A DNA stretch of 64,000 nucleotides, taken from positions 62,001 through 126,000 of the forward strand of contig NZ_REFV01000003.1 of NCBI RefSeq assembly GCF_003688895.1, read 5' to 3'. Shown here piece by piece: positions 1-64,000 of this stretch. A model generated the notes under the pieces. It had not been told where the DNA came from. It searched no databases and saw nothing but the letters and a program-made list of their open reading frames with translations. This stretch comes from Dokdonia sinensis (GTDB lineage Bacteria > Bacteroidota > Bacteroidia > Flavobacteriales > Flavobacteriaceae). The position numbers and the translations under genes were made by a program. Position 1 is the first letter of the stretch. Every line of letters starts with the position of its first letter.

Positions 1-573
1 GTCGGTATTTGATTTCCTTAAATCAAAAGACATCACTTTCTTTCTAGGAAAAAGCTCCTGAATCATTCCTACTGCCAGCATATTAGTTCGGGCAATGATA
101 TAGTCTGAATAATCGTCACCACGGTAGGTGCCTATAAAAATGTGGTCATCTGCTAGCATAACATCACCACCTTCAATATGTGCCTCTTCGGGCAATCTAA
201 AAACGTGCGTCGCTGGCACTTGATTTATCACATGCTGTATCGCATCAATTTCCTCTTCTCGGTCTGGAAGAATGTTAGCCTTAAAGAACCTATTGTCAAT
301 AACAAAACCAATGTCCCTAGTAAAAATCTGATTAAGATTCTTTATTATTTCTGGCCTAAACACCTGTACATCGTATTTATGAAAAACTGCAGCCACAGCT
401 TCCATCTCTGGCACCATATCTTTTTCTAAGGGATATGTGCCCTCACGCAAGTGAAGTGCAGACTTAGGGTCATAAGCATCCTCCAGTTTTGGTGTAGGAC
501 CATTACTTTTGGCAGTTCCTAGGACTACTGCTCTAAGGCGAGAGGTTTCATTCTGTACATTGAGTTTAAGCAT
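1..573 (-). CDS. DDAH / arginine deiminase-family amidinohydrolase, 3' part missing
   Basis: The frame opens with ATG at 573 and runs off the left edge after 191 codons without a stop. The translation carries FTRDIGFVID around residues 84-93 and HIEGGDVML around 132-140. These are the substrate-binding FxRD and the His-x-Glu-Gly-Gly-Asp motif of the dimethylarginine dimethylaminohydrolase, arginine deiminase and amidinotransferase fold. The catalytic Cys would lie in the missing C-terminal part, so the exact reaction (dimethylarginine, arginine or another guanidino substrate) cannot be decided. It is expected to be cytoplasmic. It follows the GyrI-like gene on the same strand, 74 bases downstream. 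Confidence 0.75.
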   Translation of the reverse strand, partial: MLKLNVQNETSRLRAVVLGTAKSNGPTPKLEDAYDPKSALHLREGTYPLEKDMVPEMEAVAAVFHKYDVQVFRPEIIKNLNQIFTRDIGFVIDNRFFKANILPDREEEIDAIQHVINQVPATHVFRLPEEAHIEGGDVMLADDHIFIGTYRGDDYSDYIIARTNMLAVGMIQELFPRKKVMSFDLRKSNTD

Positions 574-647
574 AAAGCGAAGATAAAAATTCCAAACCTT
601 AAAATATCAATTTAAAAATTGGAAAATAAATGGAATCATAAACACTG

Positions 648-1148
648 TTATTTTACAAGTGGCACCCAAAATTCTTCTTGAGATAATGGATCCATAGGAC
701 CTTTATAATTCTCATCCATATATTCAAACTGAGGACGAGCGTCCAATTCATACGGAGAATGAGGCAACCAATCTGTCATCACATATTTTACTAAATCCCC
801 AAAATCTCGCGGTAGTCCCTGATATTCAAATACAGCCCAATGTCCTTCTGGAATCTGTAAAACTTCCAATCCTTGAGGAATCTTTTTAAAACTCATTACA
901 GCCACTCCTGCCCACTTCTCAAAAAATGTGGTGGGAAGAAATGGCTCCTTCAGGAATGAATCATCGTATATCTGGATACTATAGCTACCAGCATCTGCCC
1001 TGTGCACAATTTCCTTTTTACGAGGTCCGAATGATTGCCACAATTGTTGTGTCGTATTTTCTGCAAGAGACATTCGGCTGTGTATCCCAACGATATGGAT
1101 AGCCTCTCTTTTTATAACTTTTGGGTCTCGGAATAGTTTTGTTTTCAC
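648..1148 (-). CDS. GyrI-like / AraC effector-binding domain protein
   Basis: From KREAIHIVGIHSRMSLAEN onward the protein matches the GyrI-like (AraC effector-binding) fold. It includes the PRKKEI segment, the GHWAVFEYQG strand and a closing EEFWVPLVK, which resembles the usual 'E.wiPi' ending. Stand-alone members bind small molecules or act as modulators; no DNA-binding domain is present. No ATG lies upstream of the domain. The open frame can begin with GTG at 1148 (166 aa, preferred) or TTG at 1187. The longer version would begin inside a copy of the dispersed palindrome and translate it as LSRKR, so I regard it as spurious. The gene lies just after the citrate synthase terminator. Confidence 0.7.
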   Translation of the reverse strand: MKTKLFRDPKVIKREAIHIVGIHSRMSLAENTTQQLWQSFGPRKKEIVHRADAGSYSIQIYDDSFLKEPFLPTTFFEKWAGVAVMSFKKIPQGLEVLQIPEGHWAVFEYQGLPRDFGDLVKYVMTDWLPHSPYELDARPQFEYMDENYKGPMDPLSQEEFWVPLVK

Positions 1149-1170
1149 GAAAGTGAAGATAAAATTTTTA

Positions 1171-1186
1171 CGCTTTCGCGAAAGCA
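1171..1186. repeat. Dispersed palindrome copy 1
   Basis: CGCTTTCGCGAAAGCA, one mismatch at the right end. It lies just upstream of the GyrI-like gene, with a degenerate second copy (TTTCACGAAAGTGA) at about 1143-1156. Confidence 0.85.
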
Positions 1187-1201
1187 AAATGGATTATAAA
1201 A

Positions 1202-1228
1202 AAAGAGCAAGCACAATGCTCGCTCTTT
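1202..1228 (-). terminator. gltA intrinsic terminator
   Basis: On the minus strand AAAGAGCGAGCA pairs with TGCTTGCTCTTT (one G-U pair) around a 3-base loop, followed by a run of T. It lies 26 bases after the citrate synthase stop. Confidence 0.8.
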
Positions 1229-1253
1229 AATGAATAACTTTATACGTTCTGAT

Positions 1254-2540
1254 CTATCTTTTTGAAACTTCTTTGAATTCTCTAAAGTTTTCTCCGGTAT
1301 ACACTTGACGTGGACGACCTATAGGTTCTTTGTTTTCCCTCATCTCTTTCCATTGTGCTATCCATCCCGGAAGACGGCCTAAGGCAAACATTACCGTAAA
1401 CATCTCTACAGGTATGTCTAATGCTCGGTATATAATTCCAGAATAAAAATCTACATTAGGATACAACTTACGATCTACAAAATAAGAATCTTCCAGAGCT
1501 TCCTTCTCAAGACCTTTTGCGATATCAAGAACCGGGTCTTCGATTCCTAACTGATTTAAAACGTCATCTGCAGCAACTTTTATGATTTTTGCACGTGGGT
1601 CAAAATTCTTGTACACGCGGTGACCGAAGCCCATCAAACGGAAAGGATCTTCTTTATCCTTTGCCTTAGCCATATATTTTTTGGTATCGCCACCGTCTTC
1701 TTTAATACTTTCGAGCATCTCAATAACCGCCTGGTTTGCACCGCCGTGTAATGGTCCCCAAAGTGCACATATTCCAGAAGATATAGATGCAAATAGTCCC
1801 GCGTGTGATGACCCTACCATACGTACTGTACTTGTCGAACAGTTTTGCTCGTGGTCTGCGTGTAAGATGAGTAATTTATCTAAAGCGTCTATAACAGCTT
1901 TATCTACTTTGTATTCTTCATTAGGTTTTGCAAACATCATTTTGTGCAGATTCTCAACGTAGCCTAGCGAGTTATCGCCATAGTCAAGTGGCTGGCTTTT
2001 TTTCTTGCGCATAGCCCATGCAGCAAGAACAGGAAACTTAGCAAGTAATTTTACTATGGTCCTGTACATATCTTCTTCTGAATCTACATTTACCGAAGAT
2101 GGGTTGAAGGCTATAAGGGCAGACGTTAATGCGCTCAAAACACCCATAGGATGAGCTGATTTAGGAAAACCATCTAGGATTTTCTTCATGTCCTCGTCTA
2201 CGTGCGACTCAGCCTTAATGTCTTTATCAAATTTATCTAGTTGAACCTGAGTCGGAAGTTCTCCAAAAATCAATAGGTAAGCTACTTCTAAAAAGCTTGC
2301 TTTTTCTGCTAGTGCCTCAATAGCGTAACCACGGTAGCGCAAAATTCCTTCTTCACCGTCTAAAAAAGTAATTGCGCTCTGACAAGATCCAGTATTTTTA
2401 TAACCAGGATCAATTGTAGTGACACCTCCTGTTGCTCCTCTGAGCGTTTTGATATCTATTGCTCTCTCCTGCTCAGTTCCTGTAATGATAGGAAATTCAT
2501 AGCTCTGTCCGTCTATCGTTAGTGTCGCCTTGTCTGCCAT
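1254..2540 (-). CDS. gltA: Citrate synthase
   Basis: This 428-aa protein is a type II (hexameric, bacterial) citrate synthase, which condenses acetyl-CoA and oxaloacetate at the entry of the TCA cycle. The catalytic residues are all in place: His265 in WGPLHGGANQ, His307 in FGHRVY and Asp364 in PNVDFYSG. HADHEQN is at about residues 228-234. The length matches the family. It has its own terminator and sits downstream of a 730-base intergenic stretch that separates it from enolase, so it is probably a separate transcription unit. Confidence 0.97.
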   Translation of the reverse strand: MADKATLTIDGQSYEFPIITGTEQERAIDIKTLRGATGGVTTIDPGYKNTGSCQSAITFLDGEEGILRYRGYAIEALAEKASFLEVAYLLIFGELPTQVQLDKFDKDIKAESHVDEDMKKILDGFPKSAHPMGVLSALTSALIAFNPSSVNVDSEEDMYRTIVKLLAKFPVLAAWAMRKKKSQPLDYGDNSLGYVENLHKMMFAKPNEEYKVDKAVIDALDKLLILHADHEQNCSTSTVRMVGSSHAGLFASISSGICALWGPLHGGANQAVIEMLESIKEDGGDTKKYMAKAKDKEDPFRLMGFGHRVYKNFDPRAKIIKVAADDVLNQLGIEDPVLDIAKGLEKEALEDSYFVDRKLYPNVDFYSGIIYRALDIPVEMFTVMFALGRLPGWIAQWKEMRENKEPIGRPRQVYTGENFREFKEVSKR

Positions 2541-2681
2541 TCTCTTATTATCGTTTTATTGTGATTATCTTTTTTTGAGGAATGCTAAATTACGAAAAAA
2601 GAGTCGCTTTTATTAACATTTACCTACCACAGCAGGTTAAAAAAAGCTTAAAATGAATTTTCGTTTTATTCCATAAAAAAA

Positions 2682-2717
2682 GACTTGCACCATAGCACAA
2701 GCCTTTTTACCCAACTT
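2682..2717 (-). terminator. Hairpin unit B with upstream AAGTTGGGTAA box
   Basis: Reading the minus strand, AAGTTGGGTAA (2717-2707) is followed after three bases by GGCTTGTGC, loop TATG, GTGCAAGTC (stem with G-U pairs) and then seven T. It has the form of an intrinsic terminator. The T-run continues to about 2675. Confidence 0.6.
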
Positions 2718-2757
2718 CAAAATAAACTCCAGTCTCCTGAAGTATGTTTTTAAAAAA

Positions 2758-2807
2758 GAACGGGTGACTAACACAAGGTCAAACCGACCCGTTCTCTTAC
2801 CCAACTT
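2758..2807 (-). terminator. Hairpin unit A with upstream AAGTTGGGTAA box
   Basis: On the minus strand AAGTTGGGTAA (2807-2797) precedes a stem formed by 2787-2794 and 2758-2765 (ACCCGTTC with GAACGGGT), followed by CTTTTTT. It is the same layout as unit B, 90 bases away. Confidence 0.55.
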
Positions 2808-2916
2808 AAAATCGTCATTTACACTTGTTATAGCTCATGGTAATTCTAATTGCCGGGTATGAAGTCATTGAGAAGTGCGATTTCAAAAAAATTCGGGAGA
2901 GTGATCTTTTTTAGAT

Positions 2917-2930
2917 CGCTTTCGCGAAAG
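2917..2930. repeat. Dispersed palindrome copy 2
   Basis: CGCTTTCGCGAAAG followed by TA, intergenic, between the eno terminator and hairpin unit A. Confidence 0.8.
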
Positions 2931-3224
2931 TAAAACCAATATCAAATCGCAGTAGGTATTCTCTAAGCGACGTTCATAACATTTGGGATTAGAAAAGTAG
3001 CTAAAATGCTCACTTATACTGTTTTGTGTGTGTAATATTTTTCTTACTTATTAAAAAATAAAATACAACTATTTGATTATTAATTATTTAAATAAATAAA
3101 TTTTGTTGAAAACAATACTCCTAGAGGAACAAAAAGATACAAAAAGGAAGATTTCCATTAGAATAAACCAGTAAAACTTACATTTAAACAGGATCAAAAT
3201 GTCATTTGTCGTTGTTTTACATAA

Positions 3225-3252
3225 AAAAACCTCTCAATTCTGAGAGGTTTTT
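3225..3252 (-). terminator. eno intrinsic terminator
   Basis: A perfect 12-bp stem, AAAAACCTCTCA with TGAGAGGTTTTT, around a 4-base loop, flanked by A and T runs so that it could work in both directions. It begins 22 bases after the enolase stop. Confidence 0.9.
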
Positions 3253-3274
3253 AATAAATTTAAATAATCAGTTT

Positions 3275-4582
<1,308 letters not shown>

Positions 4583-4641
4583 TTATAAAGGTACAATATG
4601 TCTTATGTTCTTAGATAAAATGTGATGCGTAATCACGATAA

Positions 4642-4657
4642 CGTTTTCGCGAAAGCG
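4642..4657. repeat. Dispersed palindrome copy 3
   Basis: CGTTTTCGCGAAAGCG, one substitution in the left arm, between the carA terminator and eno. Confidence 0.8.
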
Positions 4658-4675
4658 TGACTATTTAAATAGAAA

Positions 4676-4697
4676 AACCTGATGTTTCCATCAGGTT
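4676..4697 (-). terminator. carA intrinsic terminator
   Basis: A 9-bp stem AACCTGATG / CATCAGGTT around TTTC. On the minus strand it is followed by TTTC and an AT-rich tail. It starts just after the carA stop at 4705. Confidence 0.85.
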
Positions 4698-4704
4698 CAA
4701 ATAA

Positions 4705-5817
4705 CTATGCTGTTACGCTTTTAATGTTGTCTATAAACTGGTCAAAAAGGTAGGTTGCATCATTAGGGCCAGGACTAGCCTCTGGATGATACTGCACAGA
4801 AAAACAATTTTTGTTTTTCATTCTAATTCCTGCAACAGTATGATCGTTAAGGTGTACATGTGTGATTTCAAGATCTGCATTTGCCTCTGTCTCCTCACGA
4901 TTAATGGCAAAACCGTGGTTCTGAGAAGTGACTTCACCCTTACCAGTAAGTAAATTCTTTATAGGATGATTAATTCCTCTATGCCCGTTGTGCATTTTGT
5001 AGGTAGAAATACCATTTGCTAGCGCAATTACTTGATGTCCCAGACAAATGCCAAAGAGCGGGTTGTCGTCTGCAATTATATCTTTTGCTACCTGTACAGC
5101 ATTTTCCAGCGGCTCTGGATCTCCAGGCCCGTTAGACAAAAAATAACCATCTGGATTCCACGATTTCATCTCTTGATAGGTGGTATCAAATGGAAAAACT
5201 TTAATGTACGTCCCACGCTTTGCAAGGTTGCGAAGTATATTACGCTTTATACCGATGTCCAAAGCAGCAATTTTAATAGGAGCATTCTCTTCTCCAAAAA
5301 AATAAGGTTCTTTTGTAGAAACTCTGGATGCAAGCTCAAGTCCATTCATACTGGGAACCTGGCTTAGTTCCTTTTTTAACACTTCAATATTATCGACCTC
5401 CGTAGAAATCACGGCGTTCATAGCTCCATTGTCTCTTATATAAGCTACCAAGGCACGTGTATCTACATCTGAAATTGCTAAGAGGTTATTCTTATTTAAG
5501 AATTCTTGTAACGACTCCTGAGCGCCCTGTCTTGAATATGTATAACTGAAGTTTCTACAAATTAATCCTGAAATTTTAACTCCATCTGATTCGGTTTCTT
5601 CATCTGTCGCACCGTAATTTCCGATGTGAGCATTTGTAGTTACCATGAGCTGACCAAAATAAGAAGGATCAGTAAAAATTTCCTGATACCCAGTCATTCC
5701 CGTATTGAAACAAACTTCCCCAAAAGAAGTTCCCTCTTTATTGCCTACAGATTTTCCGTGAAAAATAGTGCCGTCTGCAAGTAAGATAAGAGCTGGACGG
5801 TTAGATTGATATTTCAT
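4705..5817 (-). CDS. carA: Carbamoyl-phosphate synthase small subunit
   Basis: The 370-aa glutamine amidotransferase subunit supplies ammonia to CarB for carbamoyl phosphate, feeding pyrimidine and arginine synthesis. It has the N-terminal CPSase small-chain domain (FGEVCFNTGMTGYQE) and a class I amidotransferase domain. The catalytic triad is visible as Cys258 in FGICLGHQ with His344 and Glu346 in QYHPEASPG. carB is not next to it in this window. A TATTTTTG promoter element and the rplQ terminator lie just upstream, so it is transcribed separately from the ribosomal block although it follows it on the same strand. Confidence 0.97.
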   Translation of the reverse strand: MKYQSNRPALILLADGTIFHGKSVGNKEGTSFGEVCFNTGMTGYQEIFTDPSYFGQLMVTTNAHIGNYGATDEETESDGVKISGLICRNFSYTYSRQGAQESLQEFLNKNNLLAISDVDTRALVAYIRDNGAMNAVISTEVDNIEVLKKELSQVPSMNGLELASRVSTKEPYFFGEENAPIKIAALDIGIKRNILRNLAKRGTYIKVFPFDTTYQEMKSWNPDGYFLSNGPGDPEPLENAVQVAKDIIADDNPLFGICLGHQVIALANGISTYKMHNGHRGINHPIKNLLTGKGEVTSQNHGFAINREETEANADLEITHVHLNDHTVAGIRMKNKNCFSVQYHPEASPGPNDATYLFDQFIDNIKSVTA

Positions 5818-5860
5818 ATAAACATTCTAGTTTGAGTATTGCACCACATTAAATGTTGTA

Positions 5861-5868
5861 CAAAAATA
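5861..5868 (-). promoter_or_regulatory. Candidate -7 box of carA promoter
   Basis: On the minus strand TATTTTTG fits the Bacteroidota -7 consensus TANNTTTG exactly, 43 bases before the carA ATG and just past the rplQ terminator. No clear TTTG -33 element is at the expected distance. Confidence 0.4.
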
Positions 5869-5888
5869 ATTGATTTAATTACATAAAA

Positions 5889-5919
5889 AAAGGGATTTGC
5901 CTAAACGACAAATCCCTTT
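5889..5919 (-). terminator. Terminator of the ribosomal protein block
   Basis: An 11-bp stem AAAGGGATTTG / CAAATCCCTTT around nine bases, with seven T following on the minus strand. It lies 26 bases after the rplQ stop and ends the long str-S10-spc-alpha unit. Confidence 0.9.
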
Positions 5920-5944
5920 ATTATATTATTCTATGATGAAGTGA

Positions 5945-6409
5945 TTACTCTTCCTCATTGCTTGCAACTGGAGTTACTGGTGCGTCAGCTTTTTTACTTC
6001 TACCACGACGAGTAGATTTCTTCTTAGCTGGTTTACCTGCATTATAGATTTCATTGTAATCTACAAGCTCAATCATTGCCATATCTGCATTATCCCCTAG
6101 ACGATTACCTAGTTTGATAATACGTGTATATCCACCTGGACGATCTCCTATTTTTGCTGCAACATCTCTGAAAAGCTCTGTTACTGCATCCTTCTGACGA
6201 AGCTTTGCAAATACAATACGACGGTTATGAGTCGTATCTTCTTTTGACTTTGTAATCATAGGCTCTACAAATTGTTTAAGCGCTTTCGCCTTAGCAACTG
6301 TAGTATTAATTCTTTTATGTTCTATAAGAGAACAAGCCATATTTGCAAGCATAGACTTTCTGTGAGCAGTCTTTCTTCCTAAGTGGTTAAATTTCTTTCC
6401 GTGTCTCAT
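5945..6409 (-). CDS. rplQ: 50S ribosomal protein L17
   Basis: L17 (154 aa) opens with [21 protein letters not shown], the hallmark of the family, and lines the exit-tunnel region of the large subunit. The protein is longer than the E. coli form (127 aa). The extra C-terminal stretch is rich in Lys, Arg, Ala and Thr and ends in an acidic SNEEE; such tails are common in Bacteroidota. It is the last gene of the block, 103 bases after rpoA, with one palindrome copy in that gap, and is followed by a strong terminator. Confidence 0.97.
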
Positions 6410-6492
6410 GACATTTGGTTTTTAACATCATCTTGCTCAATCTGCCTCGTGCAGAGAGTAAAATATGATGTTTACTTAATATAATTATTTCT

Positions 6493-6510
6493 TACGCTTT
6501 CGCGAAAGCT
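6493..6510. repeat. Dispersed palindrome copy 4
   Basis: TACGCTTTCGCGAAAGCT in the rpoA-rplQ gap, two bases from the rpoA stop codon. Confidence 0.85.
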
Positions 6511-6512
6511 TA

Positions 6513-7505
6513 TTAATCCTTATCTAATTTATACTTCGCAAGATCCATTCCGAAGTTTAGACCTTTAACATTAACAAGTTCTTCAAGCTCAGTAAGTGAT
6601 TTTTTACCGAAGTTTCTAAACTTCATTAAATCATTTTTGTTGTAAGACACAAGATCTCCTAAAGTCTCAACTTCCGCAGCTTTAAGGCAGTTCAGCGCAC
6701 GAACCGAAAGGTCCATATCAATGAGTTTTGTCTTAAGCAATTGACGCATATGAAGCGATTCTTCATCATACGTCTCAGTTTGTGCAATCTCATCTGCCTC
6801 AAGCGTAATACGCTCATCAGAAAAGAGCATAAAGTGATGAATTAATGTTTTTGCCGCTTCAGTAAGAGCATCCTTAGGATGTATTGAACCGTCTGTTATA
6901 ATTTCAAAAACCAACTTTTCGTAATCAGTCTTTTGCTCAACACGGTAATTTTCAATACTGTATTTTACATTTCTTATAGGGGTATAAATAGAATCTGTAA
7001 AAATTGTGCCTAATGGTGCATTAGATTTTTTGTTTTCTTCTGCAGGGACATAACCTCTACCTTTTTCTATGGTAATTTCCATATTTAAATTTACCTTCTT
7101 GTCCATATTTGCCACCACAAGTTCAGGGTTAAGCACTTGGAATCCAGAAATAAATTTTTGAAAATCTCCAGCAGTAAGTTGATCAATACCAGAAAGTGAA
7201 ATAGTAACAGTTTCGTTATCTATCTCTTCTATCTGCCTTTTGAAACGTACTTGTTTAAGATTTAAGATGATTTCAGTTACATCTTCAACTACACCAGCCA
7301 ATGTAGAAAACTCGTGATCCACACCTTCAACACGTACTGAGGTAATTGCAAAACCTTCTAAAGACGAAAGTAAAACTCGTCTAAGAGCGTTTCCTACAGT
7401 TAACCCGTAACCTGGTTCTAAAGGTCTGAATTCGAATTTACCTTCAAAATCAGTAGAGTCAATCATAATGACTTTATCCGGTTTCTGGAAATTTAATATT
7501 GCCAT
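6513..7505 (-). CDS. rpoA: DNA-directed RNA polymerase subunit alpha
   Basis: At 330 aa this is a full-length alpha subunit. The N-terminal dimerisation and assembly domain shows [25 protein letters not shown] near residue 27. A linker leads to the C-terminal domain with the helix-hairpin-helix [15 protein letters not shown] near residue 290, which binds upstream DNA and activators. It is placed between rpsD (26-base gap) and rplQ as in most bacteria, and is expected to be co-expressed with the ribosomal proteins. Confidence 0.98.
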
Positions 7506-7531
7506 ATCGTGTTTTCTAGCTTTGGTTAATA

Positions 7532-8137
7532 TTATTTAGAATATAATTCGACGATGAACTGCTCGTTGATGTTTTCAGGGATCTGAAGACGTTGCGGAAC
7601 AGATACATAAGTCCCTTCTTTCTTATCGTTATTCCAAGTTATCCACTCGTATACGTGCGAAGCATTTTGTAGTGAATCTGAAATAGCTGTAAGAGATTTT
7701 GATTTTTCTCTAACTGCAATAACATCTCCTGGTTTAACAGCATAAGAAGGAATGTTTACTAGTTCACCATTTACAGTAATGTGACGGTGAGAAACTAACT
7801 GACGAGCACCTCTTCTAGATGAAGATATACCCATTCTATATACCACATTGTCTAAACGACCCTCACAAAGCTGAAGTAAAACCTCACCCGTAATTCCTGG
7901 GGCACGGTTTGCTTTGTCATAAAGGTTTCTGAACTGACGCTCTAGAATCCCATAAGTGTATTTTGCTTTTTGCTTTTCGGCCAACTGTATTGCGTATTCA
8001 GATTTCTTTCCTCTACGTCTGTTGTTACCGTGTTGTCCTGGAGGATAATTTCTTTTTTCAAAAGATTTATCTTCTCCAAAAATCGCTTCACCGAATTTAC
8101 GGGCGATTTTAGTCTTGGGACCAGTATATCTTGCCAT
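7532..8137 (-). CDS. rpsD: 30S ribosomal protein S4
   Basis: S4 (201 aa) is a primary 16S rRNA-binding protein that nucleates assembly of the 30S body. It shows the N-terminal [17 protein letters not shown] segment and the S4 RNA-binding domain ([31 protein letters not shown]) at about residues 93-125. In many bacteria S4 represses the alpha operon. The 90-base gap to rpsK upstream could hold a leader, though I see no recognisable structure there. Confidence 0.97.
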
Positions 8138-8227
8138 TTCTTAAGTTGTTTGTTAAAGGGGGTAAGGAATTAAGGTCAATCCTTCGCAAACCGTGCTCCC
8201 TTCAGATATTTATACTATTATAATTAA

Positions 8228-8611
8228 TTAAACGCGACGTCTCTTAGGTGGACGACATCCATTGTGTGGCATAGGTGTAACATCAATAATTTCTGTTACT
8301 TCTACTCCGCCATTATGAATTGCACGAATAGCCGACTCACGCCCGTTACCAGGTCCTTTCACATAAACCTTAACTTTACGTAAACCTGCTTCGTGAGCAA
8401 CCTTTACACATTCTTCCGCTGCTACCTGAGCTGCATAAGGAGTATTTTTCTTAGAACCTCTGAAACCCATTTTACCGGCAGATGACCAAGAGATTACATC
8501 TCCCTTTTTATTTGTTAAAGAGATAAGGATGTTGTTAAATGAAGCAGAAACGTGAGCTTCTCCTACAGACTCAACAACAACTTTACGTTTTTTTGCACTT
8601 TGCTTTGCCAT
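8228..8611 (-). CDS. rpsK: 30S ribosomal protein S11
   Basis: S11 (127 aa) lines the platform of the small subunit near the mRNA exit. The family ending [14 protein letters not shown] and the core [33 protein letters not shown] are intact. It follows rpsM after 11 bases. Confidence 0.97.
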
Positions 8612-8622
8612 TACTTCAGGTA

Positions 8623-8997
8623 TTATTTAGTTGCTTTCTTCTTGTTTGCAACAGTTTTACGTTTTCCTTTTCTAGTACGCGAGTTATTTTTAGTACGTTG
8701 TCCACGAAGTGGAAGACCCACACGGTGACGTATACCACGATAACAACCAATGTCCATAAGACGTTTGATGTTTAACTGAACTTCACTACGTAATTCACCT
8801 TCAATAGTGTAAGTACCTACTGCGTCACGTATACGACCAATTTCATCATCGTCCCAATCTGAAACTTTTTTACTCACGTCCACCTTTGCTTCTGCTAAGA
8901 TTTCTTGTGCTCTACTCTTTCCGATTCCAAAGATGTAAGTTAATGCAATTACACCTCTCTTTTGTTTTGGGATATCTATCCCTGCAATTCTAGCCAT
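8623..8997 (-). CDS. rpsM: 30S ribosomal protein S13
   Basis: S13 (124 aa) contacts tRNA and the large subunit from the head of the 30S. It starts with [26 protein letters not shown] and holds the [25 protein letters not shown] block with a basic tail that reaches the P site. It lies five bases after rpmJ in the spc-alpha junction. Confidence 0.97.
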
Positions 8998-9002
8998 AAC
9001 TA

Positions 9003-9119
9003 TTAACCTTGTCTTTGTTTAAACCTAGGGTTCTTTTTGTTAATTACGTATAATCTGCCTTTGCGACGTACAATCTTGCAATCGGCACTTCTTTTCTTTA
9101 CTGATGCTCTTACTTTCAT
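9003..9119 (-). CDS. rpmJ: 50S ribosomal protein L36, zinc-free form
   Basis: A 38-codon gene that reads [20 protein letters not shown] and ends in PRFKQRQG, clearly L36. The classical protein binds zinc through three Cys and one His. Here only Cys14 remains, the other ligand positions being Ser, Asn and Phe, so this is the C-minus form that does not need zinc. It sits between infA (18-base gap) and rpsM, the usual place at the spc-alpha junction. Confidence 0.95.
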
Positions 9120-9137
9120 ATCAAGCTTATTTTCCGC

Positions 9138-9353
9138 TTAGTAGCGGTACGTTATGCGAGCCTTTGACAAGTCGTAAGGGCTCATTTCTAATTTAACTTT
9201 ATCTCCAGGCAACAACTTAATGTAGTGCATACGCATTTTACCTGATATATGTGCTGTCACTACGTGACCATTTTCTAATTCTACTCTAAACATCGCGTTA
9301 GACAATGCTTCGATTATAGATCCATCCTGTTCTATTGCCGGTTGTTTTGCCAT
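9138..9353 (-). CDS. infA: Translation initiation factor IF-1
   Basis: IF-1 (71 aa) is a single S1-like OB-fold that covers the A site during initiation. The sequence has [32 protein letters not shown] and [22 protein letters not shown], typical of the family. Its ATG overlaps the secY stop codon by one base (TAATG), implying translational coupling. Confidence 0.97.
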
Positions 9354-10705
9354 TATGCTACTGCTTTTCGATTTTTACCAGATTTCATAAGGCCATCGTA
9401 ATGTCTATTCAGCAAATACGAATTTACCTGCTGCATTGTATCGATAGCAACACCAACCATAATGAGAAGCGATGTACCTCCATAAAACAATGCCCATCCC
9501 TGAGTCATACCAAAGACATTAACAGCAATTGCTGGAAATATTGCTATTGCAGCTAAAAATATAGAGCCTGGCAACGTTATTTGAGACATAATTCTATCCA
9601 AGTATTCTGCGGTTTCAGTTCCAGGGCGAATGCCTGCAATAAAACCTCCACTACGCTTAAGATCATCTGCCATTTTATTGGTAGGAACAGTAATCGCTGT
9701 ATAAAAATATGTAAATACAATTATCAACAAAGCAAATACTAGATTATACCAAAAACCAAAGAGGTTATTACCAAAATTAGCTTGCAGCCAGATTCCTGCA
9801 CCCGTTTCTTTTAACCACGCTGTACCTCCAATCAATCCAGGAACAAACATTATTGCTTGCGCAAAGATAATAGGCATTACCCCAGAAGCATTAAGTTTTA
9901 ACGGAATATACTGTCGGTTTCCAAACACATTTTTCTCATAACTCCCAGTAGCAGTTCTTCTTGCGTAGGAAACAGGTATCTGTCTTACAGCCATCACCAA
10001 GAGGACACTAAGTAAGATAATTACAAACCAGACTACAATTTCGATAAGAATAAGAATAACTCCCCCGTTAGATTGTGTTACACGTGCTGCCCATTCTTGT
10101 AAAAAAGATGAAGGTAAATTAGCAATAATCCCAACCATAATCAATAATGAAATTCCATTTCCAATACCCTTATCTGTAATTTTCTCCCCTAACCACATTG
10201 CAAACACACAACCTGTTACAAGAATTAATACTGAAGATATATAGAATGTAGGAGTTAGTCCCATTACAAAAGCACTAGTTCCACCCATAAGCGAAGGTAG
10301 TGCGGCAAGGTAACCAGGTGCCTGGAGTAAACAAATTCCGATGGTCAACCATCGCGTAATTTGATTAATCTTGCGGCGTCCACTTTCTCCTTCTTTTTGT
10401 AGCTTCTGAAGATACGGAATAGCTATACCCATCAATTGTACAACGATAGAAGCAGAGATGTAAGGCATAATTCCTAATGCAAATACAGAGGCATTAGAAA
10501 ATGCTCCACCTGTAAATGCAGCAAGAAGACCCAACAAACCTTCATCAGTATTATCTCTTAGTCCTTCTAACTGAGACGCATCAATACCTGGTAAAACTAC
10601 CTGAGCACCAAATCGATAAACTAAAAGAAGTGTTAGCGTCAGAATAATTCTATTCCTAAGCTCCTCTATCTTCCATACATTATTTATAGTATCTAAAAAT
10701 TTCAT
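9353..10705 (-). CDS. secY: Protein translocase subunit SecY
   Basis: At 450 aa with ten predicted hydrophobic segments, this is the channel subunit of the Sec translocon in the inner membrane. Diagnostic stretches include the plug region near [36 protein letters not shown], the [17 protein letters not shown] loop and the [18 protein letters not shown] cytoplasmic loop that contacts ribosome and SecA. It lies 12 bases after rplO, the standard spc position, and is coupled to infA. Confidence 0.97.
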
Positions 10706-10717
10706 CCTTGATGGGGT

Positions 10718-11170
10718 TTATAAAGTTACAGCTTCACCTCCAGCACTCTCAATAGCTTGTTTTGCTGTTCCAGTAAATTTATGAGCGGAAACTTTTAATT
10801 TTGCTTTAAGCTCACCACGACCTAGTATTTTAACTAAATCATTCTTTCCAACAAGGCGATTCTCAATCAACGATTCTATGGTAACTTCATCTTTAAGTCT
10901 ACCAGCATCTACGTATTCTTGAAGAGTATCTAAGTTTACGCCTGCATACTCCTTGCGATTAATGTTAGTAAATCCAAATTTGGGAACACGACGTTGAAGC
11001 GGCATTTGGCCTCCTTCGAAACCTATTTTCTTAGAATATCCAGAACGAGACTTTTGACCTTTATGACCACGCCCTGCAGTACCACCTTGTCCAGTAGCCT
11101 GTCCGCGACCCTTGCGGCTATCGTTTCTTTTAACTGCGCCTTTTGCAGGCCTTAAGTTATTTAAGTTCAT
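10718..11170 (-). CDS. rplO: 50S ribosomal protein L15
   Basis: L15 (150 aa) has the Gly/Arg-rich N-terminal extension (RKGRGQATGQGGTAGRGHKGQKSR, residues about 19-42) that threads into 23S rRNA, followed by GFEGGQMPLQRRVPKFGF. It is a late-assembly protein of the large subunit. The ATG at 11170 is 14 bases after rpmD. Confidence 0.97.
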   Translation of the reverse strand: MNLNNLRPAKGAVKRNDSRKGRGQATGQGGTAGRGHKGQKSRSGYSKKIGFEGGQMPLQRRVPKFGFTNINRKEYAGVNLDTLQEYVDAGRLKDEVTIESLIENRLVGKNDLVKILGRGELKAKLKVSAHKFTGTAKQAIESAGGEAVTL

Positions 11171-11184
11171 TTGTAATCTTTTAT

Positions 11185-11364
11185 TTAAGCTTCCTCAACA
11201 GAAACTAAATGACTCACTTTATTTATCATTCCAAGGATGTTAGGAGTATTTTCGTGCTCCTTTACCTGGCCAATTTTTCTTAACCCAAGAGACTCTAATA
11301 TTCTCTTTTGGTTCTGTGTGCGGTTTATAGCACTCTTTACCTTTGTTACTTTAATCTTTGCCAT
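11185..11364 (-). CDS. rpmD: 50S ribosomal protein L30
   Basis: A 59-codon gene beginning MAKIKVTKVKSAINRTQNQK and ending SHLVSVEEA; L30 in its usual place between rpsE and rplO. It shows the family's ferredoxin-like pattern with LESLGLRKIGQVKEHENTPNILGMI. Spacing to rpsE is four bases. Confidence 0.95.
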   Translation of the reverse strand: MAKIKVTKVKSAINRTQNQKRILESLGLRKIGQVKEHENTPNILGMINKVSHLVSVEEA

Positions 11365-11368
11365 CTTA

Positions 11369-11893
11369 TTATCCTTTAAATAATTTAGTTAAAGAAATAC
11401 CACGTTGCTTTGCAACTTGCTCAGCACTTCTTAAACGAAGAAGCGCATCAAAGGTCGCCTTTACCACATTATGAGGATTAGAAGATCCTTGATTTTTAGA
11501 AAGTACATCGTGTACACCAACTGATTCAAGCACCGCACGAATGGCACCACCTGCAATCACCCCCGTACCGGCAGCTGCTGGCATAAGTAATACTCTTGCA
11601 CCTCCGTATTTTCCTTTTTGTTCGTGAGGAATTGTACGTTTAGTTAATGGAATACGCACTAAATTTTTCTTTGCGTCCTCTACTGCCTTAGCAATAGCAC
11701 TTGCAACCTCCTTAGACTTTCCAAGGCCCTGACCAACAACTCCATGTTCGTCACCTACAACTACAATCGCAGAAAATCCAAAAGCTCTACCTCCCTTTGT
11801 TACTTTTGTAACACGTTGTACACCTACTAAACGATCCTTCAAATCAAGACCACTAGGCTTTACCAACTCTACATTTTTATAATTCTGATACAT
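11369..11893 (-). CDS. rpsE: 30S ribosomal protein S5
   Basis: S5 (174 aa) has the double-stranded RNA-binding-like N-terminal domain ([34 protein letters not shown]) and the C-terminal domain with [40 protein letters not shown]. It acts in decoding fidelity and mRNA unwinding at the entry channel. Seven bases separate it from rplR. Confidence 0.97.
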
Positions 11894-11900
11894 AATTTTC

Positions 11901-12257
11901 TTAGAATTTAAGTCCGCCTTCTCTTGCGCCTTCTGCTAGTTGTTTTACTCTTCCGTGATATAAGTATCCACCGCGGTCAAAAACCACAGCTTCTACACCT
12001 GCTTTAATAGCTTTCTCAGCAACAGCTTTTCCTACGAGTTTTGCAGTTTCCACTTTGTTACCCTCTGTCTTAGCTAAATCTTTATCGCGTGATGAAGCGG
12101 CAGTAATAGTCTTACCGTTCAAATCATCAACTATTTGTGCGTAAATTTCTTTATTACTTCTAAACACACAGAGTCTTGGGCGCTGTGCAGTTCCAGAAAT
12201 ATTCTTACGAATTCTAAGGTGAATTCTATTTCTTTTTTGACTTTTTGATAATGCCAT
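11901..12257 (-). CDS. rplR: 50S ribosomal protein L18
   Basis: L18 (118 aa) binds 5S rRNA in the central protuberance. The motif [20 protein letters not shown] and the C-terminal [26 protein letters not shown] are standard. Gap of 11 bases to rplF. Confidence 0.97.
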
Positions 12258-12268
12258 TTCTCTATGTA

Positions 12269-12811
12269 TTATGCAGATTTACCTGCTTTTCTTCTAATAA
12301 TTTCACCTACAAACTTAATACCTTTTCCTTTGTAAGGTTCTGGTCTGCGGAAGCCACGGATTTTCGCGGCAACTTGTCCTACCAACTGCTTATCAAATGA
12401 TGTAAGCTTAATTCTAGGATTTTTTCCTTTATCTGATACAGTCTCAACAGTTACTTCAGGAGCAACTTCCAATATGATATTATGAGAAAAACCAACAGCT
12501 AGATCTAGCTTCTGTCCTTGATTACTCGCACGGTAACCTACTCCTACTAGTTCCAACTCTTTAGTCCAACCTTTAGATACACCTTCGATCATATTAAAGA
12601 TTAAAGAACGATAGAGACCATGCTTTGCTCTAACATCTTTCTTATCTGAATCTCTTTCTAGAGTTACAGTTCCGTCTTCAACTTTTATAGTAATACCTGA
12701 GTATTCTTGTGTAAGCTCTCCTAATTTCCCCTTTACGGTAATAACGTTATCAGCAATGGTAAGTGTAACACCATCTGGTACTGTTATTGGGCTTTTTCCT
12801 ATTCTTGACAT
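12269..12811 (-). CDS. rplF: 50S ribosomal protein L6
   Basis: L6 (180 aa) sits near the factor-binding site of the large subunit. It shows two tandem L6 folds, [15 protein letters not shown] at the start and [27 protein letters not shown] at the end. Gap of 20 bases to rpsH. Confidence 0.97.
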
Positions 12812-12831
12812 TTCCTTCTCTTTTTATTGGA

Positions 12832-13230
12832 TTAGTAAACGTAACAAAGAACTTCGCCACCAACATTATTATGTGCTGCCTGTTTTCCTGTCATTACTCC
12901 TTTAGAAGTGGAAACGATAGCAATTCCTAGTCCATTAAGGATTCTAGGCACTTCAGATGAAGATACATACTTTCGTAAACCTGGCTTACTTATTCTTTGT
13001 ACATCTCTAATTACTGATTCTTTAGTAATACTATCATATTTCAAGGCGATTTTAATCGTTCCTTGAGCAGTAGCATCTTCAAATTTGTAACTTAAAATGT
13101 AACCTTGGTCAAATAAAATCTTTGTCATCTCCTTTTTAAGGTTTGATGCTGGGATTTCAACAACTCTGTGGTTTGCTGCGGCAGCGTTTCTAATACGAGT
13201 TAGAAAATCTGCAATTGGATCTGTATTCAT
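12832..13230 (-). CDS. rpsH: 30S ribosomal protein S8
   Basis: S8 (132 aa) is a primary 16S rRNA binder. It begins [16 protein letters not shown] and ends with the [26 protein letters not shown] signature. In E. coli S8 represses the spc operon; the 86-base gap between rpsN and rpsH, one of the larger gaps in the block, contains a palindrome copy but no S8 target that I can recognise by eye. Confidence 0.97.
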
Positions 13231-13269
13231 TTATTTATGTTTCGGAGGTAGTTTTTTGAGTAATTTCCA

Positions 13270-13283
13270 GCTTTCGCGAAAGC
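13270..13283. repeat. Dispersed palindrome copy 5
   Basis: GCTTTCGCGAAAGC in the rpsN-rpsH gap; one of only three copies within the ribosomal block, all intergenic. Confidence 0.85.
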
Positions 13284-13316
13284 ACACTCAAAACCCGCCA
13301 CCAGTTTATACTTAAT

Positions 13317-13586
13317 TTACCAGCTAGCCTTTTTAACACCTGGGATGAGACCTTGATTTGCCATCTGACGAAACATCACACGTGACAATCCAAACTGTCT
13401 CATATAACCTCTAGGACGACCCGTTAATTTGCAACGGTTGTGCTGACGTATAGGTGAGGCATTTTTTGGTAATTTCTGTAACGCTTCGTAATCTCCAGCT
13501 TCTTTCAAAGCTTTACGTTTCTCAGCATATTTAGCTACAGTTTTAGCTCTTTTTACCTCACGGGCTTTCATTGATTCTTTAGCCAT
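13317..13586 (-). CDS. rpsN: 30S ribosomal protein S14, zinc-free form
   Basis: S14 (89 aa) of the long, zinc-independent type: it lacks the paired CxxC motifs of the short form and carries [39 protein letters not shown] at its end. It is part of the head of the 30S subunit. It begins three bases after rplE. Confidence 0.97.
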
Positions 13587-13589
13587 CTC

Positions 13590-14141
13590 TTAATTCTTTT
13601 TAAATGGTAAACCTAGTTCTGCAAGCAAAGACTTTGCTTCCTTATCTGTAGTGGCAGAAGTTTCGAAAGTAACATTCATTCCGTCAATCTTCTTAATTCT
13701 GTCAATATTGATTTCTGGAAAAATAATTTGTTCCTCAACCCCCATATTATAATTTCCACGTCCGTCAAATCCGGTCGCCTTAATACCATTGAAGTCGCGT
13801 ACACGTGGTAGAGCTGATGTAATAAGTCTATCTAAAAACTCATACATACGCTCACCTCTTAACGTTACCATAGTACCGATAGGCATTCCCTTTCTTAATT
13901 TGAAAGTTGCAACATCTTTTTTGGACATTGTTGTAATTGCTTTCTGACCAGTAATGAGTGTAAGCTCATCCATTGCATTTTCTACAAGTTTCTTGTCTGC
14001 AACTGCGGCCCCAACTCCACGAGATACAACAATCTTGCGTAATTTTGGAACTTCCATTACATTCTTGTAACCGAACTCTTCTGAAAGTGCTGCGACAACG
14101 CGATCTTTATACTCTTGTTTTAATCTTGGAATATATGCCAT
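13590..14141 (-). CDS. rplE: 50S ribosomal protein L5
   Basis: L5 (183 aa) binds 5S rRNA and contacts the P-site tRNA. It shows [26 protein letters not shown] and the [11 protein letters not shown] motif. It lies two bases after rplX, so the two are probably translationally coupled. Confidence 0.97.
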
Positions 14142-14143
14142 GA

Positions 14144-14455
14144 CTATAAAATTTCGTTTGTTGATTTTGCAAAACGAACCTTTTTATCTCCTTCCATACG
14201 ATAACCTACACGAGTAGCTTTACCATTCTTGTCTATTAAAGACAAGTTAGAAATTTGAATAGGCGCTTCTTTTTCTTTAATTCCACCCTGAGGATTTGCG
14301 GCGCTCGGCTTTTCGTGCTTCTTCACCATATTTACACCCTCAACGATAGCTTTATTCTTTTCAATAAGCACACGCACTACATTACCCTCTTGACCTTTAT
14401 GGTCTCCAGCAATAACTCGTACTGTATCTCCTGATTTTATCTTAAGCTTTGTCAT
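14144..14455 (-). CDS. rplX: 50S ribosomal protein L24
   Basis: L24 (103 aa) is an assembly initiator near the tunnel exit. The KOW motif is clear at the N terminus ([23 protein letters not shown]) and followed by [12 protein letters not shown]. Gap of 11 bases to rplN. Confidence 0.97.
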
Positions 14456-14466
14456 TATCTTATGTA

Positions 14467-14835
14467 TTAAAGCACCTCTGGTGCTAATGATACAATCTTC
14501 ATGAACTGTTTGTCACGAAGTTCTCTGGCCACAGGTCCAAAAACACGAGTACCGCGCATTTCACCTTGAGGACCTAAAAGAACACAAGCGTTGTCATCAA
14601 AACGGATATATGATCCATCAGGACGACGCACTGCTTTCTTTGTACGCACAACTACTGCTGTAGAAACTGCTCCCTTTTTAACTTGACCGTTCGGTGTAGC
14701 GTCTTTTACAGAAACCACAATTTTGTCTCCAACAGAAGCATATCTTCTTCCAGTACCGCCTAATACACGGATAGTCAAAACTTCTTTTGCCCCTGTATTA
14801 TCTGCTACCCTTAATCTTGATTCTTGCTGTAACAT
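14467..14835 (-). CDS. rplN: 50S ribosomal protein L14
   Basis: L14 (122 aa) forms inter-subunit contacts. It begins [20 protein letters not shown] and holds the family motif block around residues 60-85 ([29 protein letters not shown]). Only one base separates it from rpsQ. Confidence 0.97.
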
Positions 14836-14836
14836 A

Positions 14837-15094
14837 TTACTTAGCTCTTTCTATAATTTCTACTAGTCTCCAGCACTTTGATTTACTCATTGGACGAGTT
14901 TCCATGATACGAACAGTATCACCCTCGTTACAATCGTTATTTTCATCGTGCGCTACGTACTTTTTCGTTTTTAAAACGAACTTTCCATACATAGGGTGCT
15001 TTACCTTTTTAACTTCAGAAACCACAATAGATTTCACCATTTTGTTACTGGTAACAGTACCGATACGCTCTTTTCTTAAATTTCTTTTTTCCAT
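14837..15094 (-). CDS. rpsQ: 30S ribosomal protein S17
   Basis: S17 (85 aa), an OB-fold 16S rRNA binder, with [19 protein letters not shown] and the closing [20 protein letters not shown] typical of the family. Gap of 11 bases to rpmC. Confidence 0.97.
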
Positions 15095-15105
15095 CTTTAG
15101 CAGAG

Positions 15106-15297
15106 TTATTGTAGTTCTCTTTTAGTTAACTCAGTAGCAAGTCTTGCAACGCTACGTCTTAGACCGCGCAACTGAATAGGATTCTCTAATGGAGATATCG
15201 TGTGGGCCATTTTAAGATCTGAATAAGCTCTCTTTGCCTTCACAAGTTCTTCTTGTAATTCTGCTACAGATAATCCTTTTACCTCTGATTGTTTCAT
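15106..15297 (-). CDS. rpmC: 50S ribosomal protein L29
   Basis: L29 (63 aa) is a helical hairpin at the tunnel exit, near the docking site for trigger factor and SRP. I chose the ATG at 15297 ([18 protein letters not shown]), which gives the family length. The open frame could extend nine bases to a TTG at 15306, but that adds residues not seen in the family and would nearly abut the rplP stop. Confidence 0.95.
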
Positions 15298-15308
15298 TGT
15301 ATTCAATT

Positions 15309-15731
15309 TTATTCAGCTGAAAAATCTCTAGCTACGATATACTTAGTTCTCACAGGAAGTTTTTGAGCTGCTAGTCTAAGTGCTTCTTTAGCCACCGGCT
15401 CAGATACACCACCTAACTCGAACAATACACGTCCAGGCTTTACAACAGCTGCCCAATACTCAACAGCACCCTTACCTTTACCCATACGAACCTCGAGAGG
15501 CTTCTTTGTGATAGGCTTATCTGGAAATATTTTAATCCAGAGAGTCCCCTCTCTTTTCATAAAACGTGTTGCTGCGATACGCGCTGCTTCTATTTGTCTT
15601 GCCGTAACGAAGCTTGAATCTAATGACTTAATCCCGAACGTACCATTAGAAAGCTGGTGCCCTCTATTAGCAAGTCCTTTCATACGTCCTTTCTGCTGTT
15701 TACGGAATTTTGTTTTTCTAGGCTGTAACAT
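15309..15731 (-). CDS. rplP: 50S ribosomal protein L16
   Basis: L16 (140 aa) helps shape the A-site tRNA cleft and peptidyl transferase surroundings. [38 protein letters not shown] and [19 protein letters not shown] are family signatures. Gap of 21 bases to rpsC. Confidence 0.97.
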
Positions 15732-15752
15732 TTTTTGTTGTCTTTTAAAAAA

Positions 15753-16469
15753 TTACTTTCTACGACGTGGCGCTCTGTTATCCTTACGAGCTCCACCTTT
15801 TGATTTACTCTTTGCGAGACCAACCAAAGGAGAAAGTTCTCTTTTGCCATATACTTCACCTTTCATAATCCATACCTTAATACCCAATCTACCATAAGTA
15901 GTGTGAGCTTCTACTAAAGCATAGTCTATGTCGGCTCTAAAAGTTGATAAAGGAATTCTCCCATCTTTATAAGACTCAGAACGTGCCATTTCTGCACCGT
16001 TCAAACGTCCAGAAATCTGGATTTTAATACCTTCACTATTCATACGCATTGCAGCCGCAATTGCCATCTTTATCGCTCGACGAAAAGAGATACGATTCTC
16101 AATTTGTCTTGCGACACTCTGACCTACCAGAAATGCATCAAGTTCTGGGCGTTTGATCTCGTGAATGTTTAGTTGAACTTCCTTATCTGTGATCTTCTTA
16201 AGCTCTTCTTTTAACTTGTCTACCTCTTGTCCACCTTTCCCGATAATAATTCCAGGTCTAGCAGTAGTGATAGTAACGGTTACAAGTTTAAGTGTACGCT
16301 CAATTATTACACGTGAAACACTAGCTTTACTTAAACGAGCGTGGATATAACGTCTAATCTTGTCGTCTTCGGCTAACTTATCGCCGTAGTCGTTACCACC
16401 ATACCAGTTAGACTCCCATCCTCTGATAATTCCAAGGCGATTTCCGATTGGATTTGTTTTTTGTCCCAT
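15753..16469 (-). CDS. rpsC: 30S ribosomal protein S3
   Basis: S3 (238 aa) is a head protein at the mRNA entry. The KH domain shows [15 protein letters not shown] at about residues 73-87. The C-terminal domain contains [31 protein letters not shown] and [33 protein letters not shown] basic tail ends the protein. Four bases to rplV. Confidence 0.97.
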
Positions 16470-16473
16470 TTAA

Positions 16474-16884
16474 TTACTTGCTTTGTGTGTTATCTTTAGC
16501 ACCAATCACGACAGTTACGTGGTTGCTGCGCTTTCTTATTCTGTGAGCACGACCTTGTGGTGCTGGACGAAGTCTCTTTAACATCGCTCCACTATCCACC
16601 TTGATCTCCTTTACAAATAAATCTGCATCTTCGATACTCGCCTCCTCGTTCTTTGTTTCCCAGTTTGCTATTGCAGACAGGACAAGTTTTTCAACGCGTC
16701 GCGATGCTTCTTTACTACTAAATTTTAATAATTGAAGGGCTCTCTCTACCTTTTGACCCCGTATCATATCCGCCACAAGACGCATTTTACGTGGTGAAGT
16801 AGGGCAGTTATTCAATTTTGCGAAAGCGATTTGCTTATTTGCAGCTTTGCGTTGCTCTGCTGCTTCTCTTTTACGAACTCCCAT
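16474..16884 (-). CDS. rplV: 50S ribosomal protein L22
   Basis: L22 (136 aa) reaches into the exit tunnel with a beta hairpin, visible as [32 protein letters not shown] near residues 95-126. That hairpin is the site of macrolide-resistance changes in other bacteria. The N terminus is slightly extended and basic. Gap of eight bases to rpsS. Confidence 0.96.
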
Positions 16885-16892
16885 TGCTTCAA

Positions 16893-17174
16893 TTATTTTT
16901 TACCTTTATTTTTCTTATCAGCTCCGTGACCACGGTACGAACGTGTAGGAGAGAACTCCCCTAACTTGTGTCCTACCATATTCTCAGTTACGTAAACCGG
17001 TACGAATTGACGGCCGTTATGTACTGCAATTGTTTGCCCGACAAAATCAGGAGTAATCATCGAAGCTCTAGACCACGTCTTAATGACTGTCTTCTTATTT
17101 GCCTCAACGTTTGCAGCAACTTTTCTTTCTAACTTATAGTGAACGTAAGGTCCCTTTTTTAATGAACGTGCCAT
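16893..17174 (-). CDS. rpsS: 30S ribosomal protein S19
   Basis: S19 (93 aa) is in the head of the 30S near the A site. It begins [19 protein letters not shown] and has the [33 protein letters not shown] signature. Gap of six bases to rplB. Confidence 0.97.
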
Positions 17175-17180
17175 ATCTTA

Positions 17181-18005
17181 TTATTTCTTTCTACGTTCTA
17201 CAATATACTTGTTACTCGACTTCGTTTTAGATCGGGTTCTATAACCTTTTGCAGGTATACCGTTTCTACTACGTGGATGTCCTCCTGAAGATTTTCCTTC
17301 ACCACCACCCATTGGGTGATCGACAGGGTTCATCACAACAGGACGGGTACGAGGCCTTCTACCTAACCAGCGACTTCTTCCAGCCTTACCACCTACAAGA
17401 AGTTGGTGATCACTATTTGAAATTGCACCTATTGTAGCCATACAAGTCACAAGGATTAGTCTTGTTTCTCCTGATGGCAACTTTACCGTAGCAAACTTTC
17501 CATCACGAGCCATTAGTTGAGCAAAGGCACCGGCACTACGTGCCATTACAGCACCTTGACCTGGACGAAGCTCGATACAAGAGATGATTGTTCCCAATGG
17601 AATATCCGACAATGGCATTGCGTTTCCTATTTCAGGCGCAACATTTGCACCCGAAACTAAATTTTGCCCTACTTGAAGACCATTCTGAGCGATCACGTAA
17701 CGCTTTTCACCATCTTGGTAACTCAAAAGCGCAATAAACGCAGTTCTATTAGGATCATACTCGATAGAAGTAACTGTCCCAGGAACTCCTGTCTTGTTAC
17801 GTTTAAAATCGATAATACGATACCGTTTTTTATGACCTCCGCCTACATAGCGCATCGTCATTTTTCCTGAATTGTTTCTACCACCAGAGCGTTTTTTCGG
17901 AGCCAAAAGGCTTTTTTCCGGCTTATCAGTTGTAATCTGGTCATAACCATTTACAACTCTAAATCGCTGCCCTGGAGTGATAGGCTTTAATTTTCTTACT
18001 GACAT
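17181..18005 (-). CDS. rplB: 50S ribosomal protein L2
   Basis: L2 (274 aa) is a core 23S rRNA binder near the peptidyl transferase centre. The RNA-binding domain ([32 protein letters not shown]) and the C-terminal signature with the conserved His of HPMGGGEG, at about residue 229, are present. It ends [11 protein letters not shown], standard for the family. Confidence 0.97.
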
Positions 18006-18014
18006 TTGTTTAAA

Positions 18015-18305
18015 TTAAATGTTGTTATAAAAATCTATTGTATCACCTTCCGCCACCTGTACAATTGCTTTTTTAACAGCACTTGTTTTACCAGTAACAA
18101 CCCCAGTCTTCGTGTAACGAGTCTTGCGATCTGGACGGACATTCATTGTGCGAACTTTCTCAACTGAAACCCCATAAGTAGCCTCAACAGCTTTCTTAAT
18201 TTCAACCTTGTTCGTTCTATTATCTACAACAAAAGTATAGCGATTATTTAACTCACTATCTGTTGTAGCTTTTTCTGTAATAACGGGTTTTATTAAAATA
18301 CTCAT
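18015..18305 (-). CDS. rplW: 50S ribosomal protein L23
   Basis: L23 (96 aa) lies at the exit tunnel and docks trigger factor and SRP. It begins MSILIKPVITEKATTDSEL and includes NKVEIKKAVEATYGVSVEKVRTMNV. It follows rplD after six bases. Confidence 0.96.
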   Translation of the reverse strand: MSILIKPVITEKATTDSELNNRYTFVVDNRTNKVEIKKAVEATYGVSVEKVRTMNVRPDRKTRYTKTGVVTGKTSAVKKAIVQVAEGDTIDFYNNI

Positions 18306-18311
18306 AGTGTC

Positions 18312-18941
18312 TTATTTAGATAAATTCGACTCAACACCTTCTAAAGACCCCTCTAAGAACACTACATTATTAGCGTTAATAATACTGTAAGTGCTTAATT
18401 CAGAGCTAGTTACAACTTTAGTGGTCTTCAAATTGCGTGACGACAAATATACGTTATTATTTGACTCTCCCAACACTATCAAAGATTTTTTATTCTCAAG
18501 CCCTAAAGCCTTCAGCACATTAACGAAATCTTTCGTTTTTGGTGCATCAAGATTGAAGTCTTCAACAATAGTAATTGCGTTATCATTTGCTTTCATTGTA
18601 AGTGCAGAACGACGTGCTAATCTCTTGAGGCCTTTGTTAAGTTTGAAAGAGTAATTTCTTGGTCTTGGTCCGAACATACGACCTCCACCTTTAAAAACAC
18701 CAGACTTAATACTACCCGCACGAGCTGTACCAGTTCCTTTTTGTTTTTTAATTTTACGAGTAGATCCAGCAATCTCTGCTCTTTCCTTAGACTTGTGCGT
18801 TCCTTGGCGTTGATTTGCCAAATATTGTTTTACATCTAAATAAACCGCGTGATTGTTAGGCTCTATTGCAAAAACAGCATCAGAAAGGTCTGCCTTTCTC
18901 CCTGTTTCTTTTCCTTTAATATCTACAACTGCTACCTTCAT
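18312..18941 (-). CDS. rplD: 50S ribosomal protein L4
   Basis: L4 (209 aa from the preferred start) forms part of the tunnel constriction and, in E. coli, represses the S10 operon. I place the start at the ATG at 18941 ([19 protein letters not shown]), which overlaps the rplC stop as TAATG. A longer frame reaching 18986 lies inside rplC and has no family match. The tunnel loop [33 protein letters not shown] is intact at about residues 65-97. Confidence 0.95.
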
Positions 18942-19552
18942 TACTTCTGAATGATTACATAAGAGTTCTTGTGTCCAGGTACGCACCCTTTCACCACAAG
19001 TAGATTCTTTTCAGCAACTACTTTCAAAACTCTTAAATTTTGAACTTTAATTTTGTCACCACCCATACGTCCTGCCATTTTCATCCCTTTGAAAACGCGC
19101 GCAGGATAAGATGCTGCTCCAATTGAACCAGGTGCTCTGAGACGATTATGCTGTCCGTGAGTAGCTTGACCTACCCCAGCAAAACCGTGACGCTTAACAA
19201 CTCCTTGAAACCCTTTACCTTTGGAAGTTCCCGAAATATCGACAAACTCTCCTTCAGCAAAGTGATCTACAGTGATTGCGTCACCTAATTTAAACTCTCC
19301 TTCAAATCCTTGGAACTCGACAACTTTACGCTTAGCAACAGTTCCTGCTTTCTTGGCGTGGCCTTCAGCAGCTTTGTTTGACTTTTTTGCGTCATCGAAA
19401 CCAAGTTGAAGGGCTTCGTACCCGTCAGCTTCTTTGGTTCTGACTTGGGTGATTACGCAGGGACCTGCTTCTATAACGGTACAAGGGATGTTTTTCCCGT
19501 TCTCGTCAAAGATGCTGGTCATACCTACTTTCTTTCCGATTAACCCAGACAT
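18941..19552 (-). CDS. rplC: 50S ribosomal protein L3
   Basis: L3 (203 aa) is one of the first proteins in large-subunit assembly and reaches towards the peptidyl transferase centre. It begins [26 protein letters not shown] and has [35 protein letters not shown] with the residue block that interacts with the A-site. It is the first gene after the 150-base gap that holds a terminator-like hairpin, so its level may be set separately from that of rpsJ. Confidence 0.97.
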
Positions 19553-19590
19553 ATTTATAAATATTAATTATTAAAATTCAATTCAAAAAA

Positions 19591-19614
19591 CAAGGCCGAA
19601 CACGTTCGACCTTG
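19591..19614 (-). terminator. Terminator or attenuator between rpsJ and rplC
   Basis: On the minus strand CAAGGTCGAAC pairs with GTTCGGCCTTG (one U-G) around two bases, followed directly by TTTTTT. Form and T-run are those of an intrinsic terminator, yet 31 further ribosomal and related genes follow on the same strand. An attenuator, or an operon boundary with a second promoter, would both fit. Confidence 0.65.
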
Positions 19615-19672
19615 AATGTGTGTTTCCGTTTTTCCCTCGCTCGCAGCTCAGGACAAATTAGTGTGGGGTTAG

Positions 19673-19696
19673 TTTACGCTTTCGCGAAAGCGTAAA
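19673..19696. repeat. Dispersed palindrome copy 6 (24-bp perfect)
   Basis: The longest perfect copy in the window: the 16-base core flanked by TTTA and TAAA, in the rpsJ-rplC gap six bases from the rpsJ stop. The arms could also form a hairpin in RNA. Confidence 0.9.
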
Positions 19697-19702
19697 AACC
19701 TA

Positions 19703-20008
19703 TCACACTTTTATCTCTACTTCTACTCCAGAAGGTAATTCTAGTTTCATCAAAGCATCAATGGTCTTTGAAGAAGAAGAATAGATATCAAGCAAACGTT
19801 TATAAGAGCTAAGCTCAAACTGCTCACGTGATTTCTTGTTTACGTGTGGAGAACGAAGTACAGTAAAGATTTTCTTATGTGTAGGAAGTGGAATAGGTCC
19901 AGTCACTACAGCTCCAGTTGTCTTTACAGTCTTTACGATTTTTTCAGCAGATTTATCTACCAAGTTGTGATCGTAAGATTTCAGTTTTATTCTAATTTTT
20001 TGACTCAT
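19703..20008 (-). CDS. rpsJ: 30S ribosomal protein S10
   Basis: S10 (101 aa) is a head protein of the 30S and, in other bacteria, the NusE subunit of antitermination complexes. It begins [25 protein letters not shown] and includes [30 protein letters not shown]. It is joined to fusA by an 11-base gap and separated from rplC by 150 bases, so here rpsJ belongs with the str genes. Confidence 0.97.
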
Positions 20009-20019
20009 TTTCTTGGTAA

Positions 20020-22149
20020 TTAATCGTTTGCTGTTCCTTTTGCTGCTGCAATAACTTCTGCAGAAATGTTAGCCGGAGTCTGATCATAATGAGAGAACTC
20101 CATAGTAGATGTCGCACGACCTGATGAAAGCGTACGTAATGTTGTTACGTAACCAAACATTTCAGAAAGCGGCACCGTTGCCTTAATAGTTTTAGCACCT
20201 GCACGGTCTCCCATACTGGTCATCTGACCACGACGACGGTTCAAATCTCCTACAATATCACCCATATTCTCTTCTGGAGTGATCACTTCTAACTTCATTA
20301 TAGGCTCCATAATTACTGCTTTGGCAGCTTTTGCAGAGTTCTTAAATCCTAATTTTGCAGCAAGTTCAAAAGAAAGCTGGTCAGAATCCACATCGTGATA
20401 AGATCCATCCTTCAATGTTACTTTCATAGAATCTACTTCATATCCAGCAAGTGGTCCATTAACCATCGCCATCTTGAATCCTTTTTCTATAGAAGGGATA
20501 AATTCTTTAGGAACGTTACCACCTTTAATAATGGATTCAAACTGAAGTCCTACAACGCCCTCGTCTGCTGGTTCGATAGTAAATACAATATCTGCAAATT
20601 TACCACGACCACCAGATTGTTTCTTGTACGTTTCTCTATGGTCTGCAGCTGCAGTAATAGCTTCTTTGTACTCAACCTGCGGCTGACCTTGATTCACCTC
20701 TACCTTAAACTCACGTCTTAAACGATCTACAATTACATCAAGGTGAAGCTCACCCATTCCAGAAATAATAGTTTGTCCTGAAGCCTCGTCTGATCGCACT
20801 GTAAATGTTGGATCCTCTTCTGCAAGTTTTGCAAGACCCATACCTAATTTATCTACATCCGCCTTAGTCTTAGGCTCTACCGCGATACCAATAACTGGAT
20901 CTGGGAAGTCCATAGATTCAAGAACTATAGGATGATCTTGGTCTGTGAGTGTATCTCCTGTTTTAATAGATTTAAATCCAACAGCAGCTCCAATATCTCC
21001 AGCCTCAATAAAATCAATTGCATTCTGCTTGTTAGCGTGCATTTGATAGATACGAGAGATACGTTCTTTTTTACCTGAACGGTTATTTAAAACGTAAGAA
21101 CCTGCGTCCAAACGTCCAGAATAAGCGCGAAAAAATGCTAAACGACCTACAAAAGGATCTGTAGCAATTTTAAATGCAAGAGCAGCAAATGGCTCTTTTA
21201 CATCTGGCTTACGCAATTCTTCTTTATCTGTATTAGGATTAACCCCAACAATACCCTCCTTATCCATAGGAGAAGGCAGGTAACGACATACTGCGTCAAG
21301 AAGGAATTGAACTCCTTTATTCTTAAATGCAGATCCACAGATCATAGGAATGATAGACATATCCATTACGGCAGCTCTAAGTGCAGCGTGCACTTCGTCC
21401 TCAGTAATAGAATCTTCATCTTCCATATACTTCTCAAGAAGATTCTCATCGTATGCAGCAACCTCTTCTATGAGTTTACCACGAAGCATTCTAGCCTCTT
21501 CTTTAAGGTTTTCCGGAATATCAACAACATCAAATGTTGATCCCATTCCTTCCTCGTGCCAAACAATCGCACGGTTCTTTACCAAGTCAACAATTCCTTT
21601 AAAATCCTCTTCATCACCAATGTTTAATACAATAGGAACTGCATTAGAGCCTAACATATCTTTAACCTGCTGACAAACTTCGAGGAAATTTGAACCCTGA
21701 CGGTCCATTTTGTTTACAAACCCAATACGTGGCACTTTGTAATTATCTGCCAGCCTCCAGTTTGTTTCAGATTGAGGCTCAACACCATCTACTGCACTAA
21801 AAAGGAATACTAAACCATCAAGTACACGTAAAGAACGATTTACCTCTACGGTAAAATCTACGTGACCCGGAGTATCGATAATATTGAAGTGATAATCTTG
21901 AGTTTCAGGAAGTGGCTGTGCATTTTCCATCGGGAACTTCCAAGTACAAGTAGTTGCAGCAGAGGTAATTGTAATACCACGCTCCTGCTCTTGCTCCATC
22001 CAGTCCATCGTAGCCGCACCATCGTGAACTTCACCGATTTTATGGCTCACTCCTGTATAATAAAGAATACGTTCTGTTGTAGTGGTTTTACCTGCATCAA
22101 TGTGCGCGGCAATACCAATATTTCTAGTAAGTTTTAAATCTCTAGCCAT
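20020..22149 (-). CDS. fusA: Elongation factor G
   Basis: EF-G (709 aa) is the GTPase that drives translocation and, with RRF, ribosome recycling. G motifs: [19 protein letters not shown] near residue 17, the switch region [20 protein letters not shown] near residue 92 and NKMDR near 146. Domains II-V follow, with the domain IV region [17 protein letters not shown] and domain [24 protein letters not shown]. The typical RGITI motif and length fit canonical EF-G rather than the EF-G2 paralogue. It lies three bases after rpsG. Confidence 0.97.
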
Positions 22150-22152
22150 TTC

Positions 22153-22629
22153 TTAGAATCTAAAGTGTGAGAATGCTTTATTTGCTTCAGCCATCTTATG
22201 CGTATCAACACGCTTCTTTACTGCAGCACCTTCTTCCTTAGCCGCAGCAAGAACCTCAGAGGCAAGCTTAAGCGCCATAGACTTCTCATTTCTCTTTCTT
22301 GAGTAGCTGATTAACCACTTCATCGCCGTAGAGATCTTACGATCTGGACGTATTTGCATAGGAATTTGAAAAGTCGCTCCACCTACACGGCGGCTACGCA
22401 CCTCTACGTGAGGCATTACATTAGATAATGCATCTTTCCACAACTCTAAGGCTGTTTTTTCTTCGTTTGTATTTTTTTCTTCTACGATATCAATTGCATC
22501 ATAAAATACTTTAAAAGCTGTAGACTTCTTACCGTCCCACATCATCATATTAACGAATCTTGTTACTAACTGATCGTTAAATCTTGGATCTGGAAGAATA
22601 GGTCTCTTTTTGGCCTGTCTTTTTCTCAT
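22153..22629 (-). CDS. rpsG: 30S ribosomal protein S7
   Basis: S7 (158 aa) nucleates head assembly of the 30S. It shows [41 protein letters not shown] and the closing [16 protein letters not shown]-like helix (here [16 protein letters not shown]). It is placed between rpsL (25-base gap) and fusA, the normal str order. Confidence 0.97.
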
Positions 22630-22654
22630 TACTTCTTCTTAAAGTGTTGTTGTT

Positions 22655-23029
22655 TTACTTCTTAGGGCGTTTTGCTCCATACTTAGATCTACGTTGCGTA
22701 CGTCCTGCAACACCAGCGGTGTCCAGCGCTCCACGAACGATGTGATATCTAACTCCTGGCAAATCTTTTACCCTTCCACCTCTAACTAATACTATCGAGT
22801 GCTCTTGTAGATTGTGACCTTCTCCTCCGATGTATGCATTCACCTCTTTACCATTTGTCAAACGAACACGTGCTACTTTACGCATTGCTGAATTAGGTTT
22901 CTTAGGTGTAGTCGTGTAAACACGAGTACATACGCCGCGGCGTTGTGGGCACGATTCTAAAGCAGCCGATTTACTCTTCTTAGTTATTTTGGTTCTACCT
23001 TTTCGTACTAACTGTGAAATTGTTGGCAT
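22655..23029 (-). CDS. rpsL: 30S ribosomal protein S12
   Basis: S12 (124 aa) controls decoding accuracy at the A site. It begins [21 protein letters not shown]. The streptomycin-relevant loops [16 protein letters not shown] (with the Lys equivalent to E. coli Lys42/43) and [20 protein letters not shown] (Lys88 region) are wild-type in form, suggesting drug sensitivity at this site. It is the first gene of the block and is preceded by a good promoter. Confidence 0.97.
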
Positions 23030-23085
23030 AATTTCTTCTACCTAAAATTGTTTAATATTTTATAAACTCCCTTTTTAAGGGCTTG

Positions 23086-23116
23086 CAAAAGTAAGGATTA
23101 TTTTTCATCCATCAAA
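23086..23116 (-). promoter_or_regulatory. Promoter of the rpsL (str-S10-spc-alpha) block
   Basis: On the minus strand TTTG (23116-23113), 19 bases, then TACTTTTG (23093-23086). Both elements fit the Bacteroidota housekeeping sigma consensus exactly, with the right spacing. The leader would be about 50 bases and contains CCCTTAAAAAGGG, a small hairpin. Confidence 0.65.
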
Positions 23117-23215
23117 TGATACTGCATTTATTTTCAGCCAGAAACCAAAATAATTGCACTTCATACCAGAAAGTCTCCAAAACCGTTAGCTTTACACGAT
23201 CAATAAATAATACAC

Positions 23216-24910
23216 TTGAAGGTTACTTACAACACTATTTTTGTCCTTATTACATATGCTATTTTTCTCCAAAGTTCAGAAGCACAAGAATTGAACTTGA
23301 AAATTTTAGGATATACAGATATTGAAACTGAGATTATTGATAGTCTTTCCTATCAGAGAAAACACCAAGAGTACCAGAGTATTTCTCAAACCATAGAAAA
23401 AGCCAAAAATGATCTCGTTGCTCTCGGATATTATGACACTAAAGAAATTGATCGTAAAAACTTTACCGATAACACCTACTCTGTACGATTGCACCTAGGA
23501 AATAGATTTAAAAGGATTATTCTCCTCATTGATGAACTTTCATCCTTACCATCGTATCTAAAAGGTACAGGCTACCCTATTCAAGAAAACTGGATTGATG
23601 TGGAGACCGCTTTCGCGAAAGCGTTACTAGAACAACTTACAATCATTGCGGCAAACAAAGGCAAACCGTTCTCATCGTTTCAAATACAAAATATATCAAA
23701 AAGGAACGACTCGATTTTGCAAGGAGAATTAAAAATAACAGAAGACACCATCCGAAACATAAATAACATAATCATCCAGGGATATGATAAAATGCCTATG
23801 TCATTTATAAAGAGATATGCAGGTCTTAAAAGTGGCACACTCTTTAATCGCCAGAAACTTTTAGAAAAACAGGAAGCGATTAACAATTTACCGTTTGTGA
23901 CCGTCAAAAAGGATTTGGAAATCCAGTTCACTAAGGACAGTACTAATGTATACTTATACCTCAACAAGCAACGCAATAATAGCTTTGATGGTTTTCTGGG
24001 GTTTTCTACAGATGAAACAAATAACCTGATACTCGACGGCTATTTAGATTTAGTTTTACGCAACAACCTTAACTATGGCGAATCTCTCATTCTGAATTAT
24101 AAAAGTGATGGGAACGACCAGTCCCAACTAAAGGTAAGCGCAGACCTCCCCTACCTTTTCGGCAGTCCGCTGGGGGTGAATGCAGAACTCTACCTTTTTA
24201 GAAAAGACACCACGTTTTCCGAAACTACACAACAAGCCTCCCTATATTATCAAGCTAGCCCGAGAATCAAGATCAATACAGGATACCAATATAAGACTTC
24301 TGATAATTTACTAGACATACCAGGCTTAACCTCAAATATTTCTGACTATACAAGCAATCGAGGTACTTTATCCCTCACTTACGCTGAATTAAGCTCTAAT
24401 GTACTTTTCCCAGAGCGCCGGTATTTTTTCGCTCAAGGCGAAATGGGACAACGAAACACAACCGATTTTTCCGAACAGCAGCTAAGTTTTCTTACCGTCG
24501 CGCGGAACATCTTTAAACTTAATGATACGAATGCGGTATACATTCAATCTGCCACGCAAATACTATTTTCCGACTCGTTTGTAACAAATGAGCTTTACCG
24601 TTTTGGGGGCATCACAAGCATTCGAGGTTTTGAAGAAAACAGCATTTTTGCAAACCTATTTTCTGTTTTGAATACCGAGTACCGTTATACTATTAACCCA
24701 GGCCTATATGTCCATAGCATTCTGGACGTTGCTTATTTTGAAAACGAGCTTATAGATGCCGAAAATGAATTGATAAGCTTTGGTTTTGGTGCAGGTTTAA
24801 ACACCAAAGCGGGTCTCTTTAAAATCAATATTGCAAACGGAAAGAGCGATGGGCAAGAATTCAAGTTTTCCAACACTAAAGTGCATTTGCAATTACAAGC
24901 TAAATTTTAA
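23216..24910 (+). CDS. Omp85-superfamily outer-membrane protein
   Basis: This 564-aa protein begins with a signal peptide (about 24 residues, ending SSEAQE). An N-terminal periplasmic part with POTRA-like stretches follows, then a beta-barrel with FGGITSIRGFEENS near residue 463, matching the conserved RGF/Y loop of the Omp85/BamA/TamA family. It ends in ...LQAKF with the terminal Phe usual for barrels inserted by BAM. It may export or insert a dedicated substrate, but this is not determined. The start must be TTG at 23216, since the signal peptide begins there and no ATG fits. One palindrome copy inside the gene is read as AFAKAL in the periplasmic part. Confidence 0.8.
   Translation: MKVTYNTIFVLITYAIFLQSSEAQELNLKILGYTDIETEIIDSLSYQRKHQEYQSISQTIEKAKNDLVALGYYDTKEIDRKNFTDNTYSVRLHLGNRFKRIILLIDELSSLPSYLKGTGYPIQENWIDVETAFAKALLEQLTIIAANKGKPFSSFQIQNISKRNDSILQGELKITEDTIRNINNIIIQGYDKMPMSFIKRYAGLKSGTLFNRQKLLEKQEAINNLPFVTVKKDLEIQFTKDSTNVYLYLNKQRNNSFDGFLGFSTDETNNLILDGYLDLVLRNNLNYGESLILNYKSDGNDQSQLKVSADLPYLFGSPLGVNAELYLFRKDTTFSETTQQASLYYQASPRIKINTGYQYKTSDNLLDIPGLTSNISDYTSNRGTLSLTYAELSSNVLFPERRYFFAQGEMGQRNTTDFSEQQLSFLTVARNIFKLNDTNAVYIQSATQILFSDSFVTNELYRFGGITSIRGFEENSIFANLFSVLNTEYRYTINPGLYVHSILDVAYFENELIDAENELISFGFGAGLNTKAGLFKINIANGKSDGQEFKFSNTKVHLQLQAKF
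23608..23623. repeat. Dispersed palindrome copy 7 (inside the Omp85 gene)
   Basis: Perfect 16-base core, read in frame as part of TAFAKAL at about residues 130-137. Confidence 0.9.
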
Positions 24911-25252
24911 TTATTCCAAACAGGAAACCGAATACCTAAAAGCACTCTTTTATGAGAAAATTAAACTTTTGAGTTTCTTTATTTTTAAGAGGCAAAAAAT
25001 CCAACCTCAATTCGACTACCTAATTGTACTATGCTAAACAGAAATGACAAAACGTTAAATTTAACATACAGATATACCGAAGCAATAAATTAACATACTC
25101 TCAACATTCATTTCTAAGCCTAATAACAGCTAAGGCTGGTTATAACTTAAGGCTAGCGATTTTTATATTATTTGAAATTTAGTATCAAATAGTTGTGTAA
25201 TTAACTTTTTATTGTGATTTTTGGCATTGGCTAATTCAAATAATTTATAAAA
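24911..25252. other. 342-base region upstream of susC-like gene
   Basis: AT-rich, no credible coding frame. It must hold the promoter of the SusCD trio, but I find only imperfect matches to TANNTTTG (for example around 25165-25175 and 25225) and no clear hairpin. Confidence 0.4.
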
Positions 25253-28200
25253 ATGAAAACAAAGTTTAGTGGAATTTTAACGCTATTACTGGCGTTTGTA
25301 GTGCAAATGACATTTGCACAGCAAAAAACAGTTTCCGGAACTGTAACCGCTGATGGAGGACCTTTGCCTGGTGCAAATGTCATTATCAAGGGTACATCTA
25401 CAGGAACTCAAACAGATTTTGATGGTAACTACACAATTCAAGCAAGTGCAACAGATGTGATTGCATTTAGTTTTGTTGGGTATAGTACTAAAGAAGTCAC
25501 AGTCGGTGCGCAAAGCACGATTAATGTAACTCTTGAAGGTGACAATGCTCTTGAAGAGGTTATTGTAACTGCACAAGGTATTAAGCGTGAAAAGAAAGCG
25601 CTAGGATATGCTGTAACCTCAATAGGCGCAGATGCATTATCTAGTAAACCATCTACAGATGCAGTACGTGCACTTACAGGTAAAGCTCCTGGAGTAAACA
25701 TTCAACAAACATCTGGACTTGCAGGTTCTGGTACTAACATAATAATTAGAGGATTCTCTTCTATTAGTTTAAGTAACCAGCCTTTGTTCATTGTTGACGG
25801 TGTTCCTTTTAATTCGGATACTAACAATGATAGAGGATTCCAAACTGGTGGAGCAACTGCTTCGAGTCGTTTTCTAGATCTAGATCCTAACAACATCGAA
25901 GAATTATCTGTTCTTAAAGGTATTGCTGCTACGACGTTATATGGATCACAAGGTAGAAACGGTGTGATTTTAATCACAACAAAATCAGGTTCTGCTGGAG
26001 AAAACGCAAATAAGAAGTTAGAGATTTCTGTAACAAATTCTTATTTCGCAACAGAAATAGCAAATTTACCTGATTACCAAAACAATTATGGTAATGGTTT
26101 CTATCAAGCATACTCTCAAGCTTTCTCAAACTGGGGACCTAACTTCAACACAAGAGGTCAGCTAGGAGTAGCTGAAGATGGAACTGTAACTCACCCTTAC
26201 GATAGAGCAGCCCTCGCTGGTTCTTTTCCTGAGTTTCAAGGTGCTCGATACGATTATAGACCATACAATAGCGTTGAGCGATTTTTTAGAACAGGAAATG
26301 TAGTAACAAATTCTGTAAATGCTCAAGGTGCTAATGGTGACACTTCATATAGTTTGAATGTAGGTCGTACTAACGATGAAGGTTTTACTGTTAATAACGA
26401 TTATAAGCGTCTTAACTTTGGACTTGGAGGAAAGCATAAATTTTCTAACGGATTTACCGTAAGTTCAAGCTTTAACGTGGTTAGAACTGACAGAAACACG
26501 CCACCAGCAGGTATTAGTTTTGGTAGTAATCCAGCAGGAGCTTCTTTATTCTCAAACGTTCTTTATACACCAAGAAGTGTAGATTTATTAGGACTACCTT
26601 TTGAAGATCCAGTAACTAGAGAAAGTGTTTACTATAGAGGAGGTAACGATATTCAAAATCCACGTTGGACTTTGAAAAATATCAATGACAACGAGCAAGT
26701 AAGACGTTTCTTTGGTAATATTAGTACCAATTACGATCTTAACGATTGGAGCTCTTTGAATTATCGTATTACACTTGACCAGTATACTCAAGTACAAGAG
26801 TTTAAAGCTAATAAAGGTGGACCTCAGATTAATGGAGGGTCTTTAACTACGTCAACGCGACTAAACACAGTTTGGGATCACACACTTAGTTATAACTTCA
26901 GTAGAGATATTTCTGAAAAATTCAATATCGGTGGTACAGTAGGATTTAACGCAAGACGCGAAACCAGATCATCAAGGTTTATCAGTAGTACTCAACAATT
27001 CGTATATGGATTGTTCAACCACTCAAACTTTGAAGAGACAACAGCAAGCAGCTTTGAATCAGAAGAAAATATTTTTGGAGCTTATGCATCAATAATATTT
27101 GACTATGACAACTTCTTGTTCTTCAACGCTCAAGCTAGAAATGATTGGTCTTCTACACTAGAAGCTGGCAACAACAGTCTTCTATACCCATCAGCTTCGG
27201 TATCTTTCGTACCTACATCGGCTTTTGAGGGATTAAGAGCTAGTAATGCGATTAATTTCTTAAAATTCAGATTAAGTTATGGAGAGTCTGCAGGTTTCCC
27301 ACCGCCATACAGAACACGTGTAGGATTAAATGCTTTTGCTAATGCTTATCAAGATCCACGAGATGGATCAACAGTAAATGCATTAGGAATTAGTGGTAGA
27401 CTAGGACAACTGGGTCTTCTTCCTGAAAGAATTCAAGAATTAGAAGCAGGGGTTGAAGCACGATTCTTTGGTAACCGTTTAGGTATTGATTTATCTGTAT
27501 ATAAAAAGACAAGTAGTGATCTTATTGTAGATCAACTCTTACTTGACCCATCAACTGGATATAGTGTTACATCTGGAAACACCGCAGAGGTGGAGAATGA
27601 AGGTCTGGAATTAGGATTCAACTTTAGCCCTATTAAGGGAGCTGATGCAAATTCTTTTAACTGGGACGTTAGTGGACAGTATACCATAAACGAAAATATT
27701 GTAGTCGAAACTGCTCCTGGACTTGAAGATGGATTTGTAATACCTGGGGGTGGATTTACAAACCTTGGTAACTTTGCAATACCTGGACAACCTTATGGTG
27801 TAATCCAAGGTACTTCGATCGCAAGAGATGACAACGGACAACCGATTGTTGCTTCTGATGGAAACTATTTAGCAAACAATGATAATACTATCATTGCTGA
27901 CCCTAATGCAGACTGGAGAGGTACTGTGATCAATGAATTTTCTTGGAAGGGACTATCTTTCCAATTTCAACTTGAGTATCAGCACGGAGGAGACATTTAC
28001 TCTACAACGGCAGCAGCTCTTCTATCTAGAGGTTTAACAACAGATACAGATTTTGACAGAACTCAAACTTATGTTCTTCCTGGTGTAAATGTTGACGCAA
28101 ACGGTGTTTCAACTCCAAACAATGTGCAGATTACTGCTACTGATTTAGGCTTTGTTAATTCTGGTTTCTTCATAGACGAACAAGCTATATATGATGCAAC

Positions 28201-28450
28201 TCACGTAAGATTGAGAGAAGTATCTTTAAGCTATAGTTTACCAAAGAAGTTTCTTGAAAAAACACCTTTTGGACGAATGAGTATTTCTCTTATCGGACAA
28301 AACTTATGGTTCAAAGCAGTTAACGTGCCTGAAGGTCTAAACTTCGATCCAGAAGTTCAGAGTCTTGGAGTTGGTAACGGTCAAGGATTTGACTTCCTTA
28401 CTGGTCCAACTGCAAAAAGATATGGTTTTAACTTAAATGTTACTTTTTAA
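25253..28450 (+). CDS. SusC/RagA-family TonB-dependent outer-membrane receptor
   Basis: A 1065-aa TonB-linked transporter. After a signal peptide (about 22 residues, ending TFAQ) there is a carboxypeptidase-regulatory-like domain (VSGTVTADGGPLPGANVIIKGTSTG...DFDGNYTI) at about residues 27-105. The Plug domain follows (ALTGKAPGVNIQQTSG, IIIRGFSS, FIVDGVPFN, VLKGIAATTLYGSQGRNGVILITTK) to about residue 245. The rest is a barrel ending RYGFNLNVTF. Together with the SusD-like lipoprotein 11 bases downstream it would form a lidded importer for oligosaccharides or peptides. No glycoside hydrolase, sulfatase or peptidase gene lies next to it, so the substrate is unknown. Confidence 0.95.
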   Translation: MKTKFSGILTLLLAFVVQMTFAQQKTVSGTVTADGGPLPGANVIIKGTSTGTQTDFDGNYTIQASATDVIAFSFVGYSTKEVTVGAQSTINVTLEGDNALEEVIVTAQGIKREKKALGYAVTSIGADALSSKPSTDAVRALTGKAPGVNIQQTSGLAGSGTNIIIRGFSSISLSNQPLFIVDGVPFNSDTNNDRGFQTGGATASSRFLDLDPNNIEELSVLKGIAATTLYGSQGRNGVILITTKSGSAGENANKKLEISVTNSYFATEIANLPDYQNNYGNGFYQAYSQAFSNWGPNFNTRGQLGVAEDGTVTHPYDRAALAGSFPEFQGARYDYRPYNSVERFFRTGNVVTNSVNAQGANGDTSYSLNVGRTNDEGFTVNNDYKRLNFGLGGKHKFSNGFTVSSSFNVVRTDRNTPPAGISFGSNPAGASLFSNVLYTPRSVDLLGLPFEDPVTRESVYYRGGNDIQNPRWTLKNINDNEQVRRFFGNISTNYDLNDWSSLNYRITLDQYTQVQEFKANKGGPQINGGSLTTSTRLNTVWDHTLSYNFSRDISEKFNIGGTVGFNARRETRSSRFISSTQQFVYGLFNHSNFEETTASSFESEENIFGAYASIIFDYDNFLFFNAQARNDWSSTLEAGNNSLLYPSASVSFVPTSAFEGLRASNAINFLKFRLSYGESAGFPPPYRTRVGLNAFANAYQDPRDGSTVNALGISGRLGQLGLLPERIQELEAGVEARFFGNRLGIDLSVYKKTSSDLIVDQLLLDPSTGYSVTSGNTAEVENEGLELGFNFSPIKGADANSFNWDVSGQYTINENIVVETAPGLEDGFVIPGGGFTNLGNFAIPGQPYGVIQGTSIARDDNGQPIVASDGNYLANNDNTIIADPNADWRGTVINEFSWKGLSFQFQLEYQHGGDIYSTTAAALLSRGLTTDTDFDRTQTYVLPGVNVDANGVSTPNNVQITATDLGFVNSGFFIDEQAIYDATHVRLREVSLSYSLPKKFLEKTPFGRMSISLIGQNLWFKAVNVPEGLNFDPEVQSLGVGNGQGFDFLTGPTAKRYGFNLNVTF

Positions 28451-28461
28451 TAAAAAAAATT

Positions 28462-30171
28462 ATGAATTATAAATTTAAAAGCATTCTTGCTCTCCTGGCA
28501 CTTTTCGCAATTACTGCGTGTGAAACAGTAGAGTTAGAATTAGTTGAAAATCCTAATCAAGTCTCTGAGGAATCATTGGACCCGGATTTTCTATTCAACA
28601 ATGCCCAATTAGGATTCATAGGATTCTTTAATGCGGCAGCAGGTGGAAACGGCACTTTTACGCAGGATGTAACCAGAATGCGTCAACTTAGTGGTGGTAA
28701 CACTTACAATAATGCTTATGCACCAGTTAACTTTAATGGTTTATGGACCGTGTATAGTAATGCATTAATTGACATTAGAACTCTTGAAGAACCAGCACTT
28801 GAGACGGGTCTTACATATCATATAGGAACTGCTAAAGTTATGGAATCTTATATTGTTTCTACCTTAGTAGACTTATTTGGGGATGTTCCTTATTCAGAAG
28901 CTCTAATGGGAGAAACAATTACAAATCCAACAGCTGATCCGCAAGCAGATCTTTACAAAGTAGCTTATGATCTTCTTGATGAAGCTATCGTCCTTCTTAG
29001 CGAAGAGCCAAGCCTCTACCCTTCTGAAGATTTATTTTATGGTGATGGTGATGGTGAAGTAAATGAAGATACTGCCACACTTTGGATCACAGCGGCTAAA
29101 ACACTTAAGCTTAGAATTCTTAATAACGCACGTTTAAACGGTAGCGCATTAGGAGTTGATATTGTAGCTGAGGCGAATGCATTGTTATCTGAAAATGACC
29201 TAATCGATACTCCTGAAGAAAATTTCACTTTTCAGTACGGTTCAAGTCGATTAAATCCTAATACACGTCATCCAATGTATAATGGATTCTATGAAAATGC
29301 TGCTGGTGGATATATGTCTAACTGGTTTATGTGGCAACTTGCTGTTGAAAAAGGGTTTGACGACCCACGTCTACCATATTATTTTTACAGACAAGATACT
29401 GATGCTACCGATGAAGACCTCTTTACTTTAGATTGTCTTGGAGCAGCTATTCCTGCTCAATACAACTCGGTTAGCTCTTTATACAATAGCACTATCGTTC
29501 CATTTTGTGTAACCGATGCTGCAAGAGGATACTGGGGAAGAGATCACGGTGATAATAGTGGTATTCCACCAGATGCGACAAAAAGAACCGCTCCAGGATT
29601 ATATCCTGCAGGTGGGAAATTTGATGCAGGTGAAGGAGGAAGTGTTCAGAATGCAGGTACTGACGGTGCCGTAGGTGCAGGAATTGCTCCTATCTGGTTA
29701 TCTTCTTTTACTAAAGTAATTCAAGCTGAAATGGCCCTTACTTTAGGAACTCCTGGCGATCCAGCTTCCTTGATGGAAGATGCCGTACGTGATTCATTTA
29801 GTTTAGTTCAGAATTTTGCTGGATTCACTCTTGATGATGCTGATGCACAAATGGACCTAGAGGATGCTAATGATGACTATGTAACTTTCATTTTAGATGA
29901 ATTTAGTGCTGGAAGTGATATCAGAAAACTTGATCTATTAATGAAAGAGTACCACATCCTTGCTTGGGGTAATGGTTTAGAAACCTATAATAATTATAGA
30001 AGAACAGGCTTCCCTAGCAATATGCAACCTATGATCCTTCCTGATCCAGGTGCCTACTTTAGAAGCGCATTATATCCTAACAACTATGTTACTCTAAATA
30101 CGAACGCTAATCAGAAAGAGCGTACAGAACAAATCTTTTGGGATACAAATCCAGCTGGATTTATTGACTAA
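28462..30171 (+). CDS. SusD/RagB-like nutrient-binding lipoprotein
   Basis: A 569-aa surface lipoprotein with a lipobox ending at Cys20 (LLALFAITAC), expected to form the lid over the SusC barrel. The sequence suits the SusD-like_2 group: helix-rich TPR-like region with AKVMESYIVSTLVDLFGDVPYSEA, and a C-terminal segment YNNYRRTGFPSNMQP near residue 512, which is a strong signature of that group. Start and spacing (11 bases after the transporter) imply one transcript with it and the following gene. Confidence 0.93.
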   Translation: MNYKFKSILALLALFAITACETVELELVENPNQVSEESLDPDFLFNNAQLGFIGFFNAAAGGNGTFTQDVTRMRQLSGGNTYNNAYAPVNFNGLWTVYSNALIDIRTLEEPALETGLTYHIGTAKVMESYIVSTLVDLFGDVPYSEALMGETITNPTADPQADLYKVAYDLLDEAIVLLSEEPSLYPSEDLFYGDGDGEVNEDTATLWITAAKTLKLRILNNARLNGSALGVDIVAEANALLSENDLIDTPEENFTFQYGSSRLNPNTRHPMYNGFYENAAGGYMSNWFMWQLAVEKGFDDPRLPYYFYRQDTDATDEDLFTLDCLGAAIPAQYNSVSSLYNSTIVPFCVTDAARGYWGRDHGDNSGIPPDATKRTAPGLYPAGGKFDAGEGGSVQNAGTDGAVGAGIAPIWLSSFTKVIQAEMALTLGTPGDPASLMEDAVRDSFSLVQNFAGFTLDDADAQMDLEDANDDYVTFILDEFSAGSDIRKLDLLMKEYHILAWGNGLETYNNYRRTGFPSNMQPMILPDPGAYFRSALYPNNYVTLNTNANQKERTEQIFWDTNPAGFID

Positions 30172-30187
30172 ATAAAAAAAATAAATC

Positions 30188-31246
30188 ATGAAAATTTTAA
30201 AAAATATAAAAACTGTCGGAATCACCCTAGCTACAGCTGCAGTACTTATTGGGACTTCTAGTTGTACAGAAGAGGAAAAATTTCCTCTACCATTTGGTGA
30301 AATAGGCGCTGAAATTCCTGGAACGCTACCTAACGGTGCATTTCTTAAGACAATAGAATCGTCATTTACTGTGGATCTGTTTAACTTAGATGGATCAACT
30401 ATAGACCTTCTTTTAGAGGCAAGAGATTCTGACAACGGAAATTTATTACAAGACGTAGACGTATTTGTAGCATTTGCAGATTTAACTCTAGATGATGATA
30501 ATGGGACACCAGACGATCCTTCTGATGACCCTAACTTTTCTGTAAGTGAAGTTATGTTAGAAACCATCCCAGGAAGTGCCTTTACTGCTGGACCTGATGG
30601 ATTTCCTCGAGTATCATACAATAGCTCTGTGACTGATGCAATTGATGCTTTAAGTCTTGATCCAAATTTAATTAATGGTGCAGATACTTTCACCTATAGA
30701 TTTGAATTGAATCTTACAGATGGTACTTCTTGGTCATCAACTAATTCAAACCCAAACATTGCTACTGAATTATTCTTTAGCTCACCATTTCAGTACACGA
30801 CTGAAGTAGTTTGTTTATTTGAAGCAGATGATTTTTTCTCAGGAACTTACTTAATGGAAGAGTTACTAAGAAATGACAACCCTTTCCAAGGAGGTTTTGG
30901 AGATCACTATCCAGATGCTGTTTTAGTAGACATTACTGCAGATGGAACACAGCGTTTCTTTGATTTTACAATTTATCCTGACTCATTTGTATTTGCTCAA
31001 CAAGCTACCATCAATTTGATTTGTGGTAAAATATTCTTTACAACTGATGCAGCTCCTGGAGGATCTCTAGGTTGTACAGGTGGAGCAAACACTATTCAAG
31101 ATATTCACGCTCAACCACAAGCAAACTTTGATTTGAATCTTGAGGATGATGATGTTTTCGAATTTGATGTTTCTGGATTCGGTCTTGATGACGGAGGTTG
31201 TGGTACAGGAAGTTACCCTATGCGCTTACGTTTTACTAAGCAATAA
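30188..31246 (+). CDS. Putative surface lipoprotein, third gene of the SusCD locus
   Basis: A 352-aa protein with a lipobox at Cys26 (GTSSC). I do not recognise a named domain. An Asp-rich run (DLTLDDDNGTPDDPSDDPNF, about residues 97-116) could bind calcium. The C-terminal half has spaced Cys residues (CLFEADDF, LICGK, LGCTG, GGCGTG) and many beta-type segments, as in SusE/SusF-like accessory binding proteins; that likeness is positional, not by motif. It starts 16 bases after the SusD-like gene and is followed by a strong terminator. Confidence 0.75.
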   Translation: MKILKNIKTVGITLATAAVLIGTSSCTEEEKFPLPFGEIGAEIPGTLPNGAFLKTIESSFTVDLFNLDGSTIDLLLEARDSDNGNLLQDVDVFVAFADLTLDDDNGTPDDPSDDPNFSVSEVMLETIPGSAFTAGPDGFPRVSYNSSVTDAIDALSLDPNLINGADTFTYRFELNLTDGTSWSSTNSNPNIATELFFSSPFQYTTEVVCLFEADDFFSGTYLMEELLRNDNPFQGGFGDHYPDAVLVDITADGTQRFFDFTIYPDSFVFAQQATINLICGKIFFTTDAAPGGSLGCTGGANTIQDIHAQPQANFDLNLEDDDVFEFDVSGFGLDDGGCGTGSYPMRLRFTKQ

Positions 31247-31270
31247 TTAAAAAATTAATTAATTATTTTA

Positions 31271-31296
31271 AAGAGGCCGATATATATCGGCCTCTT
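31271..31296 (+). terminator. Terminator of the SusCD trio
   Basis: A 26-base perfect palindrome (arms AAGAGGCCGATAT / ATATCGGCCTCTT) followed by TTTTATATTT, 24 bases after the last stop of the trio. Confidence 0.9.
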
Positions 31297-31310
31297 TTTA
31301 TATTTATTCT

Positions 31311-32045
31311 ATGAGCACAAATCTAGAAATATTTGGCACAAGAGCCATTATAGAAGCCATTCAGGCAGGAAAAGAAATAGACAAAGTCTTTCTACAAAAA
31401 GGACTTAACAATGCACTTACAAGCGAGTTAAATACTCTTATCAAGAAAAATGGGATCAATTTTTCATACGTACCAGTCGAAAAACTCAATAGGCTTACTC
31501 AAAAAAATCATCAAGGAGCTTTTGCAACTATCTCACCTATAGCATATAGAGACTTTGAGACTCTAGTGACACAAACTATAGAATCAGGTGTTAATCCCTT
31601 ATTTCTTTTATTAGATCAACTTTCAGATGTTAGGAACTTCGGTGCCATTATTCGTACAGCAGAATGTACTGGAGTACACGGTATAATTATTCAGAAAAAA
31701 GGAGGCGCTCCTCTCAATGGCGTTGCCGTAAAAACCTCTGCAGGAGCTGCTTTTAATGTACCCATTGCAAAGGTGGACCATATTAAAGATGCTATTTACT
31801 ATTTACAAGGATCTGGCATACAAGTTATCGCAGCAACAGAAAAAAGTAACATCAGCCTTTTTGAAATGGAACTGTCTTCCCCTACTGCCATCGTAATGGG
31901 AAGAGAAGATAGTGGTGTCTCTCCAGGCGTACTTAAAATTGTAGATCATAAAGCTAAGCTACCTCTAATGGGAGAGATAGGCTCACTTAACGTATCTGTA
32001 GCCTGTGGCGCATTTTTATATGAGACCGTTCGGCAGAGATCATAG
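31311..32045 (+). CDS. rlmB: 23S rRNA 2'-O-methyltransferase, RlmB type (SpoU family)
   Basis: The 244-aa protein has an N-terminal L30e-like substrate-binding domain (EIFGTRAIIEAIQAGKEIDKVFLQKG) and a C-terminal SPOUT methylase domain. The three SpoU motifs are present: LDQLSDVRNFGAIIRTAECTG, IVMGREDSGVSPGVL and LPLMGEIGSLNVSVACGAFLYE. The arrangement fits RlmB, which methylates G2251 of 23S rRNA with S-adenosylmethionine; a tRNA target cannot be excluded. It ends by overlapping the rhomboid gene tail by six bases. Confidence 0.88.
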   Translation: MSTNLEIFGTRAIIEAIQAGKEIDKVFLQKGLNNALTSELNTLIKKNGINFSYVPVEKLNRLTQKNHQGAFATISPIAYRDFETLVTQTIESGVNPLFLLLDQLSDVRNFGAIIRTAECTGVHGIIIQKKGGAPLNGVAVKTSAGAAFNVPIAKVDHIKDAIYYLQGSGIQVIAATEKSNISLFEMELSSPTAIVMGREDSGVSPGVLKIVDHKAKLPLMGEIGSLNVSVACGAFLYETVRQRS

Positions 32046-32783
32046 GCCTTCAGTATCATTCAGCTTAGATTCTTTGTACTCATAATGTATCTCTACTTCT
32101 TCTAATGGTTCTTCAGGTTCTATTTCGATAAAATTTCCATTTTCGTCAAACTGTTTCATAAAAGGATCATCTTCGGCATTGTAATCTGGTTTTTCCCAAA
32201 TATATTTTGCAGGCAATGGTACGCTTTCGCGAAAGCGGAATGCTAACAACAACCCCGCAATCAAACCTGCTAAATGACCTTCCCAAGATACTCCAGCTTT
32301 GATAGGTAAGGCACCCCAAATAAGGCCACCATATAAAAAAACTACTACGAGTGAGAGCGCTATAAGTCGATAATGCTTCGCAAAAATCCCCTTAAAAAAA
32401 AGAAAAGAAACCAAACCATAAATAATACCGCTCATCCCAATATGATAGGACGGTCGTCCCAACAACCATGTCCCCAAACCACTTAAGATTAAAATCCAGA
32501 ACAATACCGCCCAGGAAATCTTTTTGTAGAAATAAAATAGGGCCATAGCAAGCACAAAAATGGGAATTGTATTGTGCCAAAGATGAGTGACTCCTGAATG
32601 TATAAATGGCGAAAAAAATATACCGCGCAATCCTTTAACAGTCTGCGGTCTTACTCCATAGGTCGTAAAATCTACATGAAATGTAACCTCCACCCACATT
32701 ACTGTCCATATAACAAGGACAAACAACAGTGGATATAGGACAACACCATAGTAAAACGGAAATGATTCTTCTTCTCTAGACAT
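32040..32783 (-). CDS. Rhomboid-family intramembrane serine protease
   Basis: A 247-aa inner-membrane protein with about six hydrophobic segments. The catalytic pair is visible: Ser118 in HIGMSGIIYG and His170 in WEGHLAGLIAG. HLWHN near residues 67-71 matches the conserved His/Asn of the oxyanion helix. A long acidic cytoplasmic tail (from about residue 195) follows the last membrane segment. One palindrome copy is read as RFRESV (183-188), exactly at the membrane-tail junction. The gene converges on rlmB with overlapping stops. Confidence 0.9.
   Translation of the reverse strand: MSREEESFPFYYGVVLYPLLFVLVIWTVMWVEVTFHVDFTTYGVRPQTVKGLRGIFFSPFIHSGVTHLWHNTIPIFVLAMALFYFYKKISWAVLFWILILSGLGTWLLGRPSYHIGMSGIIYGLVSFLFFKGIFAKHYRLIALSLVVVFLYGGLIWGALPIKAGVSWEGHLAGLIAGLLLAFRFRESVPLPAKYIWEKPDYNAEDDPFMKQFDENGNFIEIEPEEPLEEVEIHYEYKESKLNDTEGL
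32222..32237. repeat. Dispersed palindrome copy 8 (inside the rhomboid gene)
   Basis: Perfect core, read on the minus strand as FRFRES, the third possible reading frame of the palindrome. Confidence 0.9.
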
Positions 32784-32873
32784 TTGATCTAAAGTTTGTC
32801 AAAAGGTAGTCCACAATTTTAATTGCCGTTAAATTGTCAGTCTTAGCCTAGACAAAATACTTATTTTTATACA

Positions 32874-34151
32874 ATGAATATACCCCTAGCTGAGCGTTTA
32901 AGGCCGAAAACTCTTGATGATTATTTGAGCCAACTACATCTAGTAGGACCACAAGGTTCCTTACGAGGCGCTATTGAGGCAGGAGTGATACCCTCATTGA
33001 TACTCTGGGGACCTCCTGGAATTGGTAAAACAACACTAGCAAACATCATCGCAAGCACTTCAAAAAGGCCATTTTACACCTTAAGTGCCATAAGTAGCGG
33101 AGTAAAGGACGTACGGGAGGTTATTGAGAAGGCAAAACAGAGCGGAGGTCTCTTTACTCAGAAAAACCCCATCCTTTTTATAGATGAGATTCATCGGTTT
33201 AGTAAATCACAGCAGGATTCTTTATTAGGTGCAGTCGAAAAGGGTTGGGTTACACTTATAGGCGCCACTACAGAGAATCCTAGCTTTGAAGTAATACCTG
33301 CATTACTCTCAAGATGCCAGGTTTACATCCTGAATCCCTTCGGTAAAGATGATCTTGAAAATTTATTATTTCGCGCTTTAAAAGAAGATGATGAGCTAAA
33401 AAAGAAAAATATCACCCTGAAAGAAACTGAGGCGCTTTTGAGACTAAGCGGTGGAGATGCCCGTAAGTTGCTCAACATCTTTGAACTCATCATTGCTACG
33501 GAATCTTCTTCTGACGTGACAGTTACCAATGATATGGTAATGTCTAAAGTGCAACAAAACACGGTGCTTTATGATAAAACAGGAGAACAGCATTATGATA
33601 TAATTTCTGCCTTTATAAAGTCGATAAGAGGCAGTGACCCTAACGCGGCTGTCTACTGGCTTGCTAGAATGATTGAGGGCGGGGAGGATGTAAAATTTAT
33701 AGCGAGAAGGCTAATCATCTCTGCTTCAGAAGATATTGGAAATGCAAATCCTACGGCGCTTGTGGTTGCTACAAATTGTTTTCAAGCCGTGAACACCATA
33801 GGATATCCTGAGGCTCGTATCATACTGAGTCAGTGTGTCACTTACCTCGCATCAAGCCCTAAGAGCAATGCTTCATATTTAGCAATAGGTAAAGCTCAAA
33901 AATTAGTAAGGGAAACAGGCGACCTATCTGTACCACTACCCCTGCGCAATGCTCCTACAAAACTGATGAAAGATATAGGTTATGGTAATGAATATAGGTA
34001 TTCACACGATTATCCAGGAAATTTTATTGCTCAGGAATTTCTCCCCGAAGAAGTAAAAGGGACCACACTCTATGATCCAGGTGCAAACCCTCGTGAAAAT
34101 GCATTAAGGGAATACCTCAAAAAACAATGGAAGGATAAGTATGGGTATTAG
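32874..34151 (+). CDS. rarA: Replication-associated recombination protein A (AAA+ ATPase)
   Basis: RarA/MgsA (425 aa) is a clamp-loader-like ATPase acting at stalled replication forks. Walker [10 protein letters not shown] is at residues 46-54, Walker [10 protein letters not shown] near 101-109 with Asp104-Glu105, and sensor segment [23 protein letters not shown]. The C-terminal part holds the MgsA tetramerisation region ([34 protein letters not shown]). Its stop codon shares bases with that of the next, convergent gene (TTAG). Confidence 0.95.
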
Positions 34152-34978
34152 TTTACTTCTATAAATCGCATAGTTACCATACCTACGCCTTTTATCTCCC
34201 TGTTAATTAGAAATTCGTCACCAGAAATCCTACCCTCTCCAGAAAAGTCTGTGGTTTCAACCAAAAACACATTTGAATTTTTAAGTCGTGCGGCTCCTAT
34301 CTCTTTTGTACCGTCAAAAACTATAAAATTACCACCAGCTTGAACTAACTTATAGTCACTGTTTTCGCTCACGAAAACCCGCACAGCTTCACTGGAGTCA
34401 GCGTTAGTGACGATTTCGTCAATATGTTCCTTGTTTATATCTGGAACCTCGATTACCTCTTGAATTTCTTTTTTATCATCGGGCTTAGAAATAGCGCTTT
34501 GCATCTCTGTTTCGGCCGTATCTGAACTTGTAGTCTTTTTGTCATTACCAGGCTCGTATTTATAATTCAGGGCTTCTATAGATAGAAAAGCCTCCCGGAG
34601 CGCCTCGTGATAGGACTCTTTATAACGTTTATCTTTACTATCTCCTTCTTCAGAAGTATAAACTACAATATTATTACAGTCCCTTAGCACAACTTTTAGT
34701 TTTGTCCTTAAAAATCCGGAATTCCCAATCACATCAGCATAAAGTACATCACAACGATTATCAAGAACGTAAGCAGGAGCTTCTAGCCCACCCTTATAAG
34801 CATCGAATCCATACTTTTTAAATAAGAACACCGTAAGTGAGTTCACCTGAAATTCGTCCGGACTTTTTAAAAATTCAAACTGATTGGGAACAAGAACATA
34901 CTTATAATTATTTACGCTTTGCGCGAAAATGGAATTACCTATAAAAAAAGCAAATAAAATGGTGTAGAAAATCTTCAT
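34148..34978 (-). CDS. Secreted protein of unknown function
   Basis: A 276-aa protein with a signal peptide (about 19 residues, ending FAQS) and no domain I can name. The first half (NNYKYVLVPNQFEFLKSPDEFQVNSLTVFLFKKYGF) is reminiscent of proteins conserved in Flavobacteriaceae without known role. A charged, Asp/Glu-rich linker at about residues 148-195 joins it to a C-terminal beta-rich part (YKLVQAGGNFIVFDGTKEIGAARL). It lies five bases after the DUF5723-type gene, so the two probably share a transcript and an envelope-related role. Confidence 0.7.
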   Translation of the reverse strand: MKIFYTILFAFFIGNSIFAQSVNNYKYVLVPNQFEFLKSPDEFQVNSLTVFLFKKYGFDAYKGGLEAPAYVLDNRCDVLYADVIGNSGFLRTKLKVVLRDCNNIVVYTSEEGDSKDKRYKESYHEALREAFLSIEALNYKYEPGNDKKTTSSDTAETEMQSAISKPDDKKEIQEVIEVPDINKEHIDEIVTNADSSEAVRVFVSENSDYKLVQAGGNFIVFDGTKEIGAARLKNSNVFLVETTDFSGEGRISGDEFLINREIKGVGMVTMRFIEVN

Positions 34979-34983
34979 CGTTA

Positions 34984-36375
34984 TTAATCTGGTTCAAAGG
35001 TGAACTGAAAGCCCAACTGCAAAGAAGCATTGTAAGCTTTGGCAAGGTTGGGATAGTCCAGTAAATTATCAGCGGCAAGATAAACATTAAAATTCTTAAT
35101 ATTTGCCGAAAGCAACAGGCCTACATTGCGCTTTGAAAATGCGTCGAGTGTATAGGTTAGTTTTGTTCTGAGTAGGCGATTCCATCGTCTATCATAATAG
35201 GCAGTTAAGGCACTGTTTATTGCTCTGGGCCTCTTTATAGCAAAGAATTGAAGACCGACATTACTCTCATATTGGTTCTTGCCACCATTAGTACAGTCGC
35301 AGTCTCCAAATAGATTCTTACCAAATCCATAATTCAAACCGGCATTCGCCTTAATCGGCCTCCAGGTTGTGTAATTAACCTGCAAAGAATCGTTGAATGG
35401 CAACTGCTCCTCAATCTCATCTTCAAGGTTCTCCCAATACGGCGTTGTCGCGGTGCCGTCAAGAACTTGAGGAAAGATAAATTCTATTCCTTGCAAGTCA
35501 TAACTTCCCGTAAGTTCATAATTATTAACGTCGTCGCGATGAAATACGGCACCTATATCTAAAAGACTTCCGCTAGCCGTCCACTTTTCTGACAATGTAT
35601 AAGTGCCCCCTACATCCAGACCTATTCCTAAATTTTTGCTTAGAATTGCTCGTGCTACGGGGCTCGCTTCCTGTTCTATTATTGAGACTAATCCAGAAGT
35701 ATTAGCTCGGACACTGGCATTTTGAACTTCGTGACTATAAAAATTATCTCCTTCGGGGGTTGTTCTAGTTATAAACTGCCCTCTGTTATTTGTACTATTT
35801 ACATTTACAATACTCGAGTACAGCTTAATTCTGGCTCCTAAACGTAGTTTCTTAGAAACCTGCTTATTTACTCCAAAGTGGTATACTGTAAGTGCTTCTG
35901 CAGCTACCGAAAGATCATTGAACTCAAAAGGAACATCGATATATGAAGCATTTCCTTCGTATGCCAAGATGGCTAAATCCCTAGGAAAATAAACTATCGC
36001 ATCCAACTCTTGATAAACACCACCCGAATAATAAATGTCCTTGAATCTAGGTTTCCATCCAAAAGAAGCTATCTCGATTTGTTCGTTTACGGTAAAGAAA
36101 TCCTTATCTGAAAGATTAAAAATAGCATCTCTTACTCTCGCATTAAAATCACCACCTTCCTGAAAAATATCGTAAACACTTATCCCAGATGATCCAGCAC
36201 TTAGAGAAAATCCGGAGAAAAATGGAATTCCAATATGTTTTTCAAAGCTGTGAGAAGCACCAGGATTAAGCAATAAAGTCTGAGGTAAGTTATCTACATT
36301 ATAGAGTAATTGCTTATTCTGCCCTAAAACATTAAAACCTAGGCATAAGATAAAAAGATATACTAGCTGTCTCAT
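34984..36375 (-). CDS. DUF5723-type outer-membrane barrel protein
   Basis: A 463-aa protein with a signal peptide (ending FNVLGQ) and a beta-barrel pattern throughout, ending LQLGFQFTFEPD. The opening LLYNVDNLPQTLLLNPGASHSFEKHIGIPFFSGFSLSAGSSG is typical of the DUF5723 family, a PorP/PorV-like group in Bacteroidota. Function unknown; a structural or transport role in the outer membrane is likely. It forms a tight cluster with the lipoprotein gene two bases upstream and the secreted protein downstream. Confidence 0.78.
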   Translation of the reverse strand: MRQLVYLFILCLGFNVLGQNKQLLYNVDNLPQTLLLNPGASHSFEKHIGIPFFSGFSLSAGSSGISVYDIFQEGGDFNARVRDAIFNLSDKDFFTVNEQIEIASFGWKPRFKDIYYSGGVYQELDAIVYFPRDLAILAYEGNASYIDVPFEFNDLSVAAEALTVYHFGVNKQVSKKLRLGARIKLYSSIVNVNSTNNRGQFITRTTPEGDNFYSHEVQNASVRANTSGLVSIIEQEASPVARAILSKNLGIGLDVGGTYTLSEKWTASGSLLDIGAVFHRDDVNNYELTGSYDLQGIEFIFPQVLDGTATTPYWENLEDEIEEQLPFNDSLQVNYTTWRPIKANAGLNYGFGKNLFGDCDCTNGGKNQYESNVGLQFFAIKRPRAINSALTAYYDRRWNRLLRTKLTYTLDAFSKRNVGLLLSANIKNFNVYLAADNLLDYPNLAKAYNASLQLGFQFTFEPD

Positions 36376-36377
36376 AG

Positions 36378-36938
36378 TTACAAGTCAGAGAATTCCAGCG
36401 TGTACACTGCCTTACTCTTATGTCCGAGTGTACCTTCTAAAGGCTGTCCATTGGGCTGGAGGGTCAATTCAATAAACATCTTTATCGCATTCTTAATAGA
36501 ATCTAGCTCTGGTGCAATAACGATTTCTGTAAATTGAGTAGTTTCTATTTCCCCATTTAATGAGGGGTCTACTTCAAAAGAGGTCTCATATAGAATATCG
36601 TCCTGCTCATTAAGAAACACGGCGCGATTAAAAAAGCCTTGAGAGAATGTATTCTCATATTGAAATAAAAAGTCAATCTGTACTAGATTGTCTTGAATGA
36701 AGGTGTCGTCCAGAAACTCTAAACGCGTAGTATCTCTAATCACTAGAATGACCTCCTCTGTAACCACGTCTACAAAGTTGGAGGTGTCAAGATCAAAAAA
36801 GATAAGGTCTAGGTCCACTTTTTGAGTAGTGGCAAAATCGTCTGCTTGTTCAAAATCAACATCTTTCACACAAGAGACTGATGCAAACGACAGTGCAATA
36901 AGTAATAGCCAAAATGTACCTTTTAAAAGGTAATTCAT
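36378..36938 (-). CDS. Putative lipoprotein
   Basis: A 186-aa protein with a lipobox at Cys23 (SFASVSC). No domain recognised. The body is predicted beta-rich and acidic, with repeated Asp/Glu and Thr/Val strands (FDLDTSNFVDVVTEEVILVIRDTTRLEF). It is followed after two bases by the DUF5723-type gene; the pairing of a small lipoprotein with a barrel suggests a shared envelope complex. Confidence 0.65.
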   Translation of the reverse strand: MNYLLKGTFWLLLIALSFASVSCVKDVDFEQADDFATTQKVDLDLIFFDLDTSNFVDVVTEEVILVIRDTTRLEFLDDTFIQDNLVQIDFLFQYENTFSQGFFNRAVFLNEQDDILYETSFEVDPSLNGEIETTQFTEIVIAPELDSIKNAIKMFIELTLQPNGQPLEGTLGHKSKAVYTLEFSDL

Positions 36939-36983
36939 ACTTAGGGGGTTTACTCTTTAACGCCCCATTTTCCTACAATATTG

Positions 36984-37670
36984 CTAGAGGTATTTTTTAA
37001 TCTCCAGAAGATGGTCTACAAATAACTGCTCTTTTGGCAATATTGCCTTATGATAGTTAAAGCATATACTGGGCATCCCCACTCCTATTGCTCCTAGAAT
37101 ATCTGCTTCGTATGTATCACCTATCATAACGCTGCTAGAAGCAACAGCCCCAGCGTCATTCATCGCTTTATGAAAGACTTTAGGATTAGGTTTTTTAACA
37201 CCGGCCGACTCAGATGTGGTAACGGTATTAAAGAAATAATCAATTTTAGAGTTTACGAGTTTCTTGGTCTGTACTTCTTCAAAACCATTTGTGATAATGT
37301 GAAGTTCATACTTTTGTTTGAGATACTCGAGAAGTTCTGTCGCTCCGTCAAAAAGATGATTGTTGTCGGGTAAATACGTAATGTAATCTTCGGCGAGGGT
37401 GTTTATAAGATCATCAGATAAAGATACTTTGAGGGTATCAAAACTTTTTTTTAACCTTCCGTAGCGTAACTGTTTTTTTGTCACGCGTTCTTCTCGATAC
37501 CATTTCCAGTACTGAAAATTGATAGGTTCGTAGATTTTAAGAAACTGCTTTAAATCTACTTCAATGTTATGGAGTGAGAAAATTTTCGCGTAAGCGTAAC
37601 CTGAGTTTTTATCAAAATCCCAAAGCGTGTGATCTAAATCAAAAAAAACGTGTTCTATATTTTTAAGCAT
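36984..37670 (-). CDS. yjjG: YjjG-family HAD nucleotidase
   Basis: A 228-aa haloacid dehalogenase-type phosphatase. HAD motif I is FFDLDHTLWDF (residues 9-19), motif II IITNGFE, motif III Lys in KKPNPKVF and motif IV GDTYEADILGA. The DHTLWDF variant and length match YjjG, which dephosphorylates non-canonical pyrimidine nucleotides and dUMP/dTMP and so cleans the nucleotide pool. It overlaps the upstream gene by eight bases. Confidence 0.88.
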   Translation of the reverse strand: MLKNIEHVFFDLDHTLWDFDKNSGYAYAKIFSLHNIEVDLKQFLKIYEPINFQYWKWYREERVTKKQLRYGRLKKSFDTLKVSLSDDLINTLAEDYITYLPDNNHLFDGATELLEYLKQKYELHIITNGFEEVQTKKLVNSKIDYFFNTVTTSESAGVKKPNPKVFHKAMNDAGAVASSSVMIGDTYEADILGAIGVGMPSICFNYHKAILPKEQLFVDHLLEIKKYL

Positions 37671-38946
37671 CTCGCAGTACTATAGTTTTTAATAATTCCT
37701 TACCCTTAGGATAGATGACAGAGGTGTTCGTAAATCCTATAATAAAATACCCATTCACTGCTTTTGCCTCTTGATAAAGGGACCGTATAGTAACCATATC
37801 TATGGTACCTCTGCGCTCATCTACCAGTAACCTGTCCTCTGAACAGGTAGGATAAAGAATCAATGGTGTTTGGATTTCATAGTCGAGGTCATAAAAAAGA
37901 AATGGGCTACAAGTCCCTGCTCTAAAACCGCTATGCGTCGCATAATGCATACTGTAATCTTCAACAATTTCCTGATCTATGCAATTGCGATAGGTCTCTG
38001 GCAAGTGAATCAAATTATGTGTAATAGCTACTTGATCAAGACTACGGTTTACAATGTCTTCAAGCCTACGGCGCTCCACCTTGAGCATAGGTAGGGACTG
38101 AACAGCGCCCTTAGAAATCATAAGACCCACCTTACTATAATCTGCCACCATCTTAATGAGTGACTGGAACGTGGATTTACTATGTTTCACATTGCGACTC
38201 TCTTCTGAAAAATCACCAAGTTCAAAGAAAAATTGAATTTTTGTTGTGGTCTGTTTCTGGATATTAATAAACCAAGTAAAAGAATCATAAGGATCTTTGC
38301 GAGCACCTAGGAGTACCTGCAATCGGTCAAAATTACGTCTCAATCTAAAATTGAAGAAATCACTGAAAAATCCCCCCAACGTTCTGAGCAATCCTAATTT
38401 TCTAAAAGCATATGCCTGAGGCACCTTTACCAGCACCTTTTCCCTAAACAATCGCTCAGGAATGACAAAATCTTTAAAGTGCCTCTTGAATAAATACTCT
38501 AAGCGCTGCACCCATATATCTACTACGGGACGGTGCAAGAAATGGTTTTGAAGCGCAAGACTCTCTGACGCAGGGTATCTTCCCAGCTCATCTTTTACAT
38601 GTGGCAGATATTCCTCATACCTACTTAGTAGGTAAAAAGTTGCCGCAAAAATATCATAAGGCATCGCACTCATCTCACCTACTTGAAAAAAGCAAGGTAC
38701 CCCATTCCAGTCTGAGACCTTTATGGACGCATCTGTTATTCCCTGTTCAAAAAGTAAATCTGTACTTTTAAAATGGAGCTCGTTGCCCAGTTGCTTTTGG
38801 GTATAGGAAATTTTTGGACCCTCGTGAGCCACGACCTCCTCCACTTTTGAGGTAAATGAAACCGGAAGCCCAAGCATTCTTGTAAAAATATGCTTAAAGG
38901 TGTAGCTTATTCTAGGTGTGATTTTGTGCGTGTAAACGAGCAGCAT
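37663..38946 (-). CDS. Polysaccharide deacetylase-like protein (DUF7033 type), active site possibly lost
   Basis: The 427-aa protein matches, as I recall the family, flavobacterial proteins with an N-terminal DUF7033 region (YTFKHIFTRMLGLPVSFTSKVEEVVAHEGPKISYT; SAMPYDIFAATFYLLSRYEEYLPHVKDELGRY). Their C-terminal part is a NodB-like deacetylase, here FFELGDFSEES... and TYRNC...EDYSMHYATHSGFRAGTCSPFLFYDLD. In homologues the metal site usually contains an IHPS-type segment; here the matching place reads GLMISKGA, so catalysis is doubtful. It overlaps the YjjG gene and may act in cell-envelope or capsule metabolism. Confidence 0.7.
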   Translation of the reverse strand: MLLVYTHKITPRISYTFKHIFTRMLGLPVSFTSKVEEVVAHEGPKISYTQKQLGNELHFKSTDLLFEQGITDASIKVSDWNGVPCFFQVGEMSAMPYDIFAATFYLLSRYEEYLPHVKDELGRYPASESLALQNHFLHRPVVDIWVQRLEYLFKRHFKDFVIPERLFREKVLVKVPQAYAFRKLGLLRTLGGFFSDFFNFRLRRNFDRLQVLLGARKDPYDSFTWFINIQKQTTTKIQFFFELGDFSEESRNVKHSKSTFQSLIKMVADYSKVGLMISKGAVQSLPMLKVERRRLEDIVNRSLDQVAITHNLIHLPETYRNCIDQEIVEDYSMHYATHSGFRAGTCSPFLFYDLDYEIQTPLILYPTCSEDRLLVDERRGTIDMVTIRSLYQEAKAVNGYFIIGFTNTSVIYPKGKELLKTIVLRDA

Positions 38947-38960
38947 CTGGAGGGTAAAAA

Positions 38961-39662
38961 TTACAGTATGCCTTCATCGGCAAAGCTAAAATACGTCTTT
39001 TCGGTTACAATAATGTGGTCCAGGACTTTGATATCAAGACTCTCGCCTGCTGTTTTGAGTTTTTGGGTAATTTGCCTGTCAGCCTGACTGGGTTTTAAAG
39101 TTCCAGAGGGGTGGTTATGCCCCAGCACGATAGCAACTGCTCCTAGCTCTAGCGCTGTCTTAAGTGCGAGACGTACATCCACAAGTGTTCCCGTGATACC
39201 TCCTTTGCTCAATTGCTTTTTATCAAGAACCTTGTTCGAATTATTGAGATAAATAACCCAAAATTCCTCGTGTGCAAGGTCGCCTATGATAGGTTGTAAA
39301 ATGCTATAAGCGGTTTCACTTGAAGAAATACGCTTTCGCGAAAGCGTATCACCACCACTTCTCCTCCTCCCAAGTTCAAGCGCCGCGGCAATACTTACAG
39401 CTTTTGCCTCTCCTATCCCCTTAAACTTCATCAAGTCCTTAATAGTAAGCTTTCCCAGTTCCATCAAGTTATTCTCTACCGAAGCAAGAATGCGCTTGCT
39501 TAGACTCACAGCACTCTCATTACGACTGCCAGACCCTATTAATATGGCTATTAGTTCTGCATCGCTAAGTGCTGTTCTTCCCTTATTGAGTAGTTTCTCG
39601 CGGGGGCGGTCATCTTCTGACCAGTTTTTAATAGAAAAGGATTGCGGTAATTCTTCTGACAT
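38961..39662 (-). CDS. radC: RadC-family JAB/MPN domain protein
   Basis: The 233-aa protein has an N-terminal helix-hairpin-helix part (LMKFKGIGEAKAVSIAAALELGRR) and a C-terminal JAMM metalloprotease-like domain with HNHPSG at residues 182-187 and Asp195. The name is historical; a DNA-repair role has been questioned and the family function is unsettled. The start is the ATG at 39662 (MSEELPQSFSIKNWSEDDRPREKL); the frame extends 27 codons further but without family likeness. A palindrome copy is read as DTLSRKRIS at about 105-113, in the linker between the two domains. Confidence 0.92.
   Translation of the reverse strand: MSEELPQSFSIKNWSEDDRPREKLLNKGRTALSDAELIAILIGSGSRNESAVSLSKRILASVENNLMELGKLTIKDLMKFKGIGEAKAVSIAAALELGRRRSGGDTLSRKRISSSETAYSILQPIIGDLAHEEFWVIYLNNSNKVLDKKQLSKGGITGTLVDVRLALKTALELGAVAIVLGHNHPSGTLKPSQADRQITQKLKTAGESLDIKVLDHIIVTEKTYFSFADEGIL
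39328..39349. repeat. Dispersed palindrome copy 9 (inside radC)
   Basis: 22-bp perfect palindrome, core extended by ATA/TAT, read as TLSRKRI on the minus strand. Confidence 0.9.
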
Positions 39663-39751
39663 AGAAATTAAAGATAATACTTTACCTTTAATGGCGACTA
39701 TGGTGTATTTACAAATCATAGAATAACTCGAACCAATACGCAACCTGACCT

Positions 39752-40192
39752 ATGAAAAGTTTATTTGACGAAAGTGCTTACCACGAAATCAAAACACGCC
39801 TCCAAAAACTCACGCCAGACCACACTCCCGAGTGGGGAAAAATGAACGTCGGGCAAATGGTCACCCATTGTCAATTTCCGTTCAAAGTTGCGTTGAGCAC
39901 AAAACCGCGCAAACGTACTTGGAATCCTATCCCATTAATGTTTAAAAAATCTCTGTACAGTGATAAACCCTGGAGAAAAGGATTACCTACGGTCAAAGCC
40001 GCAAAAATTACAGATCAACGCGACCTCTCCCTAGAAAGGGAAAAACTTGTGAGTATGATAGATGCATTTTATGAGAAACGGGAGCAGAAGGAATGGCTAC
40101 CACACCCTATGTTCGGTAGTTTTACTCCAGAGCAATGGGGGAAATTAGAGTACAAACATCTGGATCATCATCTCACTCAGTTTGGGGTTTAA
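39752..40192 (+). CDS. DUF1569 protein (DinB-like four-helix fold)
   Basis: A 146-aa protein with MNVGQMVTHCQFPFKVAL (helix with a His) and SFTPEQWGKLEYKHLDHHLTQFGV at the end. These His positions match the metal-binding triad of the DinB/YfiT superfamily as seen in DUF1569 members. Function unknown; thiol-dependent transferases are found in the superfamily. It stands alone between radC (divergent, 89 bases) and a convergent DUF2461 gene. Confidence 0.82.
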   Translation: MKSLFDESAYHEIKTRLQKLTPDHTPEWGKMNVGQMVTHCQFPFKVALSTKPRKRTWNPIPLMFKKSLYSDKPWRKGLPTVKAAKITDQRDLSLEREKLVSMIDAFYEKREQKEWLPHPMFGSFTPEQWGKLEYKHLDHHLTQFGV

Positions 40193-40229
40193 TTAAATGT
40201 AATGACTTCAGTACATTGTCGGGGTGGTT

Positions 40230-40274
40230 GTTTTCTAGTTTTTGTAAATTTTTTCTTTACAAAAACTAGAAAAC
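40230..40274. repeat. 19-bp perfect stem hairpin between convergent genes
   Basis: GTTTTCTAGTTTTTGTAAA (40230-40248) and its exact reverse complement (40256-40274) around TTTTTTC. It may terminate both genes, although no T-run follows outside the stem. Confidence 0.8.
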
Positions 40275-40346
40275 TTAAAGTTAATATTCATTCCTTAGTA
40301 AACATCTCGATCATCACTTATCAAGGTTCGGGATTTGACGTATTTT

Positions 40347-41000
40347 TCAAACCGTTACTGCTTCCCGAAGATACCTTCTAAATGGCAACATCTCCTTGTA
40401 TACTTCAACAATATAATCCTCAAAATCTGTTGCGAGTACACGCTTTCGCGAAAGCGTAACCTCAACGGCAAATGTTTTATGACGCAATAGATTGATATGA
40501 GGATGGTCTTGAGAATATCCCTTAGGGGCAGTCTTGAGTTTTTCATCTTGATAAAGACCTCCAAAGGTTTTTTGAAAACTTGGCTTGTCTATAATCGCTT
40601 GTAATTCCTCTCCATTGTAATCTATAGCGCTCCGTATACTTTCAAGTATTTCCTTTTTGGGACGCCAGTAACCTCCAGCGAGCAAGTTTTGCTTGAGGCC
40701 TATCTCAATGTAAAAATCACCTTGCTTCGTTTTTTGGTCCAATCCCGCCCCAAAGTGATCCTTATAAATAGGTTTATTAGGATGGAACATTAAATTGTTG
40801 TTTATCCTGTTGATGGCCTTCTTTCCAGGAGTATCAAAGTACTCTTTATCTATTTTAGCAAATTTCTGGTTGAGCCTATCTAGCCAGTCTATATGTGCAT
40901 CACGAATGTCGTGATATTCCCTGCGATGGGCATCCATCCACTCTTTTGAATTATTGTTTTGGAGCTGTTCTAAAAATTGATAAAGCGATTGAAAGTGCAT
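40347..41000 (-). CDS. DUF2461 (TIGR02453) family protein
   Basis: A 217-aa protein beginning FLEQLQNNNSKEWMDAHRREYHDIRD with the family block INRINNNLMFHPNKPIYKDHFGAGLDQ and GDFYIEIGLKQNLLAGGYW. The family is common in Bacteroidota and of unknown function. One palindrome copy is read as VTLSRKRVL at about residues 180-188. Confidence 0.88.
   Translation of the reverse strand: MHFQSLYQFLEQLQNNNSKEWMDAHRREYHDIRDAHIDWLDRLNQKFAKIDKEYFDTPGKKAINRINNNLMFHPNKPIYKDHFGAGLDQKTKQGDFYIEIGLKQNLLAGGYWRPKKEILESIRSAIDYNGEELQAIIDKPSFQKTFGGLYQDEKLKTAPKGYSQDHPHINLLRHKTFAVEVTLSRKRVLATDFEDYIVEVYKEMLPFRRYLREAVTV
40440..40457. repeat. Dispersed palindrome copy 10 (inside DUF2461 gene)
   Basis: 18-bp perfect palindrome ACGCTTTCGCGAAAGCGT, read as TLSRKRV. 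Confidence 0.9.
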
Positions 41001-41113
41001 TTTTTCTTTTAAAATTAACAGTATTTAGGCAGAAATGAGTGCAAGGTTAAAATGTTAACGTATTATTTAGAAAGAATTGGTAAATCATTATCAAAAGCAT
41101 TCAGTTTAACATT

Positions 41114-41121
41114 TACATTTG
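41114..41121 (+). promoter_or_regulatory. Candidate -7 box before the small lipoprotein cluster
   Basis: TACATTTG fits TANNTTTG exactly, 25 bases before the first lipoprotein ATG. No TTTG at the standard -33 distance. Confidence 0.4.
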
Positions 41122-41145
41122 TCCTACTAATCAATAACTCGAATT

Positions 41146-41370
41146 ATGAAAATGCAAAAAATAGCTGTCGCCGCTTTACTACTTGTAGGGCTATCATTTA
41201 CGAGTTGTCGCGAGAAGACAACAGAAACTAAAACTATCGTAAAAGAAGTTGAAGTGGAAAGAACAGAAGAAAAGGAAGGTATTCTAGAGCGCACTGCAAA
41301 GGAAATCGACAAAGAAGTGAATGAGGAAATCAATGAAGAAATTGATAAAATCGGCAACGACGACAACTAA
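41146..41370 (+). CDS. Small acidic 'SCRE' lipoprotein 1
   Basis: A 74-aa lipoprotein precursor: signal sequence MKMQKIAVAALLLVGLSFTS, lipid Cys21, then REK. The mature part is almost entirely Lys/Glu/Thr with heptad-like IDKEVNEEINEEIDKIG and ends in NDDN. It would be anchored in a membrane as a short charged helix. It is the first of three genes spaced by 27 and 10 bases, plus a fourth at 42906. No known family is recognised. Confidence 0.8.
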   Translation: MKMQKIAVAALLLVGLSFTSCREKTTETKTIVKEVEVERTEEKEGILERTAKEIDKEVNEEINEEIDKIGNDDN

Positions 41371-41397
41371 TAGCAACTAACCATTATTTACATTATT

Positions 41398-41607
41398 ATG
41401 AAAAGAATATTTGCAACATTAGCAATTATTACTTTACTAGGTTCATCGTTTACAATGACATCTTGTAGAGAAAATAAAACCACAACTATCGAGGTAGATA
41501 GTAGTGATGATATCGAAGACGCAATAGACGACGCAGGAGATGCGATTGAAGAAGGCGTAGACGAAATAGAGGAAAACACAGGTACCGGTGGTACTGACGA
41601 TAACTAA
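41398..41607 (+). CDS. Small acidic 'SCRE' lipoprotein 2
   Basis: A 69-aa lipoprotein with lipid Cys23 in MTSCREN and an acidic body (DSSDDIEDAIDDAGDAIEEG) ending GGTDDN. The repeated DAIDDAGDAIEE pattern recurs as DAGDALEEAGEEI in copy 4, so the two are likely paralogues. Its stop is 10 bases before copy 3. Confidence 0.8.
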   Translation: MKRIFATLAIITLLGSSFTMTSCRENKTTTIEVDSSDDIEDAIDDAGDAIEEGVDEIEENTGTGGTDDN

Positions 41608-41617
41608 ACAAAAGATT

Positions 41618-41863
41618 ATGAAATTATATAAATATGCAGCGCTTTTACTCGCTGCCGGAACAATAACCCTCACATCTTGTAGAGAAGAGAAATCTGAAAA
41701 AGAGAAACTTATAGAAGAGATGAAAGAAGAGGGAGCTACCATCAAAGAAAAGAGCGACGATGACTCTTATAAAATCAAGATGGAGACCGAGGACGGTAAG
41801 GAAGTAAAAATCAAGGAAGAGGACGGTGAGACTAAGATTAAAGTTGACGACGACTCTAAATAG
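41618..41863 (+). CDS. Small charged 'SCRE' lipoprotein 3
   Basis: An 81-aa lipoprotein. The start is the ATG at 41618 (MKLYKYAALLLAAGTITLTS, then Cys21-REE); an upstream extension overlaps gene 2 and has no signal-peptide form. The mature part alternates Lys with Glu/Asp and then forms short strands (YKIKMETEDGKEVKIKEEDGETKIKVDDDSK), unlike the helical pattern of copies 1, 2 and 4. A strong terminator follows. Confidence 0.78.
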   Translation: MKLYKYAALLLAAGTITLTSCREEKSEKEKLIEEMKEEGATIKEKSDDDSYKIKMETEDGKEVKIKEEDGETKIKVDDDSK

Positions 41864-41881
41864 ATTTTAAATTCCCTAAGC

Positions 41882-41917
41882 AAATGGGCTATAATTCGAT
41901 TGAATTATAGCCCATTT
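41882..41917. terminator. Bidirectional terminator, 16-bp stem
   Basis: AAATGGGCTATAATTC with GAATTATAGCCCATTT around GATT, between the lipoprotein trio and the convergent S24 regulator gene; followed by TTTC.. on the plus strand. Confidence 0.88.
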
Positions 41918-41938
41918 CTTTTAAGGGTTGTCCAGCAG

Positions 41939-42715
41939 TTACGCCTTAGCGTGTTTACCGCCCAACTGTAACTTCAATTCCTCCATAGATTGTTGTAATT
42001 CCTTGAGTAGGTTACTCTCAGAGTTCTCTTCCAGATTAAAAGTGAGCTTGCTGCTCACTTGCCAGATTTCTTGAATATCACTTACCGAAACTTCATAAGG
42101 AACATATTCTTTATTGAGTGATACTAGTAGCACCTTAGAAGCATCAGGTAATTTTTGTAATTTTTTTACGACCACGGCATCCTGCATTACAATTACATAC
42201 ACTTTATTGTCTGCCGCATAATCTAAGCTCTCGACGCCTTTTGCCAGCACCCAGTCTTCAGGTCTAAAGTTAGGAACCATACTATCTCCTTCTATTTGAA
42301 AACCGCGATAGGTTGCATTTCTATATTGTGGGAGCGGAAGGTCAAAGGCAGGAAGATTTTGATACCATTCTACATCTTGAATATTGTTGGGGTAGCCGGC
42401 AGCCGCCTTCTGGTTAACCATAACCATATTCTCGTTGTCCTCTTTATCTACAATCACAACTTTAGGACTTACATCACCTTTATCCGTATTGAGATGCTTC
42501 TGATTGCTATATCCATAAATCCATAACGGATTCACGTTAAAAAGTCGCAACATCTCTGTAACAACACGTCCAGAAAGTTTTGTCCTCCCGCGTTCTATGT
42601 CTGCCGTGGAGTTTTTAATGCCCAGTTGCTCGGCAAATTCCGACTGTGTAAAATCGTGGTCTTCCCGTATTTCTTTAAATCGGCGAATTTCTGAAGCTAA
42701 ATCGTTTGTTCCCAT
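41939..42715 (-). CDS. HTH / S24-type self-cleaving transcriptional repressor
   Basis: The 258-aa protein has an XRE-type helix-turn-helix (FTQSEFAEQLGIKNSTADIERGRTKLS, about residues 22-48) and a C-terminal LexA/CI-like peptidase S24 domain. Ser145 lies in IEGDSMVP and the Lys general base in VVVKKL (184-185). An Ala106-Gly107 bond in QKAAAGYPN is a plausible self-cleavage site. A charged helix forms the last 30 residues. In phage and stress regulators such domains are cut upon RecA activation. No phage genes lie around it, and it sits between the SCRE lipoprotein genes, so these could be its targets. Confidence 0.85.
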   Translation of the reverse strand: MGTNDLASEIRRFKEIREDHDFTQSEFAEQLGIKNSTADIERGRTKLSGRVVTEMLRLFNVNPLWIYGYSNQKHLNTDKGDVSPKVVIVDKEDNENMVMVNQKAAAGYPNNIQDVEWYQNLPAFDLPLPQYRNATYRGFQIEGDSMVPNFRPEDWVLAKGVESLDYAADNKVYVIVMQDAVVVKKLQKLPDASKVLLVSLNKEYVPYEVSVSDIQEIWQVSSKLTFNLEENSESNLLKELQQSMEELKLQLGGKHAKA

Positions 42716-42905
42716 ACGGTAAATCTAATAAAATTTGGAATAATTCCTAGTTAAATTTTAGTTCGCTTTTTATAAATACGTCTTCAGCGTATCGCGAAAT
42801 TTTTTTCTGGAGCAAAAAAATCATATCCCCATTAAGAAACTTACAACATTTCACTACTCCATAAATCGCTATTTTTACATCGAATTCAACCCTAAATTAT
42901 AAGAC

Positions 42906-43160
42906 ATGAAAACCCTGTATATAGTAATTCTAGCCCTCGCAACTACAGCTATTTCTTGTAGAGAGGTAAAAGAAAAAACCAGCGATGCCACTAAGGCCAC
43001 AAAAGAAGTTATAAAAGACGCCGGGGATGCACTAGAGGAAGCAGGCGAAGAAATTAAAGAAGTCGCCCAAGATATTCAGAAAGAAACTAAAGAAATGACC
43101 GAAAAAGGTGGTGAGTCTATGAAAGAAGCTACCGAAAAATCACAGACGGACGATAACTAA
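42906..43160 (+). CDS. Small charged 'SCRE' lipoprotein 4
   Basis: An 84-aa lipoprotein with lipid Cys18 (ALATTAISC-REV). The mature part is a long Lys/Glu/Ala helix (TSDATKATKEVIKDAGDALEEAGEEIKEVAQDIQKETKEM), reminiscent of YtxH/apolipoprotein-like helices, ending TDDN as in copies 1 and 2. It is divergent from the S24 repressor gene with a 190-base shared upstream region and has its own terminator. Confidence 0.78.
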   Translation: MKTLYIVILALATTAISCREVKEKTSDATKATKEVIKDAGDALEEAGEEIKEVAQDIQKETKEMTEKGGESMKEATEKSQTDDN

Positions 43161-43170
43161 ATGTAGTCCA

Positions 43171-43208
43171 AAAAAATCCCCTTCGCTCAAAACCGAAGGG
43201 GATTTTTT
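43171..43208. terminator. Bidirectional terminator, 15-bp stem
   Basis: AAAAAATCCCCTTCG with CGAAGGGGATTTTTT around eight bases, between lipoprotein 4 and the convergent fabD. Confidence 0.92.
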
Positions 43209-43227
43209 CTGGGTTAATCTTTTAGTA

Positions 43228-44115
43228 CTACGCCTCCCAATCTGCGCTTGAAGCTGTAACCTCACGATTAATTTTACGCATCAGTCCCTGTAAGACTTTT
43301 CCAGGACCTACCTCAACAAAATTTAAGGCACCATCTGCAATCATCTGTTGCATACTTTGTGTCCATTTTACGGGCGCTGTAAGTTGATCAATAAGATTTT
43401 TCTGAATATCACTTTCATCCATAACAGCGGTTGTGCTCACGTTTTGATAAATGGGACAACTAGGTTTTGAGAATGTTGTTGCCTCGATAGCCGCAGCAAG
43501 TTCCTCACGAGCAGGCTCCATAAGTGGTGAGTGAAAAGCTCCTCCCACGGGAAGTACTAAAGCTCTTTTTGCTCCTCGCTCTTTCATCGTTTCACAAGCC
43601 CTTTCTATTGCAGCTACCTCTCCAGAAATCACAAGTTGTCCCGGGCAGTTATAGTTTGCCGCCACAACAATCCCTTCAGTTTGTGCACAAACTTCCTCAA
43701 CAATATTGTCATCTAAGCCCAGAACTGCTGCCATTGTAGATTGTTGTGCCTCGCAGGCCTTTTGCATTGCAAGGGCTCTCTGAGAGACAAGTTTGAGTCC
43801 ATCTTCAAAGTTTAGAGCTCCGTTTGCTACAAGAGCAGAAAACTCTCCCAGAGAATGCCCTGCAACCATATCTGGCTTAAAACGGTCTCCCATTACCTTA
43901 CTCATAATAACCGAATGTAAGAAAATGGCAGGCTGTGTTACTTTAGTTTCCTTTAAGTCGTCGACGGTACCTTCAAACATGGTGTCGGTAATTTCAAAAC
44001 CTAAAATATCGTTTGCCTTAAGGAATAAATCTTGAGCTTCTGGGTATTTTTCAAAAAGGTCAAGGCCCATCCCTGAAAATTGAGCTCCTTGTCCCGGAAA
44101 TATATATGCGTTCAT
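43228..44115 (-). CDS. fabD: Malonyl-CoA:ACP transacylase
   Basis: FabD (295 aa) loads malonyl groups onto acyl carrier protein for fatty acid synthesis. Ser88 in GHSLGEF and His195 in GGAFHSPLM form the catalytic pair, and the N terminus MNAYIFPGQGAQFSGMG is classical. I place the start at ATG 44115. The frame extends 27 codons further to an alternative start inside the palindrome copy (LSRKR...), which would lie upstream of the promoter box. Neighbours are not fatty-acid genes. Confidence 0.96.
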   Translation of the reverse strand: MNAYIFPGQGAQFSGMGLDLFEKYPEAQDLFLKANDILGFEITDTMFEGTVDDLKETKVTQPAIFLHSVIMSKVMGDRFKPDMVAGHSLGEFSALVANGALNFEDGLKLVSQRALAMQKACEAQQSTMAAVLGLDDNIVEEVCAQTEGIVVAANYNCPGQLVISGEVAAIERACETMKERGAKRALVLPVGGAFHSPLMEPAREELAAAIEATTFSKPSCPIYQNVSTTAVMDESDIQKNLIDQLTAPVKWTQSMQQMIADGALNFVEVGPGKVLQGLMRKINREVTASSADWEA

Positions 44116-44136
44116 AAATTTTTCAGTTAGTTTATA

Positions 44137-44144
44137 CAAAAATA
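44137..44144 (-). promoter_or_regulatory. Candidate fabD promoter -7 box
   Basis: TATTTTTG on the minus strand, 21 bases before the fabD ATG, with TTTC (three of four to TTTG) 19 bases further upstream. Confidence 0.5.
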
Positions 44145-44180
44145 CAAAGAAGGGTTGAGTCTTGAAATGGGCTAGGTTAC

Positions 44181-44194
44181 GCTTTCGCGAAAGC
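44181..44194. repeat. Dispersed palindrome copy 11
   Basis: GCTTTCGCGAAAGC between fabD and the PNPOx-like gene, next to the terminator of the latter. Confidence 0.85.
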
Positions 44195-44202
44195 AAAAAA
44201 AA

Positions 44203-44222
44203 CCTCTACAAACAAGTAGAGG
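44203..44222 (-). terminator. Terminator of the PNPOx-like gene
   Basis: CCTCTAC / GTAGAGG with a 6-base loop, followed on the minus strand by eight T. Confidence 0.82.
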
Positions 44223-44251
44223 CTCTTCCATTATTTATTACTCATTGTTTT

Positions 44252-44752
44252 TTACGGCTTCAATGTTCCTGAGACACCTATATCCGTTTTCTCGCCAGCT
44301 ACCGTTCCATATAACATTTTAAATAGGGAAACAAATTTATTATGCTTCGTATCCCAGTACCTTGCTTCGGTTGGTTTAAATGAGATAGCGGTCAAGTTTG
44401 GATCATCCACTCCATCAAACCAGTTATCATCTGACTTCCCATAAAGATCTTCTAATATCTTCTTATCGCGAGTAATCACAGCTTTTCCAAAAACGCTTAG
44501 AAATTCCATATCACTAGGTTTCGAATACAAAAGCTGTACATCGCTATCTTTCTGGATATCCTTATTGTGGTCGCTGTCTGCACCGCTTAAGAACCAAATG
44601 TTTCCAGCTTCATCCACTTTCTTTGTGGACATAGGAATTGCTCCCAGAGGCTTCTGACCTAGGTTTGTCGTCATCATTGCAAAGTCGATGTCCTCTACGA
44701 GTTCTTTAATTTTTGCTTTGGCTTCTTTACTGTATAAGTTTTCTGTGCTCAT
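44252..44752 (-). CDS. Pyridoxamine 5'-phosphate oxidase-like (general stress) protein
   Basis: A 166-aa split-barrel flavin-binding protein of the PNPOx-like 'general stress protein 26' group: FAMMTTNLGQKPLGAIPMSTKKVDEAGNIWFLSGADSDHNKDI and EFLSVFGKAVITRDKKILEDLY, ending with the ARYWDTKHNKFVSLFKM segment. These bind FMN, FAD or F420-like cofactors; the substrate is unknown. It has its own terminator. Confidence 0.85.
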   Translation of the reverse strand: MSTENLYSKEAKAKIKELVEDIDFAMMTTNLGQKPLGAIPMSTKKVDEAGNIWFLSGADSDHNKDIQKDSDVQLLYSKPSDMEFLSVFGKAVITRDKKILEDLYGKSDDNWFDGVDDPNLTAISFKPTEARYWDTKHNKFVSLFKMLYGTVAGEKTDIGVSGTLKP

Positions 44753-44854
44753 AATCTTTTTTCTTTAAAGATAGTACGCACAGTAACCTTTATCCGTGAA
44801 AGGTTTGCTAAAAGTATTTCTTTAAGTATTAATGTTTGTTAAGATGAAAAAATA

Positions 44855-45337
44855 TTACCTCTTACGATACGTCTCATATGTAAACGCATAATTATGACGA
44901 TCATCCTTGTCGTGGGTTTCGCTGCCTACTAGCTCCCATGTATCATCTGGGATTTCAGGAAAAAACGCATCTGCCTCGAAGGTACCGTGCACTCTTGTAA
45001 GCTCAATATGACTGGCATAGTCCAACCCCATCTTGTAGATTTCTCCACCACCTATAATAAAGGTGTTTTCATCATCCTTTGCATAAGCCAGCGCATCTTC
45101 CATGGAATGTACAACAATGGCGCCCTCAGCTTTGAAATCTCTATTTCTGGTGATGATAAGATGCGTTCTGTTGGGTAAAGGCCTGGGGAAAGATTCCCAG
45201 GTCTTACGTCCCATAATAATATGATGACCAGTCGTTAGCTTCTTAAAACGTTTAAAATCATCCGGCAAGTGCCATACGAGATCTCCATCTTTTCCCAGCG
45301 CGTTATTTTCACCAGCGGCTGCAATCATTGTAATCAT
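44855..45337 (-). CDS. folA: Dihydrofolate reductase
   Basis: DHFR (160 aa) reduces dihydrofolate with NADPH, keeping the folate pool for thymidylate and purine synthesis. MIAAAGENNALGKDGDLVWHLPDDFKRFK contains the Met20-type loop and the catalytic Asp in LPDDF. HHIIMGRKTWESFPRPLPNRTHLIITRN and TFIIGGGEIYKMGL complete the cofactor site. Its ATG overlaps the stop of the 2TM gene by four bases. Confidence 0.96.
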   Translation of the reverse strand: MITMIAAAGENNALGKDGDLVWHLPDDFKRFKKLTTGHHIIMGRKTWESFPRPLPNRTHLIITRNRDFKAEGAIVVHSMEDALAYAKDDENTFIIGGGEIYKMGLDYASHIELTRVHGTFEADAFFPEIPDDTWELVGSETHDKDDRHNYAFTYETYRKR

Positions 45338-45780
45338 AGGGGAGAATTCTGGTCTGTAAATGGTTTTTCTGGATACGTTAGTAACGGACTTTTTTTTTCA
45401 GGTAATGGGTTCTGAGCATCTATCTGTTGCTGGATCTGAGCGATTTTTGCTTTTTGTTTTTGCACTAACTTATCCACTTGCTCCTTTTCCCACTTCTTGT
45501 TCATAAAGCTTCCTAAAAGGAAAACATTGATAAGGTGTACCAAGAAAAAGAAGATCCAAATCAAAATAGCCCACACAAACCAAGGTTTCTCAAAAGGTTT
45601 GAACTCCTCGCCTATTCCCAAAGCAAGATTAAGAACTATTAATAAAATTGCACCGGCGAGAAAAACAACAAAGTGCCGATACAGATTTTTCTTCTGTCGC
45701 ACTCGCGCCTGCGCATTCTCTATAAGTTCCCGCTGTTCGGGGTCAATTGCTGTTTCCTTTTTCTTTGTAAATAGTCCCAT
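45334..45780 (-). CDS. 2TM-domain membrane protein
   Basis: A 148-aa protein with two membrane helices (about residues 35-57 and 67-92, VWAILIWIFFFLVHLINVFLLG) between a charged N-terminal helix and a basic coiled-coil tail. This is the layout of the 2TM domain family frequent in Bacteroidota, often with histidine kinases; here it is stand-alone. Function unknown. It is translationally coupled to folA by an ATGA overlap. Confidence 0.8.
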   Translation of the reverse strand: MGLFTKKKETAIDPEQRELIENAQARVRQKKNLYRHFVVFLAGAILLIVLNLALGIGEEFKPFEKPWFVWAILIWIFFFLVHLINVFLLGSFMNKKWEKEQVDKLVQKQKAKIAQIQQQIDAQNPLPEKKSPLLTYPEKPFTDQNSPL

Positions 45781-45842
45781 AAGTCCGACCTTTATATTGT
45801 CTTATAAAAGTATTGCTTTATAATCCAATTCTCAATCACCTT

Positions 45843-46913
45843 ATGAAAAATTTTAAGAAAGTATTCCCGATTCTCCAGCAATACACCTACCTCAATACCG
45901 CCGCGTCTGGACTATTACCCACTCCCGTTATGGAGTGGCGACAGGAACACGACCTCGACTTTTTAGTGGGTGGCAGTATGCTCAAGGAGAAGCAGGGGAA
46001 AATACTTTCTGGAGTGCGCGAGAAAGTAGGAAAGCTTTTTGGTTGCCTGCCGGAGCGTGTGGCGCTGGTTCCTAATTTCTCCTATGGTTTTAACACTCTA
46101 GTTGAAGGGCTGGAAGGTTCAGAAAAGGTATTGTTGCTGGAGCAAGATTACCCTTCGGTGAACTGGCCGTTCACGTCACGGGGATTTGATGTGCGTTACG
46201 TTTCTATAACTGAGAAAGTGGAGGATGATATTGAGGCCGCTTTCGCGAAAGCGCAACCCCACATATTTGCATTTTCATTAGTGCAATGGCTCAACGGGAT
46301 AAAACTGGATCAAGAATTTCTAAAAAGTTTAAAAAGCAAATACCCCGACACCCTCTTCATTGCCGATGGAACTCAATATATGGGAACTGAGGTTTTTGAC
46401 TTTGACAACTCGGCAATAGATGCTCTGGGGGCGAGCACCTATAAATGGATGAATGCCGGCTACGGCAACGCCTTTTTCCTTTTTAAAAAACAAGTAGCCG
46501 AAAAAGTAGGCGCACAAACCACTGGGTTTAATGCCTTGCAAGGGAAATACAAGCCACAAGAGGGAAGTTTTTTAGGGCGCTTTGAACCAGGACATCAAGA
46601 CACATTAAACTACGGAAGTCTGGGTGAAGCAATTGATTTAATCAACCAAATAGAGCTGGAAACCATCCAATCAAAAATCGCAACACTCGCCACGAGTGCA
46701 AAAGAAGCCTTTGCCGAAAGAGGTTTAATAGACTCCGCAATCACAAATCGAAAAAACCACAGCAGTATTTTTAATATAAAAGGGGATGAAGCGCTCGTTC
46801 AAAAATTAAGGACAGAAGACATCATCGTTATTGCTCGAGGGGAAGGCGTGCGGGTAAGTTTTCATTACTTCAATACGGAAGATGATTTAAACAGATTACT
46901 GTCTTTTTTATAG
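45843..46913 (+). CDS. Class V aminotransferase-fold PLP enzyme
   Basis: A 356-aa PLP-dependent enzyme of the cysteine desulfurase-like group: TYLNTAASGLLP at the start, DGTQYMGTEVFDF with the PLP-binding Asp175, and Lys201 in GASTYKWMNAGYGNAF. No active-site Cys loop typical of desulfurases is seen, so an aminotransferase, lyase or epimerase is as likely. The ATG at 45843 was chosen; ten upstream codons have no family likeness. A palindrome copy is read as AAFAKAQ at about 132-138, between two structural elements. Confidence 0.85.
   Translation: MKNFKKVFPILQQYTYLNTAASGLLPTPVMEWRQEHDLDFLVGGSMLKEKQGKILSGVREKVGKLFGCLPERVALVPNFSYGFNTLVEGLEGSEKVLLLEQDYPSVNWPFTSRGFDVRYVSITEKVEDDIEAAFAKAQPHIFAFSLVQWLNGIKLDQEFLKSLKSKYPDTLFIADGTQYMGTEVFDFDNSAIDALGASTYKWMNAGYGNAFFLFKKQVAEKVGAQTTGFNALQGKYKPQEGSFLGRFEPGHQDTLNYGSLGEAIDLINQIELETIQSKIATLATSAKEAFAERGLIDSAITNRKNHSSIFNIKGDEALVQKLRTEDIIVIARGEGVRVSFHYFNTEDDLNRLLSFL
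46238..46253. repeat. Dispersed palindrome copy 12 (inside the class V aminotransferase gene)
   Basis: Perfect core, read as AFAKA on the plus strand, as in the Omp85 gene. Confidence 0.9.
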
Positions 46914-47143
46914 CGATTTTATGAAAACAACAGGTAATTTATTCTTATTCCGCTAAGGATTCTGCAATTTTATTACGACTTGTTGTCTAAATTTCGCAAG
47001 TGCAAACGTTTTCGTTTTACGCTATTATAAAAATTCCCCTTATCCTATTATCAAATTGTAAAAAATGAAGTTAATTCCCTAATTTATAAGTTTTTAACAC
47101 ATACTTCCTTTACATTTACCCCATTAAATCAAACTAGAATATT

Positions 47144-47437
47144 ATGCCTATTACTAAGAAATATTTAAAATCAAAACCAGTATGCAAAGTAACTTTTGCA
47201 GTACCAGCAGCAGAGGCAAACTCTGTTGCCGTAGCGGGAGATTTTAACGCGTGGGATACCACAGCAGCACTTAAAAAATTAAAGAACGGAACATTTAAAG
47301 GAACTTTTGATCTTCCAGCAGATAAAGCTGTTGAGTTTCGCTACGTAGTAGACGGACAATGGCAAAACGAAGCCGAAGCAGACCGTTTCCAGTGGAACGA
47401 ATATGCTGCTGCAGAGAACTCGGTACTTGAGCTGTAG
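47144..47437 (+). CDS. Isoamylase early-set / CBM48-like domain protein
   Basis: A 97-aa single-domain protein: VTFAVPAAEANSVAVAGDFNAWDTTAALKKLKNGTFKGTFDLPADKAVEFRYVVDGQWQNEAEADRFQWNEY matches the glycogen-binding Ig-like (E-set, AMPK beta / CBM48) fold, including GDFNAW and the EFRYVVDG strand. It lacks any catalytic domain and signal peptide. It may bind glycogen-like polymers or act as a cytoplasmic adaptor. It is monocistronic with a strong terminator. Confidence 0.88.
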   Translation: MPITKKYLKSKPVCKVTFAVPAAEANSVAVAGDFNAWDTTAALKKLKNGTFKGTFDLPADKAVEFRYVVDGQWQNEAEADRFQWNEYAAAENSVLEL

Positions 47438-47463
47438 ATACCCCAACTCAAGATAAATTATAG

Positions 47464-47494
47464 AGCGCCACTTTTCCTCAGGAGAAGTGGCGCT
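47464..47494 (+). terminator. Terminator of the early-set domain gene
   Basis: AGCGCCACTT with AAGTGGCGCT, extended by four inner pairs, followed by nine T; 26 bases after the stop. Confidence 0.93.
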
Positions 47495-47522
47495 TTTTTT
47501 TTGCTACGTCTCTAAACTTGAA

Positions 47523-48170
47523 CTATCTAATGCGTTGCGCTTCGAGCAATAATTTGTTTGTAATATCATAAAGTCGTAAAACATCTCCTTGTAGATCAAA
47601 ATGATGTACGCTATTGAAAACTACAAAATACTCCTCATCCAAAGCCGAACGGCTATCACAAAGCAAATGACTTGCAAGAATTTTAGAGAATATTAAGCTA
47701 TAGCCTAGTTGCTTAAAGAACAAATGGTAGTTATTACAGCCCGTAGAGCCCCGCATGATACTATTATTTGCATTGATAACAAGATCTATCTGGTTGTTGT
47801 TTAGGCTTCTTCCATTAAATCCTACTACTTGAAAACTTCCATTTAAAGTCGGGGCATCAGTTGCGTACTGTGGTACCCACATTTTTGATGTTTCTTTAAT
47901 CAATCTATATCTTACCACTCCGTCGTCCATAACTGGCAACGGTTGGGCTTCAATGGTATATTCAAAGCCTTCTTCTGCTTTAAAACCCTCAATAGCATCC
48001 ATTCCTACTATTTCCAGGCTTGCTCCTAGCGTATCGAGAAGCTGTAGACAGCGTTCTGACTCGGTATCGTCGCAGTAGATCGTATAAGGTGCGACTTCTA
48101 GAGTAATTTTCTCTTGCGCAAATAATGCAAATGCACTTAATACAAAAAAACTTAAAATAACATTTTTCAT
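47523..48170 (-). CDS. Secreted DUF4377 plus META-domain protein
   Basis: A 215-aa protein with a signal peptide (ending FALFAQE). The first part (VAPYTIYCDDTESERCLQLLDTLGASLEIVGMDAIEGFKAEEGFEYTIEAQ) resembles DUF4377, with its two Cys and GF..EEGFEY motif. The second (FQVVGFNGRSLNNNQIDLVINANNSIMRGSTGCNNYHLFFKQLGYSLIFSKILASHLLC) is a META/HslJ-like domain with the STGCNNY signature. HslJ-type proteins are linked to stress and metal resistance at the outer membrane. The two-domain arrangement is seen directly; the family names are from memory. Confidence 0.78.
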   Translation of the reverse strand: MKNVILSFFVLSAFALFAQEKITLEVAPYTIYCDDTESERCLQLLDTLGASLEIVGMDAIEGFKAEEGFEYTIEAQPLPVMDDGVVRYRLIKETSKMWVPQYATDAPTLNGSFQVVGFNGRSLNNNQIDLVINANNSIMRGSTGCNNYHLFFKQLGYSLIFSKILASHLLCDSRSALDEEYFVVFNSVHHFDLQGDVLRLYDITNKLLLEAQRIR

Positions 48171-48386
48171 ATCTCATTGTTTTCAATAAAAATAGTGCAT
48201 AAACTTAAAATTTTCGTTTGATTAACAAATACTTAGCTTCTTAAGATGTTACTTAAAAAAGAACAGAAAAAAAATACTTTAGTGGCCTAAAGCACTAAGT
48301 TTAAACTTATAAATCACACTCCTATTATACTCAGTTGTACGAGACACTTTACTTACTACACTCCTTAGAATTTTCCCACGAACCGT

Positions 48387-48394
48387 TATCTTTG
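48387..48394 (+). promoter_or_regulatory. Candidate queE promoter -7 box
   Basis: TATCTTTG fits TANNTTTG exactly; its last base is only seven positions before the queE ATG, so the transcript would be leaderless or nearly so. Confidence 0.45.
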
Positions 48395-48400
48395 CCCACT

Positions 48401-49033
48401 ATGACAAAAGAAGCCATAAAATCACGTATAGACCTAGGAGAACTACTTCCGCTTATGGAAGAATTCTATACAATTCAAGGGGAAGGCGCACATACAGGTA
48501 AAAGCGCCTATTTCATTCGCATAGGTGGTTGTGACGTGGGCTGTCATTGGTGTGATGTAAAGGAAAGTTGGGACGCGGCAATTCATCCTCCTACTGAGGC
48601 AGATGCGATTGTAGAAAATGCCGCAAAATATAGCGATACAATTGTTATCACAGGCGGTGAACCGCTTATGTGGGATATGGAACCGCTTACGCGAAAGCTA
48701 AAGGCTAAAAACTTACAGGTACATATCGAGACCTCTGGCGCATATCCGCTCACGGGAACGTGGGACTGGATTTGCCTCTCGCCAAAAAAGCGTATGCTCC
48801 CTAAAAAAGATGTACTGGACAACGCTCACGAACTTAAGGTCATCATATACAACAAGCACGACTTCGAGTTTGCCGAAGAATATGCTCGCAAAGTAAACAA
48901 AGACTGCACACTTTTCCTACAACCAGAATGGAGCGTTCGGGAGAAGATGATTCCACTTATTGTGGATTATGTGATGGCAAACCCAAAGTGGAAAGTTTCT
49001 TTACAGACGCATAAGTACTTGAATATTCCATAG
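48401..49033 (+). CDS. queE: 7-carboxy-7-deazaguanine synthase
   Basis: QueE (210 aa) is a radical SAM enzyme that makes 7-carboxy-7-deazaguanine for queuosine and related tRNA or DNA bases. The cluster-binding Cys are at 44, 48 and 51 (GGCDVGCHWCD), preceded by EEFYTIQGEGAHTGKSAYFIR and followed by ITGGEPLMWDMEPL and WICLSPKKR. The start at 48401 gives the family N terminus; 22 upstream in-frame codons lie across the promoter box. A degenerate palindrome (CGCTTACGCGAAAGC at about 48684) is read as LTRKLKA. Other queuosine genes are not nearby. Confidence 0.94.
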   Translation: MTKEAIKSRIDLGELLPLMEEFYTIQGEGAHTGKSAYFIRIGGCDVGCHWCDVKESWDAAIHPPTEADAIVENAAKYSDTIVITGGEPLMWDMEPLTRKLKAKNLQVHIETSGAYPLTGTWDWICLSPKKRMLPKKDVLDNAHELKVIIYNKHDFEFAEEYARKVNKDCTLFLQPEWSVREKMIPLIVDYVMANPKWKVSLQTHKYLNIP

Positions 49034-49146
49034 GAAATCGAAGTTGAAGTTGAACTCGAAGCTGAAAAAGACGTAGGACGTGATGGCTGACGCCATCTGA
49101 CCTAGGATGTAGGACAAAAAAGCACAATCTAAAGTGGTTGAGTGAT
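49034..49146 (+). repeat. Intergenic repeat element, copy A, with hexamer array
   Basis: It begins right after the queE stop with six GAANNN-type hexamers (49034-49069). Then follow GACGTAGGAC, a hairpin GATGGC-TGAC-GCCATC (49082-49097), GATGTAGGAC and AGCACAATCTAAAGTGGTTG. A clearly related copy lies in reverse orientation at 53543-53637. Confidence 0.8.
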
Positions 49147-49301
49147 GTAAGAAATCACATAAATAAACTCGGGAATAGTGCTAATCAAAGTCGCTCACTT
49201 TTGCGTGCTCACTGCTAAGTGATTTCTCGTCACGGCGTTTCCCTCGAAATGTCATCTCTCATCACTTGTATGTATCTAAAGAGGTTTACCTATTCACAAT
49301 A

Positions 49302-49319
49302 CCGCTTTCGCGAAAGCGG
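49302..49319. repeat. Dispersed palindrome copy 13
   Basis: 18-bp perfect version with C/G ends (CCGCTTTCGCGAAAGCGG), 12 bases before the heptamer array. Confidence 0.9.
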
Positions 49320-49330
49320 AAAAAAATAAC

Positions 49331-49421
49331 TCCCAACTTCCAGCACCCAGCATCCGGCATCCAACTCCCTACTTCCAACTCCCTACTTCCAACACCCAAC
49401 ACCCAGCACCCAGCATCAAAC
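49331..49421. repeat. Degenerate heptamer tandem array, 13 units
   Basis: Thirteen consecutive 7-base units of the pattern NNCCNRC (for example TCCCAAC, TTCCAGC, ACCCAGC, ATCCGGC, TCCCTAC), only the last unit deviating. The plus strand is C-rich with almost no G, so the minus strand has regularly spaced G-pairs and G-triplets. Confidence 0.85.
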
Positions 49422-49464
49422 CCACATCCACCCTTCACAATTTCCTATCTTCTATTGCATTGCT

Positions 49465-49472
49465 TATTTTTG
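49465..49472 (+). promoter_or_regulatory. Candidate mpl promoter -7 box
   Basis: TATTTTTG, 19 bases before the mpl ATG, with TTTC 20 bases upstream. Confidence 0.45.
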
Positions 49473-49491
49473 AATAAAAGGCAAACAATCT

Positions 49492-50844
49492 ATGCGAGTA
49501 CATTTTATAGCCATAGGCGGGAGTGCGATGCACAATCTGGCGCTGGCACTACATCATAAAGGAGATGCGGTTACGGGAAGTGACGACACCATTTTTGAAC
49601 CGTCTAAATCTCGGCTAAATAAGTATGGACTCTTGCCAGAGTCTTTTGGCTGGTTTCCAGAAAAAATCACTTCAGAAATAGATGCCGTAATCCTCGGAAT
49701 GCACGCTAAGGAGGACAACCCAGAACTTCTTAAAGCCCAAAAATTAGGGTTAGACATATTCTCATACCCAGAATATCTCTACGAACAAGCAAAGAATAAA
49801 ACCCGCGTTGTCATAGGCGGTTCTCACGGGAAGACAACCATTACTTCTATGATATTGCACGTGATGCACTATTGGGATAAAGAGGTAGATTATATGGTGG
49901 GAGCGCAACTGGAAGGTTTTGACACGATGGTGCGCCTTACAGATGACGCAGATTTTATGGTGCTAGAAGGAGACGAATATTTAAGTAGTCCCATAGACCG
50001 CAGGCCAAAATTCCACTTATACAGACCAAATATTGCATTACTGAGCGGTATTGCTTGGGACCACATTAATGTTTTTCCTACCTACGAGAACTACGTGGAG
50101 CAGTTCCAGATTTTTGTGGACAGTATGACTAATGGTGGTGCAATGATTTACAATACGGAAGATGAAGAAGTAGTAAACGTAGTCGAAAATGCCACCGCGC
50201 ACATCAAGAAATATCCTTATAAAACCCCAGAATACACAGTCGAAAATGGCGAAACACTCATCGAGACTCCCGATGGGCCAATGCCTCTAGAGATTTTTGG
50301 AAAACATAACCTCAATAACCTTGCGGGCGCAAAATGGATTTGCCAGCATATGGGCATCGTCGAGGAAGATTTTTATGAAGCCATCGCAACCTTTAAAGGT
50401 GCTAGCAAACGCCTAGAAAAAATTGCTGAGAACAACAAAACGGTTATCTACAAAGACTTTGCGCACAGTCCATCGAAGGTCGAAGCCACAACACAAGCCG
50501 TAAAAGAGCAATTTCCTGACAGAACGCTAGTCGCTTGCCTAGAGCTCCACACCTATTCCAGCCTCAATCCAGAATTCCTAACCGAATATAAAGGTGCTTT
50601 AGACAGTGCAGATGTTGCCGTGGTCTTTTACTCCCCCCACGCTGTAGAAATAAAAGGACTGGAAGAAGTAACCAAAAAGCAAATTGAAGAAGCCTTCCGT
50701 CGTAGGGATTTAATTATTTATACGAACCCGTTGGATTTTAGGACATTTTTGTTTGGGCAGGAATTAGAGGATAAAGCGATATTGCTTATGAGCAGTGGGA
50801 ATTATGGTGGATTGGATTTTGAGGATTTGAAGGGGTTGGTATGA
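49492..50844 (+). CDS. mpl: UDP-MurNAc:tripeptide ligase (Mpl, murein recycling)
   Basis: Mpl (450 aa) joins recycled L-Ala-gamma-D-Glu-meso-Dap to UDP-MurNAc. It has a MurC-like N-terminal Rossmann part (MRVHFIAIGGSAMHNLALALHHKGDAVTGSDD), a P-loop at 109-116 (GGSHGKTT), LEGDEYLSSPIDRRPKFHLYRPNIALLSGIAWDHINVFPT and a C-terminal ligase domain with KDFAHSPSKVEAT. The EGDEY...RPKF motif and length favour Mpl over MurC. Its stop overlaps the next gene by four bases (ATGA). Confidence 0.92.
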   Translation: MRVHFIAIGGSAMHNLALALHHKGDAVTGSDDTIFEPSKSRLNKYGLLPESFGWFPEKITSEIDAVILGMHAKEDNPELLKAQKLGLDIFSYPEYLYEQAKNKTRVVIGGSHGKTTITSMILHVMHYWDKEVDYMVGAQLEGFDTMVRLTDDADFMVLEGDEYLSSPIDRRPKFHLYRPNIALLSGIAWDHINVFPTYENYVEQFQIFVDSMTNGGAMIYNTEDEEVVNVVENATAHIKKYPYKTPEYTVENGETLIETPDGPMPLEIFGKHNLNNLAGAKWICQHMGIVEEDFYEAIATFKGASKRLEKIAENNKTVIYKDFAHSPSKVEATTQAVKEQFPDRTLVACLELHTYSSLNPEFLTEYKGALDSADVAVVFYSPHAVEIKGLEEVTKKQIEEAFRRRDLIIYTNPLDFRTFLFGQELEDKAILLMSSGNYGGLDFEDLKGLV

Positions 50845-51482
50845 AAAAAATAATCTTTATATCAATAATGCTTTGCTGTTCCATTTGTCTTGGACAATCC
50901 TATTTTTTTAATAAAGAAATTATTTACAATTGCTCTAATGCTAGAGAGTCACAAGATTCTACTTATGAGAACAGAAGGTATTTCATAAATACTGAAAACT
51001 CAAAGATTGTTGCTATTCTCATTGATAAAGGGGAAGACCGCTATAAAATGATATTTAGAGATGACAAAAAAGACCGCATTGCCGAAGTTTCCCTAGATAA
51101 CTTTATAATATCTGAAAATGGGAATCTTGATATTTCTAGATCGTATTTAGTACATAACTCATATCACGGAATTAGGAATTTAAAAGACTATGAAATAAAA
51201 GCAGAAAGATTAGACAGCTCCACCACAAAGTTTGTTTATTCATATTCAAAAAAAAGCAACCCTCGCAATATAACTTCTCATACCTTACATACTACCGATG
51301 TGAAATTTTCAATTCATTCAGGAATAGGCTTTGGAGATTACTATTCACGTTTAAAATGGGACAAAGAATTGAAGAACAAACTCATTATTCGCGCTTACAC
51401 AAATAGAAAAGATGGAAGCATTACAGATGACAATCGTTTGGAAAGCGTAAGAGATGTTCAATTTACAATCCTTTTTAAATGA
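50841..51482 (+). CDS. Secreted protein of unknown function, pair member 1
   Basis: A 213-aa protein with a signal peptide (MKKIIFISIMLCCSICLGQS). No domain recognised. It is rich in Lys, Asp, Ser and Tyr, with predicted strands (KIVAILIDKGEDRYKMIFRDDKKDRIAEVSLDNFIIS). It shares layout with the next protein: about 20 residues of signal, YxFxxE/Y..., RYFINTENS / AYRLINSKDDS, DNF..SENG / ENLSES, and a final ITDDNRLESV / MRSKEEVLSI segment. The two therefore look like diverged paralogues. Start and stop overlap neighbours by four bases each, and the region is more AT-rich than its neighbours. Confidence 0.7.
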   Translation: MKKIIFISIMLCCSICLGQSYFFNKEIIYNCSNARESQDSTYENRRYFINTENSKIVAILIDKGEDRYKMIFRDDKKDRIAEVSLDNFIISENGNLDISRSYLVHNSYHGIRNLKDYEIKAERLDSSTTKFVYSYSKKSNPRNITSHTLHTTDVKFSIHSGIGFGDYYSRLKWDKELKNKLIIRAYTNRKDGSITDDNRLESVRDVQFTILFK

Positions 51483-52150
51483 AACTATTCTTGCTTACAT
51501 TCCTTACTTTTCAACTATATGCTCAACAAGATTATAAGTTTGACTATATGGCGGTAATGAAGGTCCAAGACTCGACGAGCGAACATAATTTTAATGATGA
51601 AAAAAACGCATATAGACTTATAAATTCAAAAGATGACAGCTATTCATTACTTATCAGAGAAATCGGAATTGACTCCATCAAAATTTACTTCAGTGACAAT
51701 AAAAATAAAATAGGCGGGCATGGTAGATTGAGTATTGAGAATTTGAGCGAATCATCTATTTGGGAACTGTCATATTGGGTACAATATGATAGACTTATGG
51801 AGAGTCCAATAAGAAGACAATTTCATATCACAGAGTCTCAGTCAAGTGGAGATTCTATAAAGTATAGTCTAAAGCGGAAACGAATTTCTAAAGACAAAAA
51901 GAACAATATAGCAGAGCGGATATATATAGCTAATAAAGAATGGAACACCCGCTACCCTTTCAAAGGCTTTGACACCTTTAAAAAATTTTTTAGAGACGAT
52001 AAAGAATTGACAGCATTTATCACAACACGTTACATTGTAGGACTAGATGGAAAAATGAGAAGTAAAGAAGAAGTATTATCTATCGAAAAAATAGAGCGTA
52101 CATTGAGGCTACAGGATAAAAAATACTACCAACCTAAAATAAAAAACTAA
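51479..52150 (+). CDS. Secreted protein of unknown function, pair member 2
   Basis: A 223-aa protein with a short signal peptide (MKLFLLTFLTFQLYAQQ). It has no recognised domain and a similar plan to the gene before it, to which it is coupled by an ATGA overlap. The segment YRLINSKDDSYSLLIREIGIDSIKIYFSDNKNKIGGHGRLSIENLSES corresponds by position to the equivalent strands of member 1. It is low in GC and rich in Lys. It could be a recent acquisition behind mpl, or a fast-evolving envelope pair. Confidence 0.68.
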   Translation: MKLFLLTFLTFQLYAQQDYKFDYMAVMKVQDSTSEHNFNDEKNAYRLINSKDDSYSLLIREIGIDSIKIYFSDNKNKIGGHGRLSIENLSESSIWELSYWVQYDRLMESPIRRQFHITESQSSGDSIKYSLKRKRISKDKKNNIAERIYIANKEWNTRYPFKGFDTFKKFFRDDKELTAFITTRYIVGLDGKMRSKEEVLSIEKIERTLRLQDKKYYQPKIKN

Positions 52151-52153
52151 GCC

Positions 52154-52948
52154 TTATTTCACCTGAATATGTATGTGATCATCATGACGCACGGCACGAC
52201 AACCGTGGTATCGCAACTTACTATGTTCTAAACCCATTCGCATCTTTAAATGAGGTTCTATAAAAACTTTAGAAATAGCTCGTTGATTTAATATAGATTG
52301 TATCAATTTTTTATTCGCTTTTACGGAAAATAATAACGAGTCAGAATTTTTTCCCAATGTGAGATATTTGGGAAAATCATATTGCCAATAGCCTTTACTC
52401 TTACAGACATCATTTTGATTATGTTCCGAAGCCAAAGGTTTTTCAAATACTCCATAACCACTTCTGGAAGGTTTTGTATTAGTTAATTCCCCAGAATCAT
52501 CGGTATAGAGTAATGATATATCTAATTTCTTTCCATCATTATGGCTTAGATGGGGCAGTAAAGGAAACCCATCCCAGAAAGGGAAGTTCCCATCCAGACA
52601 ATGAACTTCAATAGTTGGATATGATTTGCGCGCATCTAGAGTTACTTCTCTTAAAAGTGTGTTTACTTTAGGCACTACATAGTTTCTGTTGGCTATTGTC
52701 GTAAAGAAGTTATGAATAACAACTCCGTCGCCTGTAGCTATTTTTTCTCGTCCAAAAACAGGAGCTAGATAAGGCACAATCAGAAAAGTGCTCAAAAGAT
52801 AAATACTGGCAAAGACAATCCAACGTACAGCAACTGACTTTCGAAATAGAATCACCACAACGAGATAGATTATACCGCCTATCTGTGTCAATACAGTAAA
52901 AAATAAAATGAGCGTAAGGTGACCTATAAATCTTAGAATACGCATCAT
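52154..52948 (-). CDS. Membrane-anchored MepA-like (LAS) metallopeptidase
   Basis: A 264-aa protein with two hydrophobic segments (about 9-35 and 42-66), then a domain whose landmarks resemble penicillin-insensitive murein endopeptidase and other LAS enzymes. These are LPHLSHNDGKKLDISLLY (His136, Asp143) and the terminal CRAVRHDDHIHIQVK (His258, His260), which supply the three usual zinc ligands and a further His255. It would act on peptidoglycan cross-links or peptides on the periplasmic side. Membrane anchoring in place of a cleaved signal is unusual. It overlaps the SpoU gene upstream by four bases. Confidence 0.65.
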   Translation of the reverse strand: MMRILRFIGHLTLILFFTVLTQIGGIIYLVVVILFRKSVAVRWIVFASIYLLSTFLIVPYLAPVFGREKIATGDGVVIHNFFTTIANRNYVVPKVNTLLREVTLDARKSYPTIEVHCLDGNFPFWDGFPLLPHLSHNDGKKLDISLLYTDDSGELTNTKPSRSGYGVFEKPLASEHNQNDVCKSKGYWQYDFPKYLTLGKNSDSLLFSVKANKKLIQSILNQRAISKVFIEPHLKMRMGLEHSKLRYHGCRAVRHDDHIHIQVK

Positions 52949-53478
52949 TTCATCTTAGAAAACAAATCCCAAACCACAACCCCACAACTCACAGCAATAT
53001 TAAGCGAGTGCTTTGTCCCAAACTGAGGAATCTCAATAACTGTATCACTAGCTGTTACTACTGATTGTTGCACTCCTTTTACTTCGTTGCCAAAAATGAC
53101 TGCATACTTCTTACCATCTTCTGCGATAAAGTTATCCAGCATGACGGCCTCTTCCGCTTGTTCGATAGCGCATACTTGAACGCCTTGAGATTTTAGTTTT
53201 TTGACTAGTTCTAAAGTGTCCTCTACATATTCCCAAGCGACGGCATCTGTTGCTCCCAGGGCTGTTTTTGTAATGTCTTTATGAGGTGGTTGCGCAGTAA
53301 TCCCACACAGGTATATTTTTTCAACCAGAAACGCATCTGCCGTTCTAAAAACGGAACCCACATTATTTAAACTTCGGATATTATCGAGAACGATAATTAA
53401 AGGAGTCTTCTCCGAAGCTTTGAAAGCTTCGATGTCCTTGCGGTCGAGTTCGCTATTTTTTAGTTTTCTGTTTTGCAT
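52945..53478 (-). CDS. SpoU-family RNA 2'-O-methyltransferase
   Basis: A 177-aa SPOUT methylase without the N-terminal RNA-binding extension of RlmB. Motif 1 is LDNIRSLNNVGSVFRTADAF, motif 2 VIFGNEVKGVQQSVV and motif 3 IPQFGTKHSLNIAVSCGVVVWDL. The knotted SAM-binding fold is therefore complete; the target (tRNA or rRNA) is unknown. The start is the ATG at 53478 (MQNRKLKNSELDRKDIEAF); the frame extends upstream only through repeat DNA. Confidence 0.9.
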   Translation of the reverse strand: MQNRKLKNSELDRKDIEAFKASEKTPLIIVLDNIRSLNNVGSVFRTADAFLVEKIYLCGITAQPPHKDITKTALGATDAVAWEYVEDTLELVKKLKSQGVQVCAIEQAEEAVMLDNFIAEDGKKYAVIFGNEVKGVQQSVVTASDTVIEIPQFGTKHSLNIAVSCGVVVWDLFSKMK

Positions 53479-53496
53479 AATAAATTCGGAGGTTTC

Positions 53497-53550
53497 GATA
53501 CGATTCCAACTTACCCTTCGGCTACGCACAGGGGGCGTCGGAATCACTCA
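53497..53550. repeat. Large imperfect hairpin of the repeat element
   Basis: GATTCCAAC (53502-53510) pairs with GTCGGAATC (53537-53545) and an inner CCC...GGG pairs within; the loop carries TTCGGCTACGCACA. It sits about 20 bases upstream of the SpoU ATG and overlaps the end of element copy B. Confidence 0.7.
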
Positions 53551-53637
53551 ACCACCTTTGATTGTGCTTATTTGTCCTATGTCTTAGGTCAAATGGCGCC
53601 AGCCATCAAGTCCTACGTCTTTTTCGACTTCGATTTC
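53543..53637 (-). repeat. Intergenic repeat element, copy B
   Basis: The reverse complement matches 49034-49146 almost base for base from GAAATCGAAGT through GACGTAGGAC, the GATGGC...GCCAT hairpin, AGCACAATC and GTGGTTGAGTGAT. It differs mainly in the number of hexamers. Confidence 0.8.
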
Positions 53638-53723
53638 CTTTTACACTTTTCTGTTTCATTCAGACCTACAAGGAGGTCTTCGTACCTCAGACAACACCTC
53701 GCATGTCTGGATTTCTATTAAAA

Positions 53724-53801
53724 TTCAGCTTCGGCTTCATCTTCAGCTTCATCTTCATCTTCAGCTTCATCTTCAGCTTCGAATTCGATTTCGTCTTCGA
53801 T
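53724..53801. repeat. Degenerate hexamer tandem array, 13 units
   Basis: Thirteen consecutive TTCNNN units (TTCAGC, TTCATC, TTCGAT and others), that is GAA-led hexamers on the minus strand, 24 bases after the era stop. The same type of array leads element copy A. Confidence 0.88.
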
Positions 53802-53824
53802 TTCAAGCGAAGCGCGTGCGCGCC

Positions 53825-54709
53825 CTATTTCTGATTATATCCAAAACGCCTCAACTGCCTTGCATCACTGCGCCAGTTCTTGTTTACTTTTACGTACAGT
53901 TCTAGGTGTACCTGCTTACCGAAGAATTTCTCAAGATCCTTTCTCGCTTCCACTCCTACTCTTTTAAGTGCCGACCCCTTGTGACCTATGATAATTCCTT
54001 TTTGCGTCTCGCGCTCTACCATAATAACGGAACGCATCCGGATGATAGTTTCTTCCTCAAAAAACTCCTCAGTATCAATCTCAACCGAATACGGAATTTC
54101 CTTTTTATAGTGCATCAGGATTTTCTCGCGTATAATTTCATTTACAAAGAAACGCTCTGGCTTATCCGTAAGTTGGTCTTTAGGGTAAAACGGTGGCGAC
54201 TCGGGAATAAGCTCAATGATGCGATTAAAAACTTCAGTTACCCCAAAGTTCTCTAAAGCTGATATCGCAAACACCTCAGCATTTGGAACTTTAGTCGTCC
54301 ACAAATCCATTGCTTCTTTGAGTAACTCTTCGTTTCCTTTGTCTATTTTATTGATGAGCAACAGCACAGGAATTTTGGCATTGCGTATTTTTTCAAAAAA
54401 CGCTTCGTCTTTCAGTTCTTTCTCTCCCAATTCTACGAGGTACAAGAGCACATCTGCATCTTCAAAGGCACTTTTCACAAAGTCCATCATTGAGGCCTGT
54501 AGTTCGTAAGCCGGCTTGATGATTCCAGGTGTGTCGCTTAGCAATACCTGAAAGTCTTCTCCGTTTACTATTCCAAGAATACGGTGTCTTGTGGTTTGCG
54601 CTTTGGACGTGATAATGCTCAACCGCTCGCCCACAAAGGCGTTCATAAGCGTAGATTTCCCCACGTTCGGGTTTCCTATAATGTTTACAAATCCTGCTTT
54701 ATGTGCCAT
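53825..54709 (-). CDS. era: GTPase Era
   Basis: Era (294 aa) binds the 3' end of 16S rRNA and acts in 30S maturation. G1 is GNPNVGKST (12-20), G3 DTPG near 59-62 and G4 NKID near 121-124. A KH domain at the C terminus shows IIRMRSVIMVERETQKGIIIGHKGSALKRVGVEARKDLEKFFGKQVHLELYVKV. The protein ends in a short basic tail. It is monocistronic, preceded by a -7 box and followed by the hexamer array. Confidence 0.97.
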   Translation of the reverse strand: MAHKAGFVNIIGNPNVGKSTLMNAFVGERLSIITSKAQTTRHRILGIVNGEDFQVLLSDTPGIIKPAYELQASMMDFVKSAFEDADVLLYLVELGEKELKDEAFFEKIRNAKIPVLLLINKIDKGNEELLKEAMDLWTTKVPNAEVFAISALENFGVTEVFNRIIELIPESPPFYPKDQLTDKPERFFVNEIIREKILMHYKKEIPYSVEIDTEEFFEEETIIRMRSVIMVERETQKGIIIGHKGSALKRVGVEARKDLEKFFGKQVHLELYVKVNKNWRSDARQLRRFGYNQK

Positions 54710-54725
54710 GTCGTTTTCTTTGGTG

Positions 54726-54733
54726 CAAAGGTA
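54726..54733 (-). promoter_or_regulatory. Candidate era promoter -7 box
   Basis: TACCTTTG on the minus strand, 16 bases before the era ATG; no convincing -33 element. Confidence 0.4.
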
Positions 54734-54796
54734 GCAAATGCGTAAACTATGGTAGCGGTTCTCACTTAAAAATGAAGATACTGGTATTGGGTATAA

Positions 54797-54818
54797 TTAC
54801 GCTTTCGCGAAAGCGTAA
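54797..54818. repeat. Dispersed palindrome copy 14
   Basis: 22-bp perfect palindrome (core flanked by TTA/TAA) in the era-terB divergent gap. Confidence 0.9.
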
Positions 54819-54916
54819 CCAACCGCCAAATCCTCCACTAAATTAATAGGCTTTTCCAAAGAAAATTTGCCGAAAATTAACGTCCTTTGTAGTTCAAAAA
54901 CTTAAAACCAACGACT

Positions 54917-55339
54917 ATGTCTTTTACAGACCTATACGATTCTGGCGAGCACAGTAAGAATGTGGCGCACTTTGCTTCTCTGGTTCATCTTGCTTCTTCA
55001 GACGGGGAACTCAATGAAGAGGAAATTGCCCTTTTAGAGCGTTTTAAACGCAAACTAGATATACGCGATTCAGAATACAAAGAGATTATAGAAAACCCAA
55101 AGATGTACCCAATAGACCCTCCTACGTCTAGTGAGCGCAGGCTGGAACGTCTTTTTAATCTTTTCCAGATTATCTATGCAGACCACCAGATAGACGAGGC
55201 TGAGCGTAAGTTGCTTAATCGCTATGCAAGAGGATTAGGCTACACGGATGAGGCGGCCGAAGTCATTATTAAGAAGTCAATTAAAATTTTTGGTGGAAAT
55301 CTTGACTTTGAAGACTATCAATACTTAATCGTTAAATAA
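54917..55339 (+). CDS. TerB-family protein
   Basis: A 140-aa helical protein of the TerB / DjlA-N type: HFASLVHLASSDGELNEEEIALLERFKRKLDI and LFNLFQIIYADHQIDEAERKLLNRYARGLGY are the two metal-binding-like repeats (DGELNEEE, DHQIDEAE) expected of the fold. Despite the tellurite name, such stand-alone forms usually have unknown roles. It is expected to be cytoplasmic and has its own terminator. Confidence 0.85.
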   Translation: MSFTDLYDSGEHSKNVAHFASLVHLASSDGELNEEEIALLERFKRKLDIRDSEYKEIIENPKMYPIDPPTSSERRLERLFNLFQIIYADHQIDEAERKLLNRYARGLGYTDEAAEVIIKKSIKIFGGNLDFEDYQYLIVK

Positions 55340-55362
55340 AACGATTTACCGTAAATATTTAG

Positions 55363-55386
55363 AAAGCACTTCTTAAGAGGTGCTTT
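55363..55386 (+). terminator. Terminator of terB-like gene
   Basis: AAAGCAC...GTGCTTT with further inner pairs, followed by TTTTTT; it also overlaps the end of the convergent SpoU gene by a few bases downstream. Confidence 0.8.
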
Positions 55387-55388
55387 TT

Positions 55389-55850
55389 TTATTGTCGGGG
55401 TTTATTGCGACCTCTGTCGTAGAGCACAATGCTCCCTGCGACTGCTACATTAAGGCTCATCTTAGACGGGAATTGCACGAGGTGGTGTGACTTCTCAATA
55501 GCTTTATTAGATAGCCCGTGGTCTTCGGCACCTAGGAGGTATACGCATCTTCTGGGATGGTTGAAATCTTCTAATGGCTCGGCTTTTTCATCCATCTCTA
55601 CCCCTACGATTCTTGCGCCTTTGGGTAGGTGGGCATAAAAATCTTCAAAAGTGTTATAGTGAAAATAAGGCATTGCCTTTACAGCATTATGAGTATCACT
55701 TGCCTGTTTTGCGTAGCGGTTGCCTATGGTAAAAATAAAGCTTGCACCTAGATTTTGTGCACTACGCCAGAGTACGCCCAAATTTTCGGGTGTTTTACCA
55801 TTCTGGATACCGATACCGAAGAATTCGTTTGAAAAGTTGTCTACTTGCAT
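55389..55850 (-). CDS. SpoU/TrmH-family RNA 2'-O-methyltransferase
   Basis: A compact 153-aa SPOUT methylase: FFGIGIQNGKTPENLGVLWRSAQNLGASFIFTIG (motif 1), CVYLLGAEDHGLSNKAIEKSHHLVQFPSKMSLNVAVAGSIVLYDR (motifs 2 and 3). It is one of three SpoU proteins in the window and the smallest; target unknown. I start it at ATG 55850. The upstream frame begins in a palindrome copy (TLSRKRS) and passes through the promoter box, so it is not translated. Confidence 0.88.
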   Translation of the reverse strand: MQVDNFSNEFFGIGIQNGKTPENLGVLWRSAQNLGASFIFTIGNRYAKQASDTHNAVKAMPYFHYNTFEDFYAHLPKGARIVGVEMDEKAEPLEDFNHPRRCVYLLGAEDHGLSNKAIEKSHHLVQFPSKMSLNVAVAGSIVLYDRGRNKPRQ

Positions 55851-55854
55851 TGGG

Positions 55855-55862
55855 CAAAAATA
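55855..55862 (-). promoter_or_regulatory. Candidate promoter -7 box of the small SpoU gene
   Basis: TATTTTTG on the minus strand ends only four bases before the ATG, so transcription would start at or next to the start codon, as at queE. Confidence 0.42.
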
Positions 55863-55899
55863 GGAGTTTGTAAAAAAATGTTCATCTTGATGTGACCTT

Positions 55900-55915
55900 T
55901 TTCGCGAAAGCGTAA
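55900..55915. repeat. Dispersed palindrome copy 15 (left arm decayed)
   Basis: TTTCGCGAAAGCGTAA with CCTT in place of the left arm, in the divergent gap between the SpoU and sigma-factor genes. Confidence 0.75.
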
Positions 55916-55948
55916 CTAATACCACAAACCATCACAAAAACAATTCAT

Positions 55949-56437
55949 TTGAATTCTAAAGAAACGCGATTTACAACCTTGATTAAGGACAATGAGGGAA
56001 TGATTTTTAAAATCTCCCGAGCCTATTGCGATAATACGCAGGACCAGAAAGACCTGTATCAGGACATTGTATTCCAGTTATGGAAGGGTTTTGACAGCTT
56101 TCGCGGAGATTCAAAAGCGAGCACTTGGATGTATCGCGTGGCATTAAATACTGCCTTTTCTTTTCTACGCAAGGAGAAACGTAAAGGACACAAAGTACAA
56201 ATGGATGACCTCCAGATTGCTTACGAGGCTCACGACCCAATACTGGAAGAGCGTATCAAAGAAATGTACAATCAGATACGCGCCTTAAGTGACGTAGAAA
56301 AGGGAATAATGCTCTTACTCCTAGAAGGAAAAAAGTACGAAGAAATCGCCGAAATCACCGGATTTACGCGAACCGCCATAGGCACAAGAATATCCCGCAT
56401 CAAGGAAAAATTAAAAAAACAACTCGTAAAAAAATAA
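55949..56437 (+). CDS. ECF RNA polymerase sigma factor
   Basis: A 162-aa ECF sigma-70: region 2 is GMIFKISRAYCDNTQDQKDLYQDIVFQLWKGFDSFRGDSKASTWMYRVALNTAFSFLRK, region 4 is SDVEKGIMLLLLEGKKYEEIAEITGFTRTAIGTRISRIKEKLKK. The start is TTG at 55949, which gives the normal N terminus (NSKETRFTTLIKDNEG); no ATG fits. It is followed four bases later by a membrane protein gene that probably encodes its partner or regulator. DSFRGDS includes a degenerate palindrome (AGCTTTCGCGGA). Confidence 0.93.
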   Translation: MNSKETRFTTLIKDNEGMIFKISRAYCDNTQDQKDLYQDIVFQLWKGFDSFRGDSKASTWMYRVALNTAFSFLRKEKRKGHKVQMDDLQIAYEAHDPILEERIKEMYNQIRALSDVEKGIMLLLLEGKKYEEIAEITGFTRTAIGTRISRIKEKLKKQLVKK

Positions 56438-56441
56438 GACT

Positions 56442-57044
56442 ATGGAACTGGAAGAAATGCAAATTGCCTGGTCACAAATGAGTAGCGAACTCGAAAAACA
56501 AAAACAACTCACAGACGAACTTATTATGAAAATGGCACAACAACAGTACACCTCAAAAATCAACAAAATACTACGCGCAGAGCGAGTGGGAGCGATCATA
56601 TGCTTTGCGACTATCATTTATATTCTTGTGAACTTTACAAAGTTTCAATCCTGGCAATCACAAGCGAGCGCTGTCATACTTGTAATAACTTTATTTGTGA
56701 TGTCTGTAGGATCCCTTTTTTTACTCAAGAAAATGAAGGCGATAAATCTACAGCAAGATAATCTGAGCACTACGATTAAAAAATTTTCTAAATACAAGAA
56801 GTACACCTCGCAGTTTCAAAGGGGAAGTATACTCGTAGGCTTTTTTGTACTGTTTGCGTCTTCGGCAGTGTTCTCTGTTTTATTTAGTGGGAAAGATATG
56901 TTCTTAGAAGTTGACCTCACAAAGATGATTATTCCTATGATTTTTGGACTCATCATTTTTGGTATAATTGCCTATTTAGGAAGCAGGTTTTACGGAAAAT
57001 CTCTTAAAGAGGCGCAACTCATTATTGAAGACCTAGAGGACTAG
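56442..57044 (+). CDS. Four-helix membrane protein, putative sigma-factor partner
   Basis: A 200-aa protein: a 45-residue charged cytoplasmic N terminus (MELEEMQIAWSQMSSELEKQ...), two membrane helices (about 51-90), a basic linker (KKFSKYKKYTSQFQ) and two more helices (about 130-185). It is coupled to the ECF sigma gene, so a regulatory role, probably as anti-sigma, is likely. There is no zinc-binding anti-sigma motif (HxxxCxxC). The 'W..M' N-terminal pattern is common in flavobacterial proteins next to such sigma factors. Its stop shares CTAG with the convergent gene. Confidence 0.72.
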   Translation: MELEEMQIAWSQMSSELEKQKQLTDELIMKMAQQQYTSKINKILRAERVGAIICFATIIYILVNFTKFQSWQSQASAVILVITLFVMSVGSLFLLKKMKAINLQQDNLSTTIKKFSKYKKYTSQFQRGSILVGFFVLFASSAVFSVLFSGKDMFLEVDLTKMIIPMIFGLIIFGIIAYLGSRFYGKSLKEAQLIIEDLED

Positions 57045-57823
57045 TTTTTAGACTTAGGACGTTCAAAACAATTTACAAGCATCTCGTACAATTCGGGATG
57101 CTTTCTTTTAAACAAGTCTGGACGCTCAAAGAAATATTCTGAGGCTACGGCAAAAAACTCAGCTTGGTTTGTGGCGCCGTATTTTCTTATATCGCTCTCA
57201 TCATTATTGATACGTTCCATCTCGCGGTGCATCAGTGACAGCCAGGGCTCAATATAGCGATGTTCTAATAGTCGTTCAGGAATACCATCAGTATCACCGT
57301 CTAATTTATCTAGTAAATGCACAAATTCGTGTACGGCAGTATTGCCTTTATCGGTAGCATTTGAAAAACCGTGGTATAATGCTTTGCGCGAAAGTATCAT
57401 CTGGTTCTCAAACTGCCCTGTTCCTACCATCCCGGCAATACGCCGTTTAGGATCATCCTTATTAAAACCTAGATCTTCATTAAAGTGGCCCGGATAAATC
57501 AAAACCGTCTCCAGATTATCATATACCCAATCCCCAAAATTAAATATAGGAATCACCGCACTCGCCGAAACCAGCATCCTATCCTTATCCGTAAGTTCAA
57601 ATTGTACGGCCTCGACATTAATTTCGGCGAGAAAAGCCATCATTCGGTTTTGAAAAATGACTTTATCCTTTTCATCGAGCTTTCGGTAAAAGAGGACTTC
57701 TTTCTCTAGTACGGGTTTCCATTGAGAAGGGAAATGTTTTTGAGGACGCTTTCGCGAAAGCTTAATAAAACCAAACACCATTAACCCCAAAAGTCCAATA
57801 CCTAAAATAGAAAATACTATCAT
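57041..57823 (-). CDS. MtfA-family zinc-dependent peptidase (M90)
   Basis: A 260-aa protein with one N-terminal membrane helix (1-20) and an M90 domain: VSASAVIPIFNF, TAVHEFVHLLDKLDGDTDGIP with HEFVH at 165-169, and the third ligand Glu222 in ATNQAEFFAVASEYFFERP. In E. coli MtfA binds the Mlc repressor and has aminopeptidase activity; here the protein is membrane-anchored, so that role need not apply. A palindrome copy is read as KLSRKRPQ (21-28), exactly between helix and domain. Confidence 0.9.
   Translation of the reverse strand: MIVFSILGIGLLGLMVFGFIKLSRKRPQKHFPSQWKPVLEKEVLFYRKLDEKDKVIFQNRMMAFLAEINVEAVQFELTDKDRMLVSASAVIPIFNFGDWVYDNLETVLIYPGHFNEDLGFNKDDPKRRIAGMVGTGQFENQMILSRKALYHGFSNATDKGNTAVHEFVHLLDKLDGDTDGIPERLLEHRYIEPWLSLMHREMERINNDESDIRKYGATNQAEFFAVASEYFFERPDLFKRKHPELYEMLVNCFERPKSKN
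57748..57761. repeat. Dispersed palindrome copy 16 (inside the MtfA-like gene)
   Basis: GCTTTCGCGAAAGC, read as LSRKR on the minus strand, at the junction of membrane helix and catalytic domain. Confidence 0.88.
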
Positions 57824-58665
57824 TTATTGTCTTGCATAAATTGAATAATCTCGTCGAAGCGATCGCTCCACCCAAAGATATATTGCGTAATCATAGGAAC
57901 GTGCTTTTTATCCAAAATTATAGGCGCAACTCCCGGCTGAAATTCCTGCAAAGCCTCTGTAAAACGGTTGTTTGCCACCGTGATAGATTTGTACGTTTTA
58001 CTGCTCAAATATATCATTACTGGCGGGGTCTTCTCATTTAGAAAATAGATGGGCGAAGCATCTTTCCACTTTTGTTCATCTGTCGTCCAGGTGGTTTTAT
58101 AGTTGTTATACTCCTGCGGTGGGTTGCTCTGTAAGTAATGGTGCATATCCAGCCCAGCGCTGTCATTTAGAATGATACCTTTTATATCATCGGCGTAGAT
58201 ACCGTATTTAGGATTCAATACGGCAAGTGCGCCCAGATGTCCACCAGCGCTGTGTCCCGTGATGTAGATTTGTGATGGATCGCCTCCGTAATTGCTTGCA
58301 TTTTCTTTTGTCCACAAGATAGCCTGTGCGATCTGTTGCGCCATCTCATCGTAACTCGCATTTGGGCTGAGTGTGTACCCAGGTAAAACTGCAAGTACGT
58401 CGTTCTTTGCAAAGTTGCGCCCTAGCCACCAGTAAATTTCTTTTTTGCCCTTGTTCCAATTTCCGCCGTGCACGTAGATAAGGACTGGAGAAGGTTTATT
58501 TTTTTTGCCATTTGGTTCATAAATATTTAATGTGGGAGCGGGTACTGATGTTCCGTCTAAGGATAGGACCTTATCTGTGCCCAGATAAGAAATATCCTTA
58601 TGCTTTGTGCTCGCACAACTCGTAAAAAACAGCGCGATAAGCGCTGTATAAATTAAAATTCTCAA
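57820..58665 (-). CDS. Alpha/beta-hydrolase esterase lipoprotein
   Basis: A 281-aa lipoprotein (lipid Cys17 in FFTSC) with an HSL-like alpha/beta hydrolase domain. The oxyanion hole is HGGNW (66-70), the nucleophile Ser139 lies in GHSAGGH, Asp at about 202-209 is possible, and His255 is in DKKHVP. It resembles carboxylesterase or BD-FAE-like enzymes that remove acyl groups from small esters or sugars. Anchored at the outer or inner membrane facing the periplasm or surface. It overlaps the MtfA-like gene by four bases. Confidence 0.88.
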   Translation of the reverse strand: MRILIYTALIALFFTSCASTKHKDISYLGTDKVLSLDGTSVPAPTLNIYEPNGKKNKPSPVLIYVHGGNWNKGKKEIYWWLGRNFAKNDVLAVLPGYTLSPNASYDEMAQQIAQAILWTKENASNYGGDPSQIYITGHSAGGHLGALAVLNPKYGIYADDIKGIILNDSAGLDMHHYLQSNPPQEYNNYKTTWTTDEQKWKDASPIYFLNEKTPPVMIYLSSKTYKSITVANNRFTEALQEFQPGVAPIILDKKHVPMITQYIFGWSDRFDEIIQFMQDNK

Positions 58666-58680
58666 TAGGTCTGTTTTAGA

Positions 58681-59118
58681 TTATCTGTTCTCTTTCATTG
58701 CCTCAGTATAATCCTTGGCAAGATCGGTTTTTTGGGCTTCGGAAAATACTTTTCCTGCAAGTTGGAAAAAGGTATGCTCTTCATCTTCTAAATGGTGCTC
58801 TACCTTCTCACAAAGTTGTTTTGCGTAGGTAAGCCATGCTGGAGAATCCATATCGGTCTCATCTATTTTCTCAATAAGTTCATCCATCTCGTGATGCTCT
58901 GCAATACCGTGACGGGCGTGCTCCTGCATCATATCGTTATGTATGAGCGGACTGTAAAAATGTCTTTCCTCCGCATCGGCGTGTACTTGTAGTTCCTTTT
59001 TTAGGTCTTCCCACATTTGCTTGCGACCCTTGGAGTCTCCAGAGGTGCTGGTTACTAGTCGGCATAGCTCGCGTTGCTTGTCGTGGTCTTTTCTTATTGC
59101 TTCAAAAATGTTCATCAT
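58681..59118 (-). CDS. Hemerythrin-domain protein
   Basis: A 145-aa four-helix protein with the hemerythrin/HHE pattern: IFEAIRKDHDKQRELC, VHADAEERHFYSPLI, EHARHGIAEHHEMDELI and CEKVEHHLEDEEHTFFQLA. These His/Glu positions can hold a di-iron centre that senses or binds oxygen or NO, or stores iron. It lies 15 bases upstream of the esterase lipoprotein gene on the same strand and could head a three-gene unit with it and the MtfA-like gene. Confidence 0.9.
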   Translation of the reverse strand: MMNIFEAIRKDHDKQRELCRLVTSTSGDSKGRKQMWEDLKKELQVHADAEERHFYSPLIHNDMMQEHARHGIAEHHEMDELIEKIDETDMDSPAWLTYAKQLCEKVEHHLEDEEHTFFQLAGKVFSEAQKTDLAKDYTEAMKENR

Positions 59119-59250
59119 AATTGGTTTTTAGTTTATTTAAAAATACAGCTAGCACCAGCAAAAGGATGTTAATGAAAAACCAATTACAAAACCCTTAACC
59201 TTTTTTAGGGGCAGTTTCCTCTACTTTTACAAGGAACCAAAACCAATAAT

Positions 59251-59406
59251 ATGTCACTACTAACCATCATTTTAAATATTATTTTTCCACCACTAGGCGT
59301 AGCCGTCGAGAAGGGCGCGGGGAAAGATTTAATCATAAATATCATTCTTACCATTTTAGGATTCATCCCAGGTGTGATACACGCATTCTGGGTAACAAGT
59401 AAATAG
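59251..59406 (+). CDS. YqaE/Pmp3-family small membrane protein
   Basis: A 51-codon gene: MSLLTIILNIIFPPLGVAVE, then KGAGKDLIINIILTILGFIP and GVIHAFWVTSK. Two membrane helices with FPPLGV and LGFIPGVIHAFW are the signature of the Pmp3/UPF0057 family of stress-induced proteolipids that affect membrane potential. It is preceded by TACTTTTA, one base off the -7 consensus, and followed by a terminator. Confidence 0.93.
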   Translation: MSLLTIILNIIFPPLGVAVEKGAGKDLIINIILTILGFIPGVIHAFWVTSK

Positions 59407-59413
59407 AAAGTTT

Positions 59414-59429
59414 TTACGCTTTCGCGAAA
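59414..59429. repeat. Dispersed palindrome copy 17 (right arm decayed)
   Basis: TTACGCTTTCGCGAAA then AT-rich sequence; the left arm is intact. It lies just after the Pmp3-type gene. Confidence 0.7.
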
Positions 59430-59435
59430 ATTTTA

Positions 59436-59476
59436 AAACTCACAACTTCTGCTCTTTGAACTGAAGTTGTGAGTTT
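59436..59476 (+). terminator. Terminator of the Pmp3-type gene
   Basis: A 14-bp stem AAACTCACAACTTC / GAAGTTGTGAGTTT, loop of 13 bases, followed by TTG and T-rich sequence. Confidence 0.85.
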
Positions 59477-59598
59477 TTGTTTCTGTATTCCACAAAAATT
59501 TTAATAGGTTTTCGAATTTTGAACAAATCCTTCTCCTGATGCAACCAGCTCTTGTATTTTTACGTAAGTTTTGACAGCTAACCTAATCACACTTACCT

Positions 59599-60696
59599 AT
59601 GCGTCATTTGTACGCTTTATTGCTAATATTTCACATTTTCGCTTTAAGCGCACAAGAAGAAAAAGTACGCCCCTTTGACCTCGAAGCAGATTTGTTTTAT
59701 GGCACTATCCTAGAGCATAACCCAGATATTTCTCATCTCATTACGGAGCATCCCACGGGATTAATGCTCGCCTACAACCGAAAAACGTATGGCTTTGAAG
59801 AGTGGGAACGACGATACAATTTTCCGGATGTGGGATACACTTTTGCTTATCAGGATATGAAGAATTTCCATCTGGGGGAAGTATATTCCGGATATGCGCA
59901 CTACAATTTTTATTACTGGAAAAGGAGATTGCAATTCAGAATAGGACAAGGAATTGCGGTGGCGACAAAGCCTTACGACCGTGAGACCAATTTTATAAAC
60001 AACGCCTACGGAACACGTGTGATGAGTAGCACGATGCTCAAATTTGGGTATAAGCAGAATAATATCTGGAAAGGTTTTGGTCTGCACGCAGGTGTTTCCA
60101 TAATACATTACAGCAACGCAAACTTGCGTGCACCAAACAACTCCACAAACACCTGGGCTTTTACCGCCGGTATCAACTATTTTCCCGATTATGAGAAAAT
60201 GCCCGACTACATCCCAATGGGCGAAAAAACCAAATACAGCGAGCCCTTGCATTATAACGTGGTGGCACGTTCTGGCGTAAACCAAAGCGACATAAACAAC
60301 AGTGGTCGTTACGGCTTTTTACACCTCACAGGTTTTGTAGATAAACGCATCAATCACAAATCAACACTTGTGGGTGGAGTAGATGTTTTCTTTTCTAACT
60401 TTTTAAAAGAGTTGATACGCTACGAGTCTATAGCCTTGCCAGATAGTGGCGTCACGGGTGATGAAGATTGGAAACGTGCAGGAATTTATGTGGGTCACGA
60501 GTTGCATTTTGACGAGATGTCTTTTGTTTCAGAACTTGGCTATTATGTGTACTACCCCTTTGATTTTGAAGGACGGTTTTATAATCGGTTGGGGTTGAAA
60601 CGGACTTTTGGTGATCATCTTTTTGGGGTTGTAACGGTTAGAGCGCACGGAGCGAAGGCTGAAGAAGTTGAATTTGGTGTGGGGTGGAGGTTTTAA
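59599..60696 (+). CDS. Acyloxyacyl hydrolase / PagL-like lipid A deacylase
   Basis: A 365-aa secreted protein (signal peptide ending LSAQ) that matches flavobacterial PagL-like outer-membrane barrels. The catalytic segment is LHAGVSIIHYSNANLRAPNNSTN, with His170 and Ser172 as the expected pair. PagL removes the 3-O acyl chain of lipid A. The flavobacterial versions are larger than Pseudomonas PagL (about 150 aa), with extra barrel strands and loops. It ends VEFGVGWRF, the terminal Phe fitting barrel insertion. Confidence 0.82.
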   Translation: MRHLYALLLIFHIFALSAQEEKVRPFDLEADLFYGTILEHNPDISHLITEHPTGLMLAYNRKTYGFEEWERRYNFPDVGYTFAYQDMKNFHLGEVYSGYAHYNFYYWKRRLQFRIGQGIAVATKPYDRETNFINNAYGTRVMSSTMLKFGYKQNNIWKGFGLHAGVSIIHYSNANLRAPNNSTNTWAFTAGINYFPDYEKMPDYIPMGEKTKYSEPLHYNVVARSGVNQSDINNSGRYGFLHLTGFVDKRINHKSTLVGGVDVFFSNFLKELIRYESIALPDSGVTGDEDWKRAGIYVGHELHFDEMSFVSELGYYVYYPFDFEGRFYNRLGLKRTFGDHLFGVVTVRAHGAKAEEVEFGVGWRF

Positions 60697-60730
60697 AGCA
60701 ATTAGAGAATTAGGGTAATTAGAAAATGAG

Positions 60731-61495
60731 ATGATGAATCTGAGATTAAAAATATGTGTACTTGTTTTTTTGCTCCTAACTATTGTTTCCTGCAATACCG
60801 AAGACACCTTAACCTGCCTAAAAACCACAGGTGATGAAATTTCAGAAACCTACGACCTAGAATCCTTTGATAAGATTATTGTTTACGAGCGCATACAGCT
60901 CATCGTTAAGGATGCTCCCGAAGTAAGTGTGCGATTAGAAACGGGAGAGAATTTGCTGGAAGATATGGAGGTTTTTGTGGAGGATGGTGTGCTCAATGTG
61001 CGCAACAATGGAGCGTGTAATCTCTTTCGTGATTATGATTATTCTAAGGTATATGTAAGCGCTCCAAACCTTACAGAAATAAGAAATAGTAGTGGATTTA
61101 CCGTTTTAAGCGATGGCGTAATCGGTTGGGAGAATCTGGCACTTATTTCTGACGACTTGATAGAAGAAGACTTTTTCCATAAGGACGGAGACTTTAGGAT
61201 GACCCTAGACTCAGAAAGTGTACTCATACAATGCAATGGACTTTCCAATTATTTTCTGGACGGAAGTATTGAAAATCTAGATATTAATCTTTTAGAAGGT
61301 GACAGCCGTTTACCGTTAGAAGACCTTATTGTTCAAAATGTGATCGTTAATCATACAGGAACAAACGACATTATCATTGCACCCTTACAATCCATTACTG
61401 GCGAACTCAGAAGCACCGGGAATTTAATTTTAAAGAACACTCCACCTGTAGTTGAGGTGGACGAGCTGTTTACTGGGAGGGTTATTTTTGATTGA
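60731..61495 (+). CDS. GIN-domain (DUF2807) lipoprotein
   Basis: A 254-aa lipoprotein (lipid Cys21 in LTIVSC; start at 60731 or the next ATG at 60734) with the putative auto-transporter adhesin 'head GIN' domain: LESFDKIIVYERIQLIVKDAPEVSVRLETGENLLEDMEVFVEDGVLNVRN, then strand repeats around SAPNLTEIRNSSGF and TGTNDIIIAPLQSITGELRSTGNL. The fold is a beta-helix of unknown function, common in Bacteroidota. It follows the PagL-like gene by 34 bases. Confidence 0.85.
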   Translation: MMNLRLKICVLVFLLLTIVSCNTEDTLTCLKTTGDEISETYDLESFDKIIVYERIQLIVKDAPEVSVRLETGENLLEDMEVFVEDGVLNVRNNGACNLFRDYDYSKVYVSAPNLTEIRNSSGFTVLSDGVIGWENLALISDDLIEEDFFHKDGDFRMTLDSESVLIQCNGLSNYFLDGSIENLDINLLEGDSRLPLEDLIVQNVIVNHTGTNDIIIAPLQSITGELRSTGNLILKNTPPVVEVDELFTGRVIFD

Positions 61496-61558
61496 AACCC
61501 CAGCTCTTTTCTTTTGAAGAACATTTTCATTGTACGTACTTATCTGTAGTATTGTTCC

Positions 61559-61601
61559 GCCAATTTTCATTTTCCCCGCCCTGAAGGGAGTGAAAATTGG
61601 C
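61559..61601. repeat. Imperfect hairpin, 11-bp stem
   Basis: GCCAATTTTCA and TGAAAATTGGC enclose 21 bases that contain CCC and GGG for an inner stem. Confidence 0.75.
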
Positions 61602-61752
61602 TCAACTGAGAAAAAAGTCATCCACCACGACGGATTGGGAAAATTTTTTTCGGTTTTAAATATGTTCATCACAAATAATTTAACCGTTTAAGAAAATAGC
61701 TGAGGATGGATGTTGACAATTTCTAATGAGATTATCAGTCTAAGGTGGTTGT

Positions 61753-61768
61753 CCCGATAGCTATCGGG
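61753..61768. repeat. CCCGATAGCTATCGGG palindrome
   Basis: A 16-bp perfect palindrome that I remember as frequent between genes in other flavobacterial genomes; a single copy here. It follows TCTAAGGTGGTTG, which resembles the end of the intergenic element of 49-54 kb. Confidence 0.8.
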
Positions 61769-61776
61769 AGATTTTA

Positions 61777-61794
61777 ATTTTCGCGAAAGCGAAA
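61777..61794. repeat. Dispersed palindrome copy 18 (diverged ends)
   Basis: AATTTTCGCGAAAGCGAA; core TTTCGCGAAAGC kept, left arm changed. Confidence 0.75.
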
Positions 61795-61838
61795 ACTAAA
61801 AATTGTATCAAAACCTCTGATTTTGAAAAGACACCACA

Positions 61839-61880
61839 ACACATCACAGGTGCGGAATTAATTCCGCACCTGTGATGTGT
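61839..61880. repeat. 42-bp perfect palindrome
   Basis: Arms beginning ACACATCACAGGTGCGGAAT, centre TTAA. It can form a 19-20 bp stem in RNA between the convergent GIN-lipoprotein and glycosyltransferase genes, but no T-run follows on either side. Confidence 0.9.
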
Positions 61881-61894
61881 AAAATAATGTGATT

Positions 61895-62608
61895 TTAAGA
61901 AACCTTTCTCCTATAATACGCCAGCAAATCCTCTGCACTCGCACCAAACCATTTACGCACATAAATACTCCAGAAGTAATATTGTAATTTCCAAACGCCG
62001 TTCTCATCGTAGCGTCTTGCACTGGTGGTAAGCCATTCCTGAATGACTACAAACTTACGTCTTGCGTAGAGTTTATTAATAAGGTCATTATCCTCATAAA
62101 TAATGTAGCGTTCGTCAAAGGTGCCGAGCTCTTCAAAAAGTACTTTAGTAATAAACTGGCTCTGATCGCCACCGCGACAGGCCCGCCATCTAAATTGGGT
62201 AAGCCACCCAGCCAGTCGTAACCACCAATGGTTTGAGTCAAATTTCATCTTAAAACAACCTGCTGGATTCCCAGCAACTACCTGCTCGATGATGTATTTG
62301 TCAAAGTTTTTTGGCGGATAAGAATCTGCGTGAAGGAAATATAGAATGTCGCCTGTGGCTTGGTGTGCTCCAGCATTCATTTGGACGGCACGACCTTTAT
62401 TAGACGCAATAGATTGTACAACAATGTCGCTTCGGTTGAGGAAGAAGCTTACTTTATCCGTCGTGTTATCTGAGCTTCCACCGTCTACGACTATGATTTC
62501 GGCAAAGTTTGCTTTCGCGAAAGCGGAATCACACAAATGTTGCAACAACGAGGATATCGTTTCTGCTTCATTAAGTACTGGAATTACTACCGAAATACGG
62601 TGTTTCAT
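61895..62608 (-). CDS. Family 2 glycosyltransferase, TIGR04283 type
   Basis: A 237-aa GT-A glycosyltransferase: ISVVIPVLNEAETISSLLQHL, IIVVDGGSSDNTTD with the nucleotide-binding Asp, NKGRAVQMNAGAHQATGDILYFLHADSYPP with the metal-binding HAD motif, RGGDQSQFI and YEDNDLINKLYARRKF. The layout agrees with the TIGR04283 subgroup, which in some bacteria lies with arsenosugar genes; no arsenic gene is seen here. A palindrome copy is read as SAFAKANF (28-35), as an extra loop before the first Rossmann strand IIVVDGG. Confidence 0.88.
   Translation of the reverse strand: MKHRISVVIPVLNEAETISSLLQHLCDSAFAKANFAEIIVVDGGSSDNTTDKVSFFLNRSDIVVQSIASNKGRAVQMNAGAHQATGDILYFLHADSYPPKNFDKYIIEQVVAGNPAGCFKMKFDSNHWWLRLAGWLTQFRWRACRGGDQSQFITKVLFEELGTFDERYIIYEDNDLINKLYARRKFVVIQEWLTTSARRYDENGVWKLQYYFWSIYVRKWFGASAEDLLAYYRRKVS
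62511..62524. repeat. Dispersed palindrome copy 19 (inside the glycosyltransferase gene)
   Basis: GCTTTCGCGAAAGC, read as AFAKA on the minus strand. Confidence 0.88.
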
Positions 62609-62669
62609 AAAATAAGCAACCTAGGTTAGACAAACATACGCAAAAACCAAAGGGCTAGTTTTGTATACA

Positions 62670-63470
62670 CTACTGTTTATTAAGTCCCCAATCGTATTCC
62701 TTGAAGGTCACCGGGGCGTCTAAACGCGCTTTGGTATCTGAATACGTGTTCACATAAGGAATTAAACTCTCATTCCCGTTAATGTAAAAATCCTTGGTAT
62801 AAAATTTAAAGATGGAGGAAAGCTCGGCTTTGTCCTCAGTAATCGTGTTTTTGTCGCAATTTATAAATTCTGTTGTGGCTTTATCTAACTGTTCATTTAT
62901 TTTCCCAGCCGTGTATGCTTCCCGCAATAATGGCGGACAAGAAATGGAAGCGCAATTGATAGCAAAATGAATACGCGGTTCATTCATCTTGCGCAGGATT
63001 CCATTCTCAATCCCGCCTAGAGAGAGTTCGCGATTGCCCACTTTTGCACGGCCTTTTGTCCACGGTCCATCTATATCTTTTATGCTTTTTACATTGGGGT
63101 TATCTAAAATTAAGTCTATAGTCACCGCGTTGTAGAGGTTTATATAGTAGGCGAGTAACTCCTGCACGCTCCAGTCATTATTGGGATCTAACTCGGCAAG
63201 TTGGTTTAAATATCCTTCCAAGAGTGTTCTATCTTCCGTAAATCCGTCATAATCTACCAATCCTTGTGCATTCACGTGCTTTTTCAGCAAACTGTCAAAC
63301 TGCGAGTGGTCTACATTTACTGCCGAATTTGCGGTGGTTGAAGTAAGCGGTTGTGTAACCTCTTTAGTGGGTTGTCCTTGTGAGATGATCCCGCCGGCAG
63401 AGAGGACGGCGCAACTTTGGACCGTATAAGTGATGAGTAGAATTGAAAAGAATCGTAGTATATTTTTCAT
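62670..63470 (-). CDS. DUF547 protein, copy 1 (secreted)
   Basis: A 266-aa protein with a signal peptide that ends near TVQSCAVLS; Cys20 in this segment could make it a lipoprotein. The DUF547 domain follows: FDSLLKKHVNAQGLVDYDGF, WSVQELLAYYINLYNAVTIDLILDNPNVKSIKDI and RIHFAINCASISCPPLLREAYTAGKINEQLDKATTEFIN. The Cys/His pattern resembles a papain-like or transglutaminase-like fold, but the function is unknown. ATG 63470 is preferred over upstream starts that lie across a palindrome copy (ESAFAKAY). The second DUF547 gene lies just upstream. Confidence 0.9.
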   Translation of the reverse strand: MKNILRFFSILLITYTVQSCAVLSAGGIISQGQPTKEVTQPLTSTTANSAVNVDHSQFDSLLKKHVNAQGLVDYDGFTEDRTLLEGYLNQLAELDPNNDWSVQELLAYYINLYNAVTIDLILDNPNVKSIKDIDGPWTKGRAKVGNRELSLGGIENGILRKMNEPRIHFAINCASISCPPLLREAYTAGKINEQLDKATTEFINCDKNTITEDKAELSSIFKFYTKDFYINGNESLIPYVNTYSDTKARLDAPVTFKEYDWGLNKQ

Positions 63471-63503
63471 TATGGTCATATTGATTGGGCTAAATATAGG
63501 GTA

Positions 63504-63519
63504 CGCTTTCGCGAAAGCG
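63504..63519. repeat. Dispersed palindrome copy 20
   Basis: Perfect 16-base core in the gap between the two DUF547 genes. Confidence 0.9.
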
Positions 63520-63559
63520 GACTCCCTTAACGTCACCTTAAGCTAGTTTTAGGAAAACA

Positions 63560-64000
63560 TTACTGATCGTTAAGCGCCCAATTATAATCCATATACCGCA
63601 CCTTAGCATTTGTCGAAATTTTTGTCTCAGAATATTTATTGAGATAATCAATAACAGAACCGCTTGTTTTAAAATCCTTAGCAAACCAGTCAAAGATTTT
63701 AGAAATCTCAACGCGGTCTGTGGTGATAGTATTCCGTTTTGGGTCGTTTATAAACTTTGAGGCAAGGCTCTTGAGTTGGCTATTAACCTTCTCCGCCGTA
63801 AAAGCTTCGTTGAGCAACGGCGGACAAGAAAAAGAAGCACAATTGATTCCAAAATGAATTCTCGGGTCGCCCATTTTCCTCAAGATTTGATGCTCAATCT
63901 CATCCAAATTGTAATACTTCTCACCCAATTTCCAAAACCGTTGCTTCCAAGGGTCTTTAATATCCTTAATACTCTCTAATGGCTGATGACGAAGGATTAA
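63560..64000 (-). CDS. DUF547 protein, copy 2, 5' part missing
   Basis: The last 146 codons of a second DUF547 protein; the frame stays open to the right edge (LRHQPLESIKDIKDPWKQRFWKLGEKYYNLDEIEHQ), so it begins outside the window. RIHFGINCASFSCPPLLNEAFTAEKVNSQLKSLASKFIN and the ending KVRYMDYNWALNDQ parallel copy 1 (HFAINCASISCPPLL, FKEYDWGLNKQ). The two arose by tandem duplication. A short internal start at 63928 is not the true one. Confidence 0.88.
   Translation of the reverse strand, partial: LILRHQPLESIKDIKDPWKQRFWKLGEKYYNLDEIEHQILRKMGDPRIHFGINCASFSCPPLLNEAFTAEKVNSQLKSLASKFINDPKRNTITTDRVEISKIFDWFAKDFKTSGSVIDYLNKYSETKISTNAKVRYMDYNWALNDQ

Follow-up and report, generated by a model that had tools for sequence, protein, structure and literature searches.

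The window analysed here is a 64,000-nucleotide stretch of a Dokdonia sinensis contig that carries 20 exact copies of the palindromic 10-mer TTTCGCGAAA, where 0.10 (sd 0.30) would be expected; none of 100 shuffles of the window reached 20 copies. The copies lie between genes and inside genes encoding, for example, a rhomboid protein and RadC. The first-pass annotation had reported about 20 copies of the palindrome against an expectation of well under one, and the exact counts bear out both figures; its positions, which point to flanking letters, are off by no more than about 7 bases. The sites are listed below by the coordinates of the core, with no strand assigned.

Site 1: 1174..1183, core TTTCGCGAAA, intergenic; reached only by an ORF with a TTG start
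Site 2: 2920..2929, intergenic; in four relatives exact in two, absent in one, and in one scored as lost only since the segment ends within the matching stretch
Site 3: 4645..4654, intergenic, adjoining a separate terminator-like hairpin (4675-4698); in five relatives exact in three, one mismatch in one, absent in one
Site 4: 6498..6507, intergenic, adjoining the gene for RNA polymerase alpha; of five relatives, one has an exact copy and four have none
Site 5: 13272..13281, intergenic; all five relatives have an exact copy
Site 6: 19680..19689, intergenic, with arms TTACGC...GCGTAA, past a 101-aa ORF that follows EF-G; four of five relatives exact, the fifth with one mismatch
Site 7: 23611..23620, POTRA-domain gene, codes AFAKA; exact in 3 of 3 relatives that aligned
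Site 8: 32225..32234, rhomboid gene, codes RFRES; all five relatives exact; the ungapped alignment shows, e.g., FRKQ in site-free genera
Site 9: 39334..39343, radC, codes LSRKR; all five relatives exact; no gap in the alignment to site-free genera
Site 10: 40444..40453, DUF2461 gene, codes LSRKR; no relative aligned
Site 11: 44183..44192, acyl transferase ORF, at its TTG 5' end; probably between genes
Site 12: 46241..46250, class V aminotransferase gene, codes AFAKA
Site 13: 49306..49315, intergenic
Site 14: 54803..54812, intergenic; arms TTACGC...GCGTAA
Site 15: 55900..55909, GTG 5' end of an ORF
Site 16: 57750..57759, inside an ORF, codes LSRKR
Site 17: 59420..59429, intergenic; the sole copy without a following G
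Site 18: 61779..61788, intergenic
Site 19: 62513..62522, inside an ORF, codes AFAKA
Site 20: 63507..63516, close to an ORF's GTG 5' end, codes AFAKA

One g26 genome and the g206 genome have a counterpart of site 6 roughly as far beyond EF-G. The deficit that the first-pass annotation noted in the ribosomal block of the window can be seen in gaps of 6.8 and 6.4 kb between sites there; elsewhere, however, gaps reach 11.7 kb.

Abundance and strictness of the motif

The extended word proposed in the first-pass annotation holds in part: 19 of the 20 sites continue as TTTCGCGAAAG, but the full 16-mer given in its title is present at only nine. The words CTTTCGCGAAAG and GCTTTCGCGAAAGC occur at 16 and 15 of the sites, respectively. 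A genome-wide count, which had also been proposed there, confirms strong over-representation of TTTCGCGAAA throughout the D. sinensis genome (3,647,482 bases), with 1107 copies, or one per 3.3 kb, as opposed to 15 copies of the reversed 10-mer in the same 3.65 Mb; the motif thus occurs well outside the window too, and its frequency is far from that expected. The core is strict, as 24 one-mismatch variants with GC arms were counted against 359 exact copies. In 11 of these variants the core's outer C is changed to T.

Such changes would fit a palindrome that owes its origin and maintenance to an orphan DNA methyltransferase, perhaps acting together with methyl-directed repair, and the motif resembles HIP1 (GCGATCGC) of cyanobacteria in being a highly iterated palindrome, here with a CGCG core. 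This mechanism is disfavoured because the inner, methylase-type cores are not enriched outside full sites: TCGCGA was seen 174 times where 177.3 were expected (0.98), TTCGCGAA 10 times where 19.6 were expected (0.51), and CGCG at 0.99 of expectation. HIP1 itself is not over-represented (4 copies, 7.3 expected). The Dokdonia site is also longer than HIP1, with skewed flanks that extend it to about 50 bp, and is evenly spaced. We regard a methylase origin as improbable.

Spacing, placement and form of the site

The copies are evenly spaced along the chromosome, which is a new finding. Only 2 gaps under 1 kb separate neighbouring copies where 25.5 are expected, a number that none of 5000 simulations matched or undercut, and the coefficient of variation of the spacing is 0.59 compared with 1.02 in simulation. 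On the G016 chromosome, each of 20 spread 20-kb stretches contains 5-9 sites (variance/mean 0.22), and by eye the sites do not concentrate in any region. Half of the sites (153/296) are inside genes. In the D. sinensis sample 71 of 139 sites are coding although 87% of the sample is coding, so the motif is depleted in genes and enriched between them.

Intergenic enrichment could be expected of a bidirectional transcription terminator or of the operator of a global regulator, and in G016 the density in convergent gaps is 2.96 per kb (12 sites) versus about 1.5 elsewhere. In D. sinensis, however, convergent gaps hold the fewest sites (0.72 per kb, 7 sites, versus 1.25 and 1.21), so that the two genomes disagree. 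Of the six sites in positions 1-20000 of the window, none overlaps any of 30 terminator-like matches. Given also the genic half of the sites, flanks that are rich in A and C rather than T, and the lack of covariation described below, this role is disfavoured and appears very improbable.

The symmetric site around the core spans about 50 bp, and its outward flanks are G-poor in all three genera that carry it (G/(G+C) of 0.207, 0.342 and 0.242, compared with 0.50-0.53 at 100-200 bp). Four single sites fold better than their shuffles (z -2.3 to -5.4), as any palindrome would. When 248 sites with GC arms were compared, the true left-right flank pairs folded at -7.00 kcal/mol and swapped pairs at -7.37 kcal/mol (z +3.3, 60 swaps); swapping the distal flanks in the same comparison gave z +4.6. 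No covariation between the halves was found at these 248 sites beyond the fixed GC arms. A hairpin, cruciform or RNA function was rejected, as true pairs fold less stably than swapped ones and the halves vary independently. With independent halves and no preference for extended hairpins, the site is probably read as double-stranded DNA.

Distribution among relatives and conservation in place

The 12-mer is present at 383-937 copies per genome in 18 of 18 Dokdonia genomes examined, while 6 of 397 genomes of the family are rich in it, and these belong to three genera. The EF-G gene tree splits both Dokdonia and g26 and was for this reason set aside as a guide to species history; a multi-gene tree with uneven gene coverage places g26 apart from Dokdonia and g206 within it. 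A palindrome search of pooled named loci from eight groups (41-429 kb each) returned no other dialect, of 8 or 10 letters, that is comparably over-represented, and two Dokdonia-type pools yielded TTTCGCGAAA at once.

The first-pass annotation had suggested a comparison of orthologous loci; in relatives the site is retained exactly in 220 of 270 comparisons. Among the first 60 matches listed per query, the rhomboid and RadC motifs align to site-free genera without indels, and the POTRA rows are mostly ungapped at the site, some having a short gap upstream; the DUF2461 query gave no matches.

These alignments bear on whether the sites could be mobile palindromes of the REP/REPIN type copied by a RAYT (Y1) transposase. 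The motif shares with REP and REPIN elements its shortness, palindromy, high copy number and intergenic enrichment, and Y1_Tnp (PF01797) is matched in 3 of 3 g26 genomes and, once and weakly (E 1e-5), in D. sinensis. No match was found, however, in 7 of 8 Dokdonia genomes or in the g206 genome (G222), the rhomboid and RadC sites were not inserted as units, the halves show no hairpin selection and, beyond the fixed GC arms, no covariation, and half of the sites are genic. In addition, 16 of the 16 copies of the 14-mer in the site-poor genome G108 lie in one 78-kb stretch holding an island, and the island-borne sites have hardly spread beyond it. This confinement is not strict, since two 10-mers occur outside the island, in the 54 kb beside it. 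Copying by a transposase is disfavoured and hardly credible.

Contigs with genes for a transposase, a baseplate or an integrase also carry sites. At least two site-bearing contigs have named phage genes, and the matches listed include low-GC viral pieces that hold two or three sites; hosts are not named in either case.

A possible signal for exchange of DNA

Excerpts from studies of the uptake sequences USS and DUS (PMC7811141, PMC1939737, PMC6776037) give copy numbers of 1471 and 1965, a density of about one per kb, ORF shares of 65% and 35%, and a relatively even, lineage-restricted distribution over genic and intergenic DNA. Temperate phages accumulate these sequences and constrained coding DNA underrepresents them. 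They are not palindromes, and they show a gradual ladder of mismatched variants. As far as these excerpts go, the Dokdonia motif agrees with USS/DUS in the order of its copy number, its even spacing, its presence in genes and between them, its depletion in genes and its lineage restriction. It differs in being about a third as dense, in its steeper ladder with few one-mismatch variants, in its palindromic core with mirror-image skewed flanks, and in its occurrence in Bacteroidota. On the grounds of copy number, spacing, coding share, lineage restriction and phage contigs, the pattern would seem to resemble most the DNA uptake sequences of Haemophilus and Neisseria.

The explanation that we favour, while putting it at slightly less than an even chance, is that the TTTCGCGAAA site is a lineage-specific signal bound with two-fold symmetry and kept by sequence-biased DNA exchange. 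It is possibly a tag for self-recognition, read by a putative protein for the uptake of own-kind DNA. The functional site would consist of TTTCGCGAAA with its GC(G) arms, bordered on either side by about 20 bp of outward sequence poor in G, and the putative protein, which we infer to be a dimer, would read it as double-stranded DNA with two-fold symmetry. New copies would arise by point mutation in place, where genes tolerate them, and would be retained afterwards. The most likely process would be one in which an uptake or recombination receptor favours fragments carrying one site, so that site-bearing alleles would spread through the population by molecular drive, as has been proposed for the USS of Haemophilus. 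Also in favour of exchange are the clustering of the G108 14-mers in the stretch that holds an island, the sites on contigs with phage or transposase genes, and the presence of ComEC in all genomes searched for it. Among the readings raised in the first-pass annotation, a DNA uptake signal and a protein-binding site survive because of the even spacing, conserved positions, symmetric site, independent half-sites and phage contigs, whereas a methylase or HIP1-like element is disfavoured.

The main rival is a site bound by an abundant cytosolic dimeric protein, nucleoid-associated or Chi-like, that organises, segregates or repairs the chromosome and for which a site is selected every few kb. Dyad symmetry, a strict core, independent half-sites, strong retention across orthologues, and even spacing with similar density in the 20 stretches around the G016 chromosome are all consistent with such a protein, and the site-bearing phage contigs would fit a protective self mark. 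Chi sites also occur once per few kb, but they are oriented and non-palindromic, whereas the Dokdonia motif is a dyad with symmetric flanks. The patchy occurrence among genera of one family would require gain or loss of a chromosome-wide organiser, the 5-9 sites per 20 kb all around G016 are, by eye, not concentrated in any region, and no candidate protein was found. We consider this alternative rather unlikely.

Two proteobacterial families, the Pasteurellaceae and the Neisseriaceae, are documented to have genome-wide uptake codes. A palindromic, two-fold uptake or self-recognition code of about 50 bp in Bacteroidota, with a non-pilin receptor, occurring in two or more separate lineages of flavobacteria and maintained by molecular drive, is a more tentative proposal, to which we give well under an even chance. 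If it is correct, Bacteroidota evolved such a code independently, with another geometry (a dyad) and probably other machinery, as the Riemerella transformation genes include, according to an excerpt of one study, surface proteins unlike those of the well-known machinery (PMC8459023). The molecular-drive origin of uptake sequences could then be tested in a third group, and the sites would mark phages and islands that have resided in these hosts. If the site instead organises the chromosome, it would be an unusually dense and evenly spaced example.

Neither the 12-mer nor the 14-mer was found in print in the literature searched; the 11-mer appears in a single paper, within a gene construct, and the excerpts returned for Dokdonia and palindromes hold nothing about such a motif. 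Word searches found no Bacteroidota, flavobacteria or TTTCGCG in a HIP paper (PMC4390886) and no Dokdonia or TTTCGCG in the main text of a 2025 REP survey (PMC12306157). The LexA motifs of Bacteroidetes, as excerpted from PMC8565304, are different words. The even spacing, indel-free alignment, in-place retention, symmetric site of about 50 bp and non-covarying halves are new here. On transformability, the literature matches listed include no paper naming Dokdonia.

Two candidates for a receptor were looked at, ComEC and DUF5689, the latter being a domain found in a surface protein that Riemerella requires for transformation; neither separates site-rich from site-poor genomes, and no site receptor was identified between them. 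ComEC was found in 26 of 26 genomes, site-poor ones included. DUF5689 was rejected as a receptor marked by its gene tree, as it is present in 24 of 25 genomes and the site-rich genera do not form one clade, the D. sinensis protein standing apart from the rest of Dokdonia. On this tree the site label changes 4 times, compared with a shuffled mean of 8.3, and 1 of 500 shuffles was as low.

Number and form of the site

The palindromic 10-mer TTTCGCGAAA (the core) occurs in 20 exact copies in the window against 0.10 expected, which bears out the first-pass annotation of about 20 palindromes in 64 kb. It is extended to TTTCGCGAAAG in 19 of the 20 copies, 15 of the 20 have GC on both sides of the core (GC arms), and 9 of the 20 contain the full 16-mer. 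In the genome-wide count that the annotation had proposed, the signal was much stronger than in the window, with 1107 copies of the 10-mer against 15 of the reversed word in the assembly (3,647,482 bases, 43 contigs). No printed occurrence of the 12-mer or 14-mer was found in the literature searched, a body of text whose coverage leaves out most subscription papers.

The site is symmetric and about 50 bp in length. On both sides of the core in Dokdonia, the outward sequence starts with GCG, continues with T, A, A and stays poor in G up to about position 20. The skew is also seen in g26 and g206, two other site-rich genera of the family.

G/(G+C) beyond the core
Group; positions 5-20; positions 21-40; positions 100-200
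Dokdonia; 0.207 (655 G, 2505 C); 0.437; 0.496
g206; 0.342 (208 G, 400 C); 0.496; 0.505
g26; 0.242 (67 G, 210 C); 0.428; 0.529

Ten control palindromes, with 0-7 copies too rare for comparison one by one, were also scored, and the most frequent gives 0.505. The flank skew is equal in coding and intergenic sites, and recognition by a putative protein is the sole explanation that we offer for its direction. A period of 3 is hinted at in the flanks at positions 4-22; T is preferred at outward positions 4, 7, 10, 13, and 16, with A preferred at 6, 9, 12, and 15, in intergenic sites as well.

Across the 248 sites that have GC arms, the two sides vary independently of each other. At arm position 3, 192 sites are paired where 191.1 are expected, and the pairing excess across the halves does not exceed z 1.6 in any column as far as 27. 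Folding is slightly less stable for true flank pairs than for swapped ones (z +3.3; +4.6 for the distal part alone). Both results are the reverse of what a hairpin, cruciform or RNA function would lead one to expect, and such a function was rejected; the conserved, evenly spaced, symmetric signal is probably read as double-stranded DNA. Outside the sites, TCGCGA, TTCGCGAA and CGCG occur at 0.98, 0.51 and 0.99 of expectation, and longer half words exceed expectation, by 1.6-fold for GCGAAAGC up to 5-fold for GCGAAAGCG (17 vs 3.4); part of this excess may come from decayed sites. Among copies with GC arms, 359 are exact and 24 have one mismatch. In 11 of these 24 the change is C-to-T at the core's outer C, which could reflect either tolerance of the variant or deamination of a methylated base.

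Occurrence in genomes, islands and viral contigs

Among 39 genomes, the 12-mer has 383-937 copies in all 18 of the same genus and 0-1 in the other 21. Dokdonia pacifica gives the best named match to a window protein, and the 80 best matches include a Dokdonia MAG; because a multi-gene tree places both amid the genomes of this genus, we infer that the genus is Dokdonia. The 14-mer was counted in 397 genomes of the family, of which six are rich and the remaining 391 have 0-19 copies. In a draw of 395 genomes of the phylum, where the own genome is the sole member of the three site-rich genera, it alone has more than two copies of the 16-mer.

14-mer copies in the six rich genomes
Own genus (n=2); 857, 903
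Genus g26 (n=3); 578, 664, 609
Genus g206 (n=1); 408

The few copies in site-poor genomes are clustered in all three that were inspected.

14-mer copies in site-poor genomes
G108; 16 of 16 within 78 kb of a single contig
G318; 18 of 19 on two contigs, C4 and C5
G083; 16 of 17 on two contigs, C6 and C98

The G108 stretch (contig C3, about 31-117 kb; L358-L362) matches G318 C5 (L365-L368) and G083 C6 (L363-L364) at 83-99% identity. The 10-mer occurs 20 times in its 86 kb and twice more in the 54 kb searched next to it. Several of its 20 scanned proteins are metal-type P-ATPases, RND efflux parts and a multicopper oxidase, and the scan also returned a strawberry-notch-type helicase, N6 methylases and a serine recombinase. 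The stretch looks like a mobile metal-resistance island common to different genera, carrying the serine recombinase and a helicase/N6-methylase module. Its palindrome density is near that of Dokdonia, though the host genera otherwise have few copies. Sites would thus arrive with DNA from site-rich hosts and multiply little by themselves.

A scan of viral contigs for the 14-mer gave at least 120 stretches with matches. Among the matches listed are 105 distinct sites, 34 on low-GC (<0.42) pieces, some of them related copies of one place and so not independent, and 71 on others; flank G/(G+C) is 0.366 on the former and 0.514 on the latter. Since their flanks are unskewed, the 71 are probably chance matches. 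Two or three sites within 11-14 kb occur on several of the low-GC pieces. Ten proteins from these pieces were scanned: one contig encodes a baseplate hub and a transposase-family protein, another an integrase, three proteins match families without known function and four match none. The low-GC pieces may be temperate phages of site-rich hosts. Several of the viral contigs L163, L167, L172, L180, and L181 have one site with an identical flank in common.

Conservation, spacing and gene context

Six syntenic stretches of 64-68 kb contain 96 sites, and for 65 of them both flanks could be matched in one or more other genomes. Sites close to the end of a stretch, or not matched on both sides, were left out of the comparison. 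In the 270 directed comparisons (each genome pair counted both ways), 220 sites are exact, 22 have one mismatch and 28 are lost, with mean flank identities of 77-93%. A site was scored as kept if a copy lay anywhere between the anchors (segment plus 40 bases each side). At least one loss is an artefact (site 2920 against the relative G006, where the compared segment was cut), and the intergenic losses fall where the DNA contains indels and aligns poorly. In the rhomboid and RadC genes the motif aligns ungapped to site-free genera, whose residues are similar (FRKQ vs FRES; LERKK vs LSRKR), and the rhomboid of g206 has FRES at the same place. The POTRA alignment at the site is weaker, and the DUF2461 search gave no matches. 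Sites appear to be made in place and kept in place. The EF-G gene tree (window 20020-22149 and orthologues) splits both the own genus and g26, which suggests gene exchange or poor resolution.

The 97 sites in 340 kb of the own genome have a gap CV of 0.59 against 1.02 in 5000 simulations that preserved coding and intergenic site counts. No gap is below 600 bp (17.2 expected) and two are below 1 kb (25.5 expected). On the single-contig chromosome of G016, another site-rich genome, each of twenty spread 20-kb stretches has 5-9 sites (variance/mean 0.22, lower-tail chi-square 1.3e-4); twenty stretches of the own genome give 0.43 and 0.016. No regional concentration was seen by eye. The two longest site-free gaps in the 340 kb (C1:139869-151428 and 263362-275091) carry catabolic genes (GH109, GHMP kinase, SSF transporter, glutaminase) and curli genes; these two cases are consistent with slow accumulation of sites in accessory DNA.

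By crude gene calls (ATG ORFs of at least 90 codons), 71 of 139 sites in the own genome lie in genes, while genes cover 87%; with G016 included the count is 153 of 296. These coding sites are uneven over the reading phases (76, 45, 32), and those of the window encode AFAKA, LSRKR and RFRES. Convergent gaps have the lowest site density in the own genome and the highest in G016, so the pattern by gap type is discordant.

Comparison with uptake sequences

Published uptake sequences are described as relatively evenly distributed, ascribed to molecular drive (PMC7811141), with ORF shares of 65% and 35% and an even spacing noted by Karlin (PMC1939737), and temperate phages are described as accumulating them (PMC6776037). 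The palindrome resembles the USS of Haemophilus and the DUS of Neisseria in the order of its copy number, even spacing and genic share, and perhaps in phage occurrence. It differs from them in being a dyad, at about a third of their density and with a steep mismatch fall, and its own role in uptake is a proposed one. Binding by a candidate chromosome-organising protein would explain the dyad better than uptake does, but it accounts less well for the patchy distribution and for the apparent occurrence in phages. A signal that behaves like an uptake sequence is the best-supported reading, at roughly an even chance of being correct.

Riemerella, placed in the Flavobacteriaceae by PMC8459023, is described there as transforming via ComEC, DprA and family-specific surface proteins. 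The gene tree of DUF5689, a domain of one of these surface proteins, did not sort site-rich genomes into one clade. The domain was found in 24 of 25 genomes, and ComEC in all 26 tested (14 site-rich, 12 site-poor).
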